64,000 nucleotides of DNA from Streptomyces sp. NBC_01463 (GTDB taxonomy: Bacteria; Actinomycetota; Actinomycetes; Streptomycetales; Streptomycetaceae). This document shows, piece after piece, positions 1 to 64,000 of this stretch. The notes below the pieces were generated by a model, which was not told the origin of the DNA, made no database searches, and saw only the letters and a list, made by a program, of their open reading frames with translations. Location: positions 1,488,001 through 1,552,000 of the forward strand of contig CP109468.1 in the NCBI GenBank assembly GCA_036227345.1, given 5' to 3'. Both the position numbers and the translations under genes were made by a program. How positions within the stretch are numbered: the stretch's first letter is position 1; every line of letters starts with the position of its first letter.

Positions 1-37
1 CGACGGCGACGAAATACCGCAGTTCCCGGGTCTCCAT
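1..37 (-). CDS. LysR-family regulator, 5' end only (cut by window start)
   Basis: The minus strand from position 37 reads METRELRYFVAV, the usual first residues of a LysR-type winged-helix regulator. Only 12 codons are inside the window. The gene diverges from the short-chain dehydrogenase at 133, with about 95 bp between them, the standard layout of a LysR regulator and its target. Family assignment rests on this short motif and the arrangement. Confidence 0.6.
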   Translation of the reverse strand, partial: METRELRYFVAV

Positions 38-59
38 GCGGCCACGCTACTCCGGATCC

Positions 60-74
60 ATACCCGGAAGGTAT
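60..74. promoter_or_regulatory. LysR-type operator (T-N11-A dyad)
   Basis: ATACC-N5-GGTAT is a perfect inverted repeat between the divergent LysR start and the dehydrogenase. It contains the T-N11-A spacing typical of LysR boxes. Binding by the flanking regulator is inferred. Confidence 0.5.
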
Positions 75-132
75 CGCCGCCCACCCCATCGGTGTTGGAC
101 CGCCGCCGGTCTCCGGGGGCAGCATCGTCCCC

Positions 133-864
133 ATGAGCGAACGAAGGACTGCGCTGGTCACCGGCGCGAACAAGGGAATCGGCTACGAGATCGCCGCGGG
201 TCTGGGTGCCCTCGGCTGGAGCGTCGGTGTGGGCGCCCGCGACGACCGGCGCCGCATGGCCGCGGTGGAGAAGCTGCGCGCTGCGGGCGTCGAGGCGTTC
301 GGCGTACCACTGGACGTCACCGACGACACGAGCGTGACCGCCGCCGCGCGGCTGATCGAGGAGCGGGCGGGGCGCCTCGACGTACTCGTCAACAACGCCG
401 CCATCACCGGCGGCATGCCGCAGGAACCCACCGGGGTCGATCCCGCCACCATCCGGACGGTCGTGGAGACCAACGTGATCGGCGTCATCCGCGTCACCAA
501 CGCGATGCTGCCGCTGCTGCGGCGGTCCGCCTCACCGCGGATCGTGAACATGTCCAGCAGTGTCGGCTCCCTGACCCGGCAGTCGGGAACCGCTGCCGAG
601 CAGACGACGGGTCCGGTGGCCGTGGCGTACGCACCGTCCAAGACGTTCCTGAACGCCGTCACCCTCCAGTACGCCCGGGAGCTGAGCGGCACGAACATCC
701 TGATCAACACCGGCTGCCCCGGCTACGTCGCGACCGACCTCAACGGCTTCCGCGGCGTGCGCACCCCGGAACAGGGCGCGGCGATCGCCGTCAAGCTGGC
801 GACCCTGCCCGACGACGGTCCGACCGGCGGGTTCTTCAACGACGCCGGCGTAGTGCCCTGGTGA
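133..864 (+). CDS. Short-chain dehydrogenase/reductase (SDR)
   Basis: A 243-residue classical SDR, expected to be an NAD(P)-dependent cytosolic oxidoreductase. The cofactor motif TGANKGIG lies at residues 10-17, followed by the NNAA motif, the catalytic Ser in NMSSSVGS and the YxxxK pair in YAPSK. Length is normal for the family. It probably belongs to the regulon of the divergent LysR protein, given the dyad at 60-74. The substrate cannot be told from sequence. Confidence 0.85.
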   Translation: MSERRTALVTGANKGIGYEIAAGLGALGWSVGVGARDDRRRMAAVEKLRAAGVEAFGVPLDVTDDTSVTAAARLIEERAGRLDVLVNNAAITGGMPQEPTGVDPATIRTVVETNVIGVIRVTNAMLPLLRRSASPRIVNMSSSVGSLTRQSGTAAEQTTGPVAVAYAPSKTFLNAVTLQYARELSGTNILINTGCPGYVATDLNGFRGVRTPEQGAAIAVKLATLPDDGPTGGFFNDAGVVPW

Positions 865-1022
865 TACCCCGCCCTGACGCTGTCTCGGCTCGCGCTCCGA
901 CACGTCGGCCGGATCGGCCGAAAGACCGCCCCGCCGGTGTCGTCGCGGCTTGACCGGGTGGCGGTACCCGCCTTCTTCCGGGCGCCGCATTCCGCATGCG
1001 CGACGACCGTCCGTACCCGGCC

Positions 1023-1454
1023 TCAGGCTGTCGGGTCCCAGAGCCCGTCGGCTTCACCGCGGGCGAGGTGCTCGGCATAGACGCCGACCTTCCAGGCGAT
1101 GACGGACCGGGCCTCCTCCAGCGCCTCCATCTGCGCGTCGACGCGCTGCCGATGGGCGTCGAGCAACCGCAGACGCTCCGCCTCGTTGCCCGGTCCGCGG
1201 CGTACCAGTTCGGCGAAGTGCTTGAGATCGGCGAGTGGCATGCCGGATTCGCGGAGCCTGACACAGATCAGCAGCCATTCGATGTCGAAGTCGGTGTAGC
1301 GCCGCCGGCCGCCCGACGTGCGCCGGACCGGTCCGACGAGCAGTCCCTCGCGCTCGTAGAAGCGCAGGGCATGCACGCTCAGTCCGGTCCGCTCGGCTGC
1401 CTCGCCGATGCTCAGCGACGGCACCGCGGTCTCGGGGGTTGTCATGCCGCTCAT
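1023..1454 (-). CDS. MerR-family transcriptional regulator
   Basis: A 143-residue protein with an N-terminal MerR winged helix (SIGEAAERTGLSVHALRFYEREGL) and a coiled-coil-like helix (about residues 85-125). It lacks a cysteine pattern for metal sensing, so an organic or stress signal is more likely. It diverges from the SDR at 1502, and the promoter between them has the long 19-bp spacer that MerR activators need. A second ATG at 1445 would shorten it by three residues. The SDR is the likely target. Confidence 0.85.
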   Translation of the reverse strand: MSGMTTPETAVPSLSIGEAAERTGLSVHALRFYEREGLLVGPVRRTSGGRRRYTDFDIEWLLICVRLRESGMPLADLKHFAELVRRGPGNEAERLRLLDAHRQRVDAQMEALEEARSVIAWKVGVYAEHLARGEADGLWDPTA

Positions 1455-1463
1455 TCCCTGGGC

Positions 1464-1494
1464 TTGATCTAGACCTCACTCCAGATCGTAGCGT
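1464..1494 (+). promoter_or_regulatory. MerR-type promoter with long spacer, leaderless
   Basis: TTGATC (1464-1469) and TAGCGT (1489-1494) are separated by 19 bp. The inverted repeat GATCT/AGATC (1466-1470, 1483-1487) sits in the spacer region. The downstream ATG at 1502 lies about where transcription should start, so the SDR mRNA is probably leaderless. Assigned by eye. Confidence 0.5.
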
Positions 1495-1501
1495 CAGCGG
1501 C

Positions 1502-2473
1502 ATGACGACTACTGATCAGCGGCCGCTCGGCTCGCCCTTCTCCGCCTCCAGCACCGCCCAGGACATCGTGGCCGGCCTCGATCTCTCCGGGAGGACGGCC
1601 GTGGTGACCGGCGGTTACTCCGGACTCGGCCTGGAGACCACGCGGGCCCTTACGGCCGCCGGTGCCCGGGTCATCGTTCCCGCCCGCCGCCCCGACGTCG
1701 CCCGTACCGCTCTGAAGGAGGTGAAGGACTGCGAGGTCGTCCCCATGGACCTGACCGACCTCGCAAGCGTCCGATCGGCCTCCGCACACATCCGCGACCG
1801 GACCGGCCGGATCGACCTCCTGATGGCTGTCGCCGGAGTCATGGCCACCCCGGAGCGACGCTTCGGGCCCGGCTGGGAAGGCCAGCTCACCGCCAACCAC
1901 TTCGGTCACTTCACCCTCACCGCAGAGCTCTACCCCCTCCTGGCCGCCGCGGACGGCGCACGCGTCGTCGTCAACAGCTCGGCCGGTCACACCCTGACCG
2001 GCATCCGCTGGCACGATCCGCACTTCCGCACCGGCTACGACAAGTGGCTGGCCTACGGCCAGGCCAAGACCGCCAACGCCCTGTTCGCCGTGCACCTCGA
2101 CGCCGTCGGAAGACGCGACGGCGTCCGGGCCTTCGCCCTCCACCCCGGCAAGATCATCACGGGGCTGCAGCGGGAGATGACGCTCCGGGACCAGATCGAC
2201 CGCGGCTGGGTGGACGAGCACGGCCATGTCGTCGGCGAGGGATTCAAGTCCCCCTCCCAGGGCGCCGCCACCGGCCTGTGGGCCGCGACGTCCCCGCTCC
2301 TCGACGGCCGGGGCGGCCTCTATCTGGAGGACTGCGACGTCGCACACGCATCCGCCACCGGCACCCCCATGGACGACGGCGGCGTCCGCGCACACGCCAC
2401 GGCTCCCGACGAGGCGGCCCGGCTCTGGTCCATGACTCTGGCCGCGACCGGCGCCACGCCGATCACCCGATGA
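1502..2473 (+). CDS. Short-chain dehydrogenase/reductase, retinol-dehydrogenase-like
   Basis: A 323-residue SDR with cofactor motif TGGYSGLG, a VAG in place of the usual NAG, catalytic Ser in NSSAGH and YGQAK as the YxxxK pair. The extra C-terminal length resembles the atypical or retinol-dehydrogenase-like SDRs common in Streptomyces. The frame is open further upstream, but ATG 1502 is chosen because it follows the MerR-type promoter directly. It probably forms a regulator-target pair with the divergent MerR gene. Confidence 0.82.
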   Translation: MTTTDQRPLGSPFSASSTAQDIVAGLDLSGRTAVVTGGYSGLGLETTRALTAAGARVIVPARRPDVARTALKEVKDCEVVPMDLTDLASVRSASAHIRDRTGRIDLLMAVAGVMATPERRFGPGWEGQLTANHFGHFTLTAELYPLLAAADGARVVVNSSAGHTLTGIRWHDPHFRTGYDKWLAYGQAKTANALFAVHLDAVGRRDGVRAFALHPGKIITGLQREMTLRDQIDRGWVDEHGHVVGEGFKSPSQGAATGLWAATSPLLDGRGGLYLEDCDVAHASATGTPMDDGGVRAHATAPDEAARLWSMTLAATGATPITR

Positions 2474-2724
2474 ACCCCGGCCCCGTGTTCTGCCCATGCC
2501 GCGCTGCCCGCCGCCGTCGCGGGCAGCGGGGTGCGGGCCACCGGCCCGCGCTGTATCCGCCCACAACGGGGAGCGCGTGAACTGCCTTTCTCTGCAAGGT
2601 TGTTCAACCGAAGGAACGGTCCGGCACGCTGACGAATCGGCGTCGGCGCTCCGCCCGGCCGTCGACGCGTTCGTCCGAACAAATCCGATACCCGGCGGCC
2701 GGGGCGCCGTGATAGACAGCCGAC

Positions 2725-3498
2725 GTGCAAAACATCTTGGAGTTCCCCCAGGTCCTGCGGCTGATAGAAGACCGCTCGGCCGCGTTCCGCGCCGCGATCG
2801 CCTCCTCCCCCGATCTTGACGTCCAGGTCCCGACCTGCCCGGACTGGACGCTGCGCGAGCTGGCGCAGCACCTCGGGGACGGCCGCCGCCGCCAGGCCGC
2901 CATCGTCGCGGCGGGCCCGGGCGCCGAGCCGCCGGCGAAGACGGACCCGAAGGGCGCCCCGACCGCGCCCCGCGACCGCGAAGCCCTGGACGCCTGGCTC
3001 GCCGAGTCGACCGAGCTGATGCTCGGCGCGTTGCGCGAGGCCGGCCCGGACCGCGGCTGCTGGACCTGGTGGGGCCGGTCCCAGGCCCCGGAGACCAGCG
3101 GAGCCGTGGCCCGGCACCAGATCCAGGAGATAGCCGTCCACACCTACGACGTCCAGCTCGTCCGGGGCGCCGCACAGCCGCTGCCGACGGACGTCGCGGT
3201 CGAGGGCGTCGACGAGTTCCTGACGACCGTCGCGGCCACGTCCGTACCCTGGCCGTTCAAGCCGGCGACCATCGACCTGCACGCGACCGAGGGCCGCTCC
3301 TGGCGTCTGACCCTCGACGCCGACGGCGTCCGCTGCGACGGCCTCGCCGCCGGCGCGGAGCCGGGCGACATGACGATTCGGGGCGCGGCGAGCGAACTGG
3401 TCCTCTACTTCTACGAGCGCGCCCCGTTCGAGGGCCTGGAGACCACCGGCGACACCGAGCCGATGGATCAGCTCGCGGGCTGGGACCCGAACGAGTAG
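2725..3498 (+). CDS. TIGR03083 / maleylpyruvate isomerase-family protein
   Basis: A 257-residue protein whose N-terminal half is a DinB/mycothiol maleylpyruvate isomerase-like four-helix bundle. Landmarks are CPDWTLRELAQHLGD near residues 33-50 and the metal-ligand-like ARHQIQEIAVHTYD near 130-143. Family members include mycothiol-dependent isomerases, but most are uncharacterised. It converges on the cluster end at 3626. The 251 bp before it show no obvious gene. Function beyond family is unknown. Confidence 0.75.
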   Translation: MQNILEFPQVLRLIEDRSAAFRAAIASSPDLDVQVPTCPDWTLRELAQHLGDGRRRQAAIVAAGPGAEPPAKTDPKGAPTAPRDREALDAWLAESTELMLGALREAGPDRGCWTWWGRSQAPETSGAVARHQIQEIAVHTYDVQLVRGAAQPLPTDVAVEGVDEFLTTVAATSVPWPFKPATIDLHATEGRSWRLTLDADGVRCDGLAAGAEPGDMTIRGAASELVLYFYERAPFEGLETTGDTEPMDQLAGWDPNE

Positions 3499-3625
3499 GA
3501 CCCGGCACGTGTGACGCACCTGTCGGTGGCGCGCCCGCTCCCGCGGTGGCCACCGGCGGAGGCCGGCAGCGCACATGGCCCCCCGGTGGACGAGAGTTGG
3601 TGCGCCGCCGGCCCGGGAGCCGGTC

Positions 3626-4957
3626 TCAGAAGTCCCATCCGTCCGCGCCCGCGTCCGCCGGCACCGTCGCGGACGCGAAGGCGTCGCCCGCCATGCCAGC
3701 GGCGAGCGTGGTGCCGTCCGCCGGGTCGATCAGGAGGAACGATCCCGTGCGCCGGGAGTCCGCGTAGGAGTCGAGCGCGAGTGGCTCGGCCGTACGGACC
3801 CTGACGCGGCCGATGTCGTTGGCGACGAGCCGGCCCGGGTGCGGGTGCTGGGAGAGGTCGTCGAGCGTGAGCCGCGACGGAATGTCCTCGACGATCGCTC
3901 TCACGGTGCGGGTGGTGTGTTTGAGCAGCACCCGCTGGCCGACGGTGAGCGGTGTGTCGGCGACATGGCACACGGTCGCGTCGATCTCCCGGGCGATCCG
4001 GGGCGGTTGAGTCCCGGCGGTGAGCATGTCGCCGCGTCCGACGTCGAGTTCGTCGGCCAGCCGGACGCTGAGGGACGAGCCCGCCGACACGGCGTCCGCC
4101 GGCCGGCCGAGGACGTCGAGCGAGGTGATGGTGGTGACGCGGCCGGAGGGCTGCACGGTCACCGTCTCCCCGACCCGGAGGCGGCCCGTGAGCAGCTGGC
4201 CCGCGTAGTACCGCTCCCCCTCGTGCCGGATGACCGTCTGGACGGGGAACCTGGAGGAGATGTCCGCCGCCCGGTCCGCCGGTTCGACCGATTCCAGGTG
4301 TTCGAGGACGGTGGGACCGCCGTACCAGTCCATGCGGGCGGAGGGTTCGACGACGTTGTCCCCGGCCAGTGCCGAGATGGGGATGGCGGTGACCTCGGGG
4401 ACGCCCAGCTCGGTGGCGTACGCCGTGAACTCCTCGGCGATGGCGGCGAAGACGGCCTCCCGGTAGCCGACGAGGTCCATCTTGTTGACGGCGAGGACGA
4501 CGTGGGGGACGCGCAGCAGGGCGGCGATGGCGGCGTGGCGGCGGGTCTGTTCGACGACGCCGTTGCGGGCGTCCACCAGGACGACCGTCAGTTCGGCCGT
4601 GGAGGCGCCGGTGACCATGTTGCGGGTGTACTGCACATGGCCCGGGGTGTCGGCGAGGATGAACCTGCGCCGGGCGGTGGCGAAGAAGCGGTAGGCCACG
4701 TCGATGGTGATGCCCTGCTCGCGCTCGGCGCGCAGTCCGTCGGTGAGCAGCGCCAGGTCGGGTGCGCCGGAGCCGCGCGAGCGGGAGGCGTGCTCGACGG
4801 CCTCCATCTGGTCGGCGAGCACCGACTTGGAGTCGTGCAGCAGACGTCCGACGAGGGTGGACTTGCCGTCGTCGACGGAGCCCGCGGTGGCGAAGCGCAG
4901 CAGGGTGGCGGCCGACGGGGCGGCCGGCTCCCGGGCGGTGGTGCTGTTTCCGCTCAT
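3626..4957 (-). CDS. cysN: Sulfate adenylyltransferase subunit 1 (CysN GTPase)
   Basis: A 443-residue GTPase subunit of ATP sulfurylase, which drives formation of adenosine 5'-phosphosulfate (APS). The G1 loop GSVDDGKST is at residues 26-34, followed by DTPGH (G3) and NKMD (G4), then EF-Tu-like beta-barrel domains. Start ATG 4957 lies 2 bp after the cysD stop; the frame is open upstream but that part has no CysN similarity. It is the last gene of the cluster. No cysH or cysI reductase follows, so this set makes activated sulfate rather than sulfide, fitting the sulfotransferase at 11.6 kb. Confidence 0.93.
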   Translation of the reverse strand: MSGNSTTAREPAAPSAATLLRFATAGSVDDGKSTLVGRLLHDSKSVLADQMEAVEHASRSRGSGAPDLALLTDGLRAEREQGITIDVAYRFFATARRRFILADTPGHVQYTRNMVTGASTAELTVVLVDARNGVVEQTRRHAAIAALLRVPHVVLAVNKMDLVGYREAVFAAIAEEFTAYATELGVPEVTAIPISALAGDNVVEPSARMDWYGGPTVLEHLESVEPADRAADISSRFPVQTVIRHEGERYYAGQLLTGRLRVGETVTVQPSGRVTTITSLDVLGRPADAVSAGSSLSVRLADELDVGRGDMLTAGTQPPRIAREIDATVCHVADTPLTVGQRVLLKHTTRTVRAIVEDIPSRLTLDDLSQHPHPGRLVANDIGRVRVRTAEPLALDSYADSRRTGSFLLIDPADGTTLAAGMAGDAFASATVPADAGADGWDF

Positions 4958-4959
4958 GT

Positions 4960-5892
4960 CTAGAAGTACCCTTCGCGTTTGCGGTCTTCCATCGCCGCTT
5001 CGGAGAGCTTGTCGTCGGCGCGGGTGGCGCCCCGTTCGGTGAGGCGGGACGCGGCGATCTCGGTGATGACGCCCTCGATGGTCGTCGCCTCGGAGTCGAC
5101 CGCGCCGGTGCACGACATGTCACCCACGGTCCGGTAGCGGACCAGCCGGGTCTCGACCGTCTCGTCGCCGGCCGGGCCGCCCCAGTCGCCCGCGGTCAGC
5201 CACATGGAGCCGCGCCGGAAGACGGGCCGCTTGTGGGCGTAGTAGATCTCGGGGAGGCCGATGTTCTCGCGGGCGATGTACTGCCACACGTCCAGTTCGG
5301 TCCAGTTGGACAGCGGGAAGACGCGTACGTGTTCGCCGGGCGCGTGCCGGCCGTTGTACAGCTGCCACAGTTCGGGGCGCTGGCGGCGCGGGTCCCACTG
5401 GGAGAACTCGTCGCGCAGCGAGAACACCCTTTCCTTGGCCCGCGCCTTCTCCTCGTCGCGCCGCCCGCCGCCGAACACCGCGTCGAACCGCTCGCTGCGG
5501 ATCCGCTCCGTCAGCGGCACCGTCTGGAGCGGGTTGCGGGTGCCGTCGGGGCGCTCGCGGAGCTTCCCGGCGTCGATGTACTCCTGCACGGAGGCGACGT
5601 GCAGGCGCAGCCCGTGTTCCGCCACGACGCGGTCGCGGTGGGCGATGACCTCGGGGAAGTTGTGCCCGGTGTCCACGTGCAGCAGCGGGAACGGCACCGC
5701 CGCCGGTGCGAACGCCTTCAGCGCCAGGTGGAGCATGACGATGGAGTCCTTGCCGCCGGAGAACAGGATCACCGGCCGTTCGAACTCGCCCTCCACCTCG
5801 CGGAGGATGTGCACCGCCTCGGACTCCAGGGCGTCCAGGTGGCTGAGGGCGGAGCAGTGGTCCGCGAACAGGTCGCCGGGGCGGGAGCTCAT
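4960..5892 (-). CDS. cysD: Sulfate adenylyltransferase subunit 2 (CysD)
   Basis: A 310-residue PP-loop ATP sulfurylase catalytic subunit. The pyrophosphate-binding motif SGGKDS is at residues 45-50, followed by HVDTGHNFPE. The C-terminal DDKLSEAAMEDRKREGYF is the standard CysD ending. It pairs with CysN to convert sulfate and ATP to APS. The ATG overlaps the cysC stop as ATGA (5889-5892), indicating translational coupling. Full family length; no anomalies. Confidence 0.95.
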   Translation of the reverse strand: MSSRPGDLFADHCSALSHLDALESEAVHILREVEGEFERPVILFSGGKDSIVMLHLALKAFAPAAVPFPLLHVDTGHNFPEVIAHRDRVVAEHGLRLHVASVQEYIDAGKLRERPDGTRNPLQTVPLTERIRSERFDAVFGGGRRDEEKARAKERVFSLRDEFSQWDPRRQRPELWQLYNGRHAPGEHVRVFPLSNWTELDVWQYIARENIGLPEIYYAHKRPVFRRGSMWLTAGDWGGPAGDETVETRLVRYRTVGDMSCTGAVDSEATTIEGVITEIAASRLTERGATRADDKLSEAAMEDRKREGYF

Positions 5893-6464
5893 ATCAGCCG
5901 CCTCTCCGCCAGCAGGCCCAGCAGCGCCGACGCGGATTCGGTGACGGACTGTTCGTGCGCGTCGATGCGCAGGTCGGGCTTGTCCGGTGCTTCGTAGGGG
6001 TCGTCGACGCCGGTCAGTCCGGTGAGCTCGCCGGCGGCCTGCCTGGCGTACAGTCCCTTCACGTCGCGCTGGGCGCAGGTGTCCGAGGGCGTGGCGACGT
6101 GGATCTCCAAGTAGGGCGTGTGCGAGGCGTCATGACGTTCCCTCACGGCCTGCCGGCTGTCCGCGTAGGGGGCGATGGCCGGGACGAGCACCAGTACGCC
6201 GTTGCGGGCGAGCACCTCCGCGACCAGTCCGATGCGCTGGACGTTCGTGTGCCGGTCGGCGCGGCCGAAGCCGAGGCCCGCGGAGAGGGTCCGGCGGAAT
6301 TCGTCGCCGTCGAGCACCTCCACCCTGCGCCCCTCGTCGCGCAGCCGGTCGGCCACGGCGTGGGCGATCGTCGTCTTTCCCGAGCTCGGCAGGCCCGTCA
6401 GCCATACCGTCCCACCGCACGCGCAGTCGCGCGTGGTCAGGCTGGTTCGCAGCTCCGTTTTCAC
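5889..6464 (-). CDS. cysC: Adenylylsulfate kinase (CysC)
   Basis: A 191-residue APS kinase that phosphorylates APS to PAPS, the sulfate donor of sulfotransferases. The P-loop GLPSSGKT is at residues 24-31, then DGDEFRRTLSAGLGF and the FGRADRHTNVQR segment. The GTG at 6464 is chosen because similarity begins there; the open frame runs far upstream without recognisable sequence. A 125-bp gap separates it from the condensation-domain gene, so a local promoter is possible. With cysD and cysN it forms a dedicated PAPS supply. Confidence 0.93.
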   Translation of the reverse strand: MKTELRTSLTTRDCACGGTVWLTGLPSSGKTTIAHAVADRLRDEGRRVEVLDGDEFRRTLSAGLGFGRADRHTNVQRIGLVAEVLARNGVLVLVPAIAPYADSRQAVRERHDASHTPYLEIHVATPSDTCAQRDVKGLYARQAAGELTGLTGVDDPYEAPDKPDLRIDAHEQSVTESASALLGLLAERRLI

Positions 6465-6589
6465 CGGTGTCGCTCTCTTTCTGGAGGTCCAGCGTTGTCC
6501 GCCTGCGGCAGATCGACCTGTGCGAAGAGCAGTCGTGGGGGTGCGACCCGGGCCGGGGACAGGGGAGTTCCCGGACCGCGGGGTGTGTG

Positions 6590-7891
6590 TCATGCCAGCG
6601 CGGCCAGCCGGTCGAACAGCTCGCGCACCGGCACGCCGGGGTCGTCGGCGGCCGTCGTCAGCGCGGTCAGCCACTGCCGCAGCATGAGCGCCGCCTCGTC
6701 CTCGGTGAAGTAGTCCGTGGCGTAGTCGGCCCGTACGTCCCAGCCGCTGCCGTCCGCGACGACGTACTGGAGCCAGTCGAACTTCGCCGACGCTCCCCCC
6801 ACGTGCACCCGCTCGCACCGCAGCCCCGGCAGGTCCAGCCGGCTCGGTGACTGGTCGAGGACGAGGCAGATGCGGCCCAGGTGCTCGCCGGAGAGCACGC
6901 CCCGCTTGCGGGTGACGCCGCCGCCGATCCGGGCGTAGGGCACGTTGCGGTGCCGCAGCACGTCCAACGACCGGCGTTTCGCCGCGGTGCACACCTCGCC
7001 GAACGTGGCGGTGGCGGGGACCAGGTACCGCACCGGCAGGAGATCGGTCAGACAGCCGAAGACGGTGTCGAGATCAGGTTCGCCGCGGCGGGACACGGGG
7101 CTCCCGATCACCACGTCCGCACCGTTCACCGCGGCCGCGGTCACCGCCATGCAGGTGCTCATCAGCACGTGCGGTGTGGTGCGCAGCGCGCGTGCCGCCG
7201 TGCGTACGGCGTCACCCAGCGCGGCGGGGACGGTGGCGCGCACGCACTCACAGGCGGAGCCACGCCGGGCGGCGAGCGGGCGGGGCCGGGGCGGCAGGTG
7301 GGTGAGCACGGGCGCCCCGTCCAGGAACGCGGCCCAGAACGCGAGGTCGTCCGGCGCGATCCCGGCCGCCCGGGCCCGGACCGCGTGTTCGCCGAGCGAC
7401 AGCCCCGGCGGTGCAAGTCCGGCCGGACCGCCCCCGGCCTCCTCGGCGTACAGGGCCGACAGTTCCTGGTCGAGCAGCACCAGGGAGGCGTCGTCGACGG
7501 CGACATGGTGGATCTGGAGCAGCAGCACGTACTCGTCCGGCGCCAGGTCGTACAGGGTCAGCCGGGCCGGTGACACGGTCAGGTCCAGCGGTCGCTGCCC
7601 GGCCCGCCGCAAGGTCTCGTGCAGTTCGCCGCCGGGCCACGGGAGGCGTTCCAGGGGGACCGCACCGGCCGGGTCGACGCACTGCACCGCGCCCTGCTCG
7701 CCGAGCGTGAACCCGGTGCGGAACACCGCGTGCCGTTCGACCAGCGAGGCCAGGGCCCGTTCCAGCGCGGGGACGTCGAGCGGCCCCACGATGTACTGGG
7801 CCCAGGTCTCCAGGAACGGGGAGGGGTCCCCCATGAACTGGTCGGCGATCCAGAGCGCCTCTTGCTCGAAGGTCTGCGGGTACTCACGCAT
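6590..7891 (-). CDS. Stand-alone NRPS condensation domain
   Basis: A 433-residue free-standing condensation (C) domain. The active-site motif reads HHVAVDD at residues 128-134, i.e. HHxxxD with Asp instead of the usual Gly last. C-terminal motifs are recognisable (IGSPVSRRGEPDLDTVFGCLTDLLPVRY). It should form a peptide bond, or transfer an acyl group, between carrier-bound partners, probably the free PCP at 9.4 kb and another carrier or the released azabicyclic amino acid. Its ATG overlaps the stop of the adenylation gene (TGATG). Confidence 0.85.
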   Translation of the reverse strand: MREYPQTFEQEALWIADQFMGDPSPFLETWAQYIVGPLDVPALERALASLVERHAVFRTGFTLGEQGAVQCVDPAGAVPLERLPWPGGELHETLRRAGQRPLDLTVSPARLTLYDLAPDEYVLLLQIHHVAVDDASLVLLDQELSALYAEEAGGGPAGLAPPGLSLGEHAVRARAAGIAPDDLAFWAAFLDGAPVLTHLPPRPRPLAARRGSACECVRATVPAALGDAVRTAARALRTTPHVLMSTCMAVTAAAVNGADVVIGSPVSRRGEPDLDTVFGCLTDLLPVRYLVPATATFGEVCTAAKRRSLDVLRHRNVPYARIGGGVTRKRGVLSGEHLGRICLVLDQSPSRLDLPGLRCERVHVGGASAKFDWLQYVVADGSGWDVRADYATDYFTEDEAALMLRQWLTALTTAADDPGVPVRELFDRLAALA

Positions 7892-9417
7892 CAGGCGGTG
7901 CGCCTCTCCAGAGCCTGCAGGTCGACCTTGCCGTTGTCGCGCAGCGGCAGCTCGTCCACCTGCTCGAACCTGCCGGGGACGGCGTACGCGGGAAGTCTCG
8001 TGGTGAGTTCCTTGCGTATGTCCCGGGGAGCCGGTCCGGCGCCGTCGACCAGGGTGTAGACGAGCAGGATGTGCGCGACGGTCCCGCCGGGGTCGGTGCG
8101 GGCGACGGCGGCGCAGGTCCGGATCTCCGGGATCGCCGACGCGGCCGCCTCGACGTCACCGAGTTCGATCCGGTTCCCGCTGAGCTTGATCTGCCGGTCG
8201 CGACGGCCGTAGTAGTGCAGAATCCCGTCGTCGTCGACCATGCCGATGTCGCCGGTCCGCAGGACGCGGCGCTTCTCGCCCGCTATCTCCAGGACCGGGA
8301 ACCGCTCGCGCGTCTGTGTCTCGTTGTTCAGGTATCCCAGGGCCACGCCGGGGCCGGCCGCGACGATCTCGCCGCGTTCGCCGCGGGGTGCGGGTGATCC
8401 GTCCTCCCGCAGCAGCAGCACCGTGGTGTGGGGTACGGGCACGCCCACCGGGATGCCGGCGGGCGCCGCGCTGTCGGCCGGGCCCATCCGGTGCACGGTC
8501 GTCAGCATGCAGTTCTCGGCCGGGCCGAACCCGTTCCAGAGCGGCAGCCCGGGAAAGCGCTCCAGGAACAGCGCCACATGCCGCGGGGACTGCTTCTCGC
8601 CCCCGACGTACAGCGTCCCCAGTCCCTCGAACGCGCCCAGGTCCTCGTCGACGATCAGGTTGAACAGCGAGGTCGTCAGCCACACCGTGTCGACGCCCTG
8701 GCCGGCGACGAGGGTGCGTAACCGGCTGGGCATCAGGTGGTTCTCGTCGACCACGACGCAGGCGCCGCCGGTGGTGAGCTGGCCCCACAGCTCGAAGGCG
8801 TACATGTCCCAGGCCCCGGGCGCGACCTGAGCCGTGATGTGCCCCGGCCCGAATCCGTCCAGTCCGCCCGGGCCGAACATCCGGGTGACCGCGCGGTGAG
8901 GGATGAGCACCCCCTTGGGGACACCGGTGCTGCCGGAGGTGAAGAACACCATGGCCGGATCGTCCAGCGCGGTCCGCACCGGTTCGAAGAGCGCGGGTCC
9001 CGCGCTGTCCGCGATCCCGGACAGCGGCACGGCGTCGAGCGTGCGGGTGACACCGGGCGGCTCGCCGCCGGACAGGCCCACGACGACCGGGTCGTCGAGC
9101 TGGGCGAGGATGGACGCGATACGGCCGGCCGGCCAGCGCGGGTCGAGGGTGGCGTACGCCGCGCCGCTCATCAGGACGCCGAGCTGGAGGGCTATCAGGT
9201 GGACGCCGCGCGGGACCAGCAGCGGGACGATGTCTCCCGGCCGCACACCCCAGGCGGCGAGACGGCCGGCCACCACCCTCGCCGCCGTGGTGAGTGTCCG
9301 GTAGTCGACGCGTTCCTCGCCCTGGACCAGGGCGAGGTCGTGGGGTGCCTGCTCGGCGTACGCGGCCACCGCGGCGTGCACGGTGCGCAGCGGCGGCAGC
9401 TGCTGCGGCCCGGTCAC
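7891..9417 (-). CDS. Stand-alone NRPS adenylation enzyme, possibly valine-activating
   Basis: A 508-residue adenylation domain: A3 TSGSTGVPKG near 160, A4 WDMYAFE near 203, A5 NGFGPAE, A7 RTGD, A8 GRRDRQIKLSGNRIE and A10 DNGKVD. By manual alignment to GrsA, the pocket reads roughly D-M-F-W-Y-G-G-M-L-K, closest to published Val codes such as DAFWIGGTFK; this is a by-eye estimate. GTG 9417 overlaps the stop of the PCP gene (GTGA), so it is coupled to, and probably loads, that carrier. Confidence 0.85.
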   Translation of the reverse strand: MTGPQQLPPLRTVHAAVAAYAEQAPHDLALVQGEERVDYRTLTTAARVVAGRLAAWGVRPGDIVPLLVPRGVHLIALQLGVLMSGAAYATLDPRWPAGRIASILAQLDDPVVVGLSGGEPPGVTRTLDAVPLSGIADSAGPALFEPVRTALDDPAMVFFTSGSTGVPKGVLIPHRAVTRMFGPGGLDGFGPGHITAQVAPGAWDMYAFELWGQLTTGGACVVVDENHLMPSRLRTLVAGQGVDTVWLTTSLFNLIVDEDLGAFEGLGTLYVGGEKQSPRHVALFLERFPGLPLWNGFGPAENCMLTTVHRMGPADSAAPAGIPVGVPVPHTTVLLLREDGSPAPRGERGEIVAAGPGVALGYLNNETQTRERFPVLEIAGEKRRVLRTGDIGMVDDDGILHYYGRRDRQIKLSGNRIELGDVEAAASAIPEIRTCAAVARTDPGGTVAHILLVYTLVDGAGPAPRDIRKELTTRLPAYAVPGRFEQVDELPLRDNGKVDLQALERRTA

Positions 9418-9689
9418 GCCGCACCGAGCCGGATCTGCTCGGCGAAGTCGGCCAGCTCGTCGTGTTCGAGCAGCCAGGCCGGGTCGACACGCAGTCCGAG
9501 ACGGCGCTCGATGCGGGCGCAGATGCGGATGGCCGCCAGGGACGTGCCGCCGAAGTCGTAGAAGCTGTCGCGCCGGCCCACCAGGTCGACGTCCAGCACC
9601 TCGGCGATGACGGCGGCGACCTGCTCCTCCAGTTCGTCGGCCGGCTGCTCGTACGCGGCCTTGCACACGACATCGCGGTTCTCGGTCAC
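9414..9689 (-). CDS. Free-standing peptidyl carrier protein
   Basis: A 91-residue carrier protein with the phosphopantetheine site DFGGTSLAA; the Ser is the attachment residue and Thr replaces the common His before it. GTG 9689 is preceded by a good ribosome site (AGGAG). It is coupled to the adenylation gene by a GTGA overlap and is the expected partner of the free A and C proteins. The same GGTS variant occurs in the carrier of the large NRPS, suggesting common ancestry. Confidence 0.88.
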   Translation of the reverse strand: MTENRDVVCKAAYEQPADELEEQVAAVIAEVLDVDLVGRRDSFYDFGGTSLAAIRICARIERRLGLRVDPAWLLEHDELADFAEQIRLGAA

Positions 9690-9718
9690 GGGATCTCCTG
9701 TTCTCGTCTGCTCGGGTT

Positions 9719-9754
9719 GTCGTGGCTGTTCGGCCGGTCGTGGCTGTTCGGCCT
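9719..9754. repeat. Tandem 18-bp direct repeat
   Basis: Two adjacent copies of GTCGTGGCTGTTCGGCC plus one variable base lie in the gap between the VOC gene and the PCP gene. The unit is a multiple of three but no gene is assigned here. Role unknown. Confidence 0.6.
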
Positions 9755-9780
9755 GTCGTCGCGCGGGGTCCGCCGGTCTT

Positions 9781-10137
9781 CTACCGGCCGGCCAGGATGC
9801 AGAACTCGTTGCCCTCCGGATCGGCCATGACCACCCAGCCGTCCGACGAGCGGAAGTCGGTGACGACACTCGCGCCCAGCGCGAGCGCGCGTGCCACCTC
9901 CGCGTCCTGGGCATCGCCCTCGGGGCGCATGCAGAAGTGCATGCGGTTCTTCACCTGCTTGCCGTCGGGCACGAGGATGAAGAGGACCGTGTACCCGTGC
10001 TCGGTGACGACGTAGCACTCGTCGGACCCCGGCCGCACCCCCTCCTTCGGGGTGAACTCCGCCATCTCGCACCACCATTGGGCCTGGGCGTACGGGTCAC
10101 GTGAGTCAACGGTCGTGTGGGACAGGGTCAGGCTCAT
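9781..10137 (-). CDS. VOC/glyoxalase-fold protein, probable drug-binding resistance protein
   Basis: A 118-residue single-copy VOC (glyoxalase/bleomycin-resistance) protein. It opens with LTLSHTTVDSRDP and ends with WVVMADPEGNEFCIL, the typical family ending. Start ATG 10137 is where similarity begins. Proteins of this fold sequester antibiotics, e.g. bleomycin-binding proteins and the mitomycin-binding MRD. Next to an exporter in a cluster predicted to make an alkylating aziridine, self-resistance by binding is the best guess; an enzymatic role cannot be excluded. Confidence 0.72.
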   Translation of the reverse strand: MSLTLSHTTVDSRDPYAQAQWWCEMAEFTPKEGVRPGSDECYVVTEHGYTVLFILVPDGKQVKNRMHFCMRPEGDAQDAEVARALALGASVVTDFRSSDGWVVMADPEGNEFCILAGR

Positions 10138-10172
10138 CGGGGTGCGCTCTTTTCCGGACGTGCGGGCGGTGT

Positions 10173-11429
10173 TCAGGAGATCTGTTCGGCGGTCGTGGTC
10201 GTGGGCTCGGCATCGCGCTCGGCCTCCCGCAGGGCCCGGGTCGACACCCGTGAGGCGAACACGAACGCGGCGAGGGTCAGTCCGATGCCGCACACGACGA
10301 AGGTGGACTCCGGGCCCAGCCAGCGGCCCAGCCCGCCGCCGAGCACCGCGCCGACCGGCACGGCGCCGAGCACGATCAGGCGGTATCCGGCGGTGGCCCG
10401 GCCGAGCAGTTCGTCGGGGACCGCGGCCTGGCGGAGCGTGCTGACCACGATCTGGTTCAGGGCCGTGGCGATGGCCGCGAAGAACATGATGACCTCGGAC
10501 AGGATGATGCTGCCGCTGAGGCCGAGGACGACGAAGCTGGCGGCGGGCACGAGCGCGGCGAGCCAGGTGACCGGGCCGCCGCCGATGACCGGGACGACCC
10601 TCGCCGCGATCAGCGAACCGATGACGGCGCCCACGGCCGGCACCGCGATGAAGATGCCGTACCAGGATTCGGAGACGCCCAGGGGACCCGTCGCCAGCAG
10701 GACGAGCAGACCACCGGTCGCCGAGGAGAACAGGTTGATCGAGCCGGAGATGAACGCCACCCGTCGCAGCAGCCGGTGGTTCCAGAAGTAGGACCAGCCC
10801 TCCCGGATGCTGCGGACGACCTCTCCTGGCGTGTGCTTGGAACCGCTGGTGTCACTCGCGGTGGGCAGCATCCGCGGCAGGGTGAGCGCGGCCAGGGCGC
10901 CGAGGGCGAAGAGCCCCGCGGTGGAGGAGAAGACCATGATCGCCGACATGGCGAACAGGGCGGCGCCCGCCGTCGGCCCGATGAAGTTGTTGATGGCCGA
11001 CTGGGTCGCGAACAGGCGGCCGTTGGCCCGCTCCAGGTCGCTGCGTTTGACCAGCCGCGGCGGCACCGTCAGCGCCGCGTTGTCCACCAGTGTCTCGGCC
11101 GTTCCCGCGAGGAACACGGCCAGGTACAGGATGAGGATGCTGCGCAGATCGGCCACGAGCGTCAGGACGAGCAGACCGAAACCGACGGCGCGGATCGCGT
11201 TTCCCCACACCATGATGAGACGCCGGTCGATGCGGTCGGCGAGCGCCCCGGCCGGCAGGGTGAAGATCAGCCACGGCAGGAACTGCGCCACCGTCATGCC
11301 CGAGACCAGCAGCGGGTCCCGGGTCATCGTCACGGCGAGAAGAGGCACAGCCGCCAGCACCAGGCCGTCGGCCAGGTTGGACAGCCCCTGAGACCACCAC
11401 AGTTTGGTGAAACTACGGCCCAACGTCAT
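10173..11429 (-). CDS. MFS exporter (EntS/MFS_3-like)
   Basis: A 418-residue major facilitator with about 12 membrane segments; LPAGALADRIDRRLIMVWGN carries the conserved loop 2-3 motif. Start ATG 11429 has GAGGAG six bases upstream; an ATG at 11462 would add eleven residues. The subfamily includes siderophore and antibiotic exporters. Its place inside the cluster beside the VOC protein suggests product export and self-protection. Confidence 0.85.
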   Translation of the reverse strand: MTLGRSFTKLWWSQGLSNLADGLVLAAVPLLAVTMTRDPLLVSGMTVAQFLPWLIFTLPAGALADRIDRRLIMVWGNAIRAVGFGLLVLTLVADLRSILILYLAVFLAGTAETLVDNAALTVPPRLVKRSDLERANGRLFATQSAINNFIGPTAGAALFAMSAIMVFSSTAGLFALGALAALTLPRMLPTASDTSGSKHTPGEVVRSIREGWSYFWNHRLLRRVAFISGSINLFSSATGGLLVLLATGPLGVSESWYGIFIAVPAVGAVIGSLIAARVVPVIGGGPVTWLAALVPAASFVVLGLSGSIILSEVIMFFAAIATALNQIVVSTLRQAAVPDELLGRATAGYRLIVLGAVPVGAVLGGGLGRWLGPESTFVVCGIGLTLAAFVFASRVSTRALREAERDAEPTTTTAEQIS

Positions 11430-11523
11430 GTCCGCTCCTCTGTCGTCCTTGCGCTTACGCATTGCTCTGTGGGGTCGAGCACCATTCGGCGGTCCGCCGT
11501 GACCGGCGGACGCGTGCGGCCGT

Positions 11524-11545
11524 CGGCCCGGTCCGGACCGGGCCG
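11524..11545. promoter_or_regulatory. 22-bp perfect palindrome in the MFS/sulfotransferase gap
   Basis: CGGCCCGGTCC is followed immediately by its exact reverse complement. It lies in the 213-bp gap between the sulfotransferase stop (11643) and the MFS start (11429), the longest gap between ORFs inside the cluster. It may be a repressor operator for the exporter or a hairpin that lowers read-through; sequence alone does not decide. Confidence 0.55.
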
Positions 11546-11642
11546 TCGGGCTTCAGCGCTCATGACAACCTAATGTCCTGGCCCGTACACCGTTCGGCGC
11601 TTGCCGGGATCGGCCCGACCGGCCGGAAGGCGGCGCGTGGCA

Positions 11643-12371
11643 CTAGGCGCCGCCTCCGCCCAGGGTCGCCGTGATCCGTTCGTAGTAAGGCAGTTGATCC
11701 TGCTCGAAGGCGAGAGCGGTCTGCTCCAGGTTCTCCGGGAACTGCTTCCTCCCGGCCGGGGCGACGCCGAGGGCGTTCGACTCGCTGGCACCGGCGTGCC
11801 AGCGTTCCGTCGTCTTCCAGCTCGCCGGCGGCTCCTTCTTGAAGTCGAGCGCCTCGGCGAGGAAGTCGATCCCCATGGCAGTGCAGTAGCGCCGCATCTC
11901 CGCCTCGGCGTCACCGGCCACCCGGTCGCCGTCGACGAGGTGCATCGGATGCCCGGCGGACGTCACCGTGGAGACGATGTCCCACAGGTGCCCGAACCCC
12001 ATGGCCGGTGACGTGGCGTCGGACTGCATGACGAGGTGCGAGCGCACGGTGTCGCGGGGGTTGCGGACCATCGCGGCGTGGCGGCACCGCCGCAGGAAGT
12101 CCGGGCTCGCGCCGAGCCGGTCGAGGCGGAAGTCGGTCGTGTCCTTGAAGAAGACCGGCCGGTCCGCCGCCGTTTCGGCCAGCGCTGCCATCACCTGCTC
12201 CTGGCTCGTGCACGTACGGCCCGCGACTTCCGCCTCACCGAAGTCGCACACCCGTGAGAACGGTTCGTGGACGACGAGGAAGTCACCGCGCTCGTACATC
12301 GCACGCTCGAAGGCGGTCGACCGCGAGCGCGGAACACACCACAGCGCCAGAAGACTCGGCTGATCCGTCAT
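11643..12371 (-). CDS. PAPS-dependent sulfotransferase
   Basis: A 242-residue sulfotransferase-family protein. The 5'-phosphosulfate loop is WCVPRSRSTAFE at about residues 11-22, and the 3'-phosphate-binding region is VRNPRDTVRSHL. The donor PAPS would come from the clustered CysN, CysD and CysC. The likely acceptor is a hydroxyl of the carrier-bound diamino-dihydroxyheptanoate, making sulfate a leaving group for aziridine closure (inferred). Its ATG overlaps the stop of the LysK-like gene (ATGA), tying it to the carrier-protein genes. Confidence 0.82.
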   Translation of the reverse strand: MTDQPSLLALWCVPRSRSTAFERAMYERGDFLVVHEPFSRVCDFGEAEVAGRTCTSQEQVMAALAETAADRPVFFKDTTDFRLDRLGASPDFLRRCRHAAMVRNPRDTVRSHLVMQSDATSPAMGFGHLWDIVSTVTSAGHPMHLVDGDRVAGDAEAEMRRYCTAMGIDFLAEALDFKKEPPASWKTTERWHAGASESNALGVAPAGRKQFPENLEQTALAFEQDQLPYYERITATLGGGGA

Positions 12372-13456
12372 GAGGCTGCCTCCGGGAGAGTTCGGTCCAG
12401 TTCGCTCAGGGCGGTCCGCAGGATGTGCATTCCGTCGAGGTACTCCTGGATCAGGATGTGTTCGTTGTCGGTGTGGTCCTGATGGCAGTCCCCCGGCCCG
12501 TACGTGGCCATCGGCACGTTCCAGGTCCTGCTCAACGTGTTCATGTCGCTCGTGCCGGTCTTGAGTTTGTGGTTGGGCCGCAGCCCTTCGAGGACGATGG
12601 CGCGGGACAGTGCCCGTACGCACACCGAACTCCGCGCCACCATGACGGCGGGCACCTCGTACACGGCCGACACGTCGACCGCCTCGCCGAGCACCGCGGA
12701 GACGTCGCGCCGCAGCCCCTCGGCCGTTGTTCCGGGCGGGGTGCGGAACACCAGCGAACACACACTGGAGAACGGTTCGAAACGGCCGTCCCTGACGACC
12801 ATTCCCACGTCCTTGAAATGGTCGTTCCCCCGCGTCCCGTACGTGTCGAAGAGCCGGGCCAGAGCGCGTACCAGGATCTCGCTGGCCTTCGGTCCGGGGG
12901 TCGCGGTGTGTGTACGCGGGACATCGCAGCGCGCCTCGAGTTCGACCATTCCCTTGTAGCCGATGGTCACCGACGAGGCCCCGCTCGGCTCCCCCACGAT
13001 CACGGCGTCGGGGACCGGCACGGTCGTACGGACGTGCTCCGCGCCCCGCGACCACAGCGTCTCCTCCTCGACCACGCCCACCCAGTGGATCCGGATGCCG
13101 AGGTGACGGCTGGTGAGCGCCGCGACGAGCATGGCCGTCAGCGGGCCCTTGGCGTCGACGGCCCCGCGGCCGCGGATGAGGTTCTCGCCGTGCTCGAAGG
13201 GAACCTCGCCCGGCACGGTGTCCAGGTGGCTGAGCAGCATCACCGTGCGCGTTCCGTGCCCGACCAGCGCGTGCACGTTCCCCGCGTCGTCCAGGTAGCT
13301 CTCCGCGCCGTACCCGGCGGCGAAGTCCCGCAGCCGCTCCGCCAGCTTCTGCTCGCTGCCGGAGACGGACGGTATCGCCACCACCTCGGCCAGCAGCGCG
13401 ACCGCGTCGTGGTCGGTCAGCTGTCCTTCCTCGGGTCTCGCATGATGAGTCGTCAT
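12368..13456 (-). CDS. LysK-like M20 peptidase releasing the product from the carrier protein
   Basis: A 362-residue M20 metallopeptidase of the LysK/ArgE type. Zinc ligands and catalytic residues are visible: HLDT (H77, D79), AVDAKGP (D101), VEEET (about 130-132), GEPSG and a late His in CHQDHTDNEH. LysK hydrolyses the isopeptide bond between LysW and the finished amino acid. Here it should release DADH or its azabicyclic derivative. ATG 13456 overlaps the lysZ stop (ATGA). Confidence 0.85.
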   Translation of the reverse strand: MTTHHARPEEGQLTDHDAVALLAEVVAIPSVSGSEQKLAERLRDFAAGYGAESYLDDAGNVHALVGHGTRTVMLLSHLDTVPGEVPFEHGENLIRGRGAVDAKGPLTAMLVAALTSRHLGIRIHWVGVVEEETLWSRGAEHVRTTVPVPDAVIVGEPSGASSVTIGYKGMVELEARCDVPRTHTATPGPKASEILVRALARLFDTYGTRGNDHFKDVGMVVRDGRFEPFSSVCSLVFRTPPGTTAEGLRRDVSAVLGEAVDVSAVYEVPAVMVARSSVCVRALSRAIVLEGLRPNHKLKTGTSDMNTLSRTWNVPMATYGPGDCHQDHTDNEHILIQEYLDGMHILRTALSELDRTLPEAAS

Positions 13457-14277
13457 AATGTGTCCCGGCCCTTCCCGATCAGGGTTCCGCTCCCTCGTAG
13501 AGCCGCCGCGACGGGGGCGTGGACCCGGCCGTCGCAGACCTGAACCGCCTGTGCGCCCCCGCCCAGTGCCTCCACCGCGGCGGCGACCTTCATCCGCATG
13601 CCGCCGCTCAGTTCCGGCACCAGCTTCCGGGCGTCGTCCCGGCTCAGTGAGGCGATGGTGGAGGCGGGATCGTCGCGGTCGGCGAGCACCCCCGGTGTGT
13701 CCGTGAAGAGCAGCAGCCGGTCCGCGCGCCACGCCGCCGCGATCGCGCAGGCCATCCGGTCCGCGTCCACGTTGGTCGCCTGCCCGTCGGCCGTCATGCC
13801 CGGCGGGCACACGACGGGAACCATGCCGCAGGTGTGCAGGGCCTCCAGGACACGTGTGTCCACACCGACGACGCGGCCGGCGAAGTTGTCGCGCACCACG
13901 CGCACGCTGTCACCGAACACCGCACGGACCGCCGTCTTGCGTTCGGTGCGGATCAGTCCCCCGTCCATGCCCGACAGCCCCACGGCCTCGACGCCGCGCG
14001 CCGCCAGCTCCGCGATGATCCGCGGCTGGGTCCGCCCCCGCATCGCCATCATGAGAGCGGTGAGGGTCGGCGCGTCGGTGTACCGCGTGACCATGCCGTC
14101 CGGTGACCTCAAGGTGCGCCGCGGCAGCCCGAGTTCCCTGACGGTGTCGTCGATGTCCCGGGAGCCGCCGTGCACCACGATGATGTCGTGCTCGCGCCAC
14201 AGGGAGGCGATGTCGTCGGCGATCGCCCCGCTGTTCTCCTGGAGGCTGCCGCCCCACTTCACCACGATTCTCGTCAT
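13453..14277 (-). CDS. lysZ: Carrier-bound glutamate kinase (LysZ/ArgB-like)
   Basis: A 274-residue amino-acid kinase of the N-acetylglutamate kinase family. It has KWGGSL near the N-terminus, VVHGGSRDID, and LLLFTDTPGVL near the ATP site. It would phosphorylate the side-chain carboxylate of glutamate attached to LysW. Its neighbours lysX, lysY and lysW on the same strand define the LysW-pathway assignment, since the housekeeping ArgB would sit with argJ and argD. Confidence 0.88.
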   Translation of the reverse strand: MTRIVVKWGGSLQENSGAIADDIASLWREHDIIVVHGGSRDIDDTVRELGLPRRTLRSPDGMVTRYTDAPTLTALMMAMRGRTQPRIIAELAARGVEAVGLSGMDGGLIRTERKTAVRAVFGDSVRVVRDNFAGRVVGVDTRVLEALHTCGMVPVVCPPGMTADGQATNVDADRMACAIAAAWRADRLLLFTDTPGVLADRDDPASTIASLSRDDARKLVPELSGGMRMKVAAAVEALGGGAQAVQVCDGRVHAPVAAALRGSGTLIGKGRDTL

Positions 14278-14279
14278 GG

Positions 14280-15290
14280 TCACACCGGGTGCAGACCGGG
14301 AAAGGTCAGCCCGGACGTCTCCGGCAGACCGAGCATGAGGTTCATGCACTGCACCGCGCCGCCCGCGGCCCCCTTCATCAGGTTGTCGAGGCTCCCCATC
14401 ACGAGGGCCTTGCCGCGGTGGTCGGCGACGATGCCGACATCGCAGTAGTTCGAGCCGAGCAGGACCTTCGGGTCCGGGTAGCGGTACGTCCCCCGCGGGC
14501 TGTTGACCAGGCGGACGAACGGCTCCGCGCCGTAGTCCTCGCGGTACATGGTGAGCAGCTCGCGCTCGCTCACCTCGCCGACCGCGACCTTCGTCAGCGT
14601 CTGCACGCCGCGCACCTGCGGGGTCGCGGTGACCGTCATCGACGCGTCCACCCGGAGCGCCTCGGACACCTCGGCCTCGTGACGGTGGTCGAAGGGTGCG
14701 AACACCCGCATCACTCCGCTGCGCAGGGCGTGGGAGTTGCCGTCGCCTCCCGAGGCGCCGCCGCCGCTGCTGCCGGTCCGCGCGTCGACCTGCACGTCCG
14801 TCAGGAGGCCCCGGGCCGCGAGCGGTGCGAGGCTCAGGATCGCGCTGGTGGCCATGCAGCCCGGGACGGCGACCCGGTCCGCGTCGACGATCTGTTTGCG
14901 GTGCAGTTCGGGCAGACCGCGGACGAACGCCTTCGCCTGCTCGCCCTGACGGCTCCAGCCGTAGTAGCGCTCCATGAGCGCGGCGTCCTCGATCCGGAAG
15001 TCGGCCGTCAGGTCGACGATCTTCGGGGCGAGCGCCGCCATGCCGTCGAGGATCTTCGCCGTGGAGCCGTGGACACCGGCGAGGAACACGAGGTCGACCG
15101 GCTCCAGGTCCTCGCGCCTGCTGTACCGGAGACCGCTCCCGCGCAGCGGTGGGTGCGCGTTCTCCACGGCACGGCCGGCGTGGGTGTCGGAGGTCACCGC
15201 GGCGACCTCGACCCCGGGGTGGTGGACGAGCAGGCGCAGCAGCTCACCTCCCACGAACCCCCTGCCGCCCACAACTGCGATGCGCTTCAT
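14280..15290 (-). CDS. lysY: Carrier-bound glutamyl-phosphate reductase (LysY/ArgC-like)
   Basis: A 336-residue NADPH-dependent semialdehyde dehydrogenase. The nucleotide-binding start is GGRGFVGGELLRLL; the catalytic Cys is C145 in VPGCMATSA; the SSGGGASGG loop follows. It would reduce LysW-glutamyl phosphate to the semialdehyde that the transketolase then extends. ATG 15290 overlaps the lysX stop (ATGA); the open frame upstream is not used. Confidence 0.9.
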   Translation of the reverse strand: MKRIAVVGGRGFVGGELLRLLVHHPGVEVAAVTSDTHAGRAVENAHPPLRGSGLRYSRREDLEPVDLVFLAGVHGSTAKILDGMAALAPKIVDLTADFRIEDAALMERYYGWSRQGEQAKAFVRGLPELHRKQIVDADRVAVPGCMATSAILSLAPLAARGLLTDVQVDARTGSSGGGASGGDGNSHALRSGVMRVFAPFDHRHEAEVSEALRVDASMTVTATPQVRGVQTLTKVAVGEVSERELLTMYREDYGAEPFVRLVNSPRGTYRYPDPKVLLGSNYCDVGIVADHRGKALVMGSLDNLMKGAAGGAVQCMNLMLGLPETSGLTFPGLHPV

Positions 15291-16147
15291 ACCGGTTCCT
15301 TCACCTCGATCATCTCGGCTGTGCAGGCCTCGACCATGCGTGCGGCGACGTCGACACCCGTCGCCCGCTCGAATCCCTGGAATTCCACCCGGGAGTTCAC
15401 CTCGATCACCGTGTGTGCCCCGTCCGCGCGCTCGACCAGGTCCACACCGGCGATCCTCGCGCCCACGGCTGCGGCGGCCCGCACGCACAGCCGCCCGAGC
15501 TCCTCGTCCGGTGCGTGCTGCTCGACCGTCGCTCCCCTGGCCACGTTGTTCCGCCAGTCGCCGCCCGACCGGGTGATCAGGCCCAGGCAGACGCCGTCGA
15601 CCACGATCCCCCGGATGTCCGGCGAACCGGGCCGGACCGCCTCCTGGACGATCACCGTTCTCGCGACCGCCGACGGCAGCGCGGCGCAGGTCTCCAGGAC
15701 GGCGTCGGCCGCGTACTGGTCGGTGATCAGACCGACCCGGTTCCCCCAGGACGAGCTCAGGGGTTTGATCACGGCGGGGTAGCCGATCGAGGCGATGGCC
15801 TCCCTGCCGGTCTCCGGTGTCGGCGCCAGCAGGGTCACCGGGGTCGGCACACCGCACTGCGTCAACCGCAGGTAGGTGGACCATTTGTTGCCGCAGACCC
15901 GGGTCGCCGACGCGTCGTTCAGCGGCCGGGCTCCGAAGGCCTCCAGCGACTCCGCCGCGAGCGCCGCACGCTGGCTGGAGATCTCACGGTTGAGGACCGT
16001 CATCCCCCGCAGCCCCTCGGTGTCCTTCGGTCCGAACGACATGGCGCGGGCGTCCAGCCGGAGCACCGTGACATCGCGGCGCTCCAGCTCGGACAGGAGC
16101 CGCCGCTCCTCGTAGCGGACGGTCGACAGCAGGACCCCGACCGGCAT
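15287..16147 (-). CDS. lysX: LysX-type ATP-grasp ligase loading glutamate on the carrier protein
   Basis: A 286-residue ATP-grasp ligase of the LysX/RimK family. It joins the alpha-amino group of an acidic amino acid to the C-terminal Glu of LysW. PAVIKPLSSSWGNRVG is at about 124-139, and the magnesium/substrate motif EVNSRVEFQGFE is at 249-260. Start ATG 16147 has a GGGGAGAG ribosome site and lies 16 bp after the lysW stop. Glutamate is the expected substrate because the downstream enzymes match the DADH route. Confidence 0.9.
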   Translation of the reverse strand: MPVGVLLSTVRYEERRLLSELERRDVTVLRLDARAMSFGPKDTEGLRGMTVLNREISSQRAALAAESLEAFGARPLNDASATRVCGNKWSTYLRLTQCGVPTPVTLLAPTPETGREAIASIGYPAVIKPLSSSWGNRVGLITDQYAADAVLETCAALPSAVARTVIVQEAVRPGSPDIRGIVVDGVCLGLITRSGGDWRNNVARGATVEQHAPDEELGRLCVRAAAAVGARIAGVDLVERADGAHTVIEVNSRVEFQGFERATGVDVAARMVEACTAEMIEVKEPV

Positions 16148-16163
16148 CGGCGCTCTCCCCGGC

Positions 16164-16331
16164 TCATTCACCCCAGTCCTCTTCGGGCTCGGGCGCAATC
16201 GCCAGCTGCAGCGGCTGCGTCGAATGGATCTCCAGCTCGGCCGAACACCCGGGGCAGCTCACTATCTCCCCCTGATAGCTGTCCGCCGGTATCTGCAGTG
16301 TGCCGGTGCAGCTGACGCACTCCGTATCCAT
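16164..16331 (-). CDS. lysW: Amino-group carrier protein (LysW-like, 55 aa)
   Basis: Read directly from the minus strand: a 55-residue acidic protein with a zinc ribbon of two CxxC pairs (C5/C8 and C26/C29) and the C-terminal EDWGE that defines LysW-type carriers, whose last Glu carries the substrate. An in-frame ATG at 16331 and TGA at 16164-16166 bound it. It sits between the transketolase genes and lysX. In this pathway the amino group of glutamate is protected on this carrier during kinase, reductase, transketolase and aminotransferase steps. Confidence 0.95.
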   Translation of the reverse strand: MDTECVSCTGTLQIPADSYQGEIVSCPGCSAELEIHSTQPLQLAIAPEPEEDWGE

Positions 16332-16350
16332 CTCTTCGGTCCTTTCTCGA

Positions 16351-17280
16351 TCACTTCGGGTGGGTGACGAAACTCAGCACCTGGCGGAGAACGGATTCGG
16401 TGGTGAGTCCGCTCGCCTCCAGCAAGGACGTGTGGCTGCCGGGCGGGAGGAAGCCGGTCACGCCGACCGGGAGCCACGGGATGCCGCGGGCTCCGGCCGC
16501 CGCGGCGACCTGCGCTCCCATGCCGCCGGATGTCCACGCCTCCTCCAGCGTGACCAGCCACCGGCACTGCTCGGACACGGCCCGGCCGGCGGCTCCGGCG
16601 GATTCCGGGTCGACGGTGTGGACGTTGATGACCTGGGCGCTGTAGCCCGCCCCGGCGAGCCCCTGTGCGACCTCCAGGGCCGTGGCCAGGATCTCCGGTC
16701 CCGTGGCCACCAGGGCGATGTCGCTGCCGGGGCGGACCTCCTGGGGGATGCCGAGCTCCGGTGCGGGCAGGTCGGCGAAGACCGGCGAGGCCTTGCGTCC
16801 GAGTCTCAGGTAGGCCGGGCCGTCGTACTCCAGGCACTGTTCCAGCAGCGCGACGGCCTGGCGGGCGTCGGCCGGGACGACCACCCGCATGTGCGGCAGG
16901 GCGTTCATCAGCGCCAGGTCCTCGGTGGCGTGGTGCGTCGGCCCCAGCCAGCCGCCGCTGGCGCCTCCGTGGGTGCCGACGATGCACACCCGGCGCCGCG
17001 GATAGGCGATGTCGAGCTTGATGAACTCGAACGCCCGGCTCACCGAGAAGGCGGCGAACGTGCAGACCAGGGCGCGCCGTCCGCAGTGCTCGGCACCGGC
17101 GGCGAGCCCGATGGCGGCGTTCTCCGCGATGCCGACGTTGAGGTAGTCCATCTCGGGTGTCGGCTTGATGCTGCCCGTGTCGGTGTCGACGACCAGCACG
17201 TTGTGGCGTACGGCGAGTTCCGGCAGGGCGTCCGCGAAGACCGCCCGGGTGCTCACCCGTTCCGGCGTGATCTCAGGCAT
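16351..17280 (-). CDS. Transketolase C-terminal subunit
   Basis: A 309-residue protein matching the pyrimidine-binding and C-terminal domains of transketolase. The catalytic-Glu region is NVGIAENAAIGLAAG, and GTHGGASGGWLGPTHHA carries substrate/TPP-site residues. It works with the subunit encoded just upstream, with an 8-bp overlap (17273-17280). In DADH biosynthesis the split transketolase transfers a two-carbon unit to the carrier-bound semialdehyde. The lysW start follows only 19 bp downstream. Confidence 0.9.
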   Translation of the reverse strand: MPEITPERVSTRAVFADALPELAVRHNVLVVDTDTGSIKPTPEMDYLNVGIAENAAIGLAAGAEHCGRRALVCTFAAFSVSRAFEFIKLDIAYPRRRVCIVGTHGGASGGWLGPTHHATEDLALMNALPHMRVVVPADARQAVALLEQCLEYDGPAYLRLGRKASPVFADLPAPELGIPQEVRPGSDIALVATGPEILATALEVAQGLAGAGYSAQVINVHTVDPESAGAAGRAVSEQCRWLVTLEEAWTSGGMGAQVAAAAGARGIPWLPVGVTGFLPPGSHTSLLEASGLTTESVLRQVLSFVTHPK

Positions 17281-18118
17281 GGCCGGGCTCCCCCTTCGCG
17301 GTCGCGGTCGCCGCTGGAGCGGCGGGGCTCATGCTGGCCCTGACGCGCGCCCGCTTCCTCTCGGTGTCGAGCCGGACGAAGTGGGAGGAGGCCCGGCCCG
17401 CGAGGGCTCCCACGCCCCTGGCCTTGACCGTGCGGCAGACCACCGCCGTCGGCCCCTGCGTACGGACCGCATCGTCGAGGACCGAGCAGAGTGCCGCCAG
17501 GTCGTGGCCGTCCACCTCGACGGTGTGCCAGCCGAAGCCGGCCCAGCGGTCGGCCACCGGTGCGCCGTCGCTCACCTCGTGCACGGCCCCGGTCTGCTGG
17601 AAGCGGTTGACGTCGATCACCGCGACGAGGTTGGTCGCGTCCAGGGCACGGCTCACCTGGGCCGCCTCCCAGACCGTCCCTTCCTGGAGTTCTCCGTCAC
17701 CGAGGAGCACGAACGTGTGCGCGGGTGCCGGGCCGGCCTGGCGCTGCGCCCAGGACGTGCCGTTGGCCAGCGCGAGCCCGTGTCCGAGGGAGCCGGTGGC
17801 GAACTCGACCCCGGGGACGGTGACGTTGCCGTGCGTGGCGAGCCTGCTGCCAGGCCGGCAGAAGGTGGAGACCTCCTCGCGGGTGATGAACTCCCGCTCG
17901 GCGAGGGTGGCGTAGAGGGCCATCGCCGCATGGCCCTTGCTCAGCACGAAGACGTCCCGTTGCTTCCACTCGGGGTCGTCGGAGTCGATGTTCATCGTGT
18001 GGAAGAAGAGCGCGACCAGGATCTCGACGGCGGACATCGAACCGCCCAGGTGTCCGCCTTCGGGGCCCGTGCACATGTCGACGATGTGCTCACGGACGGC
18101 GCGTGCGCGGACTTCCAT
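17273..18118 (-). CDS. Transketolase N-terminal subunit
   Basis: The thiamine diphosphate-binding half of a split transketolase. EGGHLGGSMSAVEIL, SKGHAAMALYA and the TPP-magnesium motif GDGELQEG...DVNRFQQTG are all present. From ATG 18118 it has 281 residues. A CTG at 18154 that overlaps the aminotransferase stop (CTGA) and has GGAAGG upstream would add 12 residues and complete the usual N-terminal helix, so a CTG start is a serious alternative. It partners the gene at 16351. Confidence 0.9.
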   Translation of the reverse strand: MEVRARAVREHIVDMCTGPEGGHLGGSMSAVEILVALFFHTMNIDSDDPEWKQRDVFVLSKGHAAMALYATLAEREFITREEVSTFCRPGSRLATHGNVTVPGVEFATGSLGHGLALANGTSWAQRQAGPAPAHTFVLLGDGELQEGTVWEAAQVSRALDATNLVAVIDVNRFQQTGAVHEVSDGAPVADRWAGFGWHTVEVDGHDLAALCSVLDDAVRTQGPTAVVCRTVKARGVGALAGRASSHFVRLDTERKRARVRASMSPAAPAATATAKGEPGHA

Positions 18119-18150
18119 CTGCGCGATGCTCGGAAGGTGCTCGGTCCCGG

Positions 18151-19416
18151 TCAGCGGTCCGCACCTTCCGCGAGCTTCGCCAGGATCTCCCGGTGCGACC
18201 AGACCTTCTCGACGGCATCGGCGAAGCTCTGGAGCAACGGGCCCGCGTCGGGCGGAAGATGCCGCTGCTGAAGGGTGAAACTGCGGTCGATGACGTCCTG
18301 GGTGACGGGCCATGAGGCGGGCGTCTGGCGGCACAGGGTGCGCAGCGCCGGCTGCTCGGGGACCGGCATCATCTGGTACCTGGTGACCGGCATCCCCTCC
18401 GCGCGCAGGGCCCGCATCAGCAGGTTCCGTGCCGTCGCGGTGTCCACGCCGGGCAGCAGCCGCCCGAAGTCGACGACGAAGCGCAGGATGTGCCACGCGT
18501 GCTCGTATCCGTCCGGCTCCGACGGGCAGGTCAGTCCGTCGAGGGGGCGCAGCCGGGACAGGAAGGCCGTGACGTTGGACCGGCGGGCCGCGCGGTAGGC
18601 GTCGAACCGCTCCAGCTGGCTCGATGTGTACGCCGCCTGGACGTTGTTGAGTTTCGCGTTGAAGCCCAGCCGGTGACTCACGTAGCGGCGCGGACGGTCC
18701 GGGCGGATCGTCTCCCCGAACTGGCGCAGCTGGCGCATCCGTTCGGCGACGCGCTCGTCGTCGGTCACGACGAGTCCCCCTTCCCCGCAGGTGGGGAGGT
18801 TCTTCGTCATCTGCAGGCTGAACGTGGCCGTGTTGCCGGACGCGCCGGACGGGACGCCCAGGTAGCGGGCTCCCTGGGACTGCGCGGCGTCCTCGATCAC
18901 CACGCAGCCGTGGCGGCGCGCGATGTCGCCGATCGCGACCAGGTCGGCGCTGAGACCGTGCAGGTGGACCGGGACGACGGCCCTGGTCCGTTCCGTGATC
19001 TCGGCGGCCAGGCTGTCCGGGGTCATGGTGAAGGTGACCGGGTCGACGTCGGCGTACACCGGGGTCGCCCCCACGTGCACCACGGCCATCGCCGTCGCGA
19101 CGAAGGTGAGGGCGGGCACCACGACCTCGTCGCCGGGGCCCACCCCGTGTGCGAGGAGGGCCAGTTCGATGGCCGTGGTTCCGTTGCTGACGCCGACGCA
19201 GTGCCGCACGCCCAGGTAGTGCGCCCAGGACCGCTCCAGCCGTTCGACGGCGGTCTCCTGGGCCGTCCGGTCGGAGACCAGGACGTTCGAGTCCAGCACG
19301 GAGAGCACCGCCGCGCGGTCCGCGTCCGTCGTTCTCGGCCAGTGCACCGGCGCGAGCTCGCCCAGGACCGGTTCGCCTCCGGTGAGGGCCAGTTCGCCCG
19401 TCGGTCCGCTGTTCAT
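18151..19416 (-). CDS. DegT/DnrJ/EryC1-family PLP aminotransferase
   Basis: A 421-residue aminotransferase of the sugar-aminotransferase type. Visible motifs are SNGTTAIELAL, PALTFVATAMAV, IEDAAQSQGARY (PLP-contacting Asp near 176) and the Schiff-base Lys at K205 in FSLQMTKNL. It would aminate the ketone left by the transketolase, giving the second amino group of carrier-bound DADH. ATG 19416 overlaps the stop of the BtrH-like gene by four bases. Full length for the family. Confidence 0.9.
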   Translation of the reverse strand: MNSGPTGELALTGGEPVLGELAPVHWPRTTDADRAAVLSVLDSNVLVSDRTAQETAVERLERSWAHYLGVRHCVGVSNGTTAIELALLAHGVGPGDEVVVPALTFVATAMAVVHVGATPVYADVDPVTFTMTPDSLAAEITERTRAVVPVHLHGLSADLVAIGDIARRHGCVVIEDAAQSQGARYLGVPSGASGNTATFSLQMTKNLPTCGEGGLVVTDDERVAERMRQLRQFGETIRPDRPRRYVSHRLGFNAKLNNVQAAYTSSQLERFDAYRAARRSNVTAFLSRLRPLDGLTCPSEPDGYEHAWHILRFVVDFGRLLPGVDTATARNLLMRALRAEGMPVTRYQMMPVPEQPALRTLCRQTPASWPVTQDVIDRSFTLQQRHLPPDAGPLLQSFADAVEKVWSHREILAKLAEGADR

Positions 19417-20489
19417 CGGGGGTCCGCCCCTTCACCCGCGAGGACGAGCCGCCAGTCGGCGGCCAGTTGTTCGTAGGCGAGCACCAGCTCGGCGCCGCGA
19501 CGCGGGATCAGCTCGGTGATGCCGTCCGTCCGTGCCGCGTGGGCGCTGAGCAGCCGCACGTTGGACCACGCCGACACGACCCGGTCCGCGGACGCGGCCA
19601 CTTCGAGGAGGGGGGACTGCCGTGTCCGGTGCGCGCGTTCCTGAGCGAACCGGCCGTGCAGGAAGGCCTGCGCCTGCATCGTCCAGCCGAACGTGTAGGC
19701 GCTGCGGAGTGCCTCCGGATCGCCGCAGCTGTCCTGCAGGCGCTCCACGAAGCGGCGCAGTCCGGCCCGGCCGGTCCACACCCGGTCCGAGGGGCCGGCC
19801 GTACCGTTGGTCCAGCGGTCGAGGTTGCCCCGGACCGCCTGCGCGGTCGGGACGGTGCCGGATCCGTCCGGTTGCGGGCGCACCTTCGTCGTCAGGACGC
19901 GGCCGCCGATCTCCCGGCTGGAGAAGAACACGTCCTGGGTGTCCGACGGATTGCCGGACGTCCAGCTGTTCACTAAGTGCTCCGCGGACAACCATCCCTG
20001 GAATCCGGGTGGTTGCGCGTCGGAGACGTAGAACTCCACGTCGCCCGCGGGCGTCCGGCGCCAGCCCGGCACCACGACGAGGTGCGCGGCGTGCACGTCG
20101 TGGAAGGCGGGACGGAAGGGCAGGTGGTAGTTGTCCACCGCCACGATGACGCCGGAGTGCGTCTCGATCAGGCGGATCAGGTCGTCCGCGTCCGATCCCG
20201 TCGTCCAGGCGGACTCCACGTCGTGGTACGGGCAGAGGTCGGCCGCCACTCCGCGGCTGCTCTGCGCGGGACGGTAGAACTCCTCGCACATGACATCGCC
20301 GGGCGCGAACGCGAACTCGCAGGCCGCGCCGAGCACGTCGACCGGCTCCAGCCCGTGTTCCATCAGGACGCTGCCCAGCGTGGTGTGCAGGCAGCTCAAC
20401 GGGTCCTCGTACCACTGCGGGTAGGTACCGGTGACGCCGTCCCACCGGGCCGGGCGCGCTGTCGCTTCGGTCGTAGTGCCTGCGTTCAC
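19413..20489 (-). CDS. BtrH-like protein, candidate large subunit of the aziridine-forming enzyme
   Basis: A 358-residue protein resembling the BtrH N-terminal papain-like fold. DPLSCLHTTLGSVLMEHG carries C33, and AVDNYHLPFRPAFHDVHAAHLVVVPGW supplies conserved His/Asp positions; the C-terminal half is helical. BtrH-type proteins act on acyl groups held on carrier proteins. Its position between the DADH genes and a small beta-rich partner matches what I recall of AziU3/AziU2, which eliminate sulfate to close the azinomycin aziridine; this is inferred. It contains a rare TTA codon (19974-19976). Confidence 0.65.
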   Translation of the reverse strand: MNAGTTTEATARPARWDGVTGTYPQWYEDPLSCLHTTLGSVLMEHGLEPVDVLGAACEFAFAPGDVMCEEFYRPAQSSRGVAADLCPYHDVESAWTTGSDADDLIRLIETHSGVIVAVDNYHLPFRPAFHDVHAAHLVVVPGWRRTPAGDVEFYVSDAQPPGFQGWLSAEHLVNSWTSGNPSDTQDVFFSSREIGGRVLTTKVRPQPDGSGTVPTAQAVRGNLDRWTNGTAGPSDRVWTGRAGLRRFVERLQDSCGDPEALRSAYTFGWTMQAQAFLHGRFAQERAHRTRQSPLLEVAASADRVVSAWSNVRLLSAHAARTDGITELIPRRGAELVLAYEQLAADWRLVLAGEGADPR

Positions 20490-21082
20490 GGCCGGCTCCC
20501 CCGTATCTGCGGATCACTTGCGGAGTCGACGCCCGCCTGCCGGCCGACGAGCGTCATGGCGAAGAGGTGCACGGCCGGATTCCTGGGCAGCGACATGGCG
20601 CCGAGCGGTTTTCGCGACGTGACCGGGACGCGCTGGCACCAGAGGGTGATCCCGATGCGTTCCTGCACGTGGTGCGGGTAGTGGATGACGTCGGTGCGCA
20701 GCGCGAGATCCTCACCGAAGTCCGAGCGGCCCTCCCACAGGTCGGAGAGCGCCAACTGGTCCCGGTCCACCGTGCCGTTGGAGAAGTGCCAGGTGACGAC
20801 GTCCCTGACCCGGCGTTCGCCGCATCCGATGACGTAGAGCCAGTCCCACCGCCGCTCCGGGACCTCGATCCGCTGGCCGGAGCACACGACGTTGTCCGGT
20901 CCGCGGCCGTCGAGCGGGGCGCTGCGCAGCGGGACGTCGTCCACGACGATGTCCAGGGGCGCGGGCTGGGCCGGGAGCGAGTTGCGCCAGACGTTCAGCC
21001 GGCCTTCGGTGAGGTTCTCCGGTGTGGTCGCCGCCTGGTTGTTCAGAAAGGGGTCGAGCGCGAGTATCTGGTGAACGGTCAA
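20486..21082 (-). CDS. Small beta-rich protein, candidate AziU2-like partner
   Basis: A 198-residue protein with no firmly recognised family. Segments such as DNVVCSGQRIEVPERRWDWL followed by VIGCGERR look like a beta-sandwich similar to carbohydrate-binding jelly rolls. The start is probably the TTG at 21082 that overlaps the GNAT stop (TTGA), and its stop overlaps the BtrH-like start (ATGA 20486-20489). That tight coupling suggests a two-protein complex, possibly the sulfate-eliminating aziridine enzyme. No catalytic motif can be named. Confidence 0.6.
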   Translation of the reverse strand: MTVHQILALDPFLNNQAATTPENLTEGRLNVWRNSLPAQPAPLDIVVDDVPLRSAPLDGRGPDNVVCSGQRIEVPERRWDWLYVIGCGERRVRDVVTWHFSNGTVDRDQLALSDLWEGRSDFGEDLALRTDVIHYPHHVQERIGITLWCQRVPVTSRKPLGAMSLPRNPAVHLFAMTLVGRQAGVDSASDPQIRGSRP

Positions 21083-21651
21083 CGCAGTTCCTTCCGTACG
21101 AGCGCTCTGCGCTGCAGGCGGGGCTCGACGACGGTGAATCCGCAGGACTCGAAGGTGCTGACCCTGCCGTGGAAGCTGCCGCGTTCGAACTCGGGCTTCC
21201 GGTCGTCCTCGGGGTACGCCTCGATGAGTTCGGCCTTCTCGTCCCGGGCCCACTCCACCGCCCGGTCGATGAGCACCCTGGCCAGTCCCTGGTGCCGGTG
21301 CTCGCGGGCCAGGTAGAGACAGACGATGGACCAGATCCGCTCCGGGTCCTCGCCCTTGAAGAGCTTCGCCGCACGGGACGTGCGCAGCCTCGGGAAGGCC
21401 GGCCGGGGGCCGGCTCCGATCCAGCCGACGGGCACGCCGTCGACCGAGCCGATGACGCCCACCCGTTCACCGGACTCGACCAGGTCGCGCAGCTTCTCCT
21501 CGCGTGCCGCGGATCCGCAGGAGGAGCGTTCCTTGGCGGTCATGCGGAAGTAGGTGCACCAGCAGTTCTCCACGAGACCTTTCGGCCGGAAGAACGTGCC
21601 GACCTCGGGCCAGTCATTCGGTCCGACCACTTTGGTTTCGAAATCGCTCAT
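21079..21651 (-). CDS. GNAT-family N-acetyltransferase
   Basis: A 190-residue GNAT protein with the acetyl-CoA motif CLYLAREHRHQGLARVLIDRAVEW at about residues 110-133. ATG 21651 follows GGAAGG at a proper distance; an ATG at 21675 lacks one. It sits at the head of the coupled pair with the beta-rich and BtrH-like genes. It may acetylate an amino group of the product or an intermediate, as tailoring or self-resistance. Which one cannot be told. Confidence 0.8.
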   Translation of the reverse strand: MSDFETKVVGPNDWPEVGTFFRPKGLVENCWCTYFRMTAKERSSCGSAAREEKLRDLVESGERVGVIGSVDGVPVGWIGAGPRPAFPRLRTSRAAKLFKGEDPERIWSIVCLYLAREHRHQGLARVLIDRAVEWARDEKAELIEAYPEDDRKPEFERGSFHGRVSTFESCGFTVVEPRLQRRALVRKELR

Positions 21652-21701
21652 CGGTTCTGCCTTCCGCGTATGCAATCGTCGACCTTTTTCACCGGGGCCG
21701 G

Positions 21702-22928
21702 TTACTTCCAGGTCACTGCCAGCGGCAGACAGGTTACGCCGTTCAGGAAGTTCGAAATGAGATGCCGGGGATCACCGTCGAGAGACACGGATCGCACGTT
21801 CTTTCGCCAGAGATCGAAGAATATCCTCATGCCGAGTGCGGCGACGTGCTGTCCGATGCACCGGTGGACGCCGAGTCCGAATGCCAGATGGCGGTTCGGG
21901 GAGCGGTCCGGAATGAACCGGAACGGATCGGCGAACACCTCCTCGTCCCGGTTGGCCGAGCCGATCCAGGCGGAGACCAGGGCCCCCTCCGGCACCTCGG
22001 TCCCGGCGATCACGGTGTCCGCGGTGGCGCGCCGCAGCACATGGTTGACCGGACTCGCCCAGCGGAGCGCCTCGTCGATGAACCTCTGGTCCGTCTCCTC
22101 CTGGCGTGCGAACCAGGACCACAGCTCGTCGTCGCCGGCCAGCAGGATCAGCGTCTGGTTGATCGTCTGGGGCACGGTCGGATTGGCGCCCATGAGGAAC
22201 GCGTACGCGTTCAGCAGCGGCACGTCCCGGTCCGTGTCCCCCACCACCTGGGCCGTGGCCGGGCAGCGGCCGCTCACCGAGTCGGCGGGCGGGGAGTCCT
22301 CCAGGACGCCTCCGAGTACGGACATGATGGTCGTGTGCGCCTCGAAGAGGTCGAACCGGCGCTGGTACTCCGACCGGTCCGTGTCCACTCCGCCCATCGC
22401 ACGCACCGTCGCCCGGCCCGTGACGGCCCACTCCTGCTGCGGAATGCCCATCAGCAGCCCGGTGATCGTCATGGGCAGGGTGATCATGGCCTCGCAGAAG
22501 TCGAACGTCTCACGGCCGCGGACCGTCTCGAACAGCTCGGCCATGCGGTCCGTGATGCCCTGCTGGAGGCGCTGCGTCGCCTGCACCGTCATCAGCGGGG
22601 TGAAGTGCTGTTTGATGCCGGCGTGCAGCGGCGGGTCCGTGAGGTGGATCGCCGCCCCCGCCGCCACGTCGCCGTCCCCGCGCACCGTGAGCATGGTGCT
22701 GTACGCGGAGGAGAAGGCCTTGTGGTCGCCCAGGATCTCGCGGACGTCGGAGTAGCGCAGGGCCGCGAGGAATTCCTGGCCGTCGGGGGTCCGCTGCGGC
22801 TGGAGTCCGTCGCTCTTGCGCAGATCCCGCCACACGGAATGCATGTTCCGTGTCGCGTACTGCGACTCCTCGTAGAGGTCAGCCGTCATCATGTCCGAGG
22901 GTTCAGGACCCGTGAGAGAAACTCGCAT
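21702..22928 (-). CDS. Cytochrome P450
   Basis: A 408-residue bacterial P450. The heme loop FGLGVHRCIG has the ligand Cys at about C357, and the ExxR motif is EALR at 286-289. The I-helix reads MGANPTVPQT at about 246-255: Pro stands where the acid of the usual acid-Thr oxygen-activating pair is expected. ATG 22928 has GAAGGCGG upstream. No ferredoxin gene is adjacent. It probably oxidises the peptide or an amino acid on a carrier; the altered I-helix leaves room for non-hydroxylating chemistry. Confidence 0.87.
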   Translation of the reverse strand: MRVSLTGPEPSDMMTADLYEESQYATRNMHSVWRDLRKSDGLQPQRTPDGQEFLAALRYSDVREILGDHKAFSSAYSTMLTVRGDGDVAAGAAIHLTDPPLHAGIKQHFTPLMTVQATQRLQQGITDRMAELFETVRGRETFDFCEAMITLPMTITGLLMGIPQQEWAVTGRATVRAMGGVDTDRSEYQRRFDLFEAHTTIMSVLGGVLEDSPPADSVSGRCPATAQVVGDTDRDVPLLNAYAFLMGANPTVPQTINQTLILLAGDDELWSWFARQEETDQRFIDEALRWASPVNHVLRRATADTVIAGTEVPEGALVSAWIGSANRDEEVFADPFRFIPDRSPNRHLAFGLGVHRCIGQHVAALGMRIFFDLWRKNVRSVSLDGDPRHLISNFLNGVTCLPLAVTWK

Positions 22929-23033
22929 CGAAAGACCGCCTTCGCAGGGAATGCACGACACTCGAACAACACTCGTACGATCCGGTGGGGGCCGGGATCG
23001 TCGGCGGCGCTGCCGCCGGAACCGCAGTCCGGG

Positions 23034-25706
23034 TTATCCGTCCGTCACCGTGCCTTCGCGGTCGAGCAGGCCGATGTTCTCCGCGCATTTCATGTAGAAA
23101 CGCGAGGCGACCGACCATTCGGTGATGCCCTGGGCACCCAGCACCTGCATCGCGCCGCGGACGACGCGCACCATGGCGTCCTGTTCCACGAGCTCGAACC
23201 GCCGCACGGCAGCCTCGTCCACGTCCGCCACGTTGTCCGCGAGTTCCCGGAGCCGCACACTCAGGGCGTTCAGCTCGGCGTAGCCGCGGATCAGCGGGAA
23301 CATCAGCGCGTCGAGCTCCACCAGCTGCCGGCCGAACTGCTCGCGGGCACATGCGTGTTCCCACGCACAACGGAACAGCCCGATGCCGAGTCCCAGCACG
23401 TAGGCCGCGTGACGCAGCCGGCACGCGGGTTCCCCGCAGCCGTGGGAGGTGTCGCCGGATTCCGGCGGGCGGCACGGCCGGTAGGCGTTCTCGTAGCCGA
23501 GGTAGCCCGTGCTCAGGCTGATCGCGCAGCCGAGCGTGAGGCCGAGACCGAGACCGCCCTCGTCCTCGGGGCGCTCGATCCCGTCGAAGCCGAGGTCGGA
23601 CAGGGTCTTCGCCAGGGCCGCGCGCCGGGCCGGTGAATCGGCGAACAGGGGCTCCACCCTGACGCCGGCGCCGACGGGCTCCAGGACCTCCAGGACGGTG
23701 TCGGCCACCTCGCCGCCGAAGCGGTTCAGGATCCCCAGACAGCGCCCGGAGAACTCCTCCTTGAGATCCGCCGAGATGGTGGACAGCATCATCTCCGAGG
23801 TACCGGCGGACAGGGTGAGGCCGGGCGACTCCGTCAGCGCCGAGAACAGCTCCTCGTGGACCAGCTCATCGGTGCCGGATGCCCTGCCGAGCGAGCTCCA
23901 GCGGCGCAGCACCTCGTGCCCGACCTGCTGGCACGTCTCGCTCGTGTACAGCTTGGCGACGGCGGTGTCGATCGCCCTGACGTCGTCCCGCAGGAAGACC
24001 TCGGTCGCCGAGCGGGCCAGGGTGGTGGCGCATTCGACCTGCCCTTCGAGCCGTTCGAGGTCCCGGGGCAGTCCGGTCGCCCCGCGCAGGGCGTTCAGCC
24101 ACCGGGCCGCCCTGACGACGTGGTCGATGCCGGTGCGTTCGATGGCCAGGGCCCCGTCCAGCAGGGCCCATCCGCGGCCCTCTTCGCCCACCCGGCGCCA
24201 GCTCTCGGCCTCGACGTCCTGGAGGCGTACCCGGCACATCCGTTCGCGCTGCACCGTCTCGACGAGCTCGACGCTCACGCCGTCGGCCGCCAGGTCGATG
24301 ACGAAGAGCGTGATGCCGTCGTACTTGTTCCCGCCCTGTCCGGTGCGCGCGGCCACCAGGGCGGAGCCCGCGAGGTCACTGTAGATGCTGAACACCTTGA
24401 CGCCGTTGAGGACGTAGCGGTCGCCGCGCCGCTCGGCCCTGGTGCGGAGCGCGGCGAGGTCGCTGCCGGCGCGCGGCTCGCTGTAGAGGACGGTGGAGAA
24501 CTCCTCGCCCCTGCTGATGCGCGGGAGCAGTTCGCGCTTCAGCCGGTCCGAACCGGACTTGAGGACGAAGTTGCCGACGATCTGCACGGTGAGCGCGTGG
24601 ACGAGGTCCGGCAGTCCGGTCGCGCAGAAGCCCTCGAACAGCTCGATGGCAACGCGCGTCGGCATGCCCCCGCCGCCGGACTCCCGGGGCCAGTCGGGCG
24701 TGAGCAGTCCGCGCCGGCCGAGCTCACGGTAGGCCTCGGAGATGGCTTCCGGGTCCATCCGCCTGGCGCGGATCACGAGATCACGCCAGCGCGGGGTGTC
24801 CACGAGTTTCGCCAATGACGCGTGTAGATCTGACGCGTCGAACTCCCGTTCCTCGGCGCGCCGTTCCGGCTCGCCCGGGGCGGTGACGGGTCGCTCGTCC
24901 CTGATGATCTGCTCGATCACGGCGACGTTGTCGGCGTCGCCGAGCAGGCTGTAGTGGTCACCGGGCAGATCGTGGAGGCGGACGTCGCCCGTGGTCGCCG
25001 TGTGCCAGTCGGAGATGAGGGACTCCACGGCCCGTACGGAGACGACGTCGAGGTCCCCCGGTGTGGGCCGCCACCGGCCGACCAGCCGCCGGTTGTGCGC
25101 GAAGATCTCCAGCCGTTCGGCGAACGTCTCCGGGTCCATGTCGAGCACCGCGGCGGCTTCGTCGCTCGTGTCCGCCGTGACCTCGTCGTCGCGCCCGCTG
25201 AGCCTCAACGCGTCGTGCAGGAAGCCCTGCACCGCTTCGGCGGGCGTCCACTCCGGGACCTTCCCGGTCGCCCAGGTGGAGTCGAGGAGCACCACCTTCG
25301 GGCGGTTCCCGCGTGCCGCGAGCAGGCAGGCGATCTCCCAGGTGAGTGCGCCGCCGAAGGACCAGCCGCAGACCACGTCGACCTCGGGGCAGTCCTCGCC
25401 CAGGCTCTCGACATAGCGCCGGGCAAGCTCCTGCACCGACTCGGCGGGCCCGCCGTCGGCGAGCGTCCGCGACGACGCCTCGATGCCGAAGCACCGGTGG
25501 TCGCCGAGTCTGCGGACCAGGGGCTGGTAGGCCAGCAGGCTGCCGCCCACCGGGTGGGCGAACAGGAGCACCCGGCCGGAGGCCGCCGAGCGGCTCAGTT
25601 CGATGAGAGAGGATGATTCCGCCGTCGCCGACCTCGTACGGAGATAGGCGTTCAGGCGCTCGCCTTCACGTTGCATCACACGTTCCCTGCTGCCGTCGCG
25701 ATCCAT
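23034..25706 (-). CDS. Thioesterase - acyl-CoA dehydrogenase - partial acyl-CoA dehydrogenase fusion
   Basis: An 890-residue three-part protein. Residues 42-272 are an NRPS-type thioesterase with GWSFGG (S116), D142 and H251. Residues 300-650 are a complete acyl-CoA dehydrogenase with YSEPRAGSDLAAL, YVLNGVKVF and TLSAGTSEMM. Residues 655-880 look like a second copy with the helical N- and C-domains but no beta-barrel; a short Cys-containing linker (about 745-763) replaces it. The protein may desaturate a carrier-bound aminoacyl chain and release or edit products. It starts 12 bp after the NRPS stop; a Met at 25676 is another possible start. Confidence 0.85.
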   Translation of the reverse strand: MDRDGSRERVMQREGERLNAYLRTRSATAESSSLIELSRSAASGRVLLFAHPVGGSLLAYQPLVRRLGDHRCFGIEASSRTLADGGPAESVQELARRYVESLGEDCPEVDVVCGWSFGGALTWEIACLLAARGNRPKVVLLDSTWATGKVPEWTPAEAVQGFLHDALRLSGRDDEVTADTSDEAAAVLDMDPETFAERLEIFAHNRRLVGRWRPTPGDLDVVSVRAVESLISDWHTATTGDVRLHDLPGDHYSLLGDADNVAVIEQIIRDERPVTAPGEPERRAEEREFDASDLHASLAKLVDTPRWRDLVIRARRMDPEAISEAYRELGRRGLLTPDWPRESGGGGMPTRVAIELFEGFCATGLPDLVHALTVQIVGNFVLKSGSDRLKRELLPRISRGEEFSTVLYSEPRAGSDLAALRTRAERRGDRYVLNGVKVFSIYSDLAGSALVAARTGQGGNKYDGITLFVIDLAADGVSVELVETVQRERMCRVRLQDVEAESWRRVGEEGRGWALLDGALAIERTGIDHVVRAARWLNALRGATGLPRDLERLEGQVECATTLARSATEVFLRDDVRAIDTAVAKLYTSETCQQVGHEVLRRWSSLGRASGTDELVHEELFSALTESPGLTLSAGTSEMMLSTISADLKEEFSGRCLGILNRFGGEVADTVLEVLEPVGAGVRVEPLFADSPARRAALAKTLSDLGFDGIERPEDEGGLGLGLTLGCAISLSTGYLGYENAYRPCRPPESGDTSHGCGEPACRLRHAAYVLGLGIGLFRCAWEHACAREQFGRQLVELDALMFPLIRGYAELNALSVRLRELADNVADVDEAAVRRFELVEQDAMVRVVRGAMQVLGAQGITEWSVASRFYMKCAENIGLLDREGTVTDG

Positions 25707-25718
25707 GTCCTGGGGTAC

Positions 25719-28700
25719 TCACTCGGACAGCAGCCGGGTGACGTCCTCTTCTGTCATCTGATCGATGGCCTGCTGGAGTTCATCGGGGGACAGACTGGCC
25801 AGCCTGGAGCGTTCGACCTCCAGGGCCAGGCTCTGCACGCTGGAGTCCGCGAAGAACGCCGCCAGCGAGATGTCGGTCGCGAAGATCTTCTTGATCTTGG
25901 ACACCAGCTGGGCGGCCTGGAGGCTCGTACCGCCCAGGTCGAAGAAGCTGACGTTCTTCGCGAAGTCGGTCCTGCCGAGGATCGCGCCGAAGGCCTGGGT
26001 CATCATCTTGCGTTCGACATCGGTGAGCCGGTCCGTCGGCTCCGGCTCCGCGGCGGCTCCGACCCCCGGCAGCGCGCGTTCGTCGATCTTGCCGCTCCCG
26101 TTGATGGGGAGTTCGTCCAGCAGGACGAACCTGCTGGGCACCATCGTGGACACCAGGTGCCTGCGGCAGTGGTCACGCAGCGCCGATTCGGAGACGTCGG
26201 GCGCTCCGCCGGTCGCGCAGTAGGCGACCACACGTTTGTGGTCCTCGTCCTGCTGGACCTGCACGAACACGTTGCGCACTCCGCGGGCGGCGCGGATGGC
26301 ACTCTCGATCTCACCGATCTCGATGCGCACACCGTTGATCTTGACCTGTTTGTCGGCCCGTCCGACGTACACCAGCCGGCCGTCACCGTTGTGCCGTGCC
26401 AGGTCGCCGGTCAGGTAGAGCCGCGCCGACGGGTCGTCGCCCACCGGGTCGGGGATGAAACGCTGCCGGTTGTCCTCGTCACGGTTCCAGTACCCCGCGG
26501 CGAGCCCGACCCCGCCGATGGCCAGCTGCCCGATGACGCCCTGGGGCACGGGCCGGTTCTGTGCGTCCAGCACGTACGCCACGTGGTTGTCCATCGGTCC
26601 GCCCATGGGCAGGGCGGCGGGCGACAGCGGTTCCTTCAGCTCTTCGACGATGCTGGTGACGGTGCACTCGGTGACGCCGTATCCGTTGAAGATGCGGCGG
26701 CCCTTGCCCCAGGCCCGTACGAGTTCGTGCGAGAAGGCCTCGCCGCCGACGAACACGATGCGCAGGTCACTGAGCGGGGCGGGATCGAGCAGCTTCATGA
26801 CCGACGGCGGCAGGTCGGTCACCGTGACGCGGTGCTCCTCCAGGAACCGCTGGACGCCCGCCATGTCGAGGCGTGTCGCGGACGGTACGAAGTGGAGCGA
26901 CGCACCCGTCAGCAGGGCGCCGAACATCTCGAAGACCGACACGTCGAACCCGCACGAGGCATAGCCGAGGAAACGATCCTCCGGAGTGAGCTCGAAGAGT
27001 GTGCGTACGTTGCGGATGAACCCCAGGATGTTGTCGTGGGTGATGAGCACACCCTTGGGTGTGCCGGTGCTTCCCGAGGTGTGCATCAGATAGGCGACGG
27101 CGTCCTTGCCGGGGCTCTCCGCGGGCGCGGGCGCCGCGTCCGGGAGGTCCGGGGGCAGCCGGAACTCCAGCGCGGGGGCGACACCGGCCGTCGTCGCGTC
27201 GCAGACCACGCTCCGCAGCCCGGCGTTGCCGACGATCGACTCGATGCGGCCCGGCGGGTTCATCGCGTCGATCGGGACGTACGCGGCGCCCAGGGCCATC
27301 AGTGCCAGCACGGTCGCGGGGAAGTCGGGGGACGGTTCGAGCGCGACGCCCACCCGGTCGCCGGCACCGATGCCGAGCGAGGCGAAGTGGGCACGGAGCG
27401 CCTCCGCCCGGCGCCGCAGGGCACCGTAGGTCAACGTCGCGTCGGGGGTGCTCACGGCCGGGCGCTCGGCGTGCTCGTCCGCGACGGCACAGAAATGCGT
27501 GAAGACGTTTCCGGTGGGCGACGGCGCCACGCGGCCCTTTCCGACAACCGCCTGCACCGCACGGGATTCCTCGTCATGGGCCCACGACTGTTTGATACTG
27601 ATATCCGGCAGGGAAACGGCCCTGCGCAGTATTCCGACGAATACGCGCTGCATGGTGGCGATCGTCGCCGCGTCGAAGATATCGGTGTTGTACGCGGTAT
27701 GGATCTCCAGATCCGCACCGTGCTGCGTGACCGTCCAGGACTGGAAGAACTTCGCGTGCGTGGTGTCGGGCTCGTTCTCGGTCGCGGTAAGTCCGTCGAG
27801 CCTGAGCGGTTCGGCCCACTCGTTCATCGTCAGCGTGTACTGGAACAAGGTGGAGCGCGATGACTCACGTTTGACGCCGGCTCCCGCTATGACCTCTTCG
27901 AGCGGGAGCTGCCCGTGGGACTGTGCCTCACGGAAGCGCCGCTGTACGTCCGACAGGCATTCCCGGAACGTCGCGTTGGGGTCGATCCGGCAGCGTAATG
28001 GCAGCATGTTGATGAAGAAGCCGATGGTTCTCTCACATTCGGCTTCGGTACGGTTGGCCGTCGGCATTCCGAAGATGACGTCCTCGGATCCGGAGTATCT
28101 GTTGTAGAGGCATTCCATCGCCGTCGCATAGACGGTGATCGGCGTGGTCGACAGGGACGAGGCGAGATCGTTCACCTGCGCCGCCAGACCCTGCCAGGTG
28201 TCCACCTCCGCGGAGCCGGCGTACGTTGTCTCGGGCGGGAGAGGCCGGTCACCTGGTATGTCCATGACATCTACGCCTCGGAGTGCGCCCGCCCAGTAGT
28301 CCACGCTCTCCTGCCAGGCCCCCGCGCTCATGCGCTTGCGCTGCCACACGCTGAAGTCGGCGAACTGAACGGTCGGGGGCTCGATCTTGGGCTGGGCGCC
28401 GATCCGCCGCGCGTTGTACTCCCGCTCGAGTTCCTCGAAGAAGATCGACGTCGACACACCGTCGAAGATGATGTGGTGCACAAGGAAGCCGAAGTAGTGG
28501 AGGCCGGGACCGACGGTGACCAGAGTGGCCCGCCACAGCGGAAACTCCGTCAGGTCGAGCGCGGTCGCGGCGAGTTCGTCCATGAGCCGGCCGGCTTCGC
28601 TCTCGGATTCCGCGGTCGTCCTCTCGATGACGATCTCGGGGGAATCCACGATGCCCTGGAAGTACTCGTCGTTCTCCACGAGCACATAGGTCCGCAGCGC

Positions 28701-28973
28701 CTCGTGGCGCATGACGATACTGGTGAGTGCCCCGGTGAGGGCCTCGACATCGAGATCACCCTCCAGCCGGAACAGGAATGCGACGTTATAGGTCGACATC
28801 CCGGTCCGTAACCGGTCGACGAACCACAGGGTATTCTGCGAATGCGAGAGCGGAATATTGTTCCGGTCCTGGCGCGGCCGGGGTCCTTCAGTGATCTTGG
28901 CACGTGCACGTGCCAGCATGCCCGCAAGCGACTGCTTCTTATCCATCGCGGTTTCGTCGTGCACTGAACTCAC
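25719..28973 (-). CDS. NRPS module (C-A-PCP)
   Basis: A 1084-residue single module. The C domain spans about 40-480, with HHIIFDG near 167-173. The A domain spans about 500-985: HTSGSTGTPKG, FDVSVFE, NGYGVTE, YLTGD, NGSGKID. The PCP spans about 1000-1075, with DLGGTSLQA. A by-eye pocket reading is D-V-F-D-F-G-G-V-T-K; Asp at the 278 position suits a substrate with a positive charge. GTG 28973 is chosen for its GGGAG ribosome site. It is the first gene of the cluster, lacks a terminal TE, and holds a TTA codon at 27996-27998. Confidence 0.92.
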   Translation of the reverse strand: MSSVHDETAMDKKQSLAGMLARARAKITEGPRPRQDRNNIPLSHSQNTLWFVDRLRTGMSTYNVAFLFRLEGDLDVEALTGALTSIVMRHEALRTYVLVENDEYFQGIVDSPEIVIERTTAESESEAGRLMDELAATALDLTEFPLWRATLVTVGPGLHYFGFLVHHIIFDGVSTSIFFEELEREYNARRIGAQPKIEPPTVQFADFSVWQRKRMSAGAWQESVDYWAGALRGVDVMDIPGDRPLPPETTYAGSAEVDTWQGLAAQVNDLASSLSTTPITVYATAMECLYNRYSGSEDVIFGMPTANRTEAECERTIGFFINMLPLRCRIDPNATFRECLSDVQRRFREAQSHGQLPLEEVIAGAGVKRESSRSTLFQYTLTMNEWAEPLRLDGLTATENEPDTTHAKFFQSWTVTQHGADLEIHTAYNTDIFDAATIATMQRVFVGILRRAVSLPDISIKQSWAHDEESRAVQAVVGKGRVAPSPTGNVFTHFCAVADEHAERPAVSTPDATLTYGALRRRAEALRAHFASLGIGAGDRVGVALEPSPDFPATVLALMALGAAYVPIDAMNPPGRIESIVGNAGLRSVVCDATTAGVAPALEFRLPPDLPDAAPAPAESPGKDAVAYLMHTSGSTGTPKGVLITHDNILGFIRNVRTLFELTPEDRFLGYASCGFDVSVFEMFGALLTGASLHFVPSATRLDMAGVQRFLEEHRVTVTDLPPSVMKLLDPAPLSDLRIVFVGGEAFSHELVRAWGKGRRIFNGYGVTECTVTSIVEELKEPLSPAALPMGGPMDNHVAYVLDAQNRPVPQGVIGQLAIGGVGLAAGYWNRDEDNRQRFIPDPVGDDPSARLYLTGDLARHNGDGRLVYVGRADKQVKINGVRIEIGEIESAIRAARGVRNVFVQVQQDEDHKRVVAYCATGGAPDVSESALRDHCRRHLVSTMVPSRFVLLDELPINGSGKIDERALPGVGAAAEPEPTDRLTDVERKMMTQAFGAILGRTDFAKNVSFFDLGGTSLQAAQLVSKIKKIFATDISLAAFFADSSVQSLALEVERSRLASLSPDELQQAIDQMTEEDVTRLLSE

Positions 28974-29081
28974 CAAAGCTCCCTTGACGTCACATGGCGA
29001 TCAAAAGCAGCAGTTCTGCGGGCATTTCAGCAGTGCGGGTACGGGAACACACAACTCCAATGTGCGTTCCGACCCCGGGAT

Positions 29082-29110
29082 ACCCTGCCGCACGGAATCC
29101 AGGAGGTCAA
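29082..29110 (-). promoter_or_regulatory. Possible cluster promoter
   Basis: On the minus strand, TTGACC (29110-29105) and CAGGGT (29087-29082) are 17 bp apart, close to Streptomyces housekeeping promoters. It would start transcription near 29075 and give about 100 nt of leader before the NRPS GTG. Assigned by eye. Confidence 0.4.
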
Positions 29111-29181
29111 GGTCGCCCAGGACCCGCATCACGCGGGCGGACCCCTAAACGTTCCCCGGAGTTGTGAAGGTTAAGACCCGA

Positions 29182-29202
29182 TTAGTTGGTATCTTCAACT
29201 AA
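29182..29202. promoter_or_regulatory. Perfect dyad TTAGTTG-N7-CAACTAA, possible operator
   Basis: A 7+7 bp perfect inverted repeat in the AT-richest part of the gap, about 70 bp upstream of the possible -35. This suits an activator or repressor site. No regulator gene occurs in the cluster, so the binding protein would be encoded elsewhere. Confidence 0.5.
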
Positions 29203-29508
29203 AAATGTGCGCATTCATGATCATTCAATGTTCGAGAAACATTCCGCTTTCACCGCACGACCGCCGGGTTCCCGCTGATGGGACGAGAATCGCCCCGCAC
29301 GGACGCCGGAGTCCGGTCGTCCGCTTGCATGGCGTCGGCAGTACGGCACAACACGTTCGTACGCTCATCCGGGGCGCCGTCACCCGCAGGTTCCTCGCTC
29401 GCGACCGGATCCCCCGCCCTTGAATGGTTGCGTCCGGTCGGCCGGTCGAGGCCGTACCTTCCGCGGGCGGACTTGTAGCATCAGGCGGACGCGGCCGGAA
29501 GGACGACC

Positions 29509-30405
29509 ATGCACGACGGCGCCGATGCCAACTCCCTCGAGCGGGCGACGAAGGACTTCCTCTCGGTACGCCCGCGGCTCTTCGGTATCGCGTACCGCAT
29601 GCTCGGCAGCGTCACCGAGGCCGAGGACATCGTCCAGGAAGCCTGGCTGCGGTGGCAGAAGGCGGACCGCGCCGACGTCCATGAACCGGCGGCCTTCCTG
29701 ACCACGGTCACGACACGTCTGGCCATCAACGTCGCCCAGTCCGCCCGGGTGCGGCGGGAGTCGTACGCAGGTCCGTGGCTCCCCGAACCGGTCAGCACCC
29801 TGGCCGACCCGTATCTGGGCGCCGAGCGGGCAGAGGCGCTCGAACTGGCCCTGCTCCTGCTGATGGAGAAGCTGAACCCGCCGGAGCGGGCCGCCTACGT
29901 CCTGCGGCTGGCCTTCGACTACCCGTACAAGCAGGTCGCGGACATCCTGGAGACGAGTGAGGCCAACACCCGCCAACTGGTCAGCCGTGCGCGCAAGCAC
30001 CTGGCCGCCGAGCGCCGGGACCGCGTCAGCCCGGCCAAGCACCGACGGCTCCTGACCGTGTTCCTCAACGCCGCGCAGACGGGCGATCTGGCGGCGCTGG
30101 AAGACGTGCTCACGGCTGATGTCGTCAGCATCTCCGACGGCGGCGGAATACGAGGCGCCTCCAGGATCCCGGTCGTCGGACTCCCCCACGTCTCCAGGTA
30201 CCTGGTCGCCTTCGCGCCGCGCTTCTGGCCCCCGGCGCAGGTGCGGTGGGTCGAGGCCAACGGGCAGCAGGCCGCTCTCGTCTCGGTCGGCGGGGAGCCC
30301 GTGGCCCTGCTCTCCCTCGATGTGTCGGCAGAGGGGATCGACCGGATCATGTGGGTGATGAACCCCGCCAAGCTGGCGCCCTACGCCGCCTCCTTGACCG
30401 CTTGA
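29509..30405 (+). CDS. ECF41-type sigma factor with SnoaL-like C-terminal domain
   Basis: A 298-residue sigma factor. Region 2 (about 18-80) contains RPRLFGIAYRMLGSVTEAEDIVQEAWLRW. Region 4 (about 115-165) contains LNPPERAAYVLRLAFDYPYKQVADIL. The tail (about 175-290) is SnoaL/NTF2-like and in ECF41 factors modulates activity in place of an anti-sigma factor. The next gene is the CMD/AhpD-like partner that defines ECF41 loci, behind a matching promoter at 30576. ATG 29509 has GGAAGGA upstream. Confidence 0.9.
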   Translation: MHDGADANSLERATKDFLSVRPRLFGIAYRMLGSVTEAEDIVQEAWLRWQKADRADVHEPAAFLTTVTTRLAINVAQSARVRRESYAGPWLPEPVSTLADPYLGAERAEALELALLLLMEKLNPPERAAYVLRLAFDYPYKQVADILETSEANTRQLVSRARKHLAAERRDRVSPAKHRRLLTVFLNAAQTGDLAALEDVLTADVVSISDGGGIRGASRIPVVGLPHVSRYLVAFAPRFWPPAQVRWVEANGQQAALVSVGGEPVALLSLDVSAEGIDRIMWVMNPAKLAPYAASLTA

Positions 30406-30420
30406 CGTGTCCGGACACGT
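30405..30420. terminator. 16-bp palindrome at the ECF stop, possible terminator
   Basis: ACGTGTCCGGACACGT is perfectly self-complementary and starts at the last base of the ECF stop codon. A second short palindrome, GACACGTGTC, is at 30429-30438. Together they could form RNA hairpins or be a protein-binding site. Confidence 0.4.
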
Positions 30421-30575
30421 GCCGCACGGACACGTGTCATGAGGGCCGTCACCCTGGCTCGCTCCCGACCGGGACACAGCCGCCTCCGGTCACGGCGGGA
30501 ACCACAGGCCGGCGTCGGCCGGCTCCCTCTCCGACGGCGACGACGACGGCATGCGCGGCACCGGCCGCGGGCCCC

Positions 30576-30602
30576 TGTCACATTTCCGCGGCCCGCGCTG
30601 TC
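30576..30602 (+). promoter_or_regulatory. ECF41-type promoter
   Basis: TGTCACA, 16 bp, then TGTC closely matches the known ECF41 consensus TGTCACA-N16-CGTC and lies 37 bp before the CMD start. This predicts direct control of the CMD gene by the upstream sigma factor. Confidence 0.65.
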
Positions 30603-30638
30603 AGTAGTGCGTATCTGCAACTCGGCCAGGAGAAGACC

Positions 30639-31112
30639 ATGGAATCGCGTCTCGACTACTTCGGGAATCCCCTCGCGGGCAAGGTGCTGAAGCACATCAA
30701 CTCGGCGGGCAAGATCGTTTCGGATTCGGGCCTGCCGTCCGTGACCCAGGAACTGGTGAAGATCCGCGCCAGCCAGATCAACGGCTGCGGCTTCTGCACC
30801 GACATGCACACCAAGGACGCCACCGCCGCCGGGGAGACACCGGCGCGCCTCAACATGGTCGCCGCCTGGCGGGAGGCCACCGTCTTCACCGAGGCCGAGC
30901 GTGCGGCCCTGGAGCTGGCGGAGCAGGGCACCAGGATCGCCGATGCCTCTGGTGGCGTCACGGCTGAGGCCTGGGCGAACGCCGCCAAGCACTATGACGA
31001 GGACCAGCTCGTCGCGCTGATTTCGCTGATCGCCGTCATCAACGCCTACAACCGCATCAACGTGATCAACCAGCAGCCCGCCGGGAGCTACCAGCCCGGC
31101 CAGTTCGGCTGA
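30639..31112 (+). CDS. Carboxymuconolactone decarboxylase/AhpD-like protein
   Basis: A 157-residue CMD-family protein with the redox-type motif NGCGFCTDMHTKDA (CxxC followed by His) at about residues 47-60, as in AhpD-like peroxidatic proteins. AGGAGAAG precedes ATG 30639. It is the standard target of ECF41 sigma factors, and the upstream promoter fits. A role in oxidative or carbonyl stress is likely from the family; the substrate is unknown. Confidence 0.88.
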   Translation: MESRLDYFGNPLAGKVLKHINSAGKIVSDSGLPSVTQELVKIRASQINGCGFCTDMHTKDATAAGETPARLNMVAAWREATVFTEAERAALELAEQGTRIADASGGVTAEAWANAAKHYDEDQLVALISLIAVINAYNRINVINQQPAGSYQPGQFG

Positions 31113-31211
31113 CGGAGCCACCCGGACCGGCCGGGCACCCGTGGTTCCGTCTCCACGCCTCCCCGGCCCCGGCGCCCGTGTCGGCGGCGCCCGGTTCGCG
31201 GACTGGCCGGC

Positions 31212-31286
31212 TCAGCAGCAGTAGCAGTAGCAGTAGCAGTAGCCCACGGTGGATGAGGCGGCCCCCGGCGCAGGGGGCCGCCTCAT
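31212..31286 (-). CDS. Possible 24-residue ORF ending in YCYCYCYCC
   Basis: On the minus strand an ATG at 31286 opens a 24-codon frame whose end reads YCYCYCYCC before TGA, generated by the hexamer repeat at 31213-31242. It starts 22 bp after the serine hydrolase stop and overlaps the terminator hairpin. No clear ribosome site is present. It may be chance from the repeat, or a small Cys-rich peptide. Confidence 0.2.
   Translation of the reverse strand: MRRPPAPGAASSTVGYCYCYCYCC
31213..31242. repeat. CAG/CAGTAG tandem repeat
   Basis: Two CAG units are followed by four CAGTAG hexamers, 30 bp in all, just beyond the CMD gene and next to the terminator at 31251. Slippage-prone; copy number may vary between strains. 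Confidence 0.85.
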
Positions 31287-31288
31287 CC
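31251..31288. terminator. Strong bidirectional terminator
   Basis: GGATGAGGCGGCCCCC, a 6-nt loop, then the exact complement: a 16-bp perfect stem between the convergent CMD and serine hydrolase genes. It has no T-tract, as is usual in Streptomyces. Confidence 0.8.
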
Positions 31289-31308
31289 GCAGGAGAGGAA
31301 TCCGTCCG

Positions 31309-32358
31309 TCACCCTCCGATCGTGTGGAACTCCCGCCGCAGCGCCACGAATCCGCGCTCCTCGCGGCTGGGGTGGACCCGGTTGGTGAGCAGGATCGCGT
31401 AGCGGCCGGCCTCGGGGTCGATCCACAGGCTGGTGCCGGTGAAGCCCGTGTGGCCGTACGAGGCCGGGCCGAAGGTGTCGCCCACCGGTGAGCCGACCGG
31501 GTCCTGTCCCTGCCAGGCCAGTGTCCGGCGCAGGTTGAGGTGGTCCGTGCGGGGTGTCGTCATCAGGGTGAGGGTGTCCGGCTCCAGGAGCGGTGCGCCC
31601 CCGTCGAGCAGGCAGCGGGCCAGGAGCTCCAGGTCGGTGAGGGTGGAGAAGAGGCCGGCGTGCCCGGCGACTCCGCCGAGGACCACGGCGTTCTCGTCGT
31701 GCACCTCGCCGACGACGGTCCGGCCGCGCCACGGGCAATCCTCGGTGGCCACCGCGCGGCTCCGGTCGGCCGGTCCGGGGCGGAAACCGGTGCCGGTCAG
31801 GCCGAGGGGCGCGCCGACGAGGTCGGCCATCAGCTGCTCCAGGCCCTGGCCCGCGGCCTGTTCGGCGATGAGGCCGAGCAGCATGAACCCCTGGGAGGAG
31901 TACGTCACTCGTGTGCCGGGCTCGGCGTTGCGCGGCAGCGGGCCGAGCGCCCGGAGCAGTGACGCGCGCGTGGGGTGGTCCCGGTAGAGCGGGACGCCGC
32001 CGGGCAGGCCCGCGGTGTGGTCGAGGAGCTGGGCGACCGTGCGGGCGGCGTGCGGACTGTCCGAGTAGCGGGGCAGGTGGTGGGCCACCGTGTCGTCGAG
32101 ACCGAGGACGCCCCGGTCGACGAGTGCCATGACGACCAGACCGACGATCGGCTTCGTCACGGACGCGAGGTCCCACAGGTCGTGGCCGTCCAGCGCCGGC
32201 CCTTCGAGTGCGCGGGTGCCGGTCCAGCCTCGGTCGTACGGTCCTGCCGCGTCGCCCAGCGACCAGGCGGCGCCCGAGTAGAGGCCGGACGCCCGGCCGT
32301 CCTCCAGCAGGCGGCGACGGGCGGCGGCGGAGGTTGTCCGCGGGCTTTCGGCGCTCAT
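31309..32358 (-). CDS. Serine hydrolase, class C beta-lactamase/esterase family
   Basis: A 349-residue cytosolic serine hydrolase of the beta-lactamase-related (Pfam Beta-lactamase) family. The SxxK motif is SVTK at about 81-84, a YSS stands where YxN is expected, and HTGF serves as the late KTG-like motif. No signal peptide is seen. ATG 32358 overlaps the IclR stop (ATGA), so the two are co-translated. It may hydrolyse an imported peptide or ester handled by the adjoining transporter. Confidence 0.85.
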   Translation of the reverse strand: MSAESPRTTSAAARRRLLEDGRASGLYSGAAWSLGDAAGPYDRGWTGTRALEGPALDGHDLWDLASVTKPIVGLVVMALVDRGVLGLDDTVAHHLPRYSDSPHAARTVAQLLDHTAGLPGGVPLYRDHPTRASLLRALGPLPRNAEPGTRVTYSSQGFMLLGLIAEQAAGQGLEQLMADLVGAPLGLTGTGFRPGPADRSRAVATEDCPWRGRTVVGEVHDENAVVLGGVAGHAGLFSTLTDLELLARCLLDGGAPLLEPDTLTLMTTPRTDHLNLRRTLAWQGQDPVGSPVGDTFGPASYGHTGFTGTSLWIDPEAGRYAILLTNRVHPSREERGFVALRREFHTIGG

Positions 32359-33263
32359 CGCGCCTCCCCCGCCCCGGCCGCCTCGGCTCCGCCTGTGCCC
32401 CATGGGGCGCCGTCGCCGGCGACCAGTCCGAGCCGGGCGCCGGGCTGCGCGGCCAGGCTCGCCGACACCGCGGCCGCGGCGGAGCGCACCATCGGTCCGT
32501 ACAGCTGTGCCGCGGCCTCGTCGAGCGTGAAGGCGAGGCCGGTCAGCACGACGGCGCCGACCGCGCGGCCCGTCGCGTCGCGCACCGGGGCGGCGAGCGC
32601 GCGCCGGTCGAGCCAGGCGTCCGTGCCGTCGAAGGCGTAGCCGTCACGGGCCGCGGCGGTCAGGGCCGCGCGCGTCGCGTCATCGGCGGGTGTGCCGTCG
32701 GGTCCTGCCGACAGCGGCTCGCTCTCCTCGGGCGGCAGGGCGGCCAGCAGGGCGAGGCCCGCCGCGCCCGCGGTCACCGGTTCATGGAAGCCGGGGGCCA
32801 GGTCGAGCCCGAGGCCCTGGGCGGGCGCGCGGACGTCCAGGTGGATGACGGTGCGGTCGTCGCGCACCGCGTACGAGGCGAACAGGCCGGTGCGTACGCG
32901 GAGTTCGTCCAGGACCGGGCCGACCCTGCGCATCGCGGCATCGTCGGCGAGCGCGCCCGCGGCGAGCCCGAGGAGCCGGGGACCCGGCCGGTAGCTGCCG
33001 CCCGACGCCGCTTCCGCGTACCCCGTCGCGGCGAGCGAGCGCAGCAGCCGGTGCACGGTGGGCTTGGCGAGGCCCGTCCGGCGGGCGAGGTCGGCGAGGC
33101 GGTGCGGCGCACCCGCCCCGGCGAGAGCCGCCAGGACCTCCATCGCCTTGTCGACCGGTCCGGGAACGGGCGGCGCGGCGTCCCCTCCCGGGCCTCCGGA
33201 GGCGCCGATGGGCGCTGCGGCGGAGGCCTGCTTCTGCGAACGACTGTTGACCGGTTTCCCCAT
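32355..33263 (-). CDS. IclR-family transcriptional regulator
   Basis: A 302-residue regulator: a disordered Ala/Gly/Pro N-terminus, a winged helix at about 38-95 (HRLADLARRTGLAKPTVHRLLRSL) and a GAF-like effector domain. It diverges from the ABC transporter at 33318 and is coupled to the serine hydrolase. It probably controls both directions from the 55-bp gap, responding to the imported substrate or a breakdown product. ATG 33263 is preferred over one at 33293 because of the GGTAAGG site. Confidence 0.88.
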   Translation of the reverse strand: MGKPVNSRSQKQASAAAPIGASGGPGGDAAPPVPGPVDKAMEVLAALAGAGAPHRLADLARRTGLAKPTVHRLLRSLAATGYAEAASGGSYRPGPRLLGLAAGALADDAAMRRVGPVLDELRVRTGLFASYAVRDDRTVIHLDVRAPAQGLGLDLAPGFHEPVTAGAAGLALLAALPPEESEPLSAGPDGTPADDATRAALTAAARDGYAFDGTDAWLDRRALAAPVRDATGRAVGAVVLTGLAFTLDEAAAQLYGPMVRSAAAAVSASLAAQPGARLGLVAGDGAPWGTGGAEAAGAGEAR

Positions 33264-33287
33264 GTGGCCTACCTTACCCGAACTGCA

Positions 33288-33323
33288 TTCCATTCACCGG
33301 AACGAGCGTGTTGTCCAATGGAA
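33288..33323. promoter_or_regulatory. Candidate IclR operator
   Basis: TTCCATT (33288-33294) and AATGGAA (33317-33323) form a 7-bp inverted repeat 22 bp apart, together with two GGAACGA direct repeats (33299, 33320). They lie between the divergent IclR and transporter genes, the right arm overlapping the transporter start. Confidence 0.4.
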
Positions 33324-34892
33324 CGAATATGTGAAGGGGGAGGCGGCCCGCGCGTCGGGTACTCCCGCCGTTCGGCCCTGCGCCTGGGTGGCCTCGCGGT
33401 GCCCGCCCTCGCCGCCCCGGCCCTGCTGACCGGGTGCGGAGCCCCGTCGGCGGCCTCCGCCGGCAACGTACTGCGGGTCTCCCAGACCGGGGATCCCAAG
33501 ACGATGGACCCGCACAAACAGGGCGACATGACGTCGATGAACGCCCTGATCAACATGTTCGACACGCTCACCACGCGGGGCCGCGACAACTCCCTCCAGC
33601 CGCGGATCGCCCTGTCCTGGAAGGCCGTCGAGCCGAAGGTGTGGCGGTTCGAACTGCGCCGCGGCGTCACCTTCCACAACGGCGAGCCGTGCGATGCCGA
33701 GGCGGTCCGGTTCAGCATCGAGCGGCTGCTCGACCCCGCCACCAAGTCGCCCATCGTGGAGCTGCGTTACGTCGAGTCGGTCAGCGTCGTCGACCGGTAC
33801 ACGGTGGACGTCCGCACCTCGGTGCACGACCCGATCCTGCCCGCGAAACTGTCCCTGTTCGGCGGCGTGGTGGTGCCTCCGCGCTATCTGGCGAAGGTCG
33901 GGGACGAGGGCTTCGCCGCGCACCCGGTGGGCACCGGCCCGTTCACGTTCCGGCGCTGGCAGCGCGACCACGAACTGCGCCTCGCCGCCTACGACCACCA
34001 CTGGCAGGGCCGCCCGCACGTCGACGAGCTCGTCTTCGTGCCCGCCCCCAACTCCTCGTCCGCGCTGGCCGCTTTGCAGAGCGGCGGTGTCGACATCGTG
34101 GCGGGCATGACCCCGGACGCCGCCGAGCAGCTGGCCGGATACCCGGGCGTGCGGATCGACCACCACACCGGTATCCGCACCTCGTACCTGTCCCTCGACA
34201 CCCTGACCGAAGGGCCGTTGCGCGACCGGCGGGTACGGCAGGCGCTCAACCACGCCGTCGACGTGCCACTGCTCATCAAGGCGGTGCTCGGCGGCAACGC
34301 CACCGAGGTCCCGGCGATGATCCCGCGCGGCGCCTTCGGATTCGACGCCTCCGTGAAGCCGTATCAGCGTTCGCTCGCCAAGGCCCGCGCGCTCCTTGCC
34401 GACGCCGGACATCCCGACGGCATCACCACGTCGATCACCGCGTCCAACCTGGACGCGAACGTCGCCGAGGCGATCTCGGGCCTGCTGGCCCGGGCCGGTA
34501 TCCGCGCCAAGGTGAACCTGCTCGACCCGGGCACGTACTCCCAGCGCCTGACCTCTTCCAACCACGGTGCGCTCGGCCCGATGTACCTGGCCGCGTCCAC
34601 CGTCTGGACCATGGACGGCGAGAGCATGCTCCAGTCGAACGTGCGCAGCGACCGGCGGCAGAGCCGCTGGCACCACAAGCGCGCCGACCAGCTCGTGGAC
34701 CGCGAGGAGCTGTCGGTGGACCCGGCCGTGCGCCGCCGCGCCTTCTCCGAGCTCCAGCAACTGATCAAGGACGAGGCGCCGTTCGTGCCCCTCTACCAGA
34801 TCGACAACATCTACGTGCACAACACCCGGCCGAGCTGGACACCCGGCGCGGCAGGAGTGCTGGACATGGCGAGCGCGAAGGTGGCCCTGTGA
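33318..34892 (+). CDS. ABC transporter substrate-binding lipoprotein (family 5, dipeptide type)
   Basis: A 524-residue family-5 solute-binding protein. The signal has a twin-arginine-like SRRSALRLGG (about 16-25) and lipobox LLTGC (Cys near 40), suggesting Tat export and lipid anchoring. VSQTGDPKTMDPHKQGDMTS, LRRGVTFHNGEPCDAEAVRFSIERL and VGTGPF are family hallmarks. It captures peptides or similar solutes for the permease and ATPase genes that follow, all translationally coupled. Confidence 0.9.
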   Translation: MERICEGGGGPRVGYSRRSALRLGGLAVPALAAPALLTGCGAPSAASAGNVLRVSQTGDPKTMDPHKQGDMTSMNALINMFDTLTTRGRDNSLQPRIALSWKAVEPKVWRFELRRGVTFHNGEPCDAEAVRFSIERLLDPATKSPIVELRYVESVSVVDRYTVDVRTSVHDPILPAKLSLFGGVVVPPRYLAKVGDEGFAAHPVGTGPFTFRRWQRDHELRLAAYDHHWQGRPHVDELVFVPAPNSSSALAALQSGGVDIVAGMTPDAAEQLAGYPGVRIDHHTGIRTSYLSLDTLTEGPLRDRRVRQALNHAVDVPLLIKAVLGGNATEVPAMIPRGAFGFDASVKPYQRSLAKARALLADAGHPDGITTSITASNLDANVAEAISGLLARAGIRAKVNLLDPGTYSQRLTSSNHGALGPMYLAASTVWTMDGESMLQSNVRSDRRQSRWHHKRADQLVDREELSVDPAVRRRAFSELQQLIKDEAPFVPLYQIDNIYVHNTRPSWTPGAAGVLDMASAKVAL

Positions 34893-35881
34893 TGAGCCGG
34901 ACCCTGACCGCCCCCGCCGCGCCCGCCACCTCCGTCACCGGTCCCGGCCGTGCCTGGACCGTGCTGCGGCCCGCCGCCGCGCGGCTGGGCACCGCGCTGC
35001 TGGTCCTGCTGTGCACGGCGACCGTCGCATTCTTCCTGGTCCGCCTGTCCGGCGACCCGGTGAAGGTGATGCTGCCGCCGGACGCCACCGCCCAGCAGGA
35101 GACGGTGCTCCGGCACAGCCTCGGCCTGGACCGGCCGCTCGTCACGCAGTACCTGGACTACCTGTGGGGCCTGCCGCGCTTCGACTTCGGCAACTCCCTC
35201 TTCTACAACCAGCCGGTCCGCTCGGTCCTCGCCGACCGCATCCCGGCCACCCTGCTGCTCGCGGCCGGCGCCCTCGTGGTGACGCTGGTGATCGCGCTGC
35301 CCGCGGGCACGATCGCGGCGATGCGCCGCGGCAAGGCCGCGGACCGCGGTGTCATCACCGCCGTGCTGATCGGCCAGTCGACGCCCGCCTTCTGGGTGGG
35401 CATCCTGCTCATCCTGGTGTTCGCCGTGGGTCTGCACGCGCTCCCGGCCTCCGGTTACGGCACGTTCGCCCACCTCGTCCTGCCGTCGATCACACTGGCC
35501 GTCTACTCGGTCGCCGTCGTCGCGCGGCTGCTGCGGTCCTCATTGATCGATGTGCTCGGCTCCGACCACATCCGCACGGCCCGCGCCCGCGGTCTCGGCC
35601 CGGTGCGCACGGTGCTGCGGCACGGCCTGCGCAACGCGTCGCTGCCCGTGGTGACGGTCGTCGGTCTGGAGGTCGGCAGCCTGCTCGGCGGCGCGATCCT
35701 CACCGAGCAGGTCTTCTCCTGGCCGGGCGTCGGCCAGCTGACCGTGCAGGCCATCGCCAACCGCGACTTCCCCCTGGTACAGGGCACCGTGCTGCTGTTC
35801 GCCGCCACGTTCGTCGCGGTGAACCTGCTCGTGGACCTGTCCTACGGCCTCCTCGACCCGAGGGTGAGGAACTCCCGATGA
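34892..35881 (+). CDS. ABC transporter permease (DppB/OppB-like)
   Basis: A 329-residue membrane permease with about six transmembrane segments and the cytoplasmic EAA-like loop RTARARGLGPVRTVLRHGLRNA that contacts the ATPases. The FDFGNSLFYNQPV segment is typical of OppB/DppB. Its ATG shares one base with the binding-protein stop (TGATG). Confidence 0.9.
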   Translation: MSRTLTAPAAPATSVTGPGRAWTVLRPAAARLGTALLVLLCTATVAFFLVRLSGDPVKVMLPPDATAQQETVLRHSLGLDRPLVTQYLDYLWGLPRFDFGNSLFYNQPVRSVLADRIPATLLLAAGALVVTLVIALPAGTIAAMRRGKAADRGVITAVLIGQSTPAFWVGILLILVFAVGLHALPASGYGTFAHLVLPSITLAVYSVAVVARLLRSSLIDVLGSDHIRTARARGLGPVRTVLRHGLRNASLPVVTVVGLEVGSLLGGAILTEQVFSWPGVGQLTVQAIANRDFPLVQGTVLLFAATFVAVNLLVDLSYGLLDPRVRNSR

Positions 35882-36783
35882 CCATCACCACCGCCCCCGC
35901 GGCCACCGCCGCAACCGCCCCCGCACCGTCCCAGCCGTCCGTGCTGCGCTCGCTGCTGCGCAACCGGCTGGCCGCGATCGCACTCCTCTTCCTCCTGCTG
36001 ATCATCGTGTGCGCCCTGTTCGCGCCCCTGATCGCTCCCGCCGACCCGGCCGCCCAGAACCTCCTCGGCCGGCTCCAGCCCCCCGCCTGGCAGTCCGGCG
36101 GCAGTGCGGACCACCTCCTGGGCACCGACCAGCTCGGCCGCGACCTGCTCTCCCGGGTGGTCTACGGCACCCGGGTCTCGCTGCTCGTCGGCGCCGGGGC
36201 GGCCCTGCTCGCCGGGGTCATCGGGACGATCGCGGGCCTGGCCTCCGGGTACCTCGGCGGCTGGACCGACCGCGTCGTCATGCGGGTCGCGGACGTCCAG
36301 CTCGCCTTTCCCGCGATCCTGCTGGCGCTCGCCGTCGTCGGCTTCGTCGGCTCGGGACTCGGCTACGTCATCCTCGTGATCGGCATCACCGGCTGGGTGT
36401 CGTACGCCCGAGTGGTGCGCTCCGAGGTGCTGTCGCTGCGCACCCGCGACTTCATCACCGAGGCCCGAGCGATCGGCGTCGGCGACATGGCGATCATGCG
36501 CAGGCACCTGCTGCCCAACGTGATGGCCCCGCTGGCCACGATCGGCACCCTGCACATCGCGTCGGCCATCGTCGCCGAGGCGTCCCTGAGCTATCTGGGC
36601 CTCGGCGTCCCGAAGGAGACGGTGACCTGGGGCGGCATGCTCTCCGACGGGCAGCTCTACCTCGGCACGTCCTGGTGGATCGCCGTCTTCCCCGGCATCG
36701 CGCTCATGCTCACCTCGCTGTCCATCAACATCCTGGGCGACGCGCTGCGCGACGTCGCGGACCCGAAGGCGTACCGCCGATGA
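35878..36783 (+). CDS. ABC transporter permease (DppC/OppC-like)
   Basis: A 301-residue permease with the DppC N-terminal domain (LRSLLRNRLAAIALLFLLLI), HLLGTDQLGRDLLSRVVYGTR and the EAA loop TEARAIGVGDMAIMRRHLLPN. It forms a heterodimer with the preceding permease. ATG 35878 overlaps the stop of the preceding gene (ATGA). Confidence 0.92.
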   Translation: MTITTAPAATAATAPAPSQPSVLRSLLRNRLAAIALLFLLLIIVCALFAPLIAPADPAAQNLLGRLQPPAWQSGGSADHLLGTDQLGRDLLSRVVYGTRVSLLVGAGAALLAGVIGTIAGLASGYLGGWTDRVVMRVADVQLAFPAILLALAVVGFVGSGLGYVILVIGITGWVSYARVVRSEVLSLRTRDFITEARAIGVGDMAIMRRHLLPNVMAPLATIGTLHIASAIVAEASLSYLGLGVPKETVTWGGMLSDGQLYLGTSWWIAVFPGIALMLTSLSINILGDALRDVADPKAYRR

Positions 36784-37607
36784 CCGACTCCGCACAGACC
36801 CCTCCGTCCGTACCCGTCCTCGAATTCCGGGACCTGCGCGTCGACTTCGCCCTCGCCGCCTCGACCGTGCACGCGGTGCGCGGGGTGAGCTTCGCGGTGC
36901 ACGCCGGCGAGACCCTCGCCGTCGTCGGCGAGTCCGGCAGCGGCAAGTCGGCCACCGCGCTGTCCGCGCTGCGCCTCAACCCCGAGCCTCCGTGCGTGTA
37001 CGCCGGCGGGCAGGTACTGCTCGACGGCGGCGACGTACTCGCCCTGCGCGAGAAGGAGTTGCGCAAGGTCCGCGGGGGGCAGATCTCCATGGTCTTCCAG
37101 GACCCGATGACCAGCCTCGACCCCTTGCAGCGGGTGGGCGACCAGGTGTCCGAGGTGCTTCGGCTGCACGGCGGCCACTCCCGCGCCGAGGCCCGCCGGG
37201 CGGCGCTGACCGCACTGGACGAGGTCGGCATCCCCGACCCGGAACGGCGCTACGGCCAGTACCCGCACGAGCTGTCCGGCGGCCTGCGCCAGCGCGTCAT
37301 GATCGCCTCCGCGCTCGTGGCCCGGCCCCGCGTCCTGATCGCCGACGAACCCACCACGGCCCTGGACGTGACCGTGCAGCGGCAGATCCTGGAGCTCCTG
37401 GTGGGCCTCCAGCGACGCCACGGCATGGCCGTCCTGCTGATCACCCACGACCTGGGCGTCGTCGCCGAGACCGCCGACCGGGTCGTCGTCATGCGGCACG
37501 GCGAGGTCGTCGAGACCGGCGGTGTCGAGCAGGTCTTCACCCGCCCCGCAGCCCCGTACACCCGCGATCTGCTGGCCGCCACTCCCCGACTGGAGCCCGT
37601 CGCATGA
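36780..37607 (+). CDS. ABC transporter ATPase (DppD/OppD-like)
   Basis: A 275-residue ATP-binding subunit: Walker A GESGSGKS, signature LSGGLRQR, Walker B VLIADEPTTALD and the H-loop THD. It is shorter than the usual 320-330 residues because the C-terminal oligopeptide extension is reduced. ATGA overlap with the permease stop. Confidence 0.92.
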   Translation: MTDSAQTPPSVPVLEFRDLRVDFALAASTVHAVRGVSFAVHAGETLAVVGESGSGKSATALSALRLNPEPPCVYAGGQVLLDGGDVLALREKELRKVRGGQISMVFQDPMTSLDPLQRVGDQVSEVLRLHGGHSRAEARRAALTALDEVGIPDPERRYGQYPHELSGGLRQRVMIASALVARPRVLIADEPTTALDVTVQRQILELLVGLQRRHGMAVLLITHDLGVVAETADRVVVMRHGEVVETGGVEQVFTRPAAPYTRDLLAATPRLEPVA

Positions 37608-38422
37608 CCACGAAACCGCTGCTGGAGATCGACGGCCTGCGCAAGGAGTTCCCCGGCCGCCCGCCGAGCGTCGCCGTCGACGACGTCTCCCTGTCCGTGA
37701 TGGAGGGCGAGACCTTCGCCCTGGTCGGCGAGTCCGGCTGCGGCAAGACCACACTGACCCGGCTGCTGCTGCGGCTGCTCGAACCCACCGCGGGCAGCGT
37801 CCGGTTCGACGGCACCGACCTGCTGGCCCTGAAGGGCGCCGAACTGCGGCCGCTGCGCCGGCAGATGCAGGTCGTGCTCCAGGACCCTTACTCCAGCATG
37901 AACCCACGGCTGCGGATCGCCGACATCGTCGGGGAGCCGCTCGTCACCCACGAGGAGTGGGCGCGCGGGCGGCGCGGCCGGGCGAAGGTGCGGGAGCGGG
38001 CCGGCGAACTGCTGGACTCCGTCGGTCTGGACGAGAGCATCCTGGACCGGTATCCGCACGAGTTCTCCGGCGGGCAGCGCCAGCGCATCTCCATCGCACG
38101 GGCCCTGGCCCTGGAGCCGCGGCTGGTCGTGCTCGACGAGCCGACGAGCGCGCTCGACGTGTCCGTGCAGGCCCGCGTCCTCGACCTGCTCGCAGAGCTC
38201 CAGGACCGGCTCGGCCTGACCTACTTCTTCATCTCGCACAACCTGGCCGTCGTCCGCCGGATCGCCGACCGGGTGGCCGTGATGCGCCAGGGCCGCATCG
38301 TCGAGTCGGGCACCGCCGACCAGGTGTTCACCGCGCCCGAGGACCCGTACACCCGGCGGCTGCTGGACGCCGTGCCGGTGCCGGACCCCGGCCGCCGGAT
38401 CCTGGGGAGCGTCCCGGCATGA
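37604..38422 (+). CDS. ABC transporter ATPase (DppF/OppF-like)
   Basis: A 272-residue ATP-binding subunit: Walker A GESGCGKT, signature FSGGQRQR, Walker B VVLDEPTSALD and H-loop SHN. It pairs with the preceding ATPase and completes a five-gene importer. ATGA overlap with the gene before; convergent with the ROK gene. Confidence 0.92.
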   Translation: MTTKPLLEIDGLRKEFPGRPPSVAVDDVSLSVMEGETFALVGESGCGKTTLTRLLLRLLEPTAGSVRFDGTDLLALKGAELRPLRRQMQVVLQDPYSSMNPRLRIADIVGEPLVTHEEWARGRRGRAKVRERAGELLDSVGLDESILDRYPHEFSGGQRQRISIARALALEPRLVVLDEPTSALDVSVQARVLDLLAELQDRLGLTYFFISHNLAVVRRIADRVAVMRQGRIVESGTADQVFTAPEDPYTRRLLDAVPVPDPGRRILGSVPA

Positions 38423-38481
38423 GCGCGGTGCGAGCGTGCCTGCCAGGCGTCGCCGAGCAGACGGGACTCCCGAAACACGCC

Positions 38482-39444
38482 CTAGGGCCGGGGCCCCGAC
38501 AGGACCAGGCCCGCCGCTCCCAGCAGCGCGCCGGTGTCCGCCGGCTCGCCGAGGACCACGGTGGGGACCTCGCCGCCGCCGAGCACATCGGCGCGCAGCC
38601 GGGACTCGACCAGGGCCCGGAACGGCTCACCGCCGTCCAGTGCCTCACCGTGCAGCACGAACAGTCCGCACGCGAAGAGCTGCTGGACGGTGGCCAGGCC
38701 GAGCACCAGGTTCTCCGCGTACCGCGCGACGAGACCGGCGGCGGCCGGGGTGCCTGCAGCCGTCAGGGCCGCGAGCGTCGCCGCCTCGGGGGCGAAGCCC
38801 TGTTCGGCGGCGCGCTCGCGCAGCCAGCGGGTCGTCGCCACGGTCTTCCAGCAGCCGCGCCGGCCGCAGGTGCAGAGCTCGCCGCTCGCGGTGACCGTCA
38901 TATGGGCGCCGCTGCGGCCACCAGCCGGGGCCAGCACCTCACCCTCGTACAGGATGCCGACGCCGAGCACCTCACCGGTCGCGACGGAGGCGAACGAGCG
39001 ACGGCCGCGTCCCGCGCCGAACCAGCGGTCGCCGAGCACCTGCACCCGGGCCCGGTGCTCGATCCGCACGGGCGCACCGGCCAGCTCCGCGAGCCGGTCG
39101 GCGACCGGGTAGCCGCGCAGCGCCGGGGCGTCGTTCACCTCGATGATCCGGCCCGCCACCGGGTCCACCACACCGGCCGCGGCCACACCGACGCCGAGCA
39201 GGTCCTGGCCGGCGAACACCGCGGCCGCCTCCCGCAGCGCCGCGTCGACGGCGGCCGGGTCGGCGCTGCCCGCGTCGAAGCGGGCCTGCGTCCGCTCACG
39301 GACGGCTCCGGCGCGGGTGAGCAGCGCGGCACGCACCAGTCCGGGCAGCACCTCGACGGCGCCCAGCACACCGACGCCCCGCCCGGCCGGCTCGTCCGGC
39401 TGCGGATCGGGTACCAACCGCAAAGGAATACGTTCATGCGCCAT
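38482..39444 (-). CDS. ROK-family protein, no DNA-binding domain, degenerate phosphate motif
   Basis: A 320-residue ROK protein with the zinc motif CTCGRRGCW (CxCGxxGC) at about residues 190-198. The N-terminal helix-turn-helix of ROK repressors is absent. The usual DxGxT phosphate loop is replaced by GAVEVLPG near residue 30, so sugar-kinase activity is doubtful. It diverges from the creatininase-like gene with a 41-bp gap. A sensing role or an altered substrate is possible. Confidence 0.78.
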   Translation of the reverse strand: MAHERIPLRLVPDPQPDEPAGRGVGVLGAVEVLPGLVRAALLTRAGAVRERTQARFDAGSADPAAVDAALREAAAVFAGQDLLGVGVAAAGVVDPVAGRIIEVNDAPALRGYPVADRLAELAGAPVRIEHRARVQVLGDRWFGAGRGRRSFASVATGEVLGVGILYEGEVLAPAGGRSGAHMTVTASGELCTCGRRGCWKTVATTRWLRERAAEQGFAPEAATLAALTAAGTPAAAGLVARYAENLVLGLATVQQLFACGLFVLHGEALDGGEPFRALVESRLRADVLGGGEVPTVVLGEPADTGALLGAAGLVLSGPRP

Positions 39445-39485
39445 GCGCCGACTCTGTCATGCCCCCGGACCGGGGAGACAGCGGC

Positions 39486-40301
39486 ATGACCCACCGCAAT
39501 CTGACCGAGGCCACCTGGCGCGAGACGCGGGCCGCGGCCGCCGGCTCGATCGCCGTGCTGCCGATCGGTTCGCAGGAGCAGCACGCCGAGCACCTGCCGA
39601 TGGGCACGGACACGATGCTCGCCGACGCCGTCGTCTCCCGGGCCCTGGCCCTGCTGGAGGAGCGGGCCGCCGCCGGTGAGGACGTGCCCGGCCTCGTCCG
39701 GCTGCCGACGCTGCCGTACGGGCACAGCCCGCACCATCTGTTCGCCGCGGCGCTGACCCTGTCCGCGCCGGTCCTCGGCATGGTCCTGGACGAGCTCCTG
39801 GACTCGCTGGCCGCCTGTGGCTACCGCCGGGTGCTCGTCGTCAACGGGCACGGCGGCAACGACGAGATCATGCGGCTCGCGGTCAAGCGGTTCGCTCTGC
39901 GCGCCGAGGTGACGGCGGCCGCTTGCTCGTACTGGACGCTCACGGACACCGGTGAGCCCGGGGCCGACGCCGAGGCGGACGCGGCGGACGAGCGGCATGC
40001 CGAGCTGGTGCCCGGGCACGCCGGCTGGTTCGAGACCTCGCTGATGCTGGCCGCGCAGCCGGCCCTGGTACGCACCGAGCGGGCCCGGCACGCACCGGTC
40101 GAGCCGCCGCCCCTGTTCGACAAGCCGCCGTATCCCGGGCTGACCGTGGAGCGGCACGGCGAGTGGGAGCGGGTGGGCGGCGCCACCGACGACGCTGCCG
40201 GCGCCGACGCAGCGCACGGTGAGCGCCTGCTCGACCGGCGCGCCCGGGGCCTCGCCCGCGCCGTCCTGGCCTTCGACGCCGCGTCGCGCCCCCTCGCGTG
40301 A
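39486..40301 (+). CDS. Creatininase-family amidohydrolase
   Basis: A 271-residue metal-dependent amidohydrolase. SQEQHAEHLPMGTDT, VNGHGGN and HAGWFETS provide the metal ligands and catalytic residues of the family. Members open cyclic amides (creatinine) or remove formyl groups in pterin/flavin pathways. With the adjoining dehydratase, RidA and importer, opening of an imported cyclic or amide nutrient is the likely job; the substrate is unknown. Confidence 0.88.
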   Translation: MTHRNLTEATWRETRAAAAGSIAVLPIGSQEQHAEHLPMGTDTMLADAVVSRALALLEERAAAGEDVPGLVRLPTLPYGHSPHHLFAAALTLSAPVLGMVLDELLDSLAACGYRRVLVVNGHGGNDEIMRLAVKRFALRAEVTAAACSYWTLTDTGEPGADAEADAADERHAELVPGHAGWFETSLMLAAQPALVRTERARHAPVEPPPLFDKPPYPGLTVERHGEWERVGGATDDAAGADAAHGERLLDRRARGLARAVLAFDAASRPLA

Positions 40302-40336
40302 CCGTCCCCCCAGATTTCACACGTAAGGAACCGTTC

Positions 40337-41464
40337 ATGAAGATCACCGAGGTCGACGTCCACGTCGTCAATCTGCCGCTGGTCAACCCCTTCACCAGCT
40401 CCTTCGAGACGAAGACCGGGGAGACGCGCACCGTGGTGCGTATCAGGACGGACTCCGGGGTGGAGGGCTGGGGCGAGACGATGTGGGGTCGGCCGGTCGC
40501 CGCGATCGTGCGTGACCTCGCCGAGGACCTGATCGGCACCAGCCCGTTCGCCCTGGAGTCCTTCCACCGCCGCCACCACATGGTGCCGTTCTTCTACGGG
40601 TACCTCGGTTACGCCGCCCTGGCCGCGATCGATGTCGCCTGCTGGGACGCCATGGGCAAGGCCACCGGGCAGTCGGTGACCGATCTGCTGGGTGGCCCGG
40701 TCCGCGACGAGGTGCCGCTGACCGCGCTGATCACCCGCGCCGACGCACCGGGTGCCGCCGCGGGCGACCTGCCGGGGGCGCTCGCCGAGCACACCGTGCG
40801 GGTGGTGGCCGAGGGCGGGTTCACCGCCGTGAAGCTCAAGGGCACCAAGGACGTCCAGGGCGACGTCGCGATCCTGCGGGCGGTACGGACCGCGCTGCCC
40901 GAGGTGAATCTGCGCGTCGACCCGAACGCCGCCTGGTCGGTGCCGGACTCGATACGTGCCGGCATCGCCCTGGAGGAGCTGGACCTGGAGTACCTGGAGG
41001 ACCCGTGCGTGGGGATCGAGGGGATGAGCCAGGTCCGCCAGAAGGTACGTATCCCGCTGTGCACCAATATGTGTGTGGTCCGCTTCGAGGATTTCGCGCC
41101 CGCGATGCGCCTCAACGCGGTCGACGTGATCCACGGTGACGTCTACAAGTGGGGCGGCATCGCGGCGACGAAGGCGCTGGCCGCGCACTGCGAGACGTTC
41201 GGCCTCGGCATGAACCTGCACAGCGGCGGCGAGCTGGGCATCGCGACCGCCGCACACCTCGCGGTCGTCGCCAGCACCCCGGTGCTGTCGCGTGCCATCG
41301 ACTCCATGTACTACCTGCACGCGGACGACATCATCGAGCCGCTCACCCTGGCGGGCGGCAGCCTGCGGGTGCCGGACGGACCGGGTCTCGGCGTCACCGT
41401 CGACGAGGACAAGCTCCGCCACTACGCGGAGGTCAACGCACGCGAAGGAGACCTGACCAAGTGA
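40337..41464 (+). CDS. Enolase-superfamily dehydratase (mandelate racemase / glucarate dehydratase-like)
   Basis: A 375-residue mandelate racemase/muconate-lactonizing-type enzyme. The KxK base motif is in AVKLKG; metal ligands lie in RVDPNAAW and EYLEDPC; the His base is in MNLHSGGELGIA. The Lys-His pair suits sugar-acid dehydratases. It follows the amidohydrolase by 35 bp, with a clear GTAAGGAA site, and is coupled to RidA. Substrate not determinable. Confidence 0.88.
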   Translation: MKITEVDVHVVNLPLVNPFTSSFETKTGETRTVVRIRTDSGVEGWGETMWGRPVAAIVRDLAEDLIGTSPFALESFHRRHHMVPFFYGYLGYAALAAIDVACWDAMGKATGQSVTDLLGGPVRDEVPLTALITRADAPGAAAGDLPGALAEHTVRVVAEGGFTAVKLKGTKDVQGDVAILRAVRTALPEVNLRVDPNAAWSVPDSIRAGIALEELDLEYLEDPCVGIEGMSQVRQKVRIPLCTNMCVVRFEDFAPAMRLNAVDVIHGDVYKWGGIAATKALAAHCETFGLGMNLHSGGELGIATAAHLAVVASTPVLSRAIDSMYYLHADDIIEPLTLAGGSLRVPDGPGLGVTVDEDKLRHYAEVNAREGDLTK

Positions 41465-41865
41465 CGACGGACCACCTCCGCCCCGGACGCCGCGCCGTCA
41501 CGACGGCCGGCGCGCCCGCGCCGATCGGCGGGTACAGCCAGGGCATCGCGGCGGGTCCGTACCTCTTCACCTCCGGGTTCGGCCCGCAGGACCCGGTCAC
41601 GGGCGCGCTGGGCGACACCATCGAGGAGCAGACCCGCCAGGTCCTCGCGAACGTGAGCGCCCTGCTCGCCACGGACGGGCTGACGCTCGACGACGTGGTG
41701 AAGGCGACCGTCCATCTCCAGGACGTGCACCGTGACTTCGCGGGCTTCGATCAGGTCTACCGGGAACACTTCGGTGACCCGCGCCCGGTGCGCACCACGG
41801 TGGGCTCCGAGCTGATGGGCATCCTGGTGGAGATCGACGTGGTGGCGCTGCGCCGGAATCCCTGA
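41461..41865 (+). CDS. RidA-family enamine/imine deaminase
   Basis: A 134-residue RidA (YjgF/YER057c) protein; PIGGYSQGIAAGPYLFTSG and GILVEIDVVAL are diagnostic, although the Arg of the usual C-terminal motif is not obvious. RidA proteins hydrolyse reactive enamines or imines formed by dehydratases. The GTG overlaps the dehydratase stop (GTGA), suggesting that the dehydratase product is a nitrogen-containing enamine. Confidence 0.88.
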   Translation: MTTDHLRPGRRAVTTAGAPAPIGGYSQGIAAGPYLFTSGFGPQDPVTGALGDTIEEQTRQVLANVSALLATDGLTLDDVVKATVHLQDVHRDFAGFDQVYREHFGDPRPVRTTVGSELMGILVEIDVVALRRNP

Positions 41866-41877
41866 TCCGGGTACCCG

Positions 41878-41917
41878 TACGTGGGCCGGACCGTCGTCGG
41901 ACGGTCCGGCCCACGTA
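41878..41917. terminator. Strong bidirectional terminator
   Basis: An 18-bp perfect stem (TACGTGGGCCGGACCGTC and its complement) with a GTCG loop, between the RidA gene and the convergent small-protein gene. Confidence 0.85.
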
Positions 41918-41925
41918 TGCGTCCC

Positions 41926-42156
41926 TCAGCCACGCCAGTCGCCCGCGAACCAGGCCCGCAGGCGCGGCCGGTCCGCGCAGGCCGTGAACCGGTCGGCCGC
42001 CAGGTGATCGCTGTACCGCACCCGCGCCGCCTCCCGCTCGCACTGTGCGGGAGTGACGGGCTGCCCCAGGTACCAGCCGGCGGCGAACACGGCGGCCAGG
42101 ACGGCGGCGGCCGCCAGACGGCGCCGGGTGCGGGGTGCGGGTCTCGTCATACGCAT
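41926..42156 (-). CDS. Small membrane-anchored or secreted protein, function unknown
   Basis: 76 residues from ATG 42156: a basic N-terminus, one hydrophobic segment (LAAAAVLAAVFAAGWYLG) and a short hydrophilic domain with two Cys and several Arg/Trp. It could be a signal-anchor protein. ATG 42150 and TTG 42162 are other starts. No family recognised. Confidence 0.55.
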   Translation of the reverse strand: MRMTRPAPRTRRRLAAAAVLAAVFAAGWYLGQPVTPAQCEREAARVRYSDHLAADRFTACADRPRLRAWFAGDWRG

Positions 42157-42218
42157 GACCAACGAGCCTACGGGCAGGGCCCGGTGACCGCGGGACCGCC
42201 TCGGTCACCGGTGCGCGC

Positions 42219-43736
42219 TCAGCCCGTCAGGTGTCCCAGCACCGAGCGCATCGCGCGGCGCACGGCCTCGCGTGACTCCTCCGTCCGGTCGAGGGCGTCG
42301 AAGGTGTGACGGCCGTTCGGTACATCGATCACCTCGGCGTCCGCCCCGTACTTCGTGGCCGCGGTCAGGAACTCCTCGACCGTGGCCGCGATCCCGGGCA
42401 TCTCGCGCCCCACCCGGGTGATGACCAGCGGCAGCGTGCCCGCTCCCGCCACCGCCTCCTCCGGGCGGAACCTGGCGTCCACCGGTCCCCAGGCGGGGAG
42501 CGGGACCAGGACCGGGTAGGAGGCCGCCAGGCAGCGCAGCCAGGCCGGGGGCTCCCGCAGCCAGTGCGCCGCCAGCAGGCCGCCGCCCGAGAAGAACCAG
42601 AGCGCGATCCGGTCCGGGTCCACCCGTGGATCGGCCCGGACCAGCTCCACCGCCGCGGCCACGTCGGCGGCGGCCCGCGGATAGCCGGCCATGTCGTGCA
42701 GCCGGTGATCGAGTGTCACACCGACCGCCCCCTCCGAGGCCGCGTACCGGGCGTACCCCTGGAGGAGCGGCCAGTCCCGCGGGGTCGGCTCGACCCCGGC
42801 GGGCACCGGTCCGCCGTGCACGAACACCACGGCCGGCCGGGGGCCGTCGGCGCCCGGCAGACAGAGGTCGACGTTCCCGTGCCGCTCGGACGGGAGTTGC
42901 GGCACGTCCAGCACGAACGGCCGCAGGTGGGTGGGCGGTTCGGCGGAGCCGGGCGGCACGAGGTGGTGTCCCTCGCCCGCGGCGGCCCGCAGCAGTACGT
43001 CGGCGAGCTCGGCCGGAAGGGACAGCATCGGCCAGTGTCCGGTGGGGAGATCGAAGAACGACACCAGGGGGCCTGCCAGCGGAACCAGAGCCGGGTCACC
43101 GAAGTCGACCCGCTGCTGGACCATCGCGATGCTCGAACCGTTCGCGTCGCACAGCACCCCGGTGACGGGCAGTGCGCCGACCGCCCCGGTCAGCCGCAGC
43201 GGCTGGAGGAGGGTGCCCAGGGGTTGCGGGGAGGCCAGGCCGGTGAGCCGGTCCAGCGCCGCTTCGGGGATGCCCGCGGTGCTGCCCCAGCGCTGCCACG
43301 CGTCGCGGGCCGGAGGATCCAGGTCCCCGCCAGCGCCTTCCGCACCGGCCCGGGCGACCAGTTCCTCGCGCAGGGCCGGGTCCGGCACGGTGGCCAGGGC
43401 CGGCACCCCGTCCTGGCCCGGGCCCGTGTCCACGCAGACGATCCGGCCGATGCGCTCCGCGCGCCGGTCGGCGGCGCCCAGCACCGGGTAGGTGCCGTAG
43501 CCGTGGGCGACCAGGACGATTCCCCCGTCCCGGCCGGGCCCGGCGCCCACCGAGTCGATCACCGCGAGCACGTCCTCGATGTGCGTCTCCAGGCCGACGG
43601 CGTCGCCCGGGCGCCCGTCGAGACCGGCCAGGTTCACCGTGTGCACCCCGGCGCCCGCCGAGACCAGGTGTGCGGCGGTCTCCTCCCACACGTGTGCACC
43701 GGTGAACATCCCTGCCACCAGGACGAATTCGGTCAT
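42219..43736 (-). CDS. Tandem alpha/beta hydrolase, first domain lacking its nucleophile
   Basis: A 505-residue protein with two alpha/beta-hydrolase halves. In the first (about 1-255), TEFVLVAGMFTGAHVW and VLVAHGYGTYPV place Tyr at the nucleophile position, so that domain is probably inactive. The second (about 290-505) has VVFVHGGP, FFSGGGLLAAH with a Ser, and a late His in GRHTF. Cytosolic, no signal. It diverges from a MerR regulator that probably controls it. Confidence 0.75.
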   Translation of the reverse strand: MTEFVLVAGMFTGAHVWEETAAHLVSAGAGVHTVNLAGLDGRPGDAVGLETHIEDVLAVIDSVGAGPGRDGGIVLVAHGYGTYPVLGAADRRAERIGRIVCVDTGPGQDGVPALATVPDPALREELVARAGAEGAGGDLDPPARDAWQRWGSTAGIPEAALDRLTGLASPQPLGTLLQPLRLTGAVGALPVTGVLCDANGSSIAMVQQRVDFGDPALVPLAGPLVSFFDLPTGHWPMLSLPAELADVLLRAAAGEGHHLVPPGSAEPPTHLRPFVLDVPQLPSERHGNVDLCLPGADGPRPAVVFVHGGPVPAGVEPTPRDWPLLQGYARYAASEGAVGVTLDHRLHDMAGYPRAAADVAAAVELVRADPRVDPDRIALWFFSGGGLLAAHWLREPPAWLRCLAASYPVLVPLPAWGPVDARFRPEEAVAGAGTLPLVITRVGREMPGIAATVEEFLTAATKYGADAEVIDVPNGRHTFDALDRTEESREAVRRAMRSVLGHLTG

Positions 43737-43809
43737 GGTCCGCTCCTCCGCGATCCGTGGTCGGCGGACCGGTCACACGCTCCGGCCGCCCTCGCCGGTA
43801 CGGTAGAAG

Positions 43810-43824
43810 CTCCCCCGGAGGGAG
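43810..43824. promoter_or_regulatory. MerR operator dyad
   Basis: CTCCC-N5-GGGAG immediately before the MerR gene and in the gap with the divergent hydrolase. It is of the type bound by MerR regulators between -35 and -10; autoregulation is likely. Confidence 0.45.
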
Positions 43825-43830
43825 GTTCAA

Positions 43831-44775
43831 GTGTTCCTGTCGCACGACGGACTGTGCAGCATCGGCGAGCTCGCGGAGCGCGCCGGCCTCACCGTCAAGA
43901 CCGTCCGTTTCTACTCCGACCGGGGCCTGCTGCCGGAGGCCGCCCGCAGCGCGGGCGGACACCGCCGCTACGGCCCCGACGCGCTCGGCCGGCTGCGCCT
44001 TCTCCGCTCCCTGCGCGCTCTCGGCCTGCCGGTGCGCGAGGTGCGGCGCGTCCTGGACGAGGAGGACGCGGCGGACCGCGTGCTGGAGGACGCCGTCGCG
44101 GGGCAGCTGCGCGAAGTGGGCTCGGAGCTCGCGGCCCTGCGCTGGCGGGAGGCCGGGCTGCGGCTGGTGCTGGAGTGCCCGCCCGGGGACCGGGCCGACC
44201 GGTTGCGCCTGATCGGGGCGGTGGGCGCCCCGCCGGACACCGCTGCGCTGGCCCGGTTCTGGCGGGCCTGGCTGCCGCCGCGGATGCCGGCCCGGGCGAC
44301 GGCCGCGTTCCTGGAGGCGGCGGTGCCCCAGCCGCCCGGCGACCCGGCACCGGCCCAGGTGCTGGCCTTCGCCCGGCTGTACGCGCTCGTGACCCAGCCG
44401 TGCACGGGCTCCGGACCGTGCCAGCCCGAGGCGCACAAGGCCCCGGGGTCCCGCGGTCCCGCCGTGCTGTACGCGGGCCTCGCCCAGGCCTACGAACTGG
44501 CGGGCGCCCCGTTGCGCCAGGGCTTGGAGCCGGTTCCCGGCGAGGAGCTGGACAGCTTCGTGGACGCGTACGCGAGCGCGTACGGCGGCCGTGACACCCC
44601 CGGCTTCCGCCGGCTGCTGGCCGGCCAGCTCGCCGACGATCCGCGGATCGACCGGTACTGGGAACTGGTCACCGAGGTGATCACCCCGCCCGGCGGCCGG
44701 CCCGAGCCGACGCCGGGCTCCGCACACGACTGGCTGTTCGCGGCGCTGGAGGCGCAGACCGCCGAAGCGGCCTGA
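43831..44775 (+). CDS. MerR-family regulator with large effector domain
   Basis: A 314-residue regulator: a MerR winged helix at about 10-80 (SIGELAERAGLTVKTVRFYSDRGLL), a linker helix, then a long helical C-terminal region that should bind a ligand and includes PCTGSGPCQ. The start is GTG 43831, with GGGAGG just upstream. Its likely targets are itself and the divergent tandem hydrolase. Confidence 0.82.
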   Translation: MFLSHDGLCSIGELAERAGLTVKTVRFYSDRGLLPEAARSAGGHRRYGPDALGRLRLLRSLRALGLPVREVRRVLDEEDAADRVLEDAVAGQLREVGSELAALRWREAGLRLVLECPPGDRADRLRLIGAVGAPPDTAALARFWRAWLPPRMPARATAAFLEAAVPQPPGDPAPAQVLAFARLYALVTQPCTGSGPCQPEAHKAPGSRGPAVLYAGLAQAYELAGAPLRQGLEPVPGEELDSFVDAYASAYGGRDTPGFRRLLAGQLADDPRIDRYWELVTEVITPPGGRPEPTPGSAHDWLFAALEAQTAEAA

Positions 44776-44859
44776 GCCTCGAAGAGGCCCAGGCCGAACG
44801 GACGAAACGACAGGGCGGCCGATCCCGCTCTCACACGGTTCCGGGAGGCGCCGGGCAGG

Positions 44860-45099
44860 TCACTTGGTCCGCCTGCGGAAGACGTACGCTCCGCACGCCA
44901 TCCCGGCCAGGAACATCACGATCAGCCACACGTAGAGCGGCGCGGTCACGAGCGGGACGATGAGGCGGACCTCGACCTCGTCGGTGTTCTCGGCGATGAA
45001 CACGATCGACAGGACCGCGATGACGAGGACCAGGATGCGGGCCGGTGTGAACGCGCCCGAACTGCCCCTGCCACCGCTCGACACATCCTTCGGGCTCAT
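44860..45099 (-). CDS. LapA-domain (DUF1049) membrane protein
   Basis: A 79-residue protein with two transmembrane helices (ARILVLVIAVLSIVFIAEN and the LYVWLIVMFLAGMACGAYVF region) joined by a short loop, ending in FRRRTK: the LapA pattern. ATG 45099 has a GGAAGGGG site. LapA proteins take part in envelope and lipopolysaccharide assembly in Gram-negatives; the role in actinomycetes is unclear. Confidence 0.75.
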   Translation of the reverse strand: MSPKDVSSGGRGSSGAFTPARILVLVIAVLSIVFIAENTDEVEVRLIVPLVTAPLYVWLIVMFLAGMACGAYVFRRRTK

Positions 45100-45134
45100 G
45101 AAGCGGCCCCTTCCCTCGACCGGGTGCACCACTG

Positions 45135-45167
45135 CCCCCGGAGCCCCAGGATGGCTCCATCCGGGGG
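45135..45167. terminator. Terminator after the CocE-type hydrolase gene
   Basis: CCCCCGGA (45135-45142) pairs with TCCGGGGG (45160-45167), extended inside by GAGCC/GGCTC, in the gap after the stop at 45223. Confidence 0.55.
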
Positions 45168-45222
45168 CCGGGGGGCGGTGCTGTACCGCCATTCGGGTGA
45201 CGGCCCGGGGGGGTGTGCCGCG

Positions 45223-47049
45223 TCAGTCGGCCGTACCGCCGACCACCGGCAGCTCCAGCACTCCGGTGTCCTCGGGTGCGCTCACGACCGTGACCGGCTT
45301 GATGCCGCGGTTGCCGAAGTAGGCGGTGTCGCTGGCGGCGATCACGAATTCGAGCCGGTGCCCCGTCTCGTACCGGTGGACGATGCCGGGCAGCTGCACG
45401 GTGAAGGGCCGGGTCACGTCGGGCACCCTGACCGGTGAGACGAGCCGGTTCACCAGCGTCCTGGAGCCGTCCGGCGCCACGTCGTACACCTTGGCGAACA
45501 GCACGAGCTTGTCGGCGGCGTCGCCGCTGTTCTGCACGCGCTCGGTCTTCGGCGAGACGACCTTCAGGGTGGCCTTCGGGGCGCCGACGACGTCGACGGC
45601 CGAGGTCAGGGGGTCGCTGCTCCAGCCGAGGTAGGTGCCCTTCGTGTCGTACGGCTTGGGGTCGGGCAGTCCGATGAGACCCGCGAGGGAGCTCTCCGAA
45701 TGACTGGTGGGCACCAGCCAGTTGGTGTACTGGCGGCTGCCGCGGGCCACCTTGGCGCGGTTGTCGACGAGCTTGCCGTCGCCGGAGAGGTACATCTTCC
45801 TGGTCGGGCCGGGCACGGCGGCCGCGGTGCCGTAGCCGCTCTGCCAGTCGCGGTAGTAGGCGAACTCGGGGCCGGTGTCGGTCCTCGTCTCGTGGCGGAG
45901 GTAGCGGTCGAACCAGGCGAGGATGCGCCCGCCGACGTAGCTGCTCTCCAGATTGCCCTGGGCCAGGTCGAGTTCGCCCTCCGCCTGGCCGCCGCTGTGG
46001 CCCCAGGCCTGCCAGATCATCTTGGCGGTGGTGCCCTGCTCCTTGAGCGTCCGGTACGTGGCCGTCGCCTCGTTGAGGTTGAACAGGCTGTCGGCCTGCC
46101 CCTGGATCAGGAGGGTCGGCGCCTTGACGCGCTTCAGATAGGAGACGGGCGAGACGCTGCGCGCGTAGTCGAGCATCGCGGCCGACTTGTCGTCGGGGTA
46201 GCGGCCGGAGTTGAGCAGCCGGATGGTGTCGCAGGCCTGCGGGGCGAAGTGGAGGCAGGTGAGGCTGCCGAAGCGGGACGGGTCGAGGCTGGGGCTGAGG
46301 ATCGTCTGCCCCTCCCCCATCAGGTAGAAGCCGTTGGTCCACTGCCACTTGAAGACGCCCGGGGTGTCCGACGAGACACCCGTGGCCGGGCCGGCGTTGT
46401 TGGGGGCCAGCGCGTAGGCGAGGTCGTTCCAGGTGATGAGCGGGACGAGGGCGTCGACGCGGGGGTCGACGGCCGCGGTGGCCATCTGGATGGCTCCGCC
46501 GTACGAGCCGCCGATCATGCCGACCGTGGGGTCACCGGGGGCGTCCTGGGTGACGAAGTCGGCCTTCGTGCCGTCGTCGGCTGCGCGGGTCCCGCCGAGG
46601 AAGTCGACGAGGGCGGCGGCCGCCCTGCCGTCGGTCTGCGGGTCGTCGAGGCTGATGAGACAGCCGGACTTGCCGAAACCCAGGCCGGAGTAGACGAGTC
46701 CGGCGTAGCCGCGCGAGGCGAACGCCTTGCCGATGCCGTCGGTCGAGCCGTCGGACTTGCTGCCGCCGAAGCCGTTGGTGGCGAGGACGGCGGGGACCGG
46801 ATGCGCGGCGTCGGCCCCGGCCGGGCGGTAGAGGTCGGCGTCCACGGTGCAGGACCGCCCGCCCGCCGACACGGTGAACTTCAGTGCGGTGACGGTGTAT
46901 TCGGACGCCGCGGCCGCTGTTCCCGCCTGGGCGGTGCCGGCGAGTGCGAGGGGCGCGGCGAGCGCGGCTCCGGCGACGAGGGCGAGCGGTTTGCGGGACA
47001 GTGACTTCGACCGGGAACGGAAGCGGGAACCGGAGACAGCACGCGACAC
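45223..47049 (-). CDS. Secreted CocE/X-Pro dipeptidyl-peptidase-type hydrolase
   Basis: A 608-residue exported alpha/beta hydrolase (S15/CocE). The N-terminus is basic with a hydrophobic core and AQAG cleavage region. GGSYGG is the nucleophile elbow, QGQADSLF holds the acid region and AWGHSGG the His; a C-terminal jelly-roll follows. GTG 47049 is preferred for its GGAGG site; GTG 47061 is an alternative. Probably cleaves peptides or esters outside the cell. The operator at 47073-47088 suggests TetR control. Confidence 0.83.
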   Translation of the reverse strand: MSRAVSGSRFRSRSKSLSRKPLALVAGAALAAPLALAGTAQAGTAAAASEYTVTALKFTVSAGGRSCTVDADLYRPAGADAAHPVPAVLATNGFGGSKSDGSTDGIGKAFASRGYAGLVYSGLGFGKSGCLISLDDPQTDGRAAAALVDFLGGTRAADDGTKADFVTQDAPGDPTVGMIGGSYGGAIQMATAAVDPRVDALVPLITWNDLAYALAPNNAGPATGVSSDTPGVFKWQWTNGFYLMGEGQTILSPSLDPSRFGSLTCLHFAPQACDTIRLLNSGRYPDDKSAAMLDYARSVSPVSYLKRVKAPTLLIQGQADSLFNLNEATATYRTLKEQGTTAKMIWQAWGHSGGQAEGELDLAQGNLESSYVGGRILAWFDRYLRHETRTDTGPEFAYYRDWQSGYGTAAAVPGPTRKMYLSGDGKLVDNRAKVARGSRQYTNWLVPTSHSESSLAGLIGLPDPKPYDTKGTYLGWSSDPLTSAVDVVGAPKATLKVVSPKTERVQNSGDAADKLVLFAKVYDVAPDGSRTLVNRLVSPVRVPDVTRPFTVQLPGIVHRYETGHRLEFVIAASDTAYFGNRGIKPVTVVSAPEDTGVLELPVVGGTAD

Positions 47050-47072
47050 GAGGACCTCCACACCGAGGACAC

Positions 47073-47088
47073 CTTACCGACCGGTAAG
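47073..47088. promoter_or_regulatory. TetR-type operator
   Basis: CTTACC-GACC-GGTAAG, a form typical of TetR-family repressor sites. It lies between the likely transcription start and the hydrolase start codon, where binding would block transcription. No tetR gene occurs nearby. Confidence 0.55.
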
Positions 47089-47103
47089 TATTGGGCCGCG
47101 CTC

Positions 47104-47133
47104 ATGCTGTGACACAGGTCATGGCGATGTCAA
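47104..47133 (-). promoter_or_regulatory. Promoter of the CocE-type hydrolase
   Basis: Minus-strand TTGACA (47133-47128) and CAGCAT (47109-47104) separated by 18 bp, upstream of the TetR-type operator. Confidence 0.45.
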
Positions 47134-47213
47134 CGCTCGGGACAGCGTTTCCTGAGAGTTGTTCAGCTTCTTCGCATCACGGCCCGGCCCCGGCCGCGCC
47201 GCCGGCCGCGCGC

Positions 47214-48158
47214 TCAGACCAGCGCGGGCCCCTCGACCGTGAGCGTGGCCGGTCCGCCGTCCGCCGGAGCGTCCAGCAAGGCGGGCACGCCGAGCGGAAT
47301 CGTCAGCCCGGTGGGCCCGTGCCCGAAGCCGAGCTCCTCGACGACCGGAACGCCCAACGGCCCCAGCCGGTCGGCGAGTACGGCCCGCACCTCCGCGTAC
47401 GGCTCGCACCCCGCCCAGGAGCCGCAGGCCACACCGGTCACGCCGGCCAGGGCCCCGGCCCGCAGCAACTGGGTGAAGATGCGGTCGAGCCGGTACGGGT
47501 CCTCGGTGGTGTCCTCGATGACCAGCAGCCCGCCGCGGGCCGGTGTCCGGGCGTGCGGGGTGCCCAGGTCGGCGGCGAGCAGACTCACGCAGCCGCCGTA
47601 GGTGACACCGCGCGCCCGGCCCGGCACCAGGGCCCGCGCGTCCTCGAGACCCAGCGTCAGCACCGTCTCCGGCTCGAACAGCGTGGCCCGCAGCGACTCC
47701 TGGGTCCGCGGGTCCTTCTGGAAGGTCTCCGTCGCCACCATGGGACCGTGCAGGGTGGCGAGCCCCGTCCGCAGGGCGAACGCCTCGTGGAGCACGGTGA
47801 TGTCGCTGTAGCCGACGAACACCTTGGGACCGGCGGCGCGCATCGCCGCCCAGTCCACCAGGTCGACCATGCGGTGCGCCCCGTATCCGCCGCGCGCGCA
47901 GATCACCGCGTCGACGGAGGGATCGCACCAGGCGTCCTGGAGGTCGCGGGCCCGCACGGCGTCCGCGCCCGCGAGGTAGTCCAGCTCCGGGTGCACGTCC
48001 AGCACGTGCGGCATGACGACCGGTTCGAGACCCCACTCGCGCAGGAGGCCGAGACCGGGCTCCAGCCGTTCGGCGGGCACGGGCCCGCTCGGCGAGACGA
48101 CGGCGACCCTGGCGCCCGCGCGCAGCCGGGCGGGACGGGTCAGGGGGGCGAGGGTCAC
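47214..48158 (-). CDS. LD-carboxypeptidase (S66 family)
   Basis: A 314-residue S66 peptidase. The nucleophile Ser is in VGYSDITVL, the catalytic Glu in VIEDTTE and the His in GHGPTG; CARGGYGAHR is also conserved. It removes D-amino acids from muropeptide tails or processes peptide antibiotics (MccF-like). GTG 48158 overlaps the stop of the S9 peptidase (GTGA), making it the last gene of a peptidase operon. Confidence 0.88.
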   Translation of the reverse strand: MTLAPLTRPARLRAGARVAVVSPSGPVPAERLEPGLGLLREWGLEPVVMPHVLDVHPELDYLAGADAVRARDLQDAWCDPSVDAVICARGGYGAHRMVDLVDWAAMRAAGPKVFVGYSDITVLHEAFALRTGLATLHGPMVATETFQKDPRTQESLRATLFEPETVLTLGLEDARALVPGRARGVTYGGCVSLLAADLGTPHARTPARGGLLVIEDTTEDPYRLDRIFTQLLRAGALAGVTGVACGSWAGCEPYAEVRAVLADRLGPLGVPVVEELGFGHGPTGLTIPLGVPALLDAPADGGPATLTVEGPALV

Positions 48159-50140
48159 TTCTCCAGCTCCAGCCGCGGCACGTCGGTCCGGTCGATGCCG
48201 AAGGTCTGCGCGTACAGGGAGAGTTCGGCCTCCAGCGCACTGATCATGGTCTCGGCGCGCCGGAAACCGTGCCCCTCGCCCGGGTAGGTGAGGTAGGCGT
48301 GCGGGATGCCGCGTCCCTCGACGGCGGCCAGGAACCGTTCGCACTGCACGGGCGGGCAGATCGGGTCGTCCTCGCCCTGGAGGAGCAGGAAGGGTGTGGT
48401 GAGCCGGTCGGTGCGGCTGATCGGCGACCGCTCGCGGTAGCGGTCGGGGACCTCGGCGAGCGGGCCGACGAGCGACTCCAGGTACTGGGATTCGAAGTCG
48501 TGGGTCTCGTCGGTGCCCCAGCCGGTCAGGTCGAGGATGGGGTAGATGATCGTGCCGCAGGCGTAGACGTCCGTGCCGGTCAGGGAGGCGGCGGTGGTCC
48601 ATCCGCCGGCGCTGCCGCCCCGGACGGCGAGCCGGTCCGGGTCGGCGGTGCCCTCGGCGGCGAGCGCCCCGGCGACGGCGGCGCAGTCCTCGACGTCGAC
48701 GATGCCCCACTGTTCGCGCAGCCGGTTGCGGTAGGAACGGCCGTAGCCGGTGGAGCCGCCGTAGTTGACCTCGGCGACGCCGATGCCGCGCGAGGTGAAG
48801 TAGGCGATCTCCAGGTCGAGTACGAGCGCGGCGTGACCGGTCGGCCCGCCGTGGGCCCACACCACGTAGGGCGGCAGCTCACCTTCCGGGCCGGTGCGGT
48901 CGGGGCTGTGCGGCGGGTAGACCTGGGCGTGGATCTCGCGGCCGCCGGGTCCGGTGAAGGTACGGACGACGGGCTCGGGGTAGTACGCCGGGTCGACCGC
49001 GTCCTCGTGGGGTGCGCCGATGATGCGGCTGTGCCCGGTCGCCGTGTCCAGCTCCACGATCTCGTACGCGCTGCGCGGGCCGGCCGCGATCCCGATGACC
49101 CGGCTGCCCTGCACGGCGAGGGTCTCGGCCCATTCGGTCCAGGGGCCTGCGATGTCGACGAGGTCGCCCGTCTCCGGGTCGAGGACGCCGAGTGTGGTGG
49201 ACCCCTTGCCGTGGAGCGCGGCGATCAGGCCGTTCTCCAGCGGGCGGAACCAGTTGAGGCCGATCTTCCACAGCGGCCCCGCGAACTCCTCGTCGCGCGG
49301 GCAGAGTTCGACGGTGGAGCCGTTCGGATCGGCGCGGTAGAGGTTCCACCACCCGCTGCGGTCACTGGCGAACAGCAGCTGGCCGTCCGCGGTCCAGTGG
49401 ATCTGCGGTACGGATTCCTCCGGGCCGCCCACGAAGGTGCGGGCGTCGTGGAAGGTGCCGTCGTCGCCGATACCGGCGAGCATCACCTCGGTGCCGTCCC
49501 ACGGCATGCGGGGGTGGTCCCAGGCGATCCAGGCCGCGTGCCGCCCGTCCGGCGAGACCTCGGGGCCGGTGACGAACCGGTGCCGGTCGTCGGAGAGTTC
49601 GCGTACCGCCGACCGGTCGCCGGCCGCCGATCCGTCCAGCGGCACGGCGGCGATCACCCGGCGCAGCTCGGTGGGCGCCTCGCCGGTGAACTCCTCAAGG
49701 ACGCACCAGACCTCGCCCGCCGCGCCCCGGTCCGGGTGCAGCCGCGGGTCGGCCCAGCGCAGTCCCCCACCGACGGCGGAGACGGGGGTGAGCGGCCACG
49801 GTGCGCGCGGGCCGTCGGGCTCGTACGCGTACAGCCGCTGGTCGTCGAAGTGGACGAAGACGATCAGCGGCCCGCCCTCGGCGCGTTCGGTGCCGGCCCA
49901 GGGCCGGCCGCCGTACTCGATGACGCGGCTGCGGGCGTTCCACGGGGCGGGCAGCGCCGTGGTGGTCCCGTCGGCCAGCCGGCGGACGAGGGCGCGGCGG
50001 CCGGCCTCGGCCGGGCGCGGCTCCGTCCACCACAGCTCGTCGCCGACCGCTCCGACGTACTCGGGGCGGCCGTCGCGGGAGGCGGCGAGCGCGGCGTCGA
50101 TCGGCGACGGCCAGCTTCCGTAGGCCGCTGTGGATTCCAT
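48155..50140 (-). CDS. S9 prolyl oligopeptidase-family peptidase
   Basis: A 661-residue cytosolic serine peptidase: an N-terminal beta-propeller (about 20-390) and a C-terminal hydrolase with VVWAHGGPTGHA, nucleophile GGSAGGW, acid QGEDDPI and His GEGHGF. Family members cut short peptides, often acyl- or Pro-containing. It is 21 bp downstream of the M20 gene and overlaps the S66 gene. Confidence 0.9.
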   Translation of the reverse strand: MESTAAYGSWPSPIDAALAASRDGRPEYVGAVGDELWWTEPRPAEAGRRALVRRLADGTTTALPAPWNARSRVIEYGGRPWAGTERAEGGPLIVFVHFDDQRLYAYEPDGPRAPWPLTPVSAVGGGLRWADPRLHPDRGAAGEVWCVLEEFTGEAPTELRRVIAAVPLDGSAAGDRSAVRELSDDRHRFVTGPEVSPDGRHAAWIAWDHPRMPWDGTEVMLAGIGDDGTFHDARTFVGGPEESVPQIHWTADGQLLFASDRSGWWNLYRADPNGSTVELCPRDEEFAGPLWKIGLNWFRPLENGLIAALHGKGSTTLGVLDPETGDLVDIAGPWTEWAETLAVQGSRVIGIAAGPRSAYEIVELDTATGHSRIIGAPHEDAVDPAYYPEPVVRTFTGPGGREIHAQVYPPHSPDRTGPEGELPPYVVWAHGGPTGHAALVLDLEIAYFTSRGIGVAEVNYGGSTGYGRSYRNRLREQWGIVDVEDCAAVAGALAAEGTADPDRLAVRGGSAGGWTTAASLTGTDVYACGTIIYPILDLTGWGTDETHDFESQYLESLVGPLAEVPDRYRERSPISRTDRLTTPFLLLQGEDDPICPPVQCERFLAAVEGRGIPHAYLTYPGEGHGFRRAETMISALEAELSLYAQTFGIDRTDVPRLELEK

Positions 50141-50161
50141 GATGAGTTTCCCCCGAGTGGT

Positions 50162-51511
50162 TCAGGCGGTGCGCAGGTAGTGGTCCAGGACCCGGACACC
50201 GAAGTGCAGGGCCTCGACGGGGACGCGTTCGTCCACGCCGTGGAAGAGGGCCTGGTAGTCGAAGCCGACGGGCAGCTTCAGCGGCGAGAAGCCGTATCCG
50301 GTGATGCCGAGCCGGGAGAACTGCTTGGCGTCGGTACCGCCCGACATGCTGTAGGGCACGACATGCCCGTCCGGGTCGAACCGCTCGACGGCGGCGCGCA
50401 GTTTGGCGTACGTCGGCGAGTCGACCGGTGCCTGGAGCGGCACCTCGCGGTGGTGGAACTCCCAGTCGACGGAGGGGCCGGTGAGCCGGTCCAGGGTGGC
50501 GCGGAACTCGTCCTCGCCACCGGGCACCATCCGGCCGTCGATGTAGGCGGTGGCGTGGCCCGGGATCACGTTGACCTTGTAACCGGCGTCCAGCATCGTC
50601 GGGTTGGAGCTGTTGCGGACGGTCGGCGCGACGAGCTCGGCGGCCGGTCCGATCTTGCCGAGGAGTTCGTCCACGTCGAAGCCGGGGGCGTCGAGGTCGG
50701 GGTGGATGCCGTGCAGTGCGGCGATCTCGGTGAGTGCGGCGCGGACCGTCGGAGTGAGGCGCACCGGCCACTCGTGCTCACCGATCCGGGCGACGGCGGC
50801 GGCCAGTGCGCTGACCGCGTTCGCGTGGTTGACCTTGGAGCCGTGGCCCGCCTTGCCGTGGGCGGTGAGCTTGAGCCAGCCGGTGCCGCGCTCGCCGGCC
50901 GCGATGGGGTAGAGCGGCATGGCCGGCCCGGCGTGGAAGGTGAAGGCGCCCGACTCGCTGATGCCCTCCGTACACCCCTCGAAGAGGGCCGCGTGCTGAT
51001 CGGCGAGGAAGCCGGAGCCGTCGTCGGCGCTGGCCTCCTCGTCGGCGGTGTAGGCGATCACGATGTCGCGGCGGGGGCGGATACCGGCCCTGGCCCAGAA
51101 CCGGACGACGGACAGGACCATCGCGTCCATGTTCTTCATGTCGATGGCACCGCGGCCCCAGACGACTCCGTCGCGCACCTCGCCCGAGAAGGGGTGCACG
51201 GTCCAGTCGTCCGCCTCGGCGGGCACCACGTCCAGGTGACCGTGGACCAGGAGCGCGTCGGCGGCCGGGTCGGTGCCCGGGATGCGGGCGACCACGTTGG
51301 TGCGGCCGGGGGTGCGTTCCAGCAGCGTCGGTTCGAGCCCGGCGGCGGCGAGCCGCTCGGCGACGTACTCGGCGGCCGGGCGTTCGCGGCAGTCGCCGCC
51401 GCCCCGGTTGGTGGTGTCGATGCGGATCAGTTCGGAGGTGAACGTCACCGATTCGTCGAGCGCGAGGTCATCGACGCCGTCGCCGTCCTGGGGGGTGCTC
51501 GCCTCAGCCAT
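50162..51511 (-). CDS. M20 family metallopeptidase
   Basis: A 449-residue M20/ArgE-DapE-type peptidase: HGHLDVVP, RGAIDMKN, ADEEAS and SGGTDAKQF provide the two-metal site, with an inserted dimerisation domain. It probably hydrolyses dipeptides or N-acyl amino acids. It overlaps the M55 gene by 8 bp, so the two are coupled. Confidence 0.9.
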   Translation of the reverse strand: MAEASTPQDGDGVDDLALDESVTFTSELIRIDTTNRGGGDCRERPAAEYVAERLAAAGLEPTLLERTPGRTNVVARIPGTDPAADALLVHGHLDVVPAEADDWTVHPFSGEVRDGVVWGRGAIDMKNMDAMVLSVVRFWARAGIRPRRDIVIAYTADEEASADDGSGFLADQHAALFEGCTEGISESGAFTFHAGPAMPLYPIAAGERGTGWLKLTAHGKAGHGSKVNHANAVSALAAAVARIGEHEWPVRLTPTVRAALTEIAALHGIHPDLDAPGFDVDELLGKIGPAAELVAPTVRNSSNPTMLDAGYKVNVIPGHATAYIDGRMVPGGEDEFRATLDRLTGPSVDWEFHHREVPLQAPVDSPTYAKLRAAVERFDPDGHVVPYSMSGGTDAKQFSRLGITGYGFSPLKLPVGFDYQALFHGVDERVPVEALHFGVRVLDHYLRTA

Positions 51512-52337
51512 ACTGCTCCTCCACGGCGGACGACACGATGGTCGTCACCGCCTTGAACGTGCGGATACCTTCGTACATCGTCGCGCTCGTGTACGCGACA
51601 CGCCTCTCGCCGGAGGGCGCCACGCCGGGCACGACCGTTGCCGCCGCGGCCAGGTGCTCGGCGTCGAACTCCAGCTCCACGGTGAACGGGCCGCCGTCGA
51701 CGGGCGTGTACCGCCCGGCGAGCGCGACCGCCTCCTTGGCCGCCGCACGGATGTCGGCGGCGGTACGGGCCGGGGTGCGGCAGACCGCCGCGTAGCGCGA
51801 CACATAGTCCTTCACGGCGACCGTGCGGGCGTCGGGGGCGTACCCCTTGGCGTCCACGCAGGTCAGATCGTCGCCGGTGACGAGGACGACGGGGACGCCG
51901 TACTCGGCGGCCACATGGGCGTTGAGGAGTCCCTCGCTGGCCCTGGTCCCGTTCAGCCAGACCCCGGTGATGGAGTTGGCCAGATAGGTGTGGGCCAGGA
52001 CGCCCTCCGTGCCGGCGCCGGTGTGGTAGCCGACGAAGGCCACGGCGTCGACGTCACCGTGCTGGATGCCCTCCACCATGCTCAGCGACTTGTGCTTGCC
52101 GGTGAGCATCTGGACCCGGTCGTCGAGCCGCTCCAGCAGCAGGTTGCGCATGGTCCAGTGGGCCTCGTTGATCAGCACCTCGTCGGCGCCGCCGTCGTAG
52201 AAGCCGAGGGCGGCCGCGTTGACGTCCGAGGTGAACAGGGAGCGGCACCGCTCCCACTGTGGCGTGCCGGGAAGCACGTCCGCCGGCCAGGTCACACCGG
52301 TGGCGCCTTCCATGTCGGCGCTGACGAGGATCTTCAT
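51504..52337 (-). CDS. M55 D-aminopeptidase (DppA-like)
   Basis: A 277-residue M55 peptidase starting MKILVSADMEGATGVTW, with zinc ligands in that motif, INEAHWTMRN and GYHTGAGT. The prototype DppA frees D-Ala from D-amino-acid peptides. It is the first gene of the four-peptidase operon, suggesting use of cell-wall-derived or D-amino-acid peptides. Confidence 0.9.
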   Translation of the reverse strand: MKILVSADMEGATGVTWPADVLPGTPQWERCRSLFTSDVNAAALGFYDGGADEVLINEAHWTMRNLLLERLDDRVQMLTGKHKSLSMVEGIQHGDVDAVAFVGYHTGAGTEGVLAHTYLANSITGVWLNGTRASEGLLNAHVAAEYGVPVVLVTGDDLTCVDAKGYAPDARTVAVKDYVSRYAAVCRTPARTAADIRAAAKEAVALAGRYTPVDGGPFTVELEFDAEHLAAAATVVPGVAPSGERRVAYTSATMYEGIRTFKAVTTIVSSAVEEQYG

Positions 52338-52443
52338 GCGGCCACACGGTACGCGCCGATGAACGCGCAGGCCAGGGCCGCCGAGACCTCCAGAGGTCCA
52401 ATCCACTGAAGGCCGCGGCTCCTGGCGTACGGCCCCGCAAGTC

Positions 52444-53370
52444 TCAGGCGGCGGAGGCGGTGCGGTGGCCGTGGACGCGCAGGTTCAGCGTGACGAGATC
52501 GAGCAGCGGCGTGTCGACGGACAGGAGCCGCGCCCGGTCCACCAGGTCACCGAAGACGTGCTCGACCTCGGTCGGGGCGCCCTGGCTCACATCGCGGAAC
52601 AGCGAGGCGGTGAGCGCCGAGCCCTCCGTGGTGAGCATCGCGGACACACCGGCGAGTTCCTTCTCCCGCACGGGGTGGCCGGCGGCCGCCGCGACGGCGG
52701 CGCACTCGGCCAGCAGGGCGGTGACGAAGCCGCGCCCGCCGGGTACGGCCACGACGTCGCCGGTGGTGCCGCGCATCAGGCACGTCAGCCCGGCCAGGGT
52801 GCTGATGAGCACCCACTTGCTCCACATGGCCGAGATGATGTCCTTGGGCAGCTGGGTGTCGATGCCCGCGTCGGTGAGGACGGCGGCGATCTCCTCGACC
52901 CGTGCGGAGCTCCCGCCCTGCTGCTCGCCGATCGCCAGCGCGGCGAGCGGGGCGAGGCGGACGATGTCGCCCTCGGCGTTCAGCGTGCTCATGATCTTGG
53001 CGACGCCGCCCAGGACCGCCTCGTCGCCGAACCGCTCGTTGAGCCGTGCCAGGTGCGCCATGCCGTTGAGGAGGGGCACGATCGCGGTCCCCGGTCCGAC
53101 GGCCGGCGCGATGTCGTCGAGAGCCGGCTCCAGGGCCGTGGACTTCACCGAGAGGAGCACCAGGTCGTAGGGGCCGGAGAGTTGGTCAGCGGTGACGAGC
53201 CGCGGGGTGACGGTCTCGGTCTCCCCGACCCCGGTGAGGCGCAGGCCGCGCTCCCGGAGGGCGGCGGCGCGGCCCGGCCGGACCAGGAAGGTGACGTCCC
53301 TGCCCGCCTGCGCGAGACGGGCTCCGAAGTAGCCACCGGTGGCTCCTGCCCCTACGACCAGAATCTTCAT
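52444..53370 (-). CDS. Ketopantoate reductase-family protein (PanE/ApbA)
   Basis: A 308-residue NADP-dependent reductase. GAGATGGYFGARLAQAG is the cofactor loop, SVKST and LLNGM follow, and the helical C-domain has KDIISAMWSKW with the catalytic-type Lys. The family includes ketopantoate 2-reductase, but several paralogues per genome are usual, so the substrate is not certain. Downstream of the aldo/keto reductase by 21 bp on the same strand; probable operon. Confidence 0.85.
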   Translation of the reverse strand: MKILVVGAGATGGYFGARLAQAGRDVTFLVRPGRAAALRERGLRLTGVGETETVTPRLVTADQLSGPYDLVLLSVKSTALEPALDDIAPAVGPGTAIVPLLNGMAHLARLNERFGDEAVLGGVAKIMSTLNAEGDIVRLAPLAALAIGEQQGGSSARVEEIAAVLTDAGIDTQLPKDIISAMWSKWVLISTLAGLTCLMRGTTGDVVAVPGGRGFVTALLAECAAVAAAAGHPVREKELAGVSAMLTTEGSALTASLFRDVSQGAPTEVEHVFGDLVDRARLLSVDTPLLDLVTLNLRVHGHRTASAA

Positions 53371-53391
53371 GTACGTGCGCCTTCCCTCGCC

Positions 53392-54393
53392 TCAGCGGCG
53401 CTTCGCGCCCTTCAGCAGCTTCTCGATCCTCGCGAGCTCCTTGTCGCTGAAGTCGAGGTTACGGATCGCCTCCACGCTGTTCTCCAGCTGGGTCACGCTG
53501 CTCGCCCCGACCACGGCGGAGGTGACCCGGCCGCCGCGCAGCACCCAGGCCAGTGCCAGCTGGGCCAGCGACTGACCGCGCTCGGATGCCAGCTGGTCCA
53601 GCTCGCGCAGCCGGCCCACCAGCTCGGGGGTGACCGCGGCGGCCGACAGGAAGGGGCTGCTGCCCGCCGCCCGCGAGCCCTCCGGGATGCCGCGGAGGTA
53701 GCGGTCCGAGAGGATGCCCTGCTCCAGCGGCGAGTAGGCGATGGAGCCGACACCCAGCTCGTCCAGGGCCGTCAGCAGACCGTCCTCGACCCAGCGGTCC
53801 AGCATCGAGTAGCGCGGCTGGTGGATGAGCAGCGGGGTGCCGAGGTCCTTCAGGATCCGGGCGGCCTCCCGGGTCTGCTCGGCCGAGTAGTTGGAGACGC
53901 CCACGTAGAGCGCCTTGCCCTGCTGCACCGCCGAGTGGAGGGCGCCCATCGTCTCCTCGAGCGGGGTCTCCGGGTCGGGCCGGTGGGAGTAGAAGATGTC
54001 GACGTAGTCGAGGCCGAGGCGGGTGAGGCTCTGGTCCAGCGAGGACAGGAGGTTCTTGCGCGAGCCCCACTCCCCGTACGGACCGTCCCACATCAGGTAG
54101 CCGGCCTTGGTGGAGACGATGATCTCGTCCCGGTGCCGGGCGAAGTCCGTGCCCAGCGCGCGGCCCATCGCCGTCTCGGCGGAGCCGGGCGGCGGGCCGT
54201 AGTTGTTCGCCAGGTCGAAGTGCGTGATGCCGAGGTCGAACGCGCGGCGGAGGATCTGCCCCTGCGACTCCGGTGTCCGGTCACCGCCGAAGTTGTGCCA
54301 CAGGCCGAGCGAGAGGGCGGGCAGCTTCAGACCGCTGCGCCCGGTGCGCCGGTAGGGCATGTCCTGGTAGCGGTCGGCGGACGGGATGTACAT
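53392..54393 (-). CDS. Aldo/keto reductase
   Basis: A 333-residue NADPH-dependent AKR of the YghZ/voltage-channel-beta-like group. The catalytic tetrad is visible as Asp in THFDLANNYG, Tyr in the same motif, Lys in STKAGY and His in YSHRPD. ATG 54393 has a GTGGAG site. It diverges from the LysR gene at 54533, its likely regulator, and precedes the PanE-like gene. Confidence 0.9.
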   Translation of the reverse strand: MYIPSADRYQDMPYRRTGRSGLKLPALSLGLWHNFGGDRTPESQGQILRRAFDLGITHFDLANNYGPPPGSAETAMGRALGTDFARHRDEIIVSTKAGYLMWDGPYGEWGSRKNLLSSLDQSLTRLGLDYVDIFYSHRPDPETPLEETMGALHSAVQQGKALYVGVSNYSAEQTREAARILKDLGTPLLIHQPRYSMLDRWVEDGLLTALDELGVGSIAYSPLEQGILSDRYLRGIPEGSRAAGSSPFLSAAAVTPELVGRLRELDQLASERGQSLAQLALAWVLRGGRVTSAVVGASSVTQLENSVEAIRNLDFSDKELARIEKLLKGAKRR

Positions 54394-54532
54394 GCGGGAC
54401 TCCACGGGAGGGATCGTTCGTTCCGGTTCACGACGAGGTGCGGGTACGCCGTGCGGGGTCCAGGCTCGCGCAGAACGATCCAGTAGTCCAACAGGAGATT
54501 CCGCTTGGATTCAGCGTCTATATTTCTCAATC

Positions 54533-55423
54533 ATGGAGTTGCGCCAGCTGGAACATTTCGTCGCCGTCGCTCAGGAGCAGCATTTCACCCGGGCCGCCGA
54601 GCGCGTCGCGGTGTCCCAGTCGGGTCTCTCCGCCTCCGTCCGTGCCCTGGAGCAGGAGCTGCGGACGCCGCTGTTCAGCCGGACCACGCGAAGCGTGCGG
54701 CTGACCGAGGCCGGGCGCGCCCTGCTGGTGGAGGCCGAGCGCACGCTGGCGGGCGCGCGGGCGGCCAAGGACGCCGTCGACGCCGTACGGGGGCTGCTGC
54801 GCGGCACCCTGTCGGTGGGCGTGGAGCAGTGCGTGGCCGGGGTGAGCCTGCCGCGGCTGCTCGCCGCCTTCCACCGCGCGCACCCGCACATGGAGATCCG
54901 GCTCCGCCAGGAGGGCACGACGAATCTGGTGGACGGGGTGGCCGGCGGGCGTCTGGACATCGCCTTCGCGGCGACGGTGTCCTCCGTGGAGTGGCGCGGC
55001 GAACTGGTCCCGCTGGCCCGTGAACCGATGGTCCTGCTGTGCGCCCCCGGCCACCGGCTGGCGGCGGCGGACCGGGCGGGCTGGGACGAGCTGCCCGGCG
55101 AGGCGTTCATCGACTTCCATCCGGACTTCGGCCCGCGCCGCGCGGCCGACGAGGCGTTCGCGGCGGCGCGGGTGCGCCGCACGGTGGCGCTGGAGGTCAA
55201 CGACGTGCACAGCCTGCTGGAGCTGGTGCACGAGGGGCTGGGGATCGCGGTGGTGCCGCACCACTTCTCCCGCAAGCCCGAGGCCCGGGGGCTGGTCGCG
55301 GTCACGCTCGACGGGGCGGACCAGCCGTACTACGAGAGCGTCATGGTGCTTCCGGCCGCGCAGGCGATGAGTCCGGGAGCGCGGGCGCTGATGGCCCTGG
55401 TACGGGACGACTCCGCGCGCTGA
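54533..55423 (+). CDS. LysR-family transcriptional regulator
   Basis: A 296-residue LysR protein: N-terminal helix-turn-helix MELRQLEHFVAVAQEQHFTRAAERVAVSQSGLSASVRALE, then a periplasmic-binding-like effector domain. It diverges from the aldo/keto reductase with 139 bp between them; that pair and the PanE-like gene are its probable regulon. Confidence 0.9.
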   Translation: MELRQLEHFVAVAQEQHFTRAAERVAVSQSGLSASVRALEQELRTPLFSRTTRSVRLTEAGRALLVEAERTLAGARAAKDAVDAVRGLLRGTLSVGVEQCVAGVSLPRLLAAFHRAHPHMEIRLRQEGTTNLVDGVAGGRLDIAFAATVSSVEWRGELVPLAREPMVLLCAPGHRLAAADRAGWDELPGEAFIDFHPDFGPRRAADEAFAAARVRRTVALEVNDVHSLLELVHEGLGIAVVPHHFSRKPEARGLVAVTLDGADQPYYESVMVLPAAQAMSPGARALMALVRDDSAR

Positions 55424-55440
55424 CGTGCGCCGGGGCGGCA

Positions 55441-55470
55441 CGGCCCCGACGGGGTTCCCCGTCGGGGCCG
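55441..55470. terminator. Strong bidirectional terminator
   Basis: CGGCCCCGACGGGG, TT, CCCCGTCGGGGCCG: a 14-bp perfect stem between the convergent LysR and methyltransferase genes. Confidence 0.8.
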
Positions 55471-55485
55471 GCCGGTGTCCTCGGA

Positions 55486-56205
55486 TCAGCCGGCGGCCAG
55501 GACGAACCAACGCGCCGGCAGGTCGATCCGGGTTCCGTCGGGCAGGTACTCGGTCTGCGGGAGCACCGTGTCGCCGCTGTCCAGGGTGGCCAGTCCGGCC
55601 GCCCGCAGCAGGTCCGGCACCTCCTCATCGGTGGCGCCCGCCGGCTTCAGCCCGTGCTCGAAGACCCGGCGCAGCTTCGCCGGCGGCCCGTCCGGACCCT
55701 GCGCGGCCTGCTGGAGCACCGTCTTGGACGACGGGGTCAGCTCCGCGACGAACGCCCGGCCCCGCTGCCCGATCAGCGTCGCCACGGCAGCGGCCACGGC
55801 CGGCCGGGCCTCGGGTTCGCTCTGGTGGATCACCGCACGCATGTAGACGTTCACATCGCCGGTCCGCTCGTGCAGGGCGCGCACCGCTGCGCCGTCCACG
55901 AGGTCCAGCTGGGCGAACTCGGCGACGCCGTCGGGGTCCGCCCGGCGGGCGTGGCCGATGGCGGCGTGCGAGAGGTCGACGCCGATGGCGCGGGGGAAGC
56001 GGGTGGCGAGGTAGCGGGTCTGGGTGCCGTTTCCGCAGCCGAGGTCCACGACGGGCAGTGAGGCGTCGGCGTACGGCAGGAGCCGCTCACTGTGCGGCAC
56101 GGCGCTCAGCGAGGGGTCGGCGTCCCAGATGGCCTCGCCGGGGGTGTCCGAGGTCGTCGACCAGAACCCCTCCCACGCCTCGCGGTATCCCTGTGACACA
56201 TCCAT
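55486..56205 (-). CDS. Class I SAM-dependent methyltransferase
   Basis: A 239-residue Rossmann-fold methyltransferase with SAM motif VVDLGCGNGTQTRYL and acidic loop IGVDLS. ATG 56205 is preceded by GGGAG at good spacing, better than the frame's earlier start at 56211. It ends at the terminator at 55441. The substrate is unknown; neighbours give no clue. Confidence 0.82.
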   Translation of the reverse strand: MDVSQGYREAWEGFWSTTSDTPGEAIWDADPSLSAVPHSERLLPYADASLPVVDLGCGNGTQTRYLATRFPRAIGVDLSHAAIGHARRADPDGVAEFAQLDLVDGAAVRALHERTGDVNVYMRAVIHQSEPEARPAVAAAVATLIGQRGRAFVAELTPSSKTVLQQAAQGPDGPPAKLRRVFEHGLKPAGATDEEVPDLLRAAGLATLDSGDTVLPQTEYLPDGTRIDLPARWFVLAAG

Positions 56206-56317
56206 GCGCACTCCCGAGTCAGGCCGTCCCGAGGCTTTTCGCCCCGCACCGGACTACCGGTCGCGGCGGCGCGGGGCAAGGGGCCGCACCGGATCCGCGG
56301 CCTGGTGAAGGGGCATT

Positions 56318-58762
56318 TCACCGGGCGTTCGACTGGGGGTGCGCGAGACGGGGGAGCGCAAGTTCGAACCAGACGGTCTTGCCGTGCGCCGTGGCGCTCG
56401 TGCCCCATTCCCTGGCGAGGCCGCTCACCACGACCAGTCCGCGGCCGGACTCGTCCTGTGCGGTGGTGCCCAGGAGTGTGGCGGGGGCCGGCTCGTCGTC
56501 GCTGACCTCGCACAGCAGGGCGCCGGTGCGGACCAGCCGGAGGCCGATGTGATGGGTGCGGCCGTGCTTCACGGCGTTGGTGACGAGCTCGCTGACCATC
56601 AGCTCGGCTGCCTCGGCCGCGTCCGGCAGCTCCCAGTCCAGGAGCCTGCCACGGACGAGCCGGCGGGCCCGGGACACCTCGCGCGGGTCCAGGGCCAGTT
56701 GCCACTCGGCGACGTCACCGTCGGGGATGCCGTTGAGCCGGGCCATCAGCAGGGCGACGTCGTCCTTCCGGCCGCCGCTGGGGTTCAGGGCCCGGATGAT
56801 CGTGTCGCAGGCGTCGTCCATCGACGCGGCCGGGTGGGCCGCGGAGGCGCAGAGGGCGGCGAGACCTGCCCCGATGTCCTGGCCGCGCACCTCCACCAGG
56901 CCGTCGGTGCAGAGCACCAGCCGGTCACCGGGCCGCACCTTCACGGTCGCGGTCTCGAAGGCGACCCCGCCGACACCGACCGGCGCACCGGTCGGCAGGT
57001 CGAGCAGCTCCGCCCGGCCGTCCTCGGCGCGGACCAGCACCGGTGGGATGTGTCCGGCGTTGGCGATCTGGAGCTCGGAGCGGATCGGGTCGTAGACCGC
57101 GTAGAGGCAGGTGGCGAGGTACTGCTCGCCGAGCCGCTGGGCCAGGTCGTCGAGGTTGCGCAGGAGTCGGGCGGGCGGCATCTCCATGGTCGCCATCGTC
57201 AGCACGGCGGTGCGCAACTGGCCCATCATCGCAGCCGAGTTGAGCCCGTGCCCCATCACGTCGCCGACGACGAGGGCGGTCCGGGAGCCGGGGAGCTTCA
57301 CCGAGTCGAACCAGTCGCCGCCGACCCTGCCGAGCCGTGCTCCGGGCAGATAGCGGGTGGCGATGTCGCAGCCCGCCATGCGCGGTTCGATCTGCGGCAG
57401 CATGCTGTCCTGGAGGGTCTCGGCGACGTTCTCCTGGTACGTGTACATGCGGGCGTTGTCGAGGACGAGCCCGGCCCGGGCGGCGAGTTCGGCGCCGGTG
57501 GTGCGGTCCATGTCGTCGAAGGGTTCGCGGCCGGGGCGGCGCATCAGGACCATGAAGCCCAGCACCACGTCACGGGCCTTGAGGGGCACGATGAGCAGCG
57601 AGCGGTGCGTGATCAGCGGGCGCAGGTCGCGCTTCTCGAACTCGCCCGAGATGCGGTTGCTCAACTCCTCGCTGACATGGGGGACGATGACGGGTTCGCC
57701 GGTGACCATGCACTGGAAGAACGGCGTGTGCTCGGGGAAGGCGATGGACTCGCCGACGGGCACGGTGTCGTCCCAGCGGCCCGGTTCGTCGTTGTGCTCG
57801 ACCCAGACGCGGTGCCAGACCGTGGTGACGTCGGGCGGCCCGTCCGGGAAGCCCTCGCCGGCCAGGACCGCGGCGCGCAGATGCGTGCCCGCGAAGTCGG
57901 TGAACCGGGGCACGGCGGCGCTGGTGACCTCACGGATGGTGCGTTCCAGGTCGAGGGAGGTGCCGATGCGGCCGCTGACCTCGTTGAGGAACTCCAGCCG
58001 TTCGCGGACCGCCGCGTATTCGAGGTCCAGCTCGGGGCGGGGCGCGGTGTGCGGGGCGGGCGTCTCCGGGCCGGTGTGCCGCGGGCCGTCGGCCGCGCGG
58101 TGTCCGGTGCGCCGCGGCACTCCCCAGTCGGGGGTCACGGGGATCCGGTCGCGATGGCTGAACTCCAGTACCGGATAGCCGAGTTCGAGGACCTGGGAGA
58201 CGATCCTGGTGGCTTCCCGGACGCTCATGCTGGGCAGGATCTCGGGCAGCCGCCCGGAGAGTTCCCGGTAGCCGGGGAAGTCGGTGTGCAGGGCGAATCC
58301 GGGGGCGATCGTCTCGGTGTCCCCGTCGGTTCCGCCACGCCGCAGGGGCCCGGAGTCGGCGGCGAGCACGAGCAGCCGCTCGGGGCCGGGACCGACCAGC
58401 GGGTAGGCCCACCACAGCACGTCGAGGCGGCCCCGGCCGGCGTCGTCCACGCGGGCCCGGCCGGCCGTCGGATAGCCGATGGTGCCGATCGGCGGCGAGC
58501 TGTCGGGGCCGGGACCGAACTCCTCGTACGCCCCGTCCGGCAGCGGGTCGCCCCGCTGCCGTAACGCCCCGGACACCGGCAGGAGTTCACCCGCTTGGCA
58601 CCCTACGGCGTCCTCCCTGGCGACCCCGAAGAGTCTCCTCGCACCGGCCGACCAGTGCGAGACCCGTCCGTCCGCGTCGACGACGACCACGGCGAGCGGC
58701 ACGCGGCCCGCCGCGGCGTCACGCGGCTGTGGTGTCCTCTGCGGCGGCACACCGAGGTCCAT
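56318..58762 (-). CDS. SpoIIE-type phosphatase with PAS, GAF and RsbW-like kinase domains
   Basis: An 814-residue signalling protein: PAS (about 20-130), a second sensor-like segment (135-215), GAF (about 250-440), PP2C/SpoIIE phosphatase (about 455-670; VGGDWFDSV, VVGDVMGHG) and a C-terminal HATPase anti-sigma-type kinase (about 690-808; MVSELVTNAVKHG). Such proteins set the phosphorylation of anti-sigma antagonists in Streptomyces stress and development. No membrane segment is seen. Confidence 0.9.
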   Translation of the reverse strand: MDLGVPPQRTPQPRDAAAGRVPLAVVVVDADGRVSHWSAGARRLFGVAREDAVGCQAGELLPVSGALRQRGDPLPDGAYEEFGPGPDSSPPIGTIGYPTAGRARVDDAGRGRLDVLWWAYPLVGPGPERLLVLAADSGPLRRGGTDGDTETIAPGFALHTDFPGYRELSGRLPEILPSMSVREATRIVSQVLELGYPVLEFSHRDRIPVTPDWGVPRRTGHRAADGPRHTGPETPAPHTAPRPELDLEYAAVRERLEFLNEVSGRIGTSLDLERTIREVTSAAVPRFTDFAGTHLRAAVLAGEGFPDGPPDVTTVWHRVWVEHNDEPGRWDDTVPVGESIAFPEHTPFFQCMVTGEPVIVPHVSEELSNRISGEFEKRDLRPLITHRSLLIVPLKARDVVLGFMVLMRRPGREPFDDMDRTTGAELAARAGLVLDNARMYTYQENVAETLQDSMLPQIEPRMAGCDIATRYLPGARLGRVGGDWFDSVKLPGSRTALVVGDVMGHGLNSAAMMGQLRTAVLTMATMEMPPARLLRNLDDLAQRLGEQYLATCLYAVYDPIRSELQIANAGHIPPVLVRAEDGRAELLDLPTGAPVGVGGVAFETATVKVRPGDRLVLCTDGLVEVRGQDIGAGLAALCASAAHPAASMDDACDTIIRALNPSGGRKDDVALLMARLNGIPDGDVAEWQLALDPREVSRARRLVRGRLLDWELPDAAEAAELMVSELVTNAVKHGRTHHIGLRLVRTGALLCEVSDDEPAPATLLGTTAQDESGRGLVVVSGLAREWGTSATAHGKTVWFELALPRLAHPQSNAR

Positions 58763-58863
58763 GGGCGGAAGGCTCCTTCCTCACCGCGAGGTTCCGCGGT
58801 CCGTGCGTCCACGGTACGGCGCCCCGTCCGGCGTCCGCCGGTCATCGACGGAATCACCCCCAG

Positions 58864-58898
58864 GGGTGGTGCGCCCCACGCACTCCGGCGCACCACCC
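58864..58898. terminator. Terminator after the MFS gene
   Basis: GGGTGGTGCGCC and its exact complement with an 11-nt loop, downstream of the MFS stop (58937) and before the SpoIIE gene on the same strand. Confidence 0.7.
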
Positions 58899-58936
58899 AC
58901 ACCCGGGGACCGTCCGGGACAGCCCCCCCCCTGGCG

Positions 58937-61381
58937 TCAGTCCTCGTGCCCCAGCTGGAGATCCCGTTCGGTGCGCCCGCCGCCCGCGACCTGGAGGACG
59001 GTCGCCACCGGCGGGTATCCGGCGGCGATCACGGTGTACTCACCCGTGGACAGGTCGACGAACCGGAACGCCCCGTCGGGTCCGGTGGTCAGCGTGTCGA
59101 CCACGTTGCCCGCCGCGTCCAGGAGCGTCACCCGGGCGTCCTCGACGGGCCGCCCGCCACTGGCCCGGACGATCCCGCGCAGCACCGCGCCACCGGCCAG
59201 CTCGACGTCCTGCCGGGTCTCCCTGGCCGCCTGCACGCTGACGGGCAGTGCGGCGGGCCGGAACGCGGGCGCGGAGGCGGCGAGGGTGTACTCCCCCGCG
59301 ACCAGCTCCGAGATGACGTACCCGCCCTCCCGCCCGCTCCGGGTGGAGGCGACCACTTCGCCGCGTACGTCGGTCAGGGTGACGGCCGCGTCCCGTACGG
59401 GAACACCGTCCGCCGTCACGACGGTCCCGGCCAGCCGGCCCGCCCCGCCGAGCACCACGTCGAGTTCCACGGGCCGTTCGCCCACGGTGACGCTGACCGC
59501 CTGCGGCTGGTGGCCCCCGGCGGCGGCGATGAGGACGTACGAACCCGCCCCGGGCACGCTCAGCGCGTACCGTCCCTCGTCCCCGCTGGCGCCCCGGCCG
59601 ACCTGCTGGCCCTGGACGTCGATGAGGGTGAGGGCGGCGCGCGGGACCTTCGTACCGTCGGGATGCTGGACGCTGCCGCAGACCGGCACGCCCGAGAGGT
59701 ATCCGGCCGGCGGGGGGCCCTGGTCCGTGCGGGCGGAGGGGATCGACGCGGGCTCGGCTGCGGTTTCGGGGCTGTGGTGGGACACCAGCGGTTTCTCCTT
59801 GAGGAAGAAGGCGAAGAACAGGCCGAGCACGAGGACCGGCACGAGATAGAGGAAGATCCGGGGCATCGCGTCGGCGTACGCCTGGATGTAGGCGTCACGC
59901 AGCGCGGGCTCCATGGCGTGGACCAGCTGCGGAGTGATCGACTCGGGGTCGGGCAGACCGGCCCCGGAGGGCAGCCGGACGGCGAGCGCGTCGGCCAGCC
60001 GGCCGGCGAACAGGGTGCCGAACACGGCGGCGCCGACGCTGCCGCCGATCTGCCGGAAGTAGTTGTTGGCGCTGGTCGCGGTGCCGAGGTCGGCGGGGCG
60101 CACGGAGTTCTGCACGGCGAGGACCAGCACCGGCATGATCAGCCCGATCCCGAGGCCGAGGACGGCCTGCGCGATGCTGTACTCCCAGCGCGGGGTGTCC
60201 GTCTCCAGCCGGGACAGCAGCCACATGCCCACCGCCGAGACCGCGCTGCCCGCGATCGGGTAGACGCGGTAGCGCCCGGTACGGGAGATCAGCTGGCCCG
60301 AGACGACGGACGCGCCGACGATGCCGCCCATCATCGGGAGCATCAGCAGGCCGGACTCGGTGGCGGTGGCCCCGTCGACCATCTGCAGGAAGGTCGGCAG
60401 ATAGCTGGCCGCGCCGAACAGCGCCACCCCGACGACCGCGCCGACCAGGGCCGTGACGTTGAAGATCGAGTCGCGGAACAGCCGCAGCGGGATGATGGGT
60501 TCGGGCGCGCGGTGCTCGACGGCGATGAACAGCAGGGTCGTTCCGGCAGCTCCGGCGGCCAGCCCCAGGATGGTGCGCGAGCCCCAGGCGTACTCCGTAC
60601 CGCCCCAGCTGGTCAGCAGCACCAGACAGGTGGAGGCGGCGGCCAGCAGCACGGCGCCGAGGATGTCGAGCCGGGGCCGGACCGTGGGCTTCGGCAGTTT
60701 CAGCACGACGGTGATGACGACGAACGTCACCAGGCCGAAAGGCACGTTGATGTAGAAGCACCAGCGCCAGGAGGCATGGTCGGTGAAGAAGCCGCCGAGC
60801 AACGGGCCCGCCACGGAGGCGAGTCCGAAGGCCGCGCCGATGAGCCCCATGAACCGGCCGCGCTCCCGGGGCGGCACGACGTCCGCGATGATGGCCTGGA
60901 CGCCGATCATCAGCCCGCCGCCGCCGACGCCCTGGATGGCCCGGAAGGCGATGAGTTCGTCCATGGTGCGCGACCAGCCGGCCAGCGCGGAGCCGACGAC
61001 GAAGACGACGATGGCGAACTGGAAGACGCTCTTGCGGCCGAAGAGGTCGCCGAGCTTGCCGTAGATCGGCAGACCGATCGTCGAGGCGAGCAGATAGGCG
61101 GTGACCGCCCAGGACATCTTCTCCAGGCCGTGCAGCTCGCCGACGATCTTCGGGAGCGCGGTCGCCACGATCATCTGGTCGAGCGCCGCGAGCAGCAGCG
61201 TGAGCATCAGACCGATGAAGACGAGGCGGATCCGGCGGCGGTCCGCGGCACCGTCGCCGGGCGGGGCCGGGGCGACGGACCCCGTCGCGGCGGGCGGCGG
61301 GGGCGGGGCGGCCGCGGGCCGCGCCTCGACGCTCCCCGTACCGCCGGGCTCGTCCTCCACCAGAGTGATGCCACCCACCAC
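58937..61381 (-). CDS. DHA2-type MFS exporter with three C-terminal carboxypeptidase-regulatory-like repeats
   Basis: An 814-residue protein. The first about 550 residues are a 14-segment DHA2 drug exporter ([33 protein letters not shown]). The last about 250 residues hold three beta-sandwich repeats of the carboxypeptidase-regulatory type (e.g. [26 protein letters not shown]). GTG 61381 has GAGGGGAG upstream. Exporters rarely carry such a tail; it may bind peptides or wall polymers. Not part of the azabicycle cluster. Confidence 0.88.
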
Positions 61382-61568
61382 GTGCCGCTCCCCTCGTCGC
61401 GCTGCCGCCGCCCATTTTGCGCATTGGGCAACAAGCAAGGGCAAACGTGACGAGGGGGCGCTGAGGGCGCATTCAGGGGCTTATCCCCCGGTGAGAGCCA
61501 CTACGGCGCACAACCGACCGGCCGGAAAGACCACCCGAACCGGTGAGGCCGGAAGCCGGGACCGGACG

Positions 61569-62012
61569 CTACTTCTCCACCTCGGTGGCGAGGTTCTGGA
61601 GGAGTTCGTCGTAGATGCGCCCAAGTCCCTTGGGCGCGAAGGTCTTCTCGAAGAATCCGCCGATGCCGCCGGCGCCGTTCCACACGGTGGAGACGACGGC
61701 CCGCGACTTCCCCTCGCCGGCCGGGGTGACGGTCCAGGTGGTGACCATCGAGGAGTTGCGGTCCTTCTCGACGAGCTGGCCGTCGGTCGGCTCGCTGACC
61801 TCCAGCAGACAGTCGCGCACCCGCTTGCTGGTGGCCTGCAGCTTCCAGTGGACGAGGGTGCCCTCGCCGTCGCCGCCCTCACGGACCTCGTACTCGCTGA
61901 AGTGGCCGGGCAGCACCTTGCCGCGGACCTCCTTGTAGTCGGCCAGCGCGTCGAACACCGCTTCCGCGTCCGCCGCGATGATCCGCTCTGTCGTGGCCTC
62001 GACCTGCGCCAT
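61569..62012 (-). CDS. SRPBCC (polyketide cyclase/START-like) protein
   Basis: A 147-residue START-fold protein: MAQVEATTERIIAADAEAVFDALADY at the start and KGLGRIYDELLQNLATEVEK as the closing helix. The family binds hydrophobic ligands. ATG 62012 has GGAGGAAC upstream. The neighbours do not reveal its ligand. Confidence 0.8.
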   Translation of the reverse strand: MAQVEATTERIIAADAEAVFDALADYKEVRGKVLPGHFSEYEVREGGDGEGTLVHWKLQATSKRVRDCLLEVSEPTDGQLVEKDRNSSMVTTWTVTPAGEGKSRAVVSTVWNGAGGIGGFFEKTFAPKGLGRIYDELLQNLATEVEK

Positions 62013-62115
62013 GGCTGTTCCTCCAGCACTCGGTTGTTCGGGGTGTGCTGAGCCAACCACCTCGGCAGCCCGGCTCAAAATCCGGTCCGGGACGAAGGGG
62101 AGAAAACGATCAAGG

Positions 62116-62127
62116 GAACAAGTGTTC
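62116..62127. promoter_or_regulatory. SOS/LexA-like box
   Basis: GAAC-AAGT-GTTC has the GAAC-N4-GTTC core of actinobacterial LexA sites and lies 33 bp before the radical SAM gene. It predicts induction by DNA damage. Confidence 0.5.
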
Positions 62128-62160
62128 TATTCTCGGACCAGTGCTACCGAGGAGGCGTCC

Positions 62161-63210
62161 ATGCGCTGGGACAATCTGGCCGATAACCCCGCCAAGACCA
62201 CCACACCTGGTACCGGCGCGCTCTTCGCCGCCGACGCGGTGACGACCCGTACCTTCGACACCCCCGAGTTCCGGGGCATCACCTTCCACGAGATACGGGC
62301 CCGCTCGATCGTCAACCGGGTGCCCGGTGCGTCCCGGATGCCGTTCGAATGGACCGTCAATCCCTACCGGGGCTGCACGCACGCCTGCGTCTACTGCTTC
62401 GCGCGCAAGACCCACAGCTATCTGGACCTCGACACCGGGCTCGGCTTCGACTCGCAGATCGTCGTCAAGATCAACGCCCCGGAGCTGGTGCGCCGCGAGC
62501 TTTCCGCCGCCCGCTGGCACGGCGCGCACATCGCGATGGGCACCAACGTCGACTGCTACCAGCGGGCGGAGGGGCGCTACCGGCTGATGCCCGGCATCCT
62601 CACCGCCCTCCGCGACCACGCGAACCCCTTCTCCATCCTCACCAAGGGCACGCTGATCCTGCGCGACCTGGAGCTGCTGCGACAGGCGGCCGAGGTCACG
62701 GAGGTCGGCGTCTCGGTCTCGGTGGGCTTCACCGACCCGGAGCTGTGGCGCACCGTGGAGCCCGGCACGCCCTCCCCCGAGCGGCGCCTCGACGTCGTCC
62801 GCACCCTCAGCGAGCACGGCATCGGATGCGGGGTGCTCATGGCACCCGTCATCCCCTACCTCGGCGACCGGCCGGACCAGCTGCGGGCCACGGTCAGCGC
62901 GGTCGCCGCCGCGGGCGCCACGTCCGTCACCCCGCTCGTCCTCCATCTGCGGCCCGGTGCCCGCGAGTGGTTCATGGAGTGGCTCGGCCTGCACCATCCG
63001 CATCTGGTCCGGCGGTACGAGCGGCTCTACGCGGACGGCGCCTACGCCCCCACCTGGTACCAGCGCCGTATCACCCGGTACGTGCACGAGCTGGCGGCCG
63101 AGTACGGCATCGGCCCCTCGCACCACGGCACGCCGCGCGGCTTCCCGGAACGCGGCGAGGAGCGGACCCCGCCGGCCGGTCCGGAGCCCACTCAGCTGAC
63201 GCTGCTCTGA
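62161..63210 (+). CDS. Radical SAM protein, Rv2578c family
   Basis: A 349-residue radical SAM enzyme with the 4Fe-4S motif GCTHACVYCFAR (CxxxCxxC) at about residues 72-83, after the NPYRG segment typical of the Rv2578c/spore-photoproduct-lyase-like group. The frame is open upstream, but ATG 62161 follows GAGG and the SOS-like box. A DNA repair or nucleic-acid-related role is suggested by the family's relation to photoproduct lyase and by the promoter; unproven. Confidence 0.85.
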   Translation: MRWDNLADNPAKTTTPGTGALFAADAVTTRTFDTPEFRGITFHEIRARSIVNRVPGASRMPFEWTVNPYRGCTHACVYCFARKTHSYLDLDTGLGFDSQIVVKINAPELVRRELSAARWHGAHIAMGTNVDCYQRAEGRYRLMPGILTALRDHANPFSILTKGTLILRDLELLRQAAEVTEVGVSVSVGFTDPELWRTVEPGTPSPERRLDVVRTLSEHGIGCGVLMAPVIPYLGDRPDQLRATVSAVAAAGATSVTPLVLHLRPGAREWFMEWLGLHHPHLVRRYERLYADGAYAPTWYQRRITRYVHELAAEYGIGPSHHGTPRGFPERGEERTPPAGPEPTQLTLL

Positions 63211-63295
63211 CCTGGGCGTGACGCCCCGGGGCAAACGGGTCATCTCTCACCGGAACAGGTCCTTCCGCCTCCGAATGCGGGGAGCATCCGGCGGG

Positions 63296-63314
63296 GGCTG
63301 CGCCACGCGCAGCC
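63296..63314. promoter_or_regulatory. Inverted repeat before the TAP-like hydrolase
   Basis: GGCTGCGC-CAC-GCGCAGCC, 25 bp before the start codon of the last gene; possible operator or leader hairpin. Confidence 0.35.
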
Positions 63315-63339
63315 GTGTTCCCCCACCACGGGAGGCCAT

Positions 63340-64000
63340 ATGACGAACCGTTCAGGAATTCTGTTCGCCGTCGGGGCGACGGTCGCCGGTCTGGTGACCG
63401 CCGCGCCGTCCCCGGCGAGCGCCGGCACCGCCGCGCAGCGCGCCGCATCGGTCAAGTGGACCGACTGCGGCACCGAGTCGTACCCCACGCTCCAGTGCGG
63501 ATCGGTCCGCGCCCCGCTCGACCATGACGACCCGTCGGGCCGCCAGGTCACCCTCGCCCTGTCGCGGGTCCCGCACACGGCGAAGACCTTCCAGGGGCCG
63601 CTGCTGGTCAATCCGGGCGGCCCCGGCGGCAGCGGTCTGTCGATGGCGGGTTTCGTCGCCGCCTCGCTGCCGAAGGCGGTGGCAGCCCAGTACGACGTGA
63701 TCGGTTTTGACCCGCGGGGCGTCGGGAAGAGCCGGCCGGCGCTGGACTGCGTGCCGAAGTACTTCGACCCGGTGCGGCCGGACCCGGTGCCGCACTCCGT
63801 GCGGGACGAGCAGGTGAACCGGAACCGCGCCCGCGACTTCGCGGCCGCCTGCGGCGAGAAGTACCCGGACCTGCTCCCGTTCATGGACACGGTCAGCGCG
63901 GCCAAGGACCTCGACGTGATCCGGCGCGCGACCGGCTCGCGGCAGCTGAACTACTTCGGCTACTCCTACGGCACCTACCTGGGCGCGGTGTACGCCAAGC
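63340..64000 (+). CDS. Secreted TAP-like alpha/beta hydrolase (tripeptidyl aminopeptidase family), 3' truncated
   Basis: 220 codons before the window ends. A signal peptide (residues 1-28, ending in SPASAG) precedes an alpha/beta hydrolase with the oxyanion-region motif VNPGGPGGSG, FDPRGVGKS and nucleophile elbow GYSYGT. GGAGG lies 5 bp before ATG 63340. Streptomyces homologues are secreted mycelial proteases (Tap, SlpD and SlpE) that trim tripeptides. The C-terminal TAP domain lies outside the window. Confidence 0.88.
   Translation, partial: MTNRSGILFAVGATVAGLVTAAPSPASAGTAAQRAASVKWTDCGTESYPTLQCGSVRAPLDHDDPSGRQVTLALSRVPHTAKTFQGPLLVNPGGPGGSGLSMAGFVAASLPKAVAAQYDVIGFDPRGVGKSRPALDCVPKYFDPVRPDPVPHSVRDEQVNRNRARDFAAACGEKYPDLLPFMDTVSAAKDLDVIRRATGSRQLNYFGYSYGTYLGAVYAK

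What the first reader, a model, noticed from the sequence alone, without database searches (positions are those of the whole stretch)
3626..28973. Carrier-protein-based azabicycle (aziridine) peptide cluster, apparently of a new type
Seen: LysW/LysX/LysZ/LysY, split transketolase, aminotransferase, LysK-like peptidase, sulfotransferase, CysC/D/N, BtrH-like plus beta-rich pair, NRPS parts, P450, ACAD fusion, GNAT, VOC and MFS, all on one strand with many stop/start overlaps. Known: LysW-type carriers with transketolase and aminotransferase make DADH in vazabitide A biosynthesis, and related clusters lead to ficellomycin and azinomycin. Inferred: a peptide with a 1-azabicyclo[3.1.0]hexane residue. 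The tailoring set, with no PKS and no guanidino genes, does not match the products I know.
Basis: partly seen in the sequence, partly recalled or inferred. Interest (0 to 1): 0.95.

Follow-up and report, generated by a model that had tools for sequence, protein, structure and literature searches.

The report
New family of aziridine-peptide gene clusters
This stretch of a Streptomyces chromosome carries an intact, conserved set of genes that is predicted to build a small peptide armed with a reactive aziridine ring, with the same core genes as the azinomycin and ficellomycin producers but a different set of finishing genes, so it would likely yield a compound not yet described.

Summary
In detail: 23 intact minus-strand genes (3626-28973), 11 of 22 junctions overlapping. 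The 'BtrH-like plus beta-rich pair' are relatives of the solved aziridine synthase AziU3/AziU2; the 'ACAD fusion' is a thioesterase plus both halves of a Fic32-33-like dehydrogenase. Sulfotransferase and CysC/D/N are therefore core aziridine genes, not odd tailoring. The cluster belongs to a distinct family: 8 further colinear loci in Streptomyces, Kitasatospora, Streptacidiphilus and Amycolatopsis, whose U3 proteins form a 100/100 clade apart from the azinomycin and ficellomycin clades. Its own set is P450, GNAT, MFS and discrete PCP, A and C proteins. Two findings make it testable. The C-A-PCP module has adenylation code DVFDFGGVT; 36 of 74 aziridine loci have it in full and 41 its first seven letters, against 0 of 18 other A domains; the S. 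ficellus locus has it in its only A domain, so it probably loads the aziridine/azabicycle amino acid. A Micromonospora chimera shows NRPS-TE/ACAD-P450-GNAT-MFS moving as one block, which points to ring oxidation and acetylation. Product unknown; vazabitide's cluster could not be compared.

The parts
25719..28973 (-). NRPS module C-A-PCP; C motif HHIIFDG intact; A code DVFDFGGVT; predicted to load the aziridine/azabicycle amino acid
   Evidence: Pfam; code; start GTG 28973, two TTA codons
23034..25676 (-). Thioesterase fused to ACAD-beta (about 279-640) and a shortened ACAD-alpha (about 641-880), relative of Fic32-33; Glu513 in AIERTG
21702..22928 (-). Cytochrome P450, heme motif FGLGVHRCIG; predicted ring hydroxylase
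21079..21651 (-). GNAT acetyltransferase; predicted tailoring or self-protection
20486..21082 (-). AziU2/Azi28-like subunit of aziridine synthase (TTG start)
   Evidence: E 1e-38
19413..20489 (-). AziU3/Azi29-like (BtrH_N) subunit of aziridine synthase
   Evidence: E 1.5e-53; tree
18151..19416 (-). DegT/DnrJ/EryC1/StrS aminotransferase
17273..18118 (-). Transketolase N half (probable ATG start 18118)
16351..17280 (-). Transketolase C half
16164..16331 (-). LysW amino-group carrier protein, 55 aa, C-terminus EEDWGE
15287..16147 (-). LysX-like ATP-grasp ligase
14280..15290 (-). LysY-like semialdehyde dehydrogenase
13453..14283 (-). LysZ-like amino acid kinase
12368..13456 (-). LysK-like M20 peptidase
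11643..12371 (-). Sulfotransferase; PR[S/C]RST region, 29 invariant columns in 30 aligned members; sulfotransferase fold
10173..11429 (-). MFS exporter
9781..10137 (-). VOC (Glyoxalase_6) protein; optional member
9414..9689 (-). Discrete peptidyl carrier protein
7891..9417 (-). Discrete adenylation protein, code DMFWYGGML (valine-like, by recall)
6590..7891 (-). Discrete condensation protein, motif HHVAVDD
5889..6464 (-). CysC adenylyl-sulfate kinase
   Evidence: 89% to annotated CysC of L009
4960..5892 (-). CysD sulfate adenylyltransferase subunit
   Evidence: 93% to L009 CysD
3626..4957 (-). CysN-type GTP-binding sulfate adenylyltransferase subunit
   Evidence: 92% to the GTP-binding protein of L009; start

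Best explanation
The genes at 3626-28973 encode, in one operon-like run, LysW with relatives of its LysX, LysY, LysZ, transketolase, aminotransferase and peptidase partners, of the AziU3/AziU2 aziridine synthase and of the S. ficellus dehydrogenase Fic32-33, and are predicted to make a short peptide that contains an oxidised, probably acetylated 1-azabicyclo[3.1.0]hexane amino acid. Proposed course (each step inferred from homology): LysX puts glutamate on the C-terminal Glu of LysW; LysZ and LysY reduce it to the semialdehyde; the split transketolase adds two carbons; DegT aminates; the M20 peptidase frees DADH. CysD/CysN/CysC make PAPS, the sulfotransferase sulfates O7, and U2/U3 displaces the sulfate to close the aziridine. 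The A domain with code DVFDFGGVT loads this amino acid on its PCP; the ACAD pair desaturates C-alpha/C-beta with Glu513 as base, and the aziridine nitrogen adds to C-beta to give the bicycle. P450 and GNAT then decorate the ring. The discrete A and PCP supply a valine-like residue, the C domains join it, the fused TE releases the product and the MFS exports it.
Against: No product, expression or enzyme data. The A-domain meaning is inferred: 17 of 74 loci have A domains in the stretch held but none with this code, among them 5 of the 7 azinomycin-type loci, and 16 have no A domain there; only about 10 kb each side was held. P450s in azinomycin-type loci are only about 29-32% like the window's and no GNAT relative was found there. 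The ACAD-alpha half lacks the middle domain of 8HK0 chain C, so FAD binding in the fusion is unproven; block pLDDT is 56-72 over residues 651-730 and 45-54 over 731-750. The ligase argument is thin: besides S. ficellus only L052 and L055 show a close ligase in the DNA held. The valine-like reading of DMFWYGGML rests on recalled codes.
Confidence: 0.78

Rival explanations
1. The cluster makes an already described azabicycle compound, most plausibly vazabitide A or a near analogue.
For: Same DADH/aziridine core. The vazabitide producer Streptomyces sp. SANK 60404 (name recalled) is in the taxonomy, but no protein named after it appears in the listings (120 of 231 listed; 85 of 85; 120 of 335), many of which carry no name; the vzb cluster was never compared.
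Against: Not azinomycin or ficellomycin: separate U3 clade with 100/100 support on the longest inner branch, 1.35; the S. ficellus ligase is absent. No SANK 60404 name among the close TE-ACAD or U3 relatives listed, though the database's coverage of that strain is unknown.
Confidence: 0.08
2. P450 and GNAT act elsewhere: the P450 beta-hydroxylates the residue on the discrete PCP, and the GNAT is a self-resistance acetyltransferase; the azabicycle stays undecorated.
For: Discrete A + PCP + P450 is a known arrangement for beta-hydroxylation of a PCP-bound amino acid (recalled). GNAT lies next to the MFS in L167. No AlkZ-type repair gene lies in the window; the 7 above cut-off lie elsewhere in the genome, so another protection is expected.
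Against: The Micromonospora chimera keeps P450 and GNAT with NRPS-TE/ACAD although no discrete PCP/A/C of this type was found in the 36 kb held.
Confidence: 0.3
3. Sulfotransferase and CysC/D/N put a sulfate on the finished product and are not needed for the aziridine.
For: PAPS genes are a common sulfation kit; CysC/D/N-type genes also stand on other plasmids with no LysW annotated in the stretch shown.
Against: A sulfotransferase relative lies with U3 in 58 of 74 loci and beside U2/U3 in many; in the S. ficellus locus it is the next gene 5' of U2 among those matched; AziU3/U2 binds the O7-sulfated substrate.
Confidence: 0.05
4. The aziridine amino acid stays open (no bicycle), or the ACAD makes an azinomycin-like dehydroamino acid and not the saturated bicycle.
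For: Azinomycin carries an alpha,beta-dehydro azabicycle residue (recalled); ACAD chemistry fits either outcome.
Against: Fic32-33 and its relatives belong to the ficellomycin producer, whose residue is the saturated bicycle (recalled).
Confidence: 0.2

Closest known systems
Ficellomycin-type locus of Streptomyces ficellus (G210, L125-L127; Fic32-33 = PDB 8HK0)
   Same: 16 functions shared at 33-79% identity: LysW/X/Y/Z, M20, split TK, DegT, U2/U3, sulfotransferase, CysC/D/N, C-A-PCP with identical code DVFDFGGVT, TE, ACADs. That this locus is the ficellomycin cluster is inferred from organism and content
   Different: TE ends the NRPS and the two ACADs are separate genes; C motif HRLVCDG; an L-amino acid ligase is present; no match at E 1e-3 to the window's P450, GNAT, MFS, VOC or discrete PCP and C in the 54 kb, and the discrete A matches only the NRPS; an MFS gene is present but does not match the window's
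Azinomycin (AziU3/AziU2, Azi28/Azi29; azinomycin-type clade L046, L050, L051, L054, L059, L063, L067)
   Same: U2/U3 pair, LysX, sulfotransferase, ACAD and a P450 near U3
   Different: Separate U3 clade; azinomycin needs the PKS AziB for its naphthoate (PMC9570651 passages), no PKS domain in the 19 cluster proteins scanned here; A code read in 5 of the 7 loci is DFWSVGMVH; no GNAT relative
Vazabitide A (carrier protein Vzb22) and s56-p1
   Same: LysW-type carrier and DADH, per PMC9303977 passages
   Different: Cluster sequences not available here; not compared
Aminoacyl-carrier-protein dehydrogenases (RedW, PigA, AnaB, ColB1)
   Same: ACAD fold acting on carrier-bound amino acids, by their names
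   Different: Listed as separate proteins; here two ACAD halves and a TE are one polypeptide of 880 aa

Membership tests
Amino-group carrier protein (LysW) DADH pathway | LysW carrier with EDWGE end, plus LysX, LysZ, LysY and LysK-like peptidase | tested here: met
   Zn_ribbon_LysW 7e-15; EEDWGE end; LysX, AA_kinase, semialdehyde dehydrogenase, M20 adjacent
Amino-group carrier protein (LysW) DADH pathway | Split transketolase and aminotransferase in the same cluster | tested here: met
Amino-group carrier protein (LysW) DADH pathway | LysW carries glutamate and DADH is formed | not testable with these tools
   needs protein mass spectrometry
AziU3/AziU2 aziridine synthase | Both subunits encoded side by side | tested here: met
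   E 1.5e-53 and 1e-38 to PDB chains; 4-nt overlap
AziU3/AziU2 aziridine synthase | Sulfate-displacement activity on O7-sulfo-DADH | not testable with these tools
   enzyme assay needed
Ficellomycin cluster | Shared azabicycle core with Fic32-33-type ACADs | tested here: met
Ficellomycin cluster | U3 within the S. ficellus clade | tested here: not met
   separate 9-row clade, 100/100
Ficellomycin cluster | L-amino acid ligase of the S. ficellus locus | tested here: not met
   no match in window, L009, L012-L018 or L128-L134 at E 1e-6; close matches only in L052 (69%) and L055 (74%), weaker ones (24-34%) in 7 other loci
Azinomycin cluster | U3 within the AziU3 clade | tested here: not met
   L051 U3 matches AziU3 at 4e-169 and its clade is not the window's
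Azinomycin cluster | Naphthoate PKS (AziB) | tested here: not met
   no PKS domain in the 19 of 23 cluster proteins scanned with Pfam; the other four are MFS and CysC/D/N
Vazabitide cluster | Near-identity with vzb genes of Streptomyces sp. SANK 60404 | not tested
   sequence not found in the listings; primary paper not held
Window-type family (this report) | NRPS, TE-ACAD-ACAD, P450, GNAT, U2, U3, DegT, TKN, TKC, LysW-X-Y-Z, M20, ST, MFS, PCP in this order | tested here: met
   L009 and L012-L018, 8 of 8; A and C follow in 8 of 8, CysC, CysD and CysN in 7 of 8 (L128 ends after CysC; L133 has them reordered at 44-64% identity)

The most novel reading that the evidence does not exclude
This is a new gene-cluster family for aziridine peptides in which the strained bicycle is finished on the assembly line: an adenylation domain with the dedicated code DVFDFGGVT loads the aziridine amino acid, a one-chain thioesterase plus two-part dehydrogenase desaturates it on the carrier so that the aziridine nitrogen closes the bicycle, and a co-inherited P450/GNAT pair converts it to an azinomycin-like hydroxy/acetoxy warhead that is then coupled to a valine-like residue by discrete NRPS proteins, giving a DNA-alkylating peptide without naphthoate or guanidine.
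Probability: 0.4. Interest if true: 0.78.

Novelty: new variant of a known kind. Interest (0 to 1): 0.62.

Why it matters
Aziridine natural products are rare and several alkylate DNA. If the reading is right, it adds a conserved, probably mobile family (chromosome here, linear plasmid in Streptomyces sp. NBC_00525) with a list of candidate producers for metabolite work, a sequence code (DVFDFGGVT) by which A domains for azabicycle building blocks could be recognised, and a natural chimera that shows how warhead synthesis and warhead decoration are exchanged as modules. It also makes an open step testable: where and by what the second ring of 1-azabicyclo[3.1.0]hexane is closed.

Tried and rejected

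Limits: only about 10 kb each side of U3 was held for L012-L085, so absence of A domains, CysC/D/N, ligase or P450 there is not absence from the cluster. In one search five and two candidates per genome were scored. The 10th code position (Lys) was not read. The control A domains are the 30 that the tool made into loci, chosen by it among the best matches, not a random draw. The VIA-align list for the fusion mostly tests residues 279-643.

Full report
What is there. The window lies at C1:1488001-1552000 of a 9.07-Mb, two-contig genome; the window is 71.6% GC, and the S. ficellus genome is listed as the same genus. On the minus strand, 28973 down to 3626, stand 23 intact genes, with 11 of 22 junctions overlapping by 1-8 nt. 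Pfam, run on 19 of the 23 proteins, identifies an NRPS C-A-PCP protein, a thioesterase/acyl-CoA dehydrogenase fusion, P450, GNAT, BtrH_N protein, DegT aminotransferase, VOC and M20 peptidase, and transketolase halves, LysW, LysX, LysY, LysZ, PCP, A and C proteins. The best NCBIfam match of the M20 protein is [LysW]-lysine hydrolase, below its cut-off. LysW ends in EEDWGE and is the only one found in the genome. CysC/D/N are 89-93% identical to their counterparts in the sister cluster L009.

Family. Of the U3 relatives listed from the protein database, 30 are 65-100% identical and the other 90 listed are at most 46% (120 of 231 listed). A scan of genome contigs with 21 U3 relatives gave 74 loci. 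U2 is directly 5' of U3 in 73 of 74 (the other is a cut contig); matches to all 11 core genes lie within the DNA held in 37 of 74. Seven loci (L012-L018) and the plasmid locus L009 are of the window's type: same order from NRPS to PCP, 68-96% identity over the genes in that stretch, against at most 44% for U3 and at most 60% for any core gene elsewhere. Extension stretches show A, C and CysC/D/N following, with the exceptions given in the membership table. The hosts are Streptacidiphilus, Kitasatospora, Streptomyces and Amycolatopsis, L009 being on a linear plasmid. The U3 tree (77 rows) gives the nine window-type rows 100/100 support on the longest inner branch, apart from the clade of S. ficellus (22 rows, 100/99) and from the clade of L051 (7 rows, 100/100), whose U3 matches AziU3 at 4e-169. 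In 392 sampled genomes of the genus a U3 relative occurs in 33, 28 of them at E below 1e-58; the TE-ACAD fusion at E <= 1e-100 was found only in the window's own.

Adenylation codes. The A domain of the C-A-PCP module reads DVFDFGGVT at nine specificity positions. Of the 74 loci, 41 hold an A domain beginning DVFDFGG: 36 read the full code, four end in VA or V-gap, one is cut off. 17 hold A domains of other codes only and 16 hold none in the stretch. The full code is kept at 43-49% identity outside the window type. As a control, the 30 A domains that the tool fetched from ten genomes were read: 12 show the code (the window, its seven genome sisters, M. wenchangensis, the S. ficellus locus and two more at 46-47%); the other 18, at 35-39% identity, do not. 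In S. ficellus this is the only A domain found in the 54 kb examined, and a ligase of the L-amino acid ligase family stands near. Since ficellomycin is valine joined to the azabicycle residue (recalled), the A domain most likely serves the aziridine/azabicycle amino acid and the ligase the valine. The discrete A protein reads DMFWYGGML in the window and in all 8 sister clusters, which resembles valine codes (recalled).

C domain. HHxxxDG is intact in 9 of 9 window-type modules and in L049, but lost in 17 of 18 ficellomycin-clade modules with L049 left out, including S. ficellus itself (HRLVCDG); L035 keeps it. This fits peptide-bond formation on the assembly line in the window type and by a separate ligase in ficellomycin. 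The ligase is absent from the window type; but besides S. ficellus only L052 and L055 show a close one within the DNA held, so the pairing of lost motif and ligase is not shown across the clade.

A natural chimera. In Micromonospora wenchangensis (L049, L167) the NRPS, TE-ACAD, P450, GNAT and MFS genes are 68-71% identical to the window's, but the core is ficellomycin-type (U3 81% to S. ficellus, 41% to the window), and no discrete PCP/A/C of this type was found in the 36 kb held, nor an A relative above 38% in the genome. The P450 and GNAT therefore travel with the azabicycle module, which favours action on that residue. A P450 lies within 10 kb of U3 in 8 of 8 window-type, 7 of 7 azinomycin-type, 0 of 20 ficellomycin-type and 11 of 39 remaining loci. 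Azinomycin's bicycle carries hydroxy and acetoxy groups and ficellomycin's does not (recalled); the P450 identities across types are only about 30%, so this is suggestive only.

Verdict. Vazabitide remains uncompared. No paper on this type was seen in the searches named under Tried and rejected. It is filed as a new variant of a known kind.

Noticed in passing
L049 and L167 (Micromonospora wenchangensis): Chimeric cluster: window-type NRPS-TE/ACAD-P450-GNAT-MFS block beside a ficellomycin-type core, plus further NRPS A domains with codes DVWFHGVVA and DAWWLGGTF.
   Followed up: partly
L018 and L027 (Streptomyces roseicoloratus TRM44457); L014 and L043 (Streptomyces sp. NRRL F-6131): One genome holds a window-type locus and a second, divergent aziridine locus.
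   Followed up: no
L061, L062: Complete or nearly complete aziridine core (11 and 10 of 11 genes) without any A domain found within the 10 kb held on either side.
   Followed up: no
L019, L020, L077, L080, L085: Two A domains each with DVFDFGGV-type codes in neighbouring NRPS frames, hinting at products with two azabicycle residues.
   Followed up: no
window 25719-28973, 19413-20489, 13453-14283, 7891-9417: TTA codons in the NRPS (two), U3, LysZ (last sense codon) and A genes, compatible with bldA-dependent control.
   Followed up: no
G000 (own genome): Seven AlkZ-like DNA glycosylase genes above the Pfam cut-off, none within the window.
   Followed up: no
window 29509-30405: Divergent sigma-70-family factor next to the cluster, not found in the related loci at E 1e-8.
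   Followed up: partly
L010, L011: CysC/CysD and a GTP-binding protein gene followed by annotated aliphatic-sulfonate ABC transporter genes on other Streptomyces plasmids.
   Followed up: no
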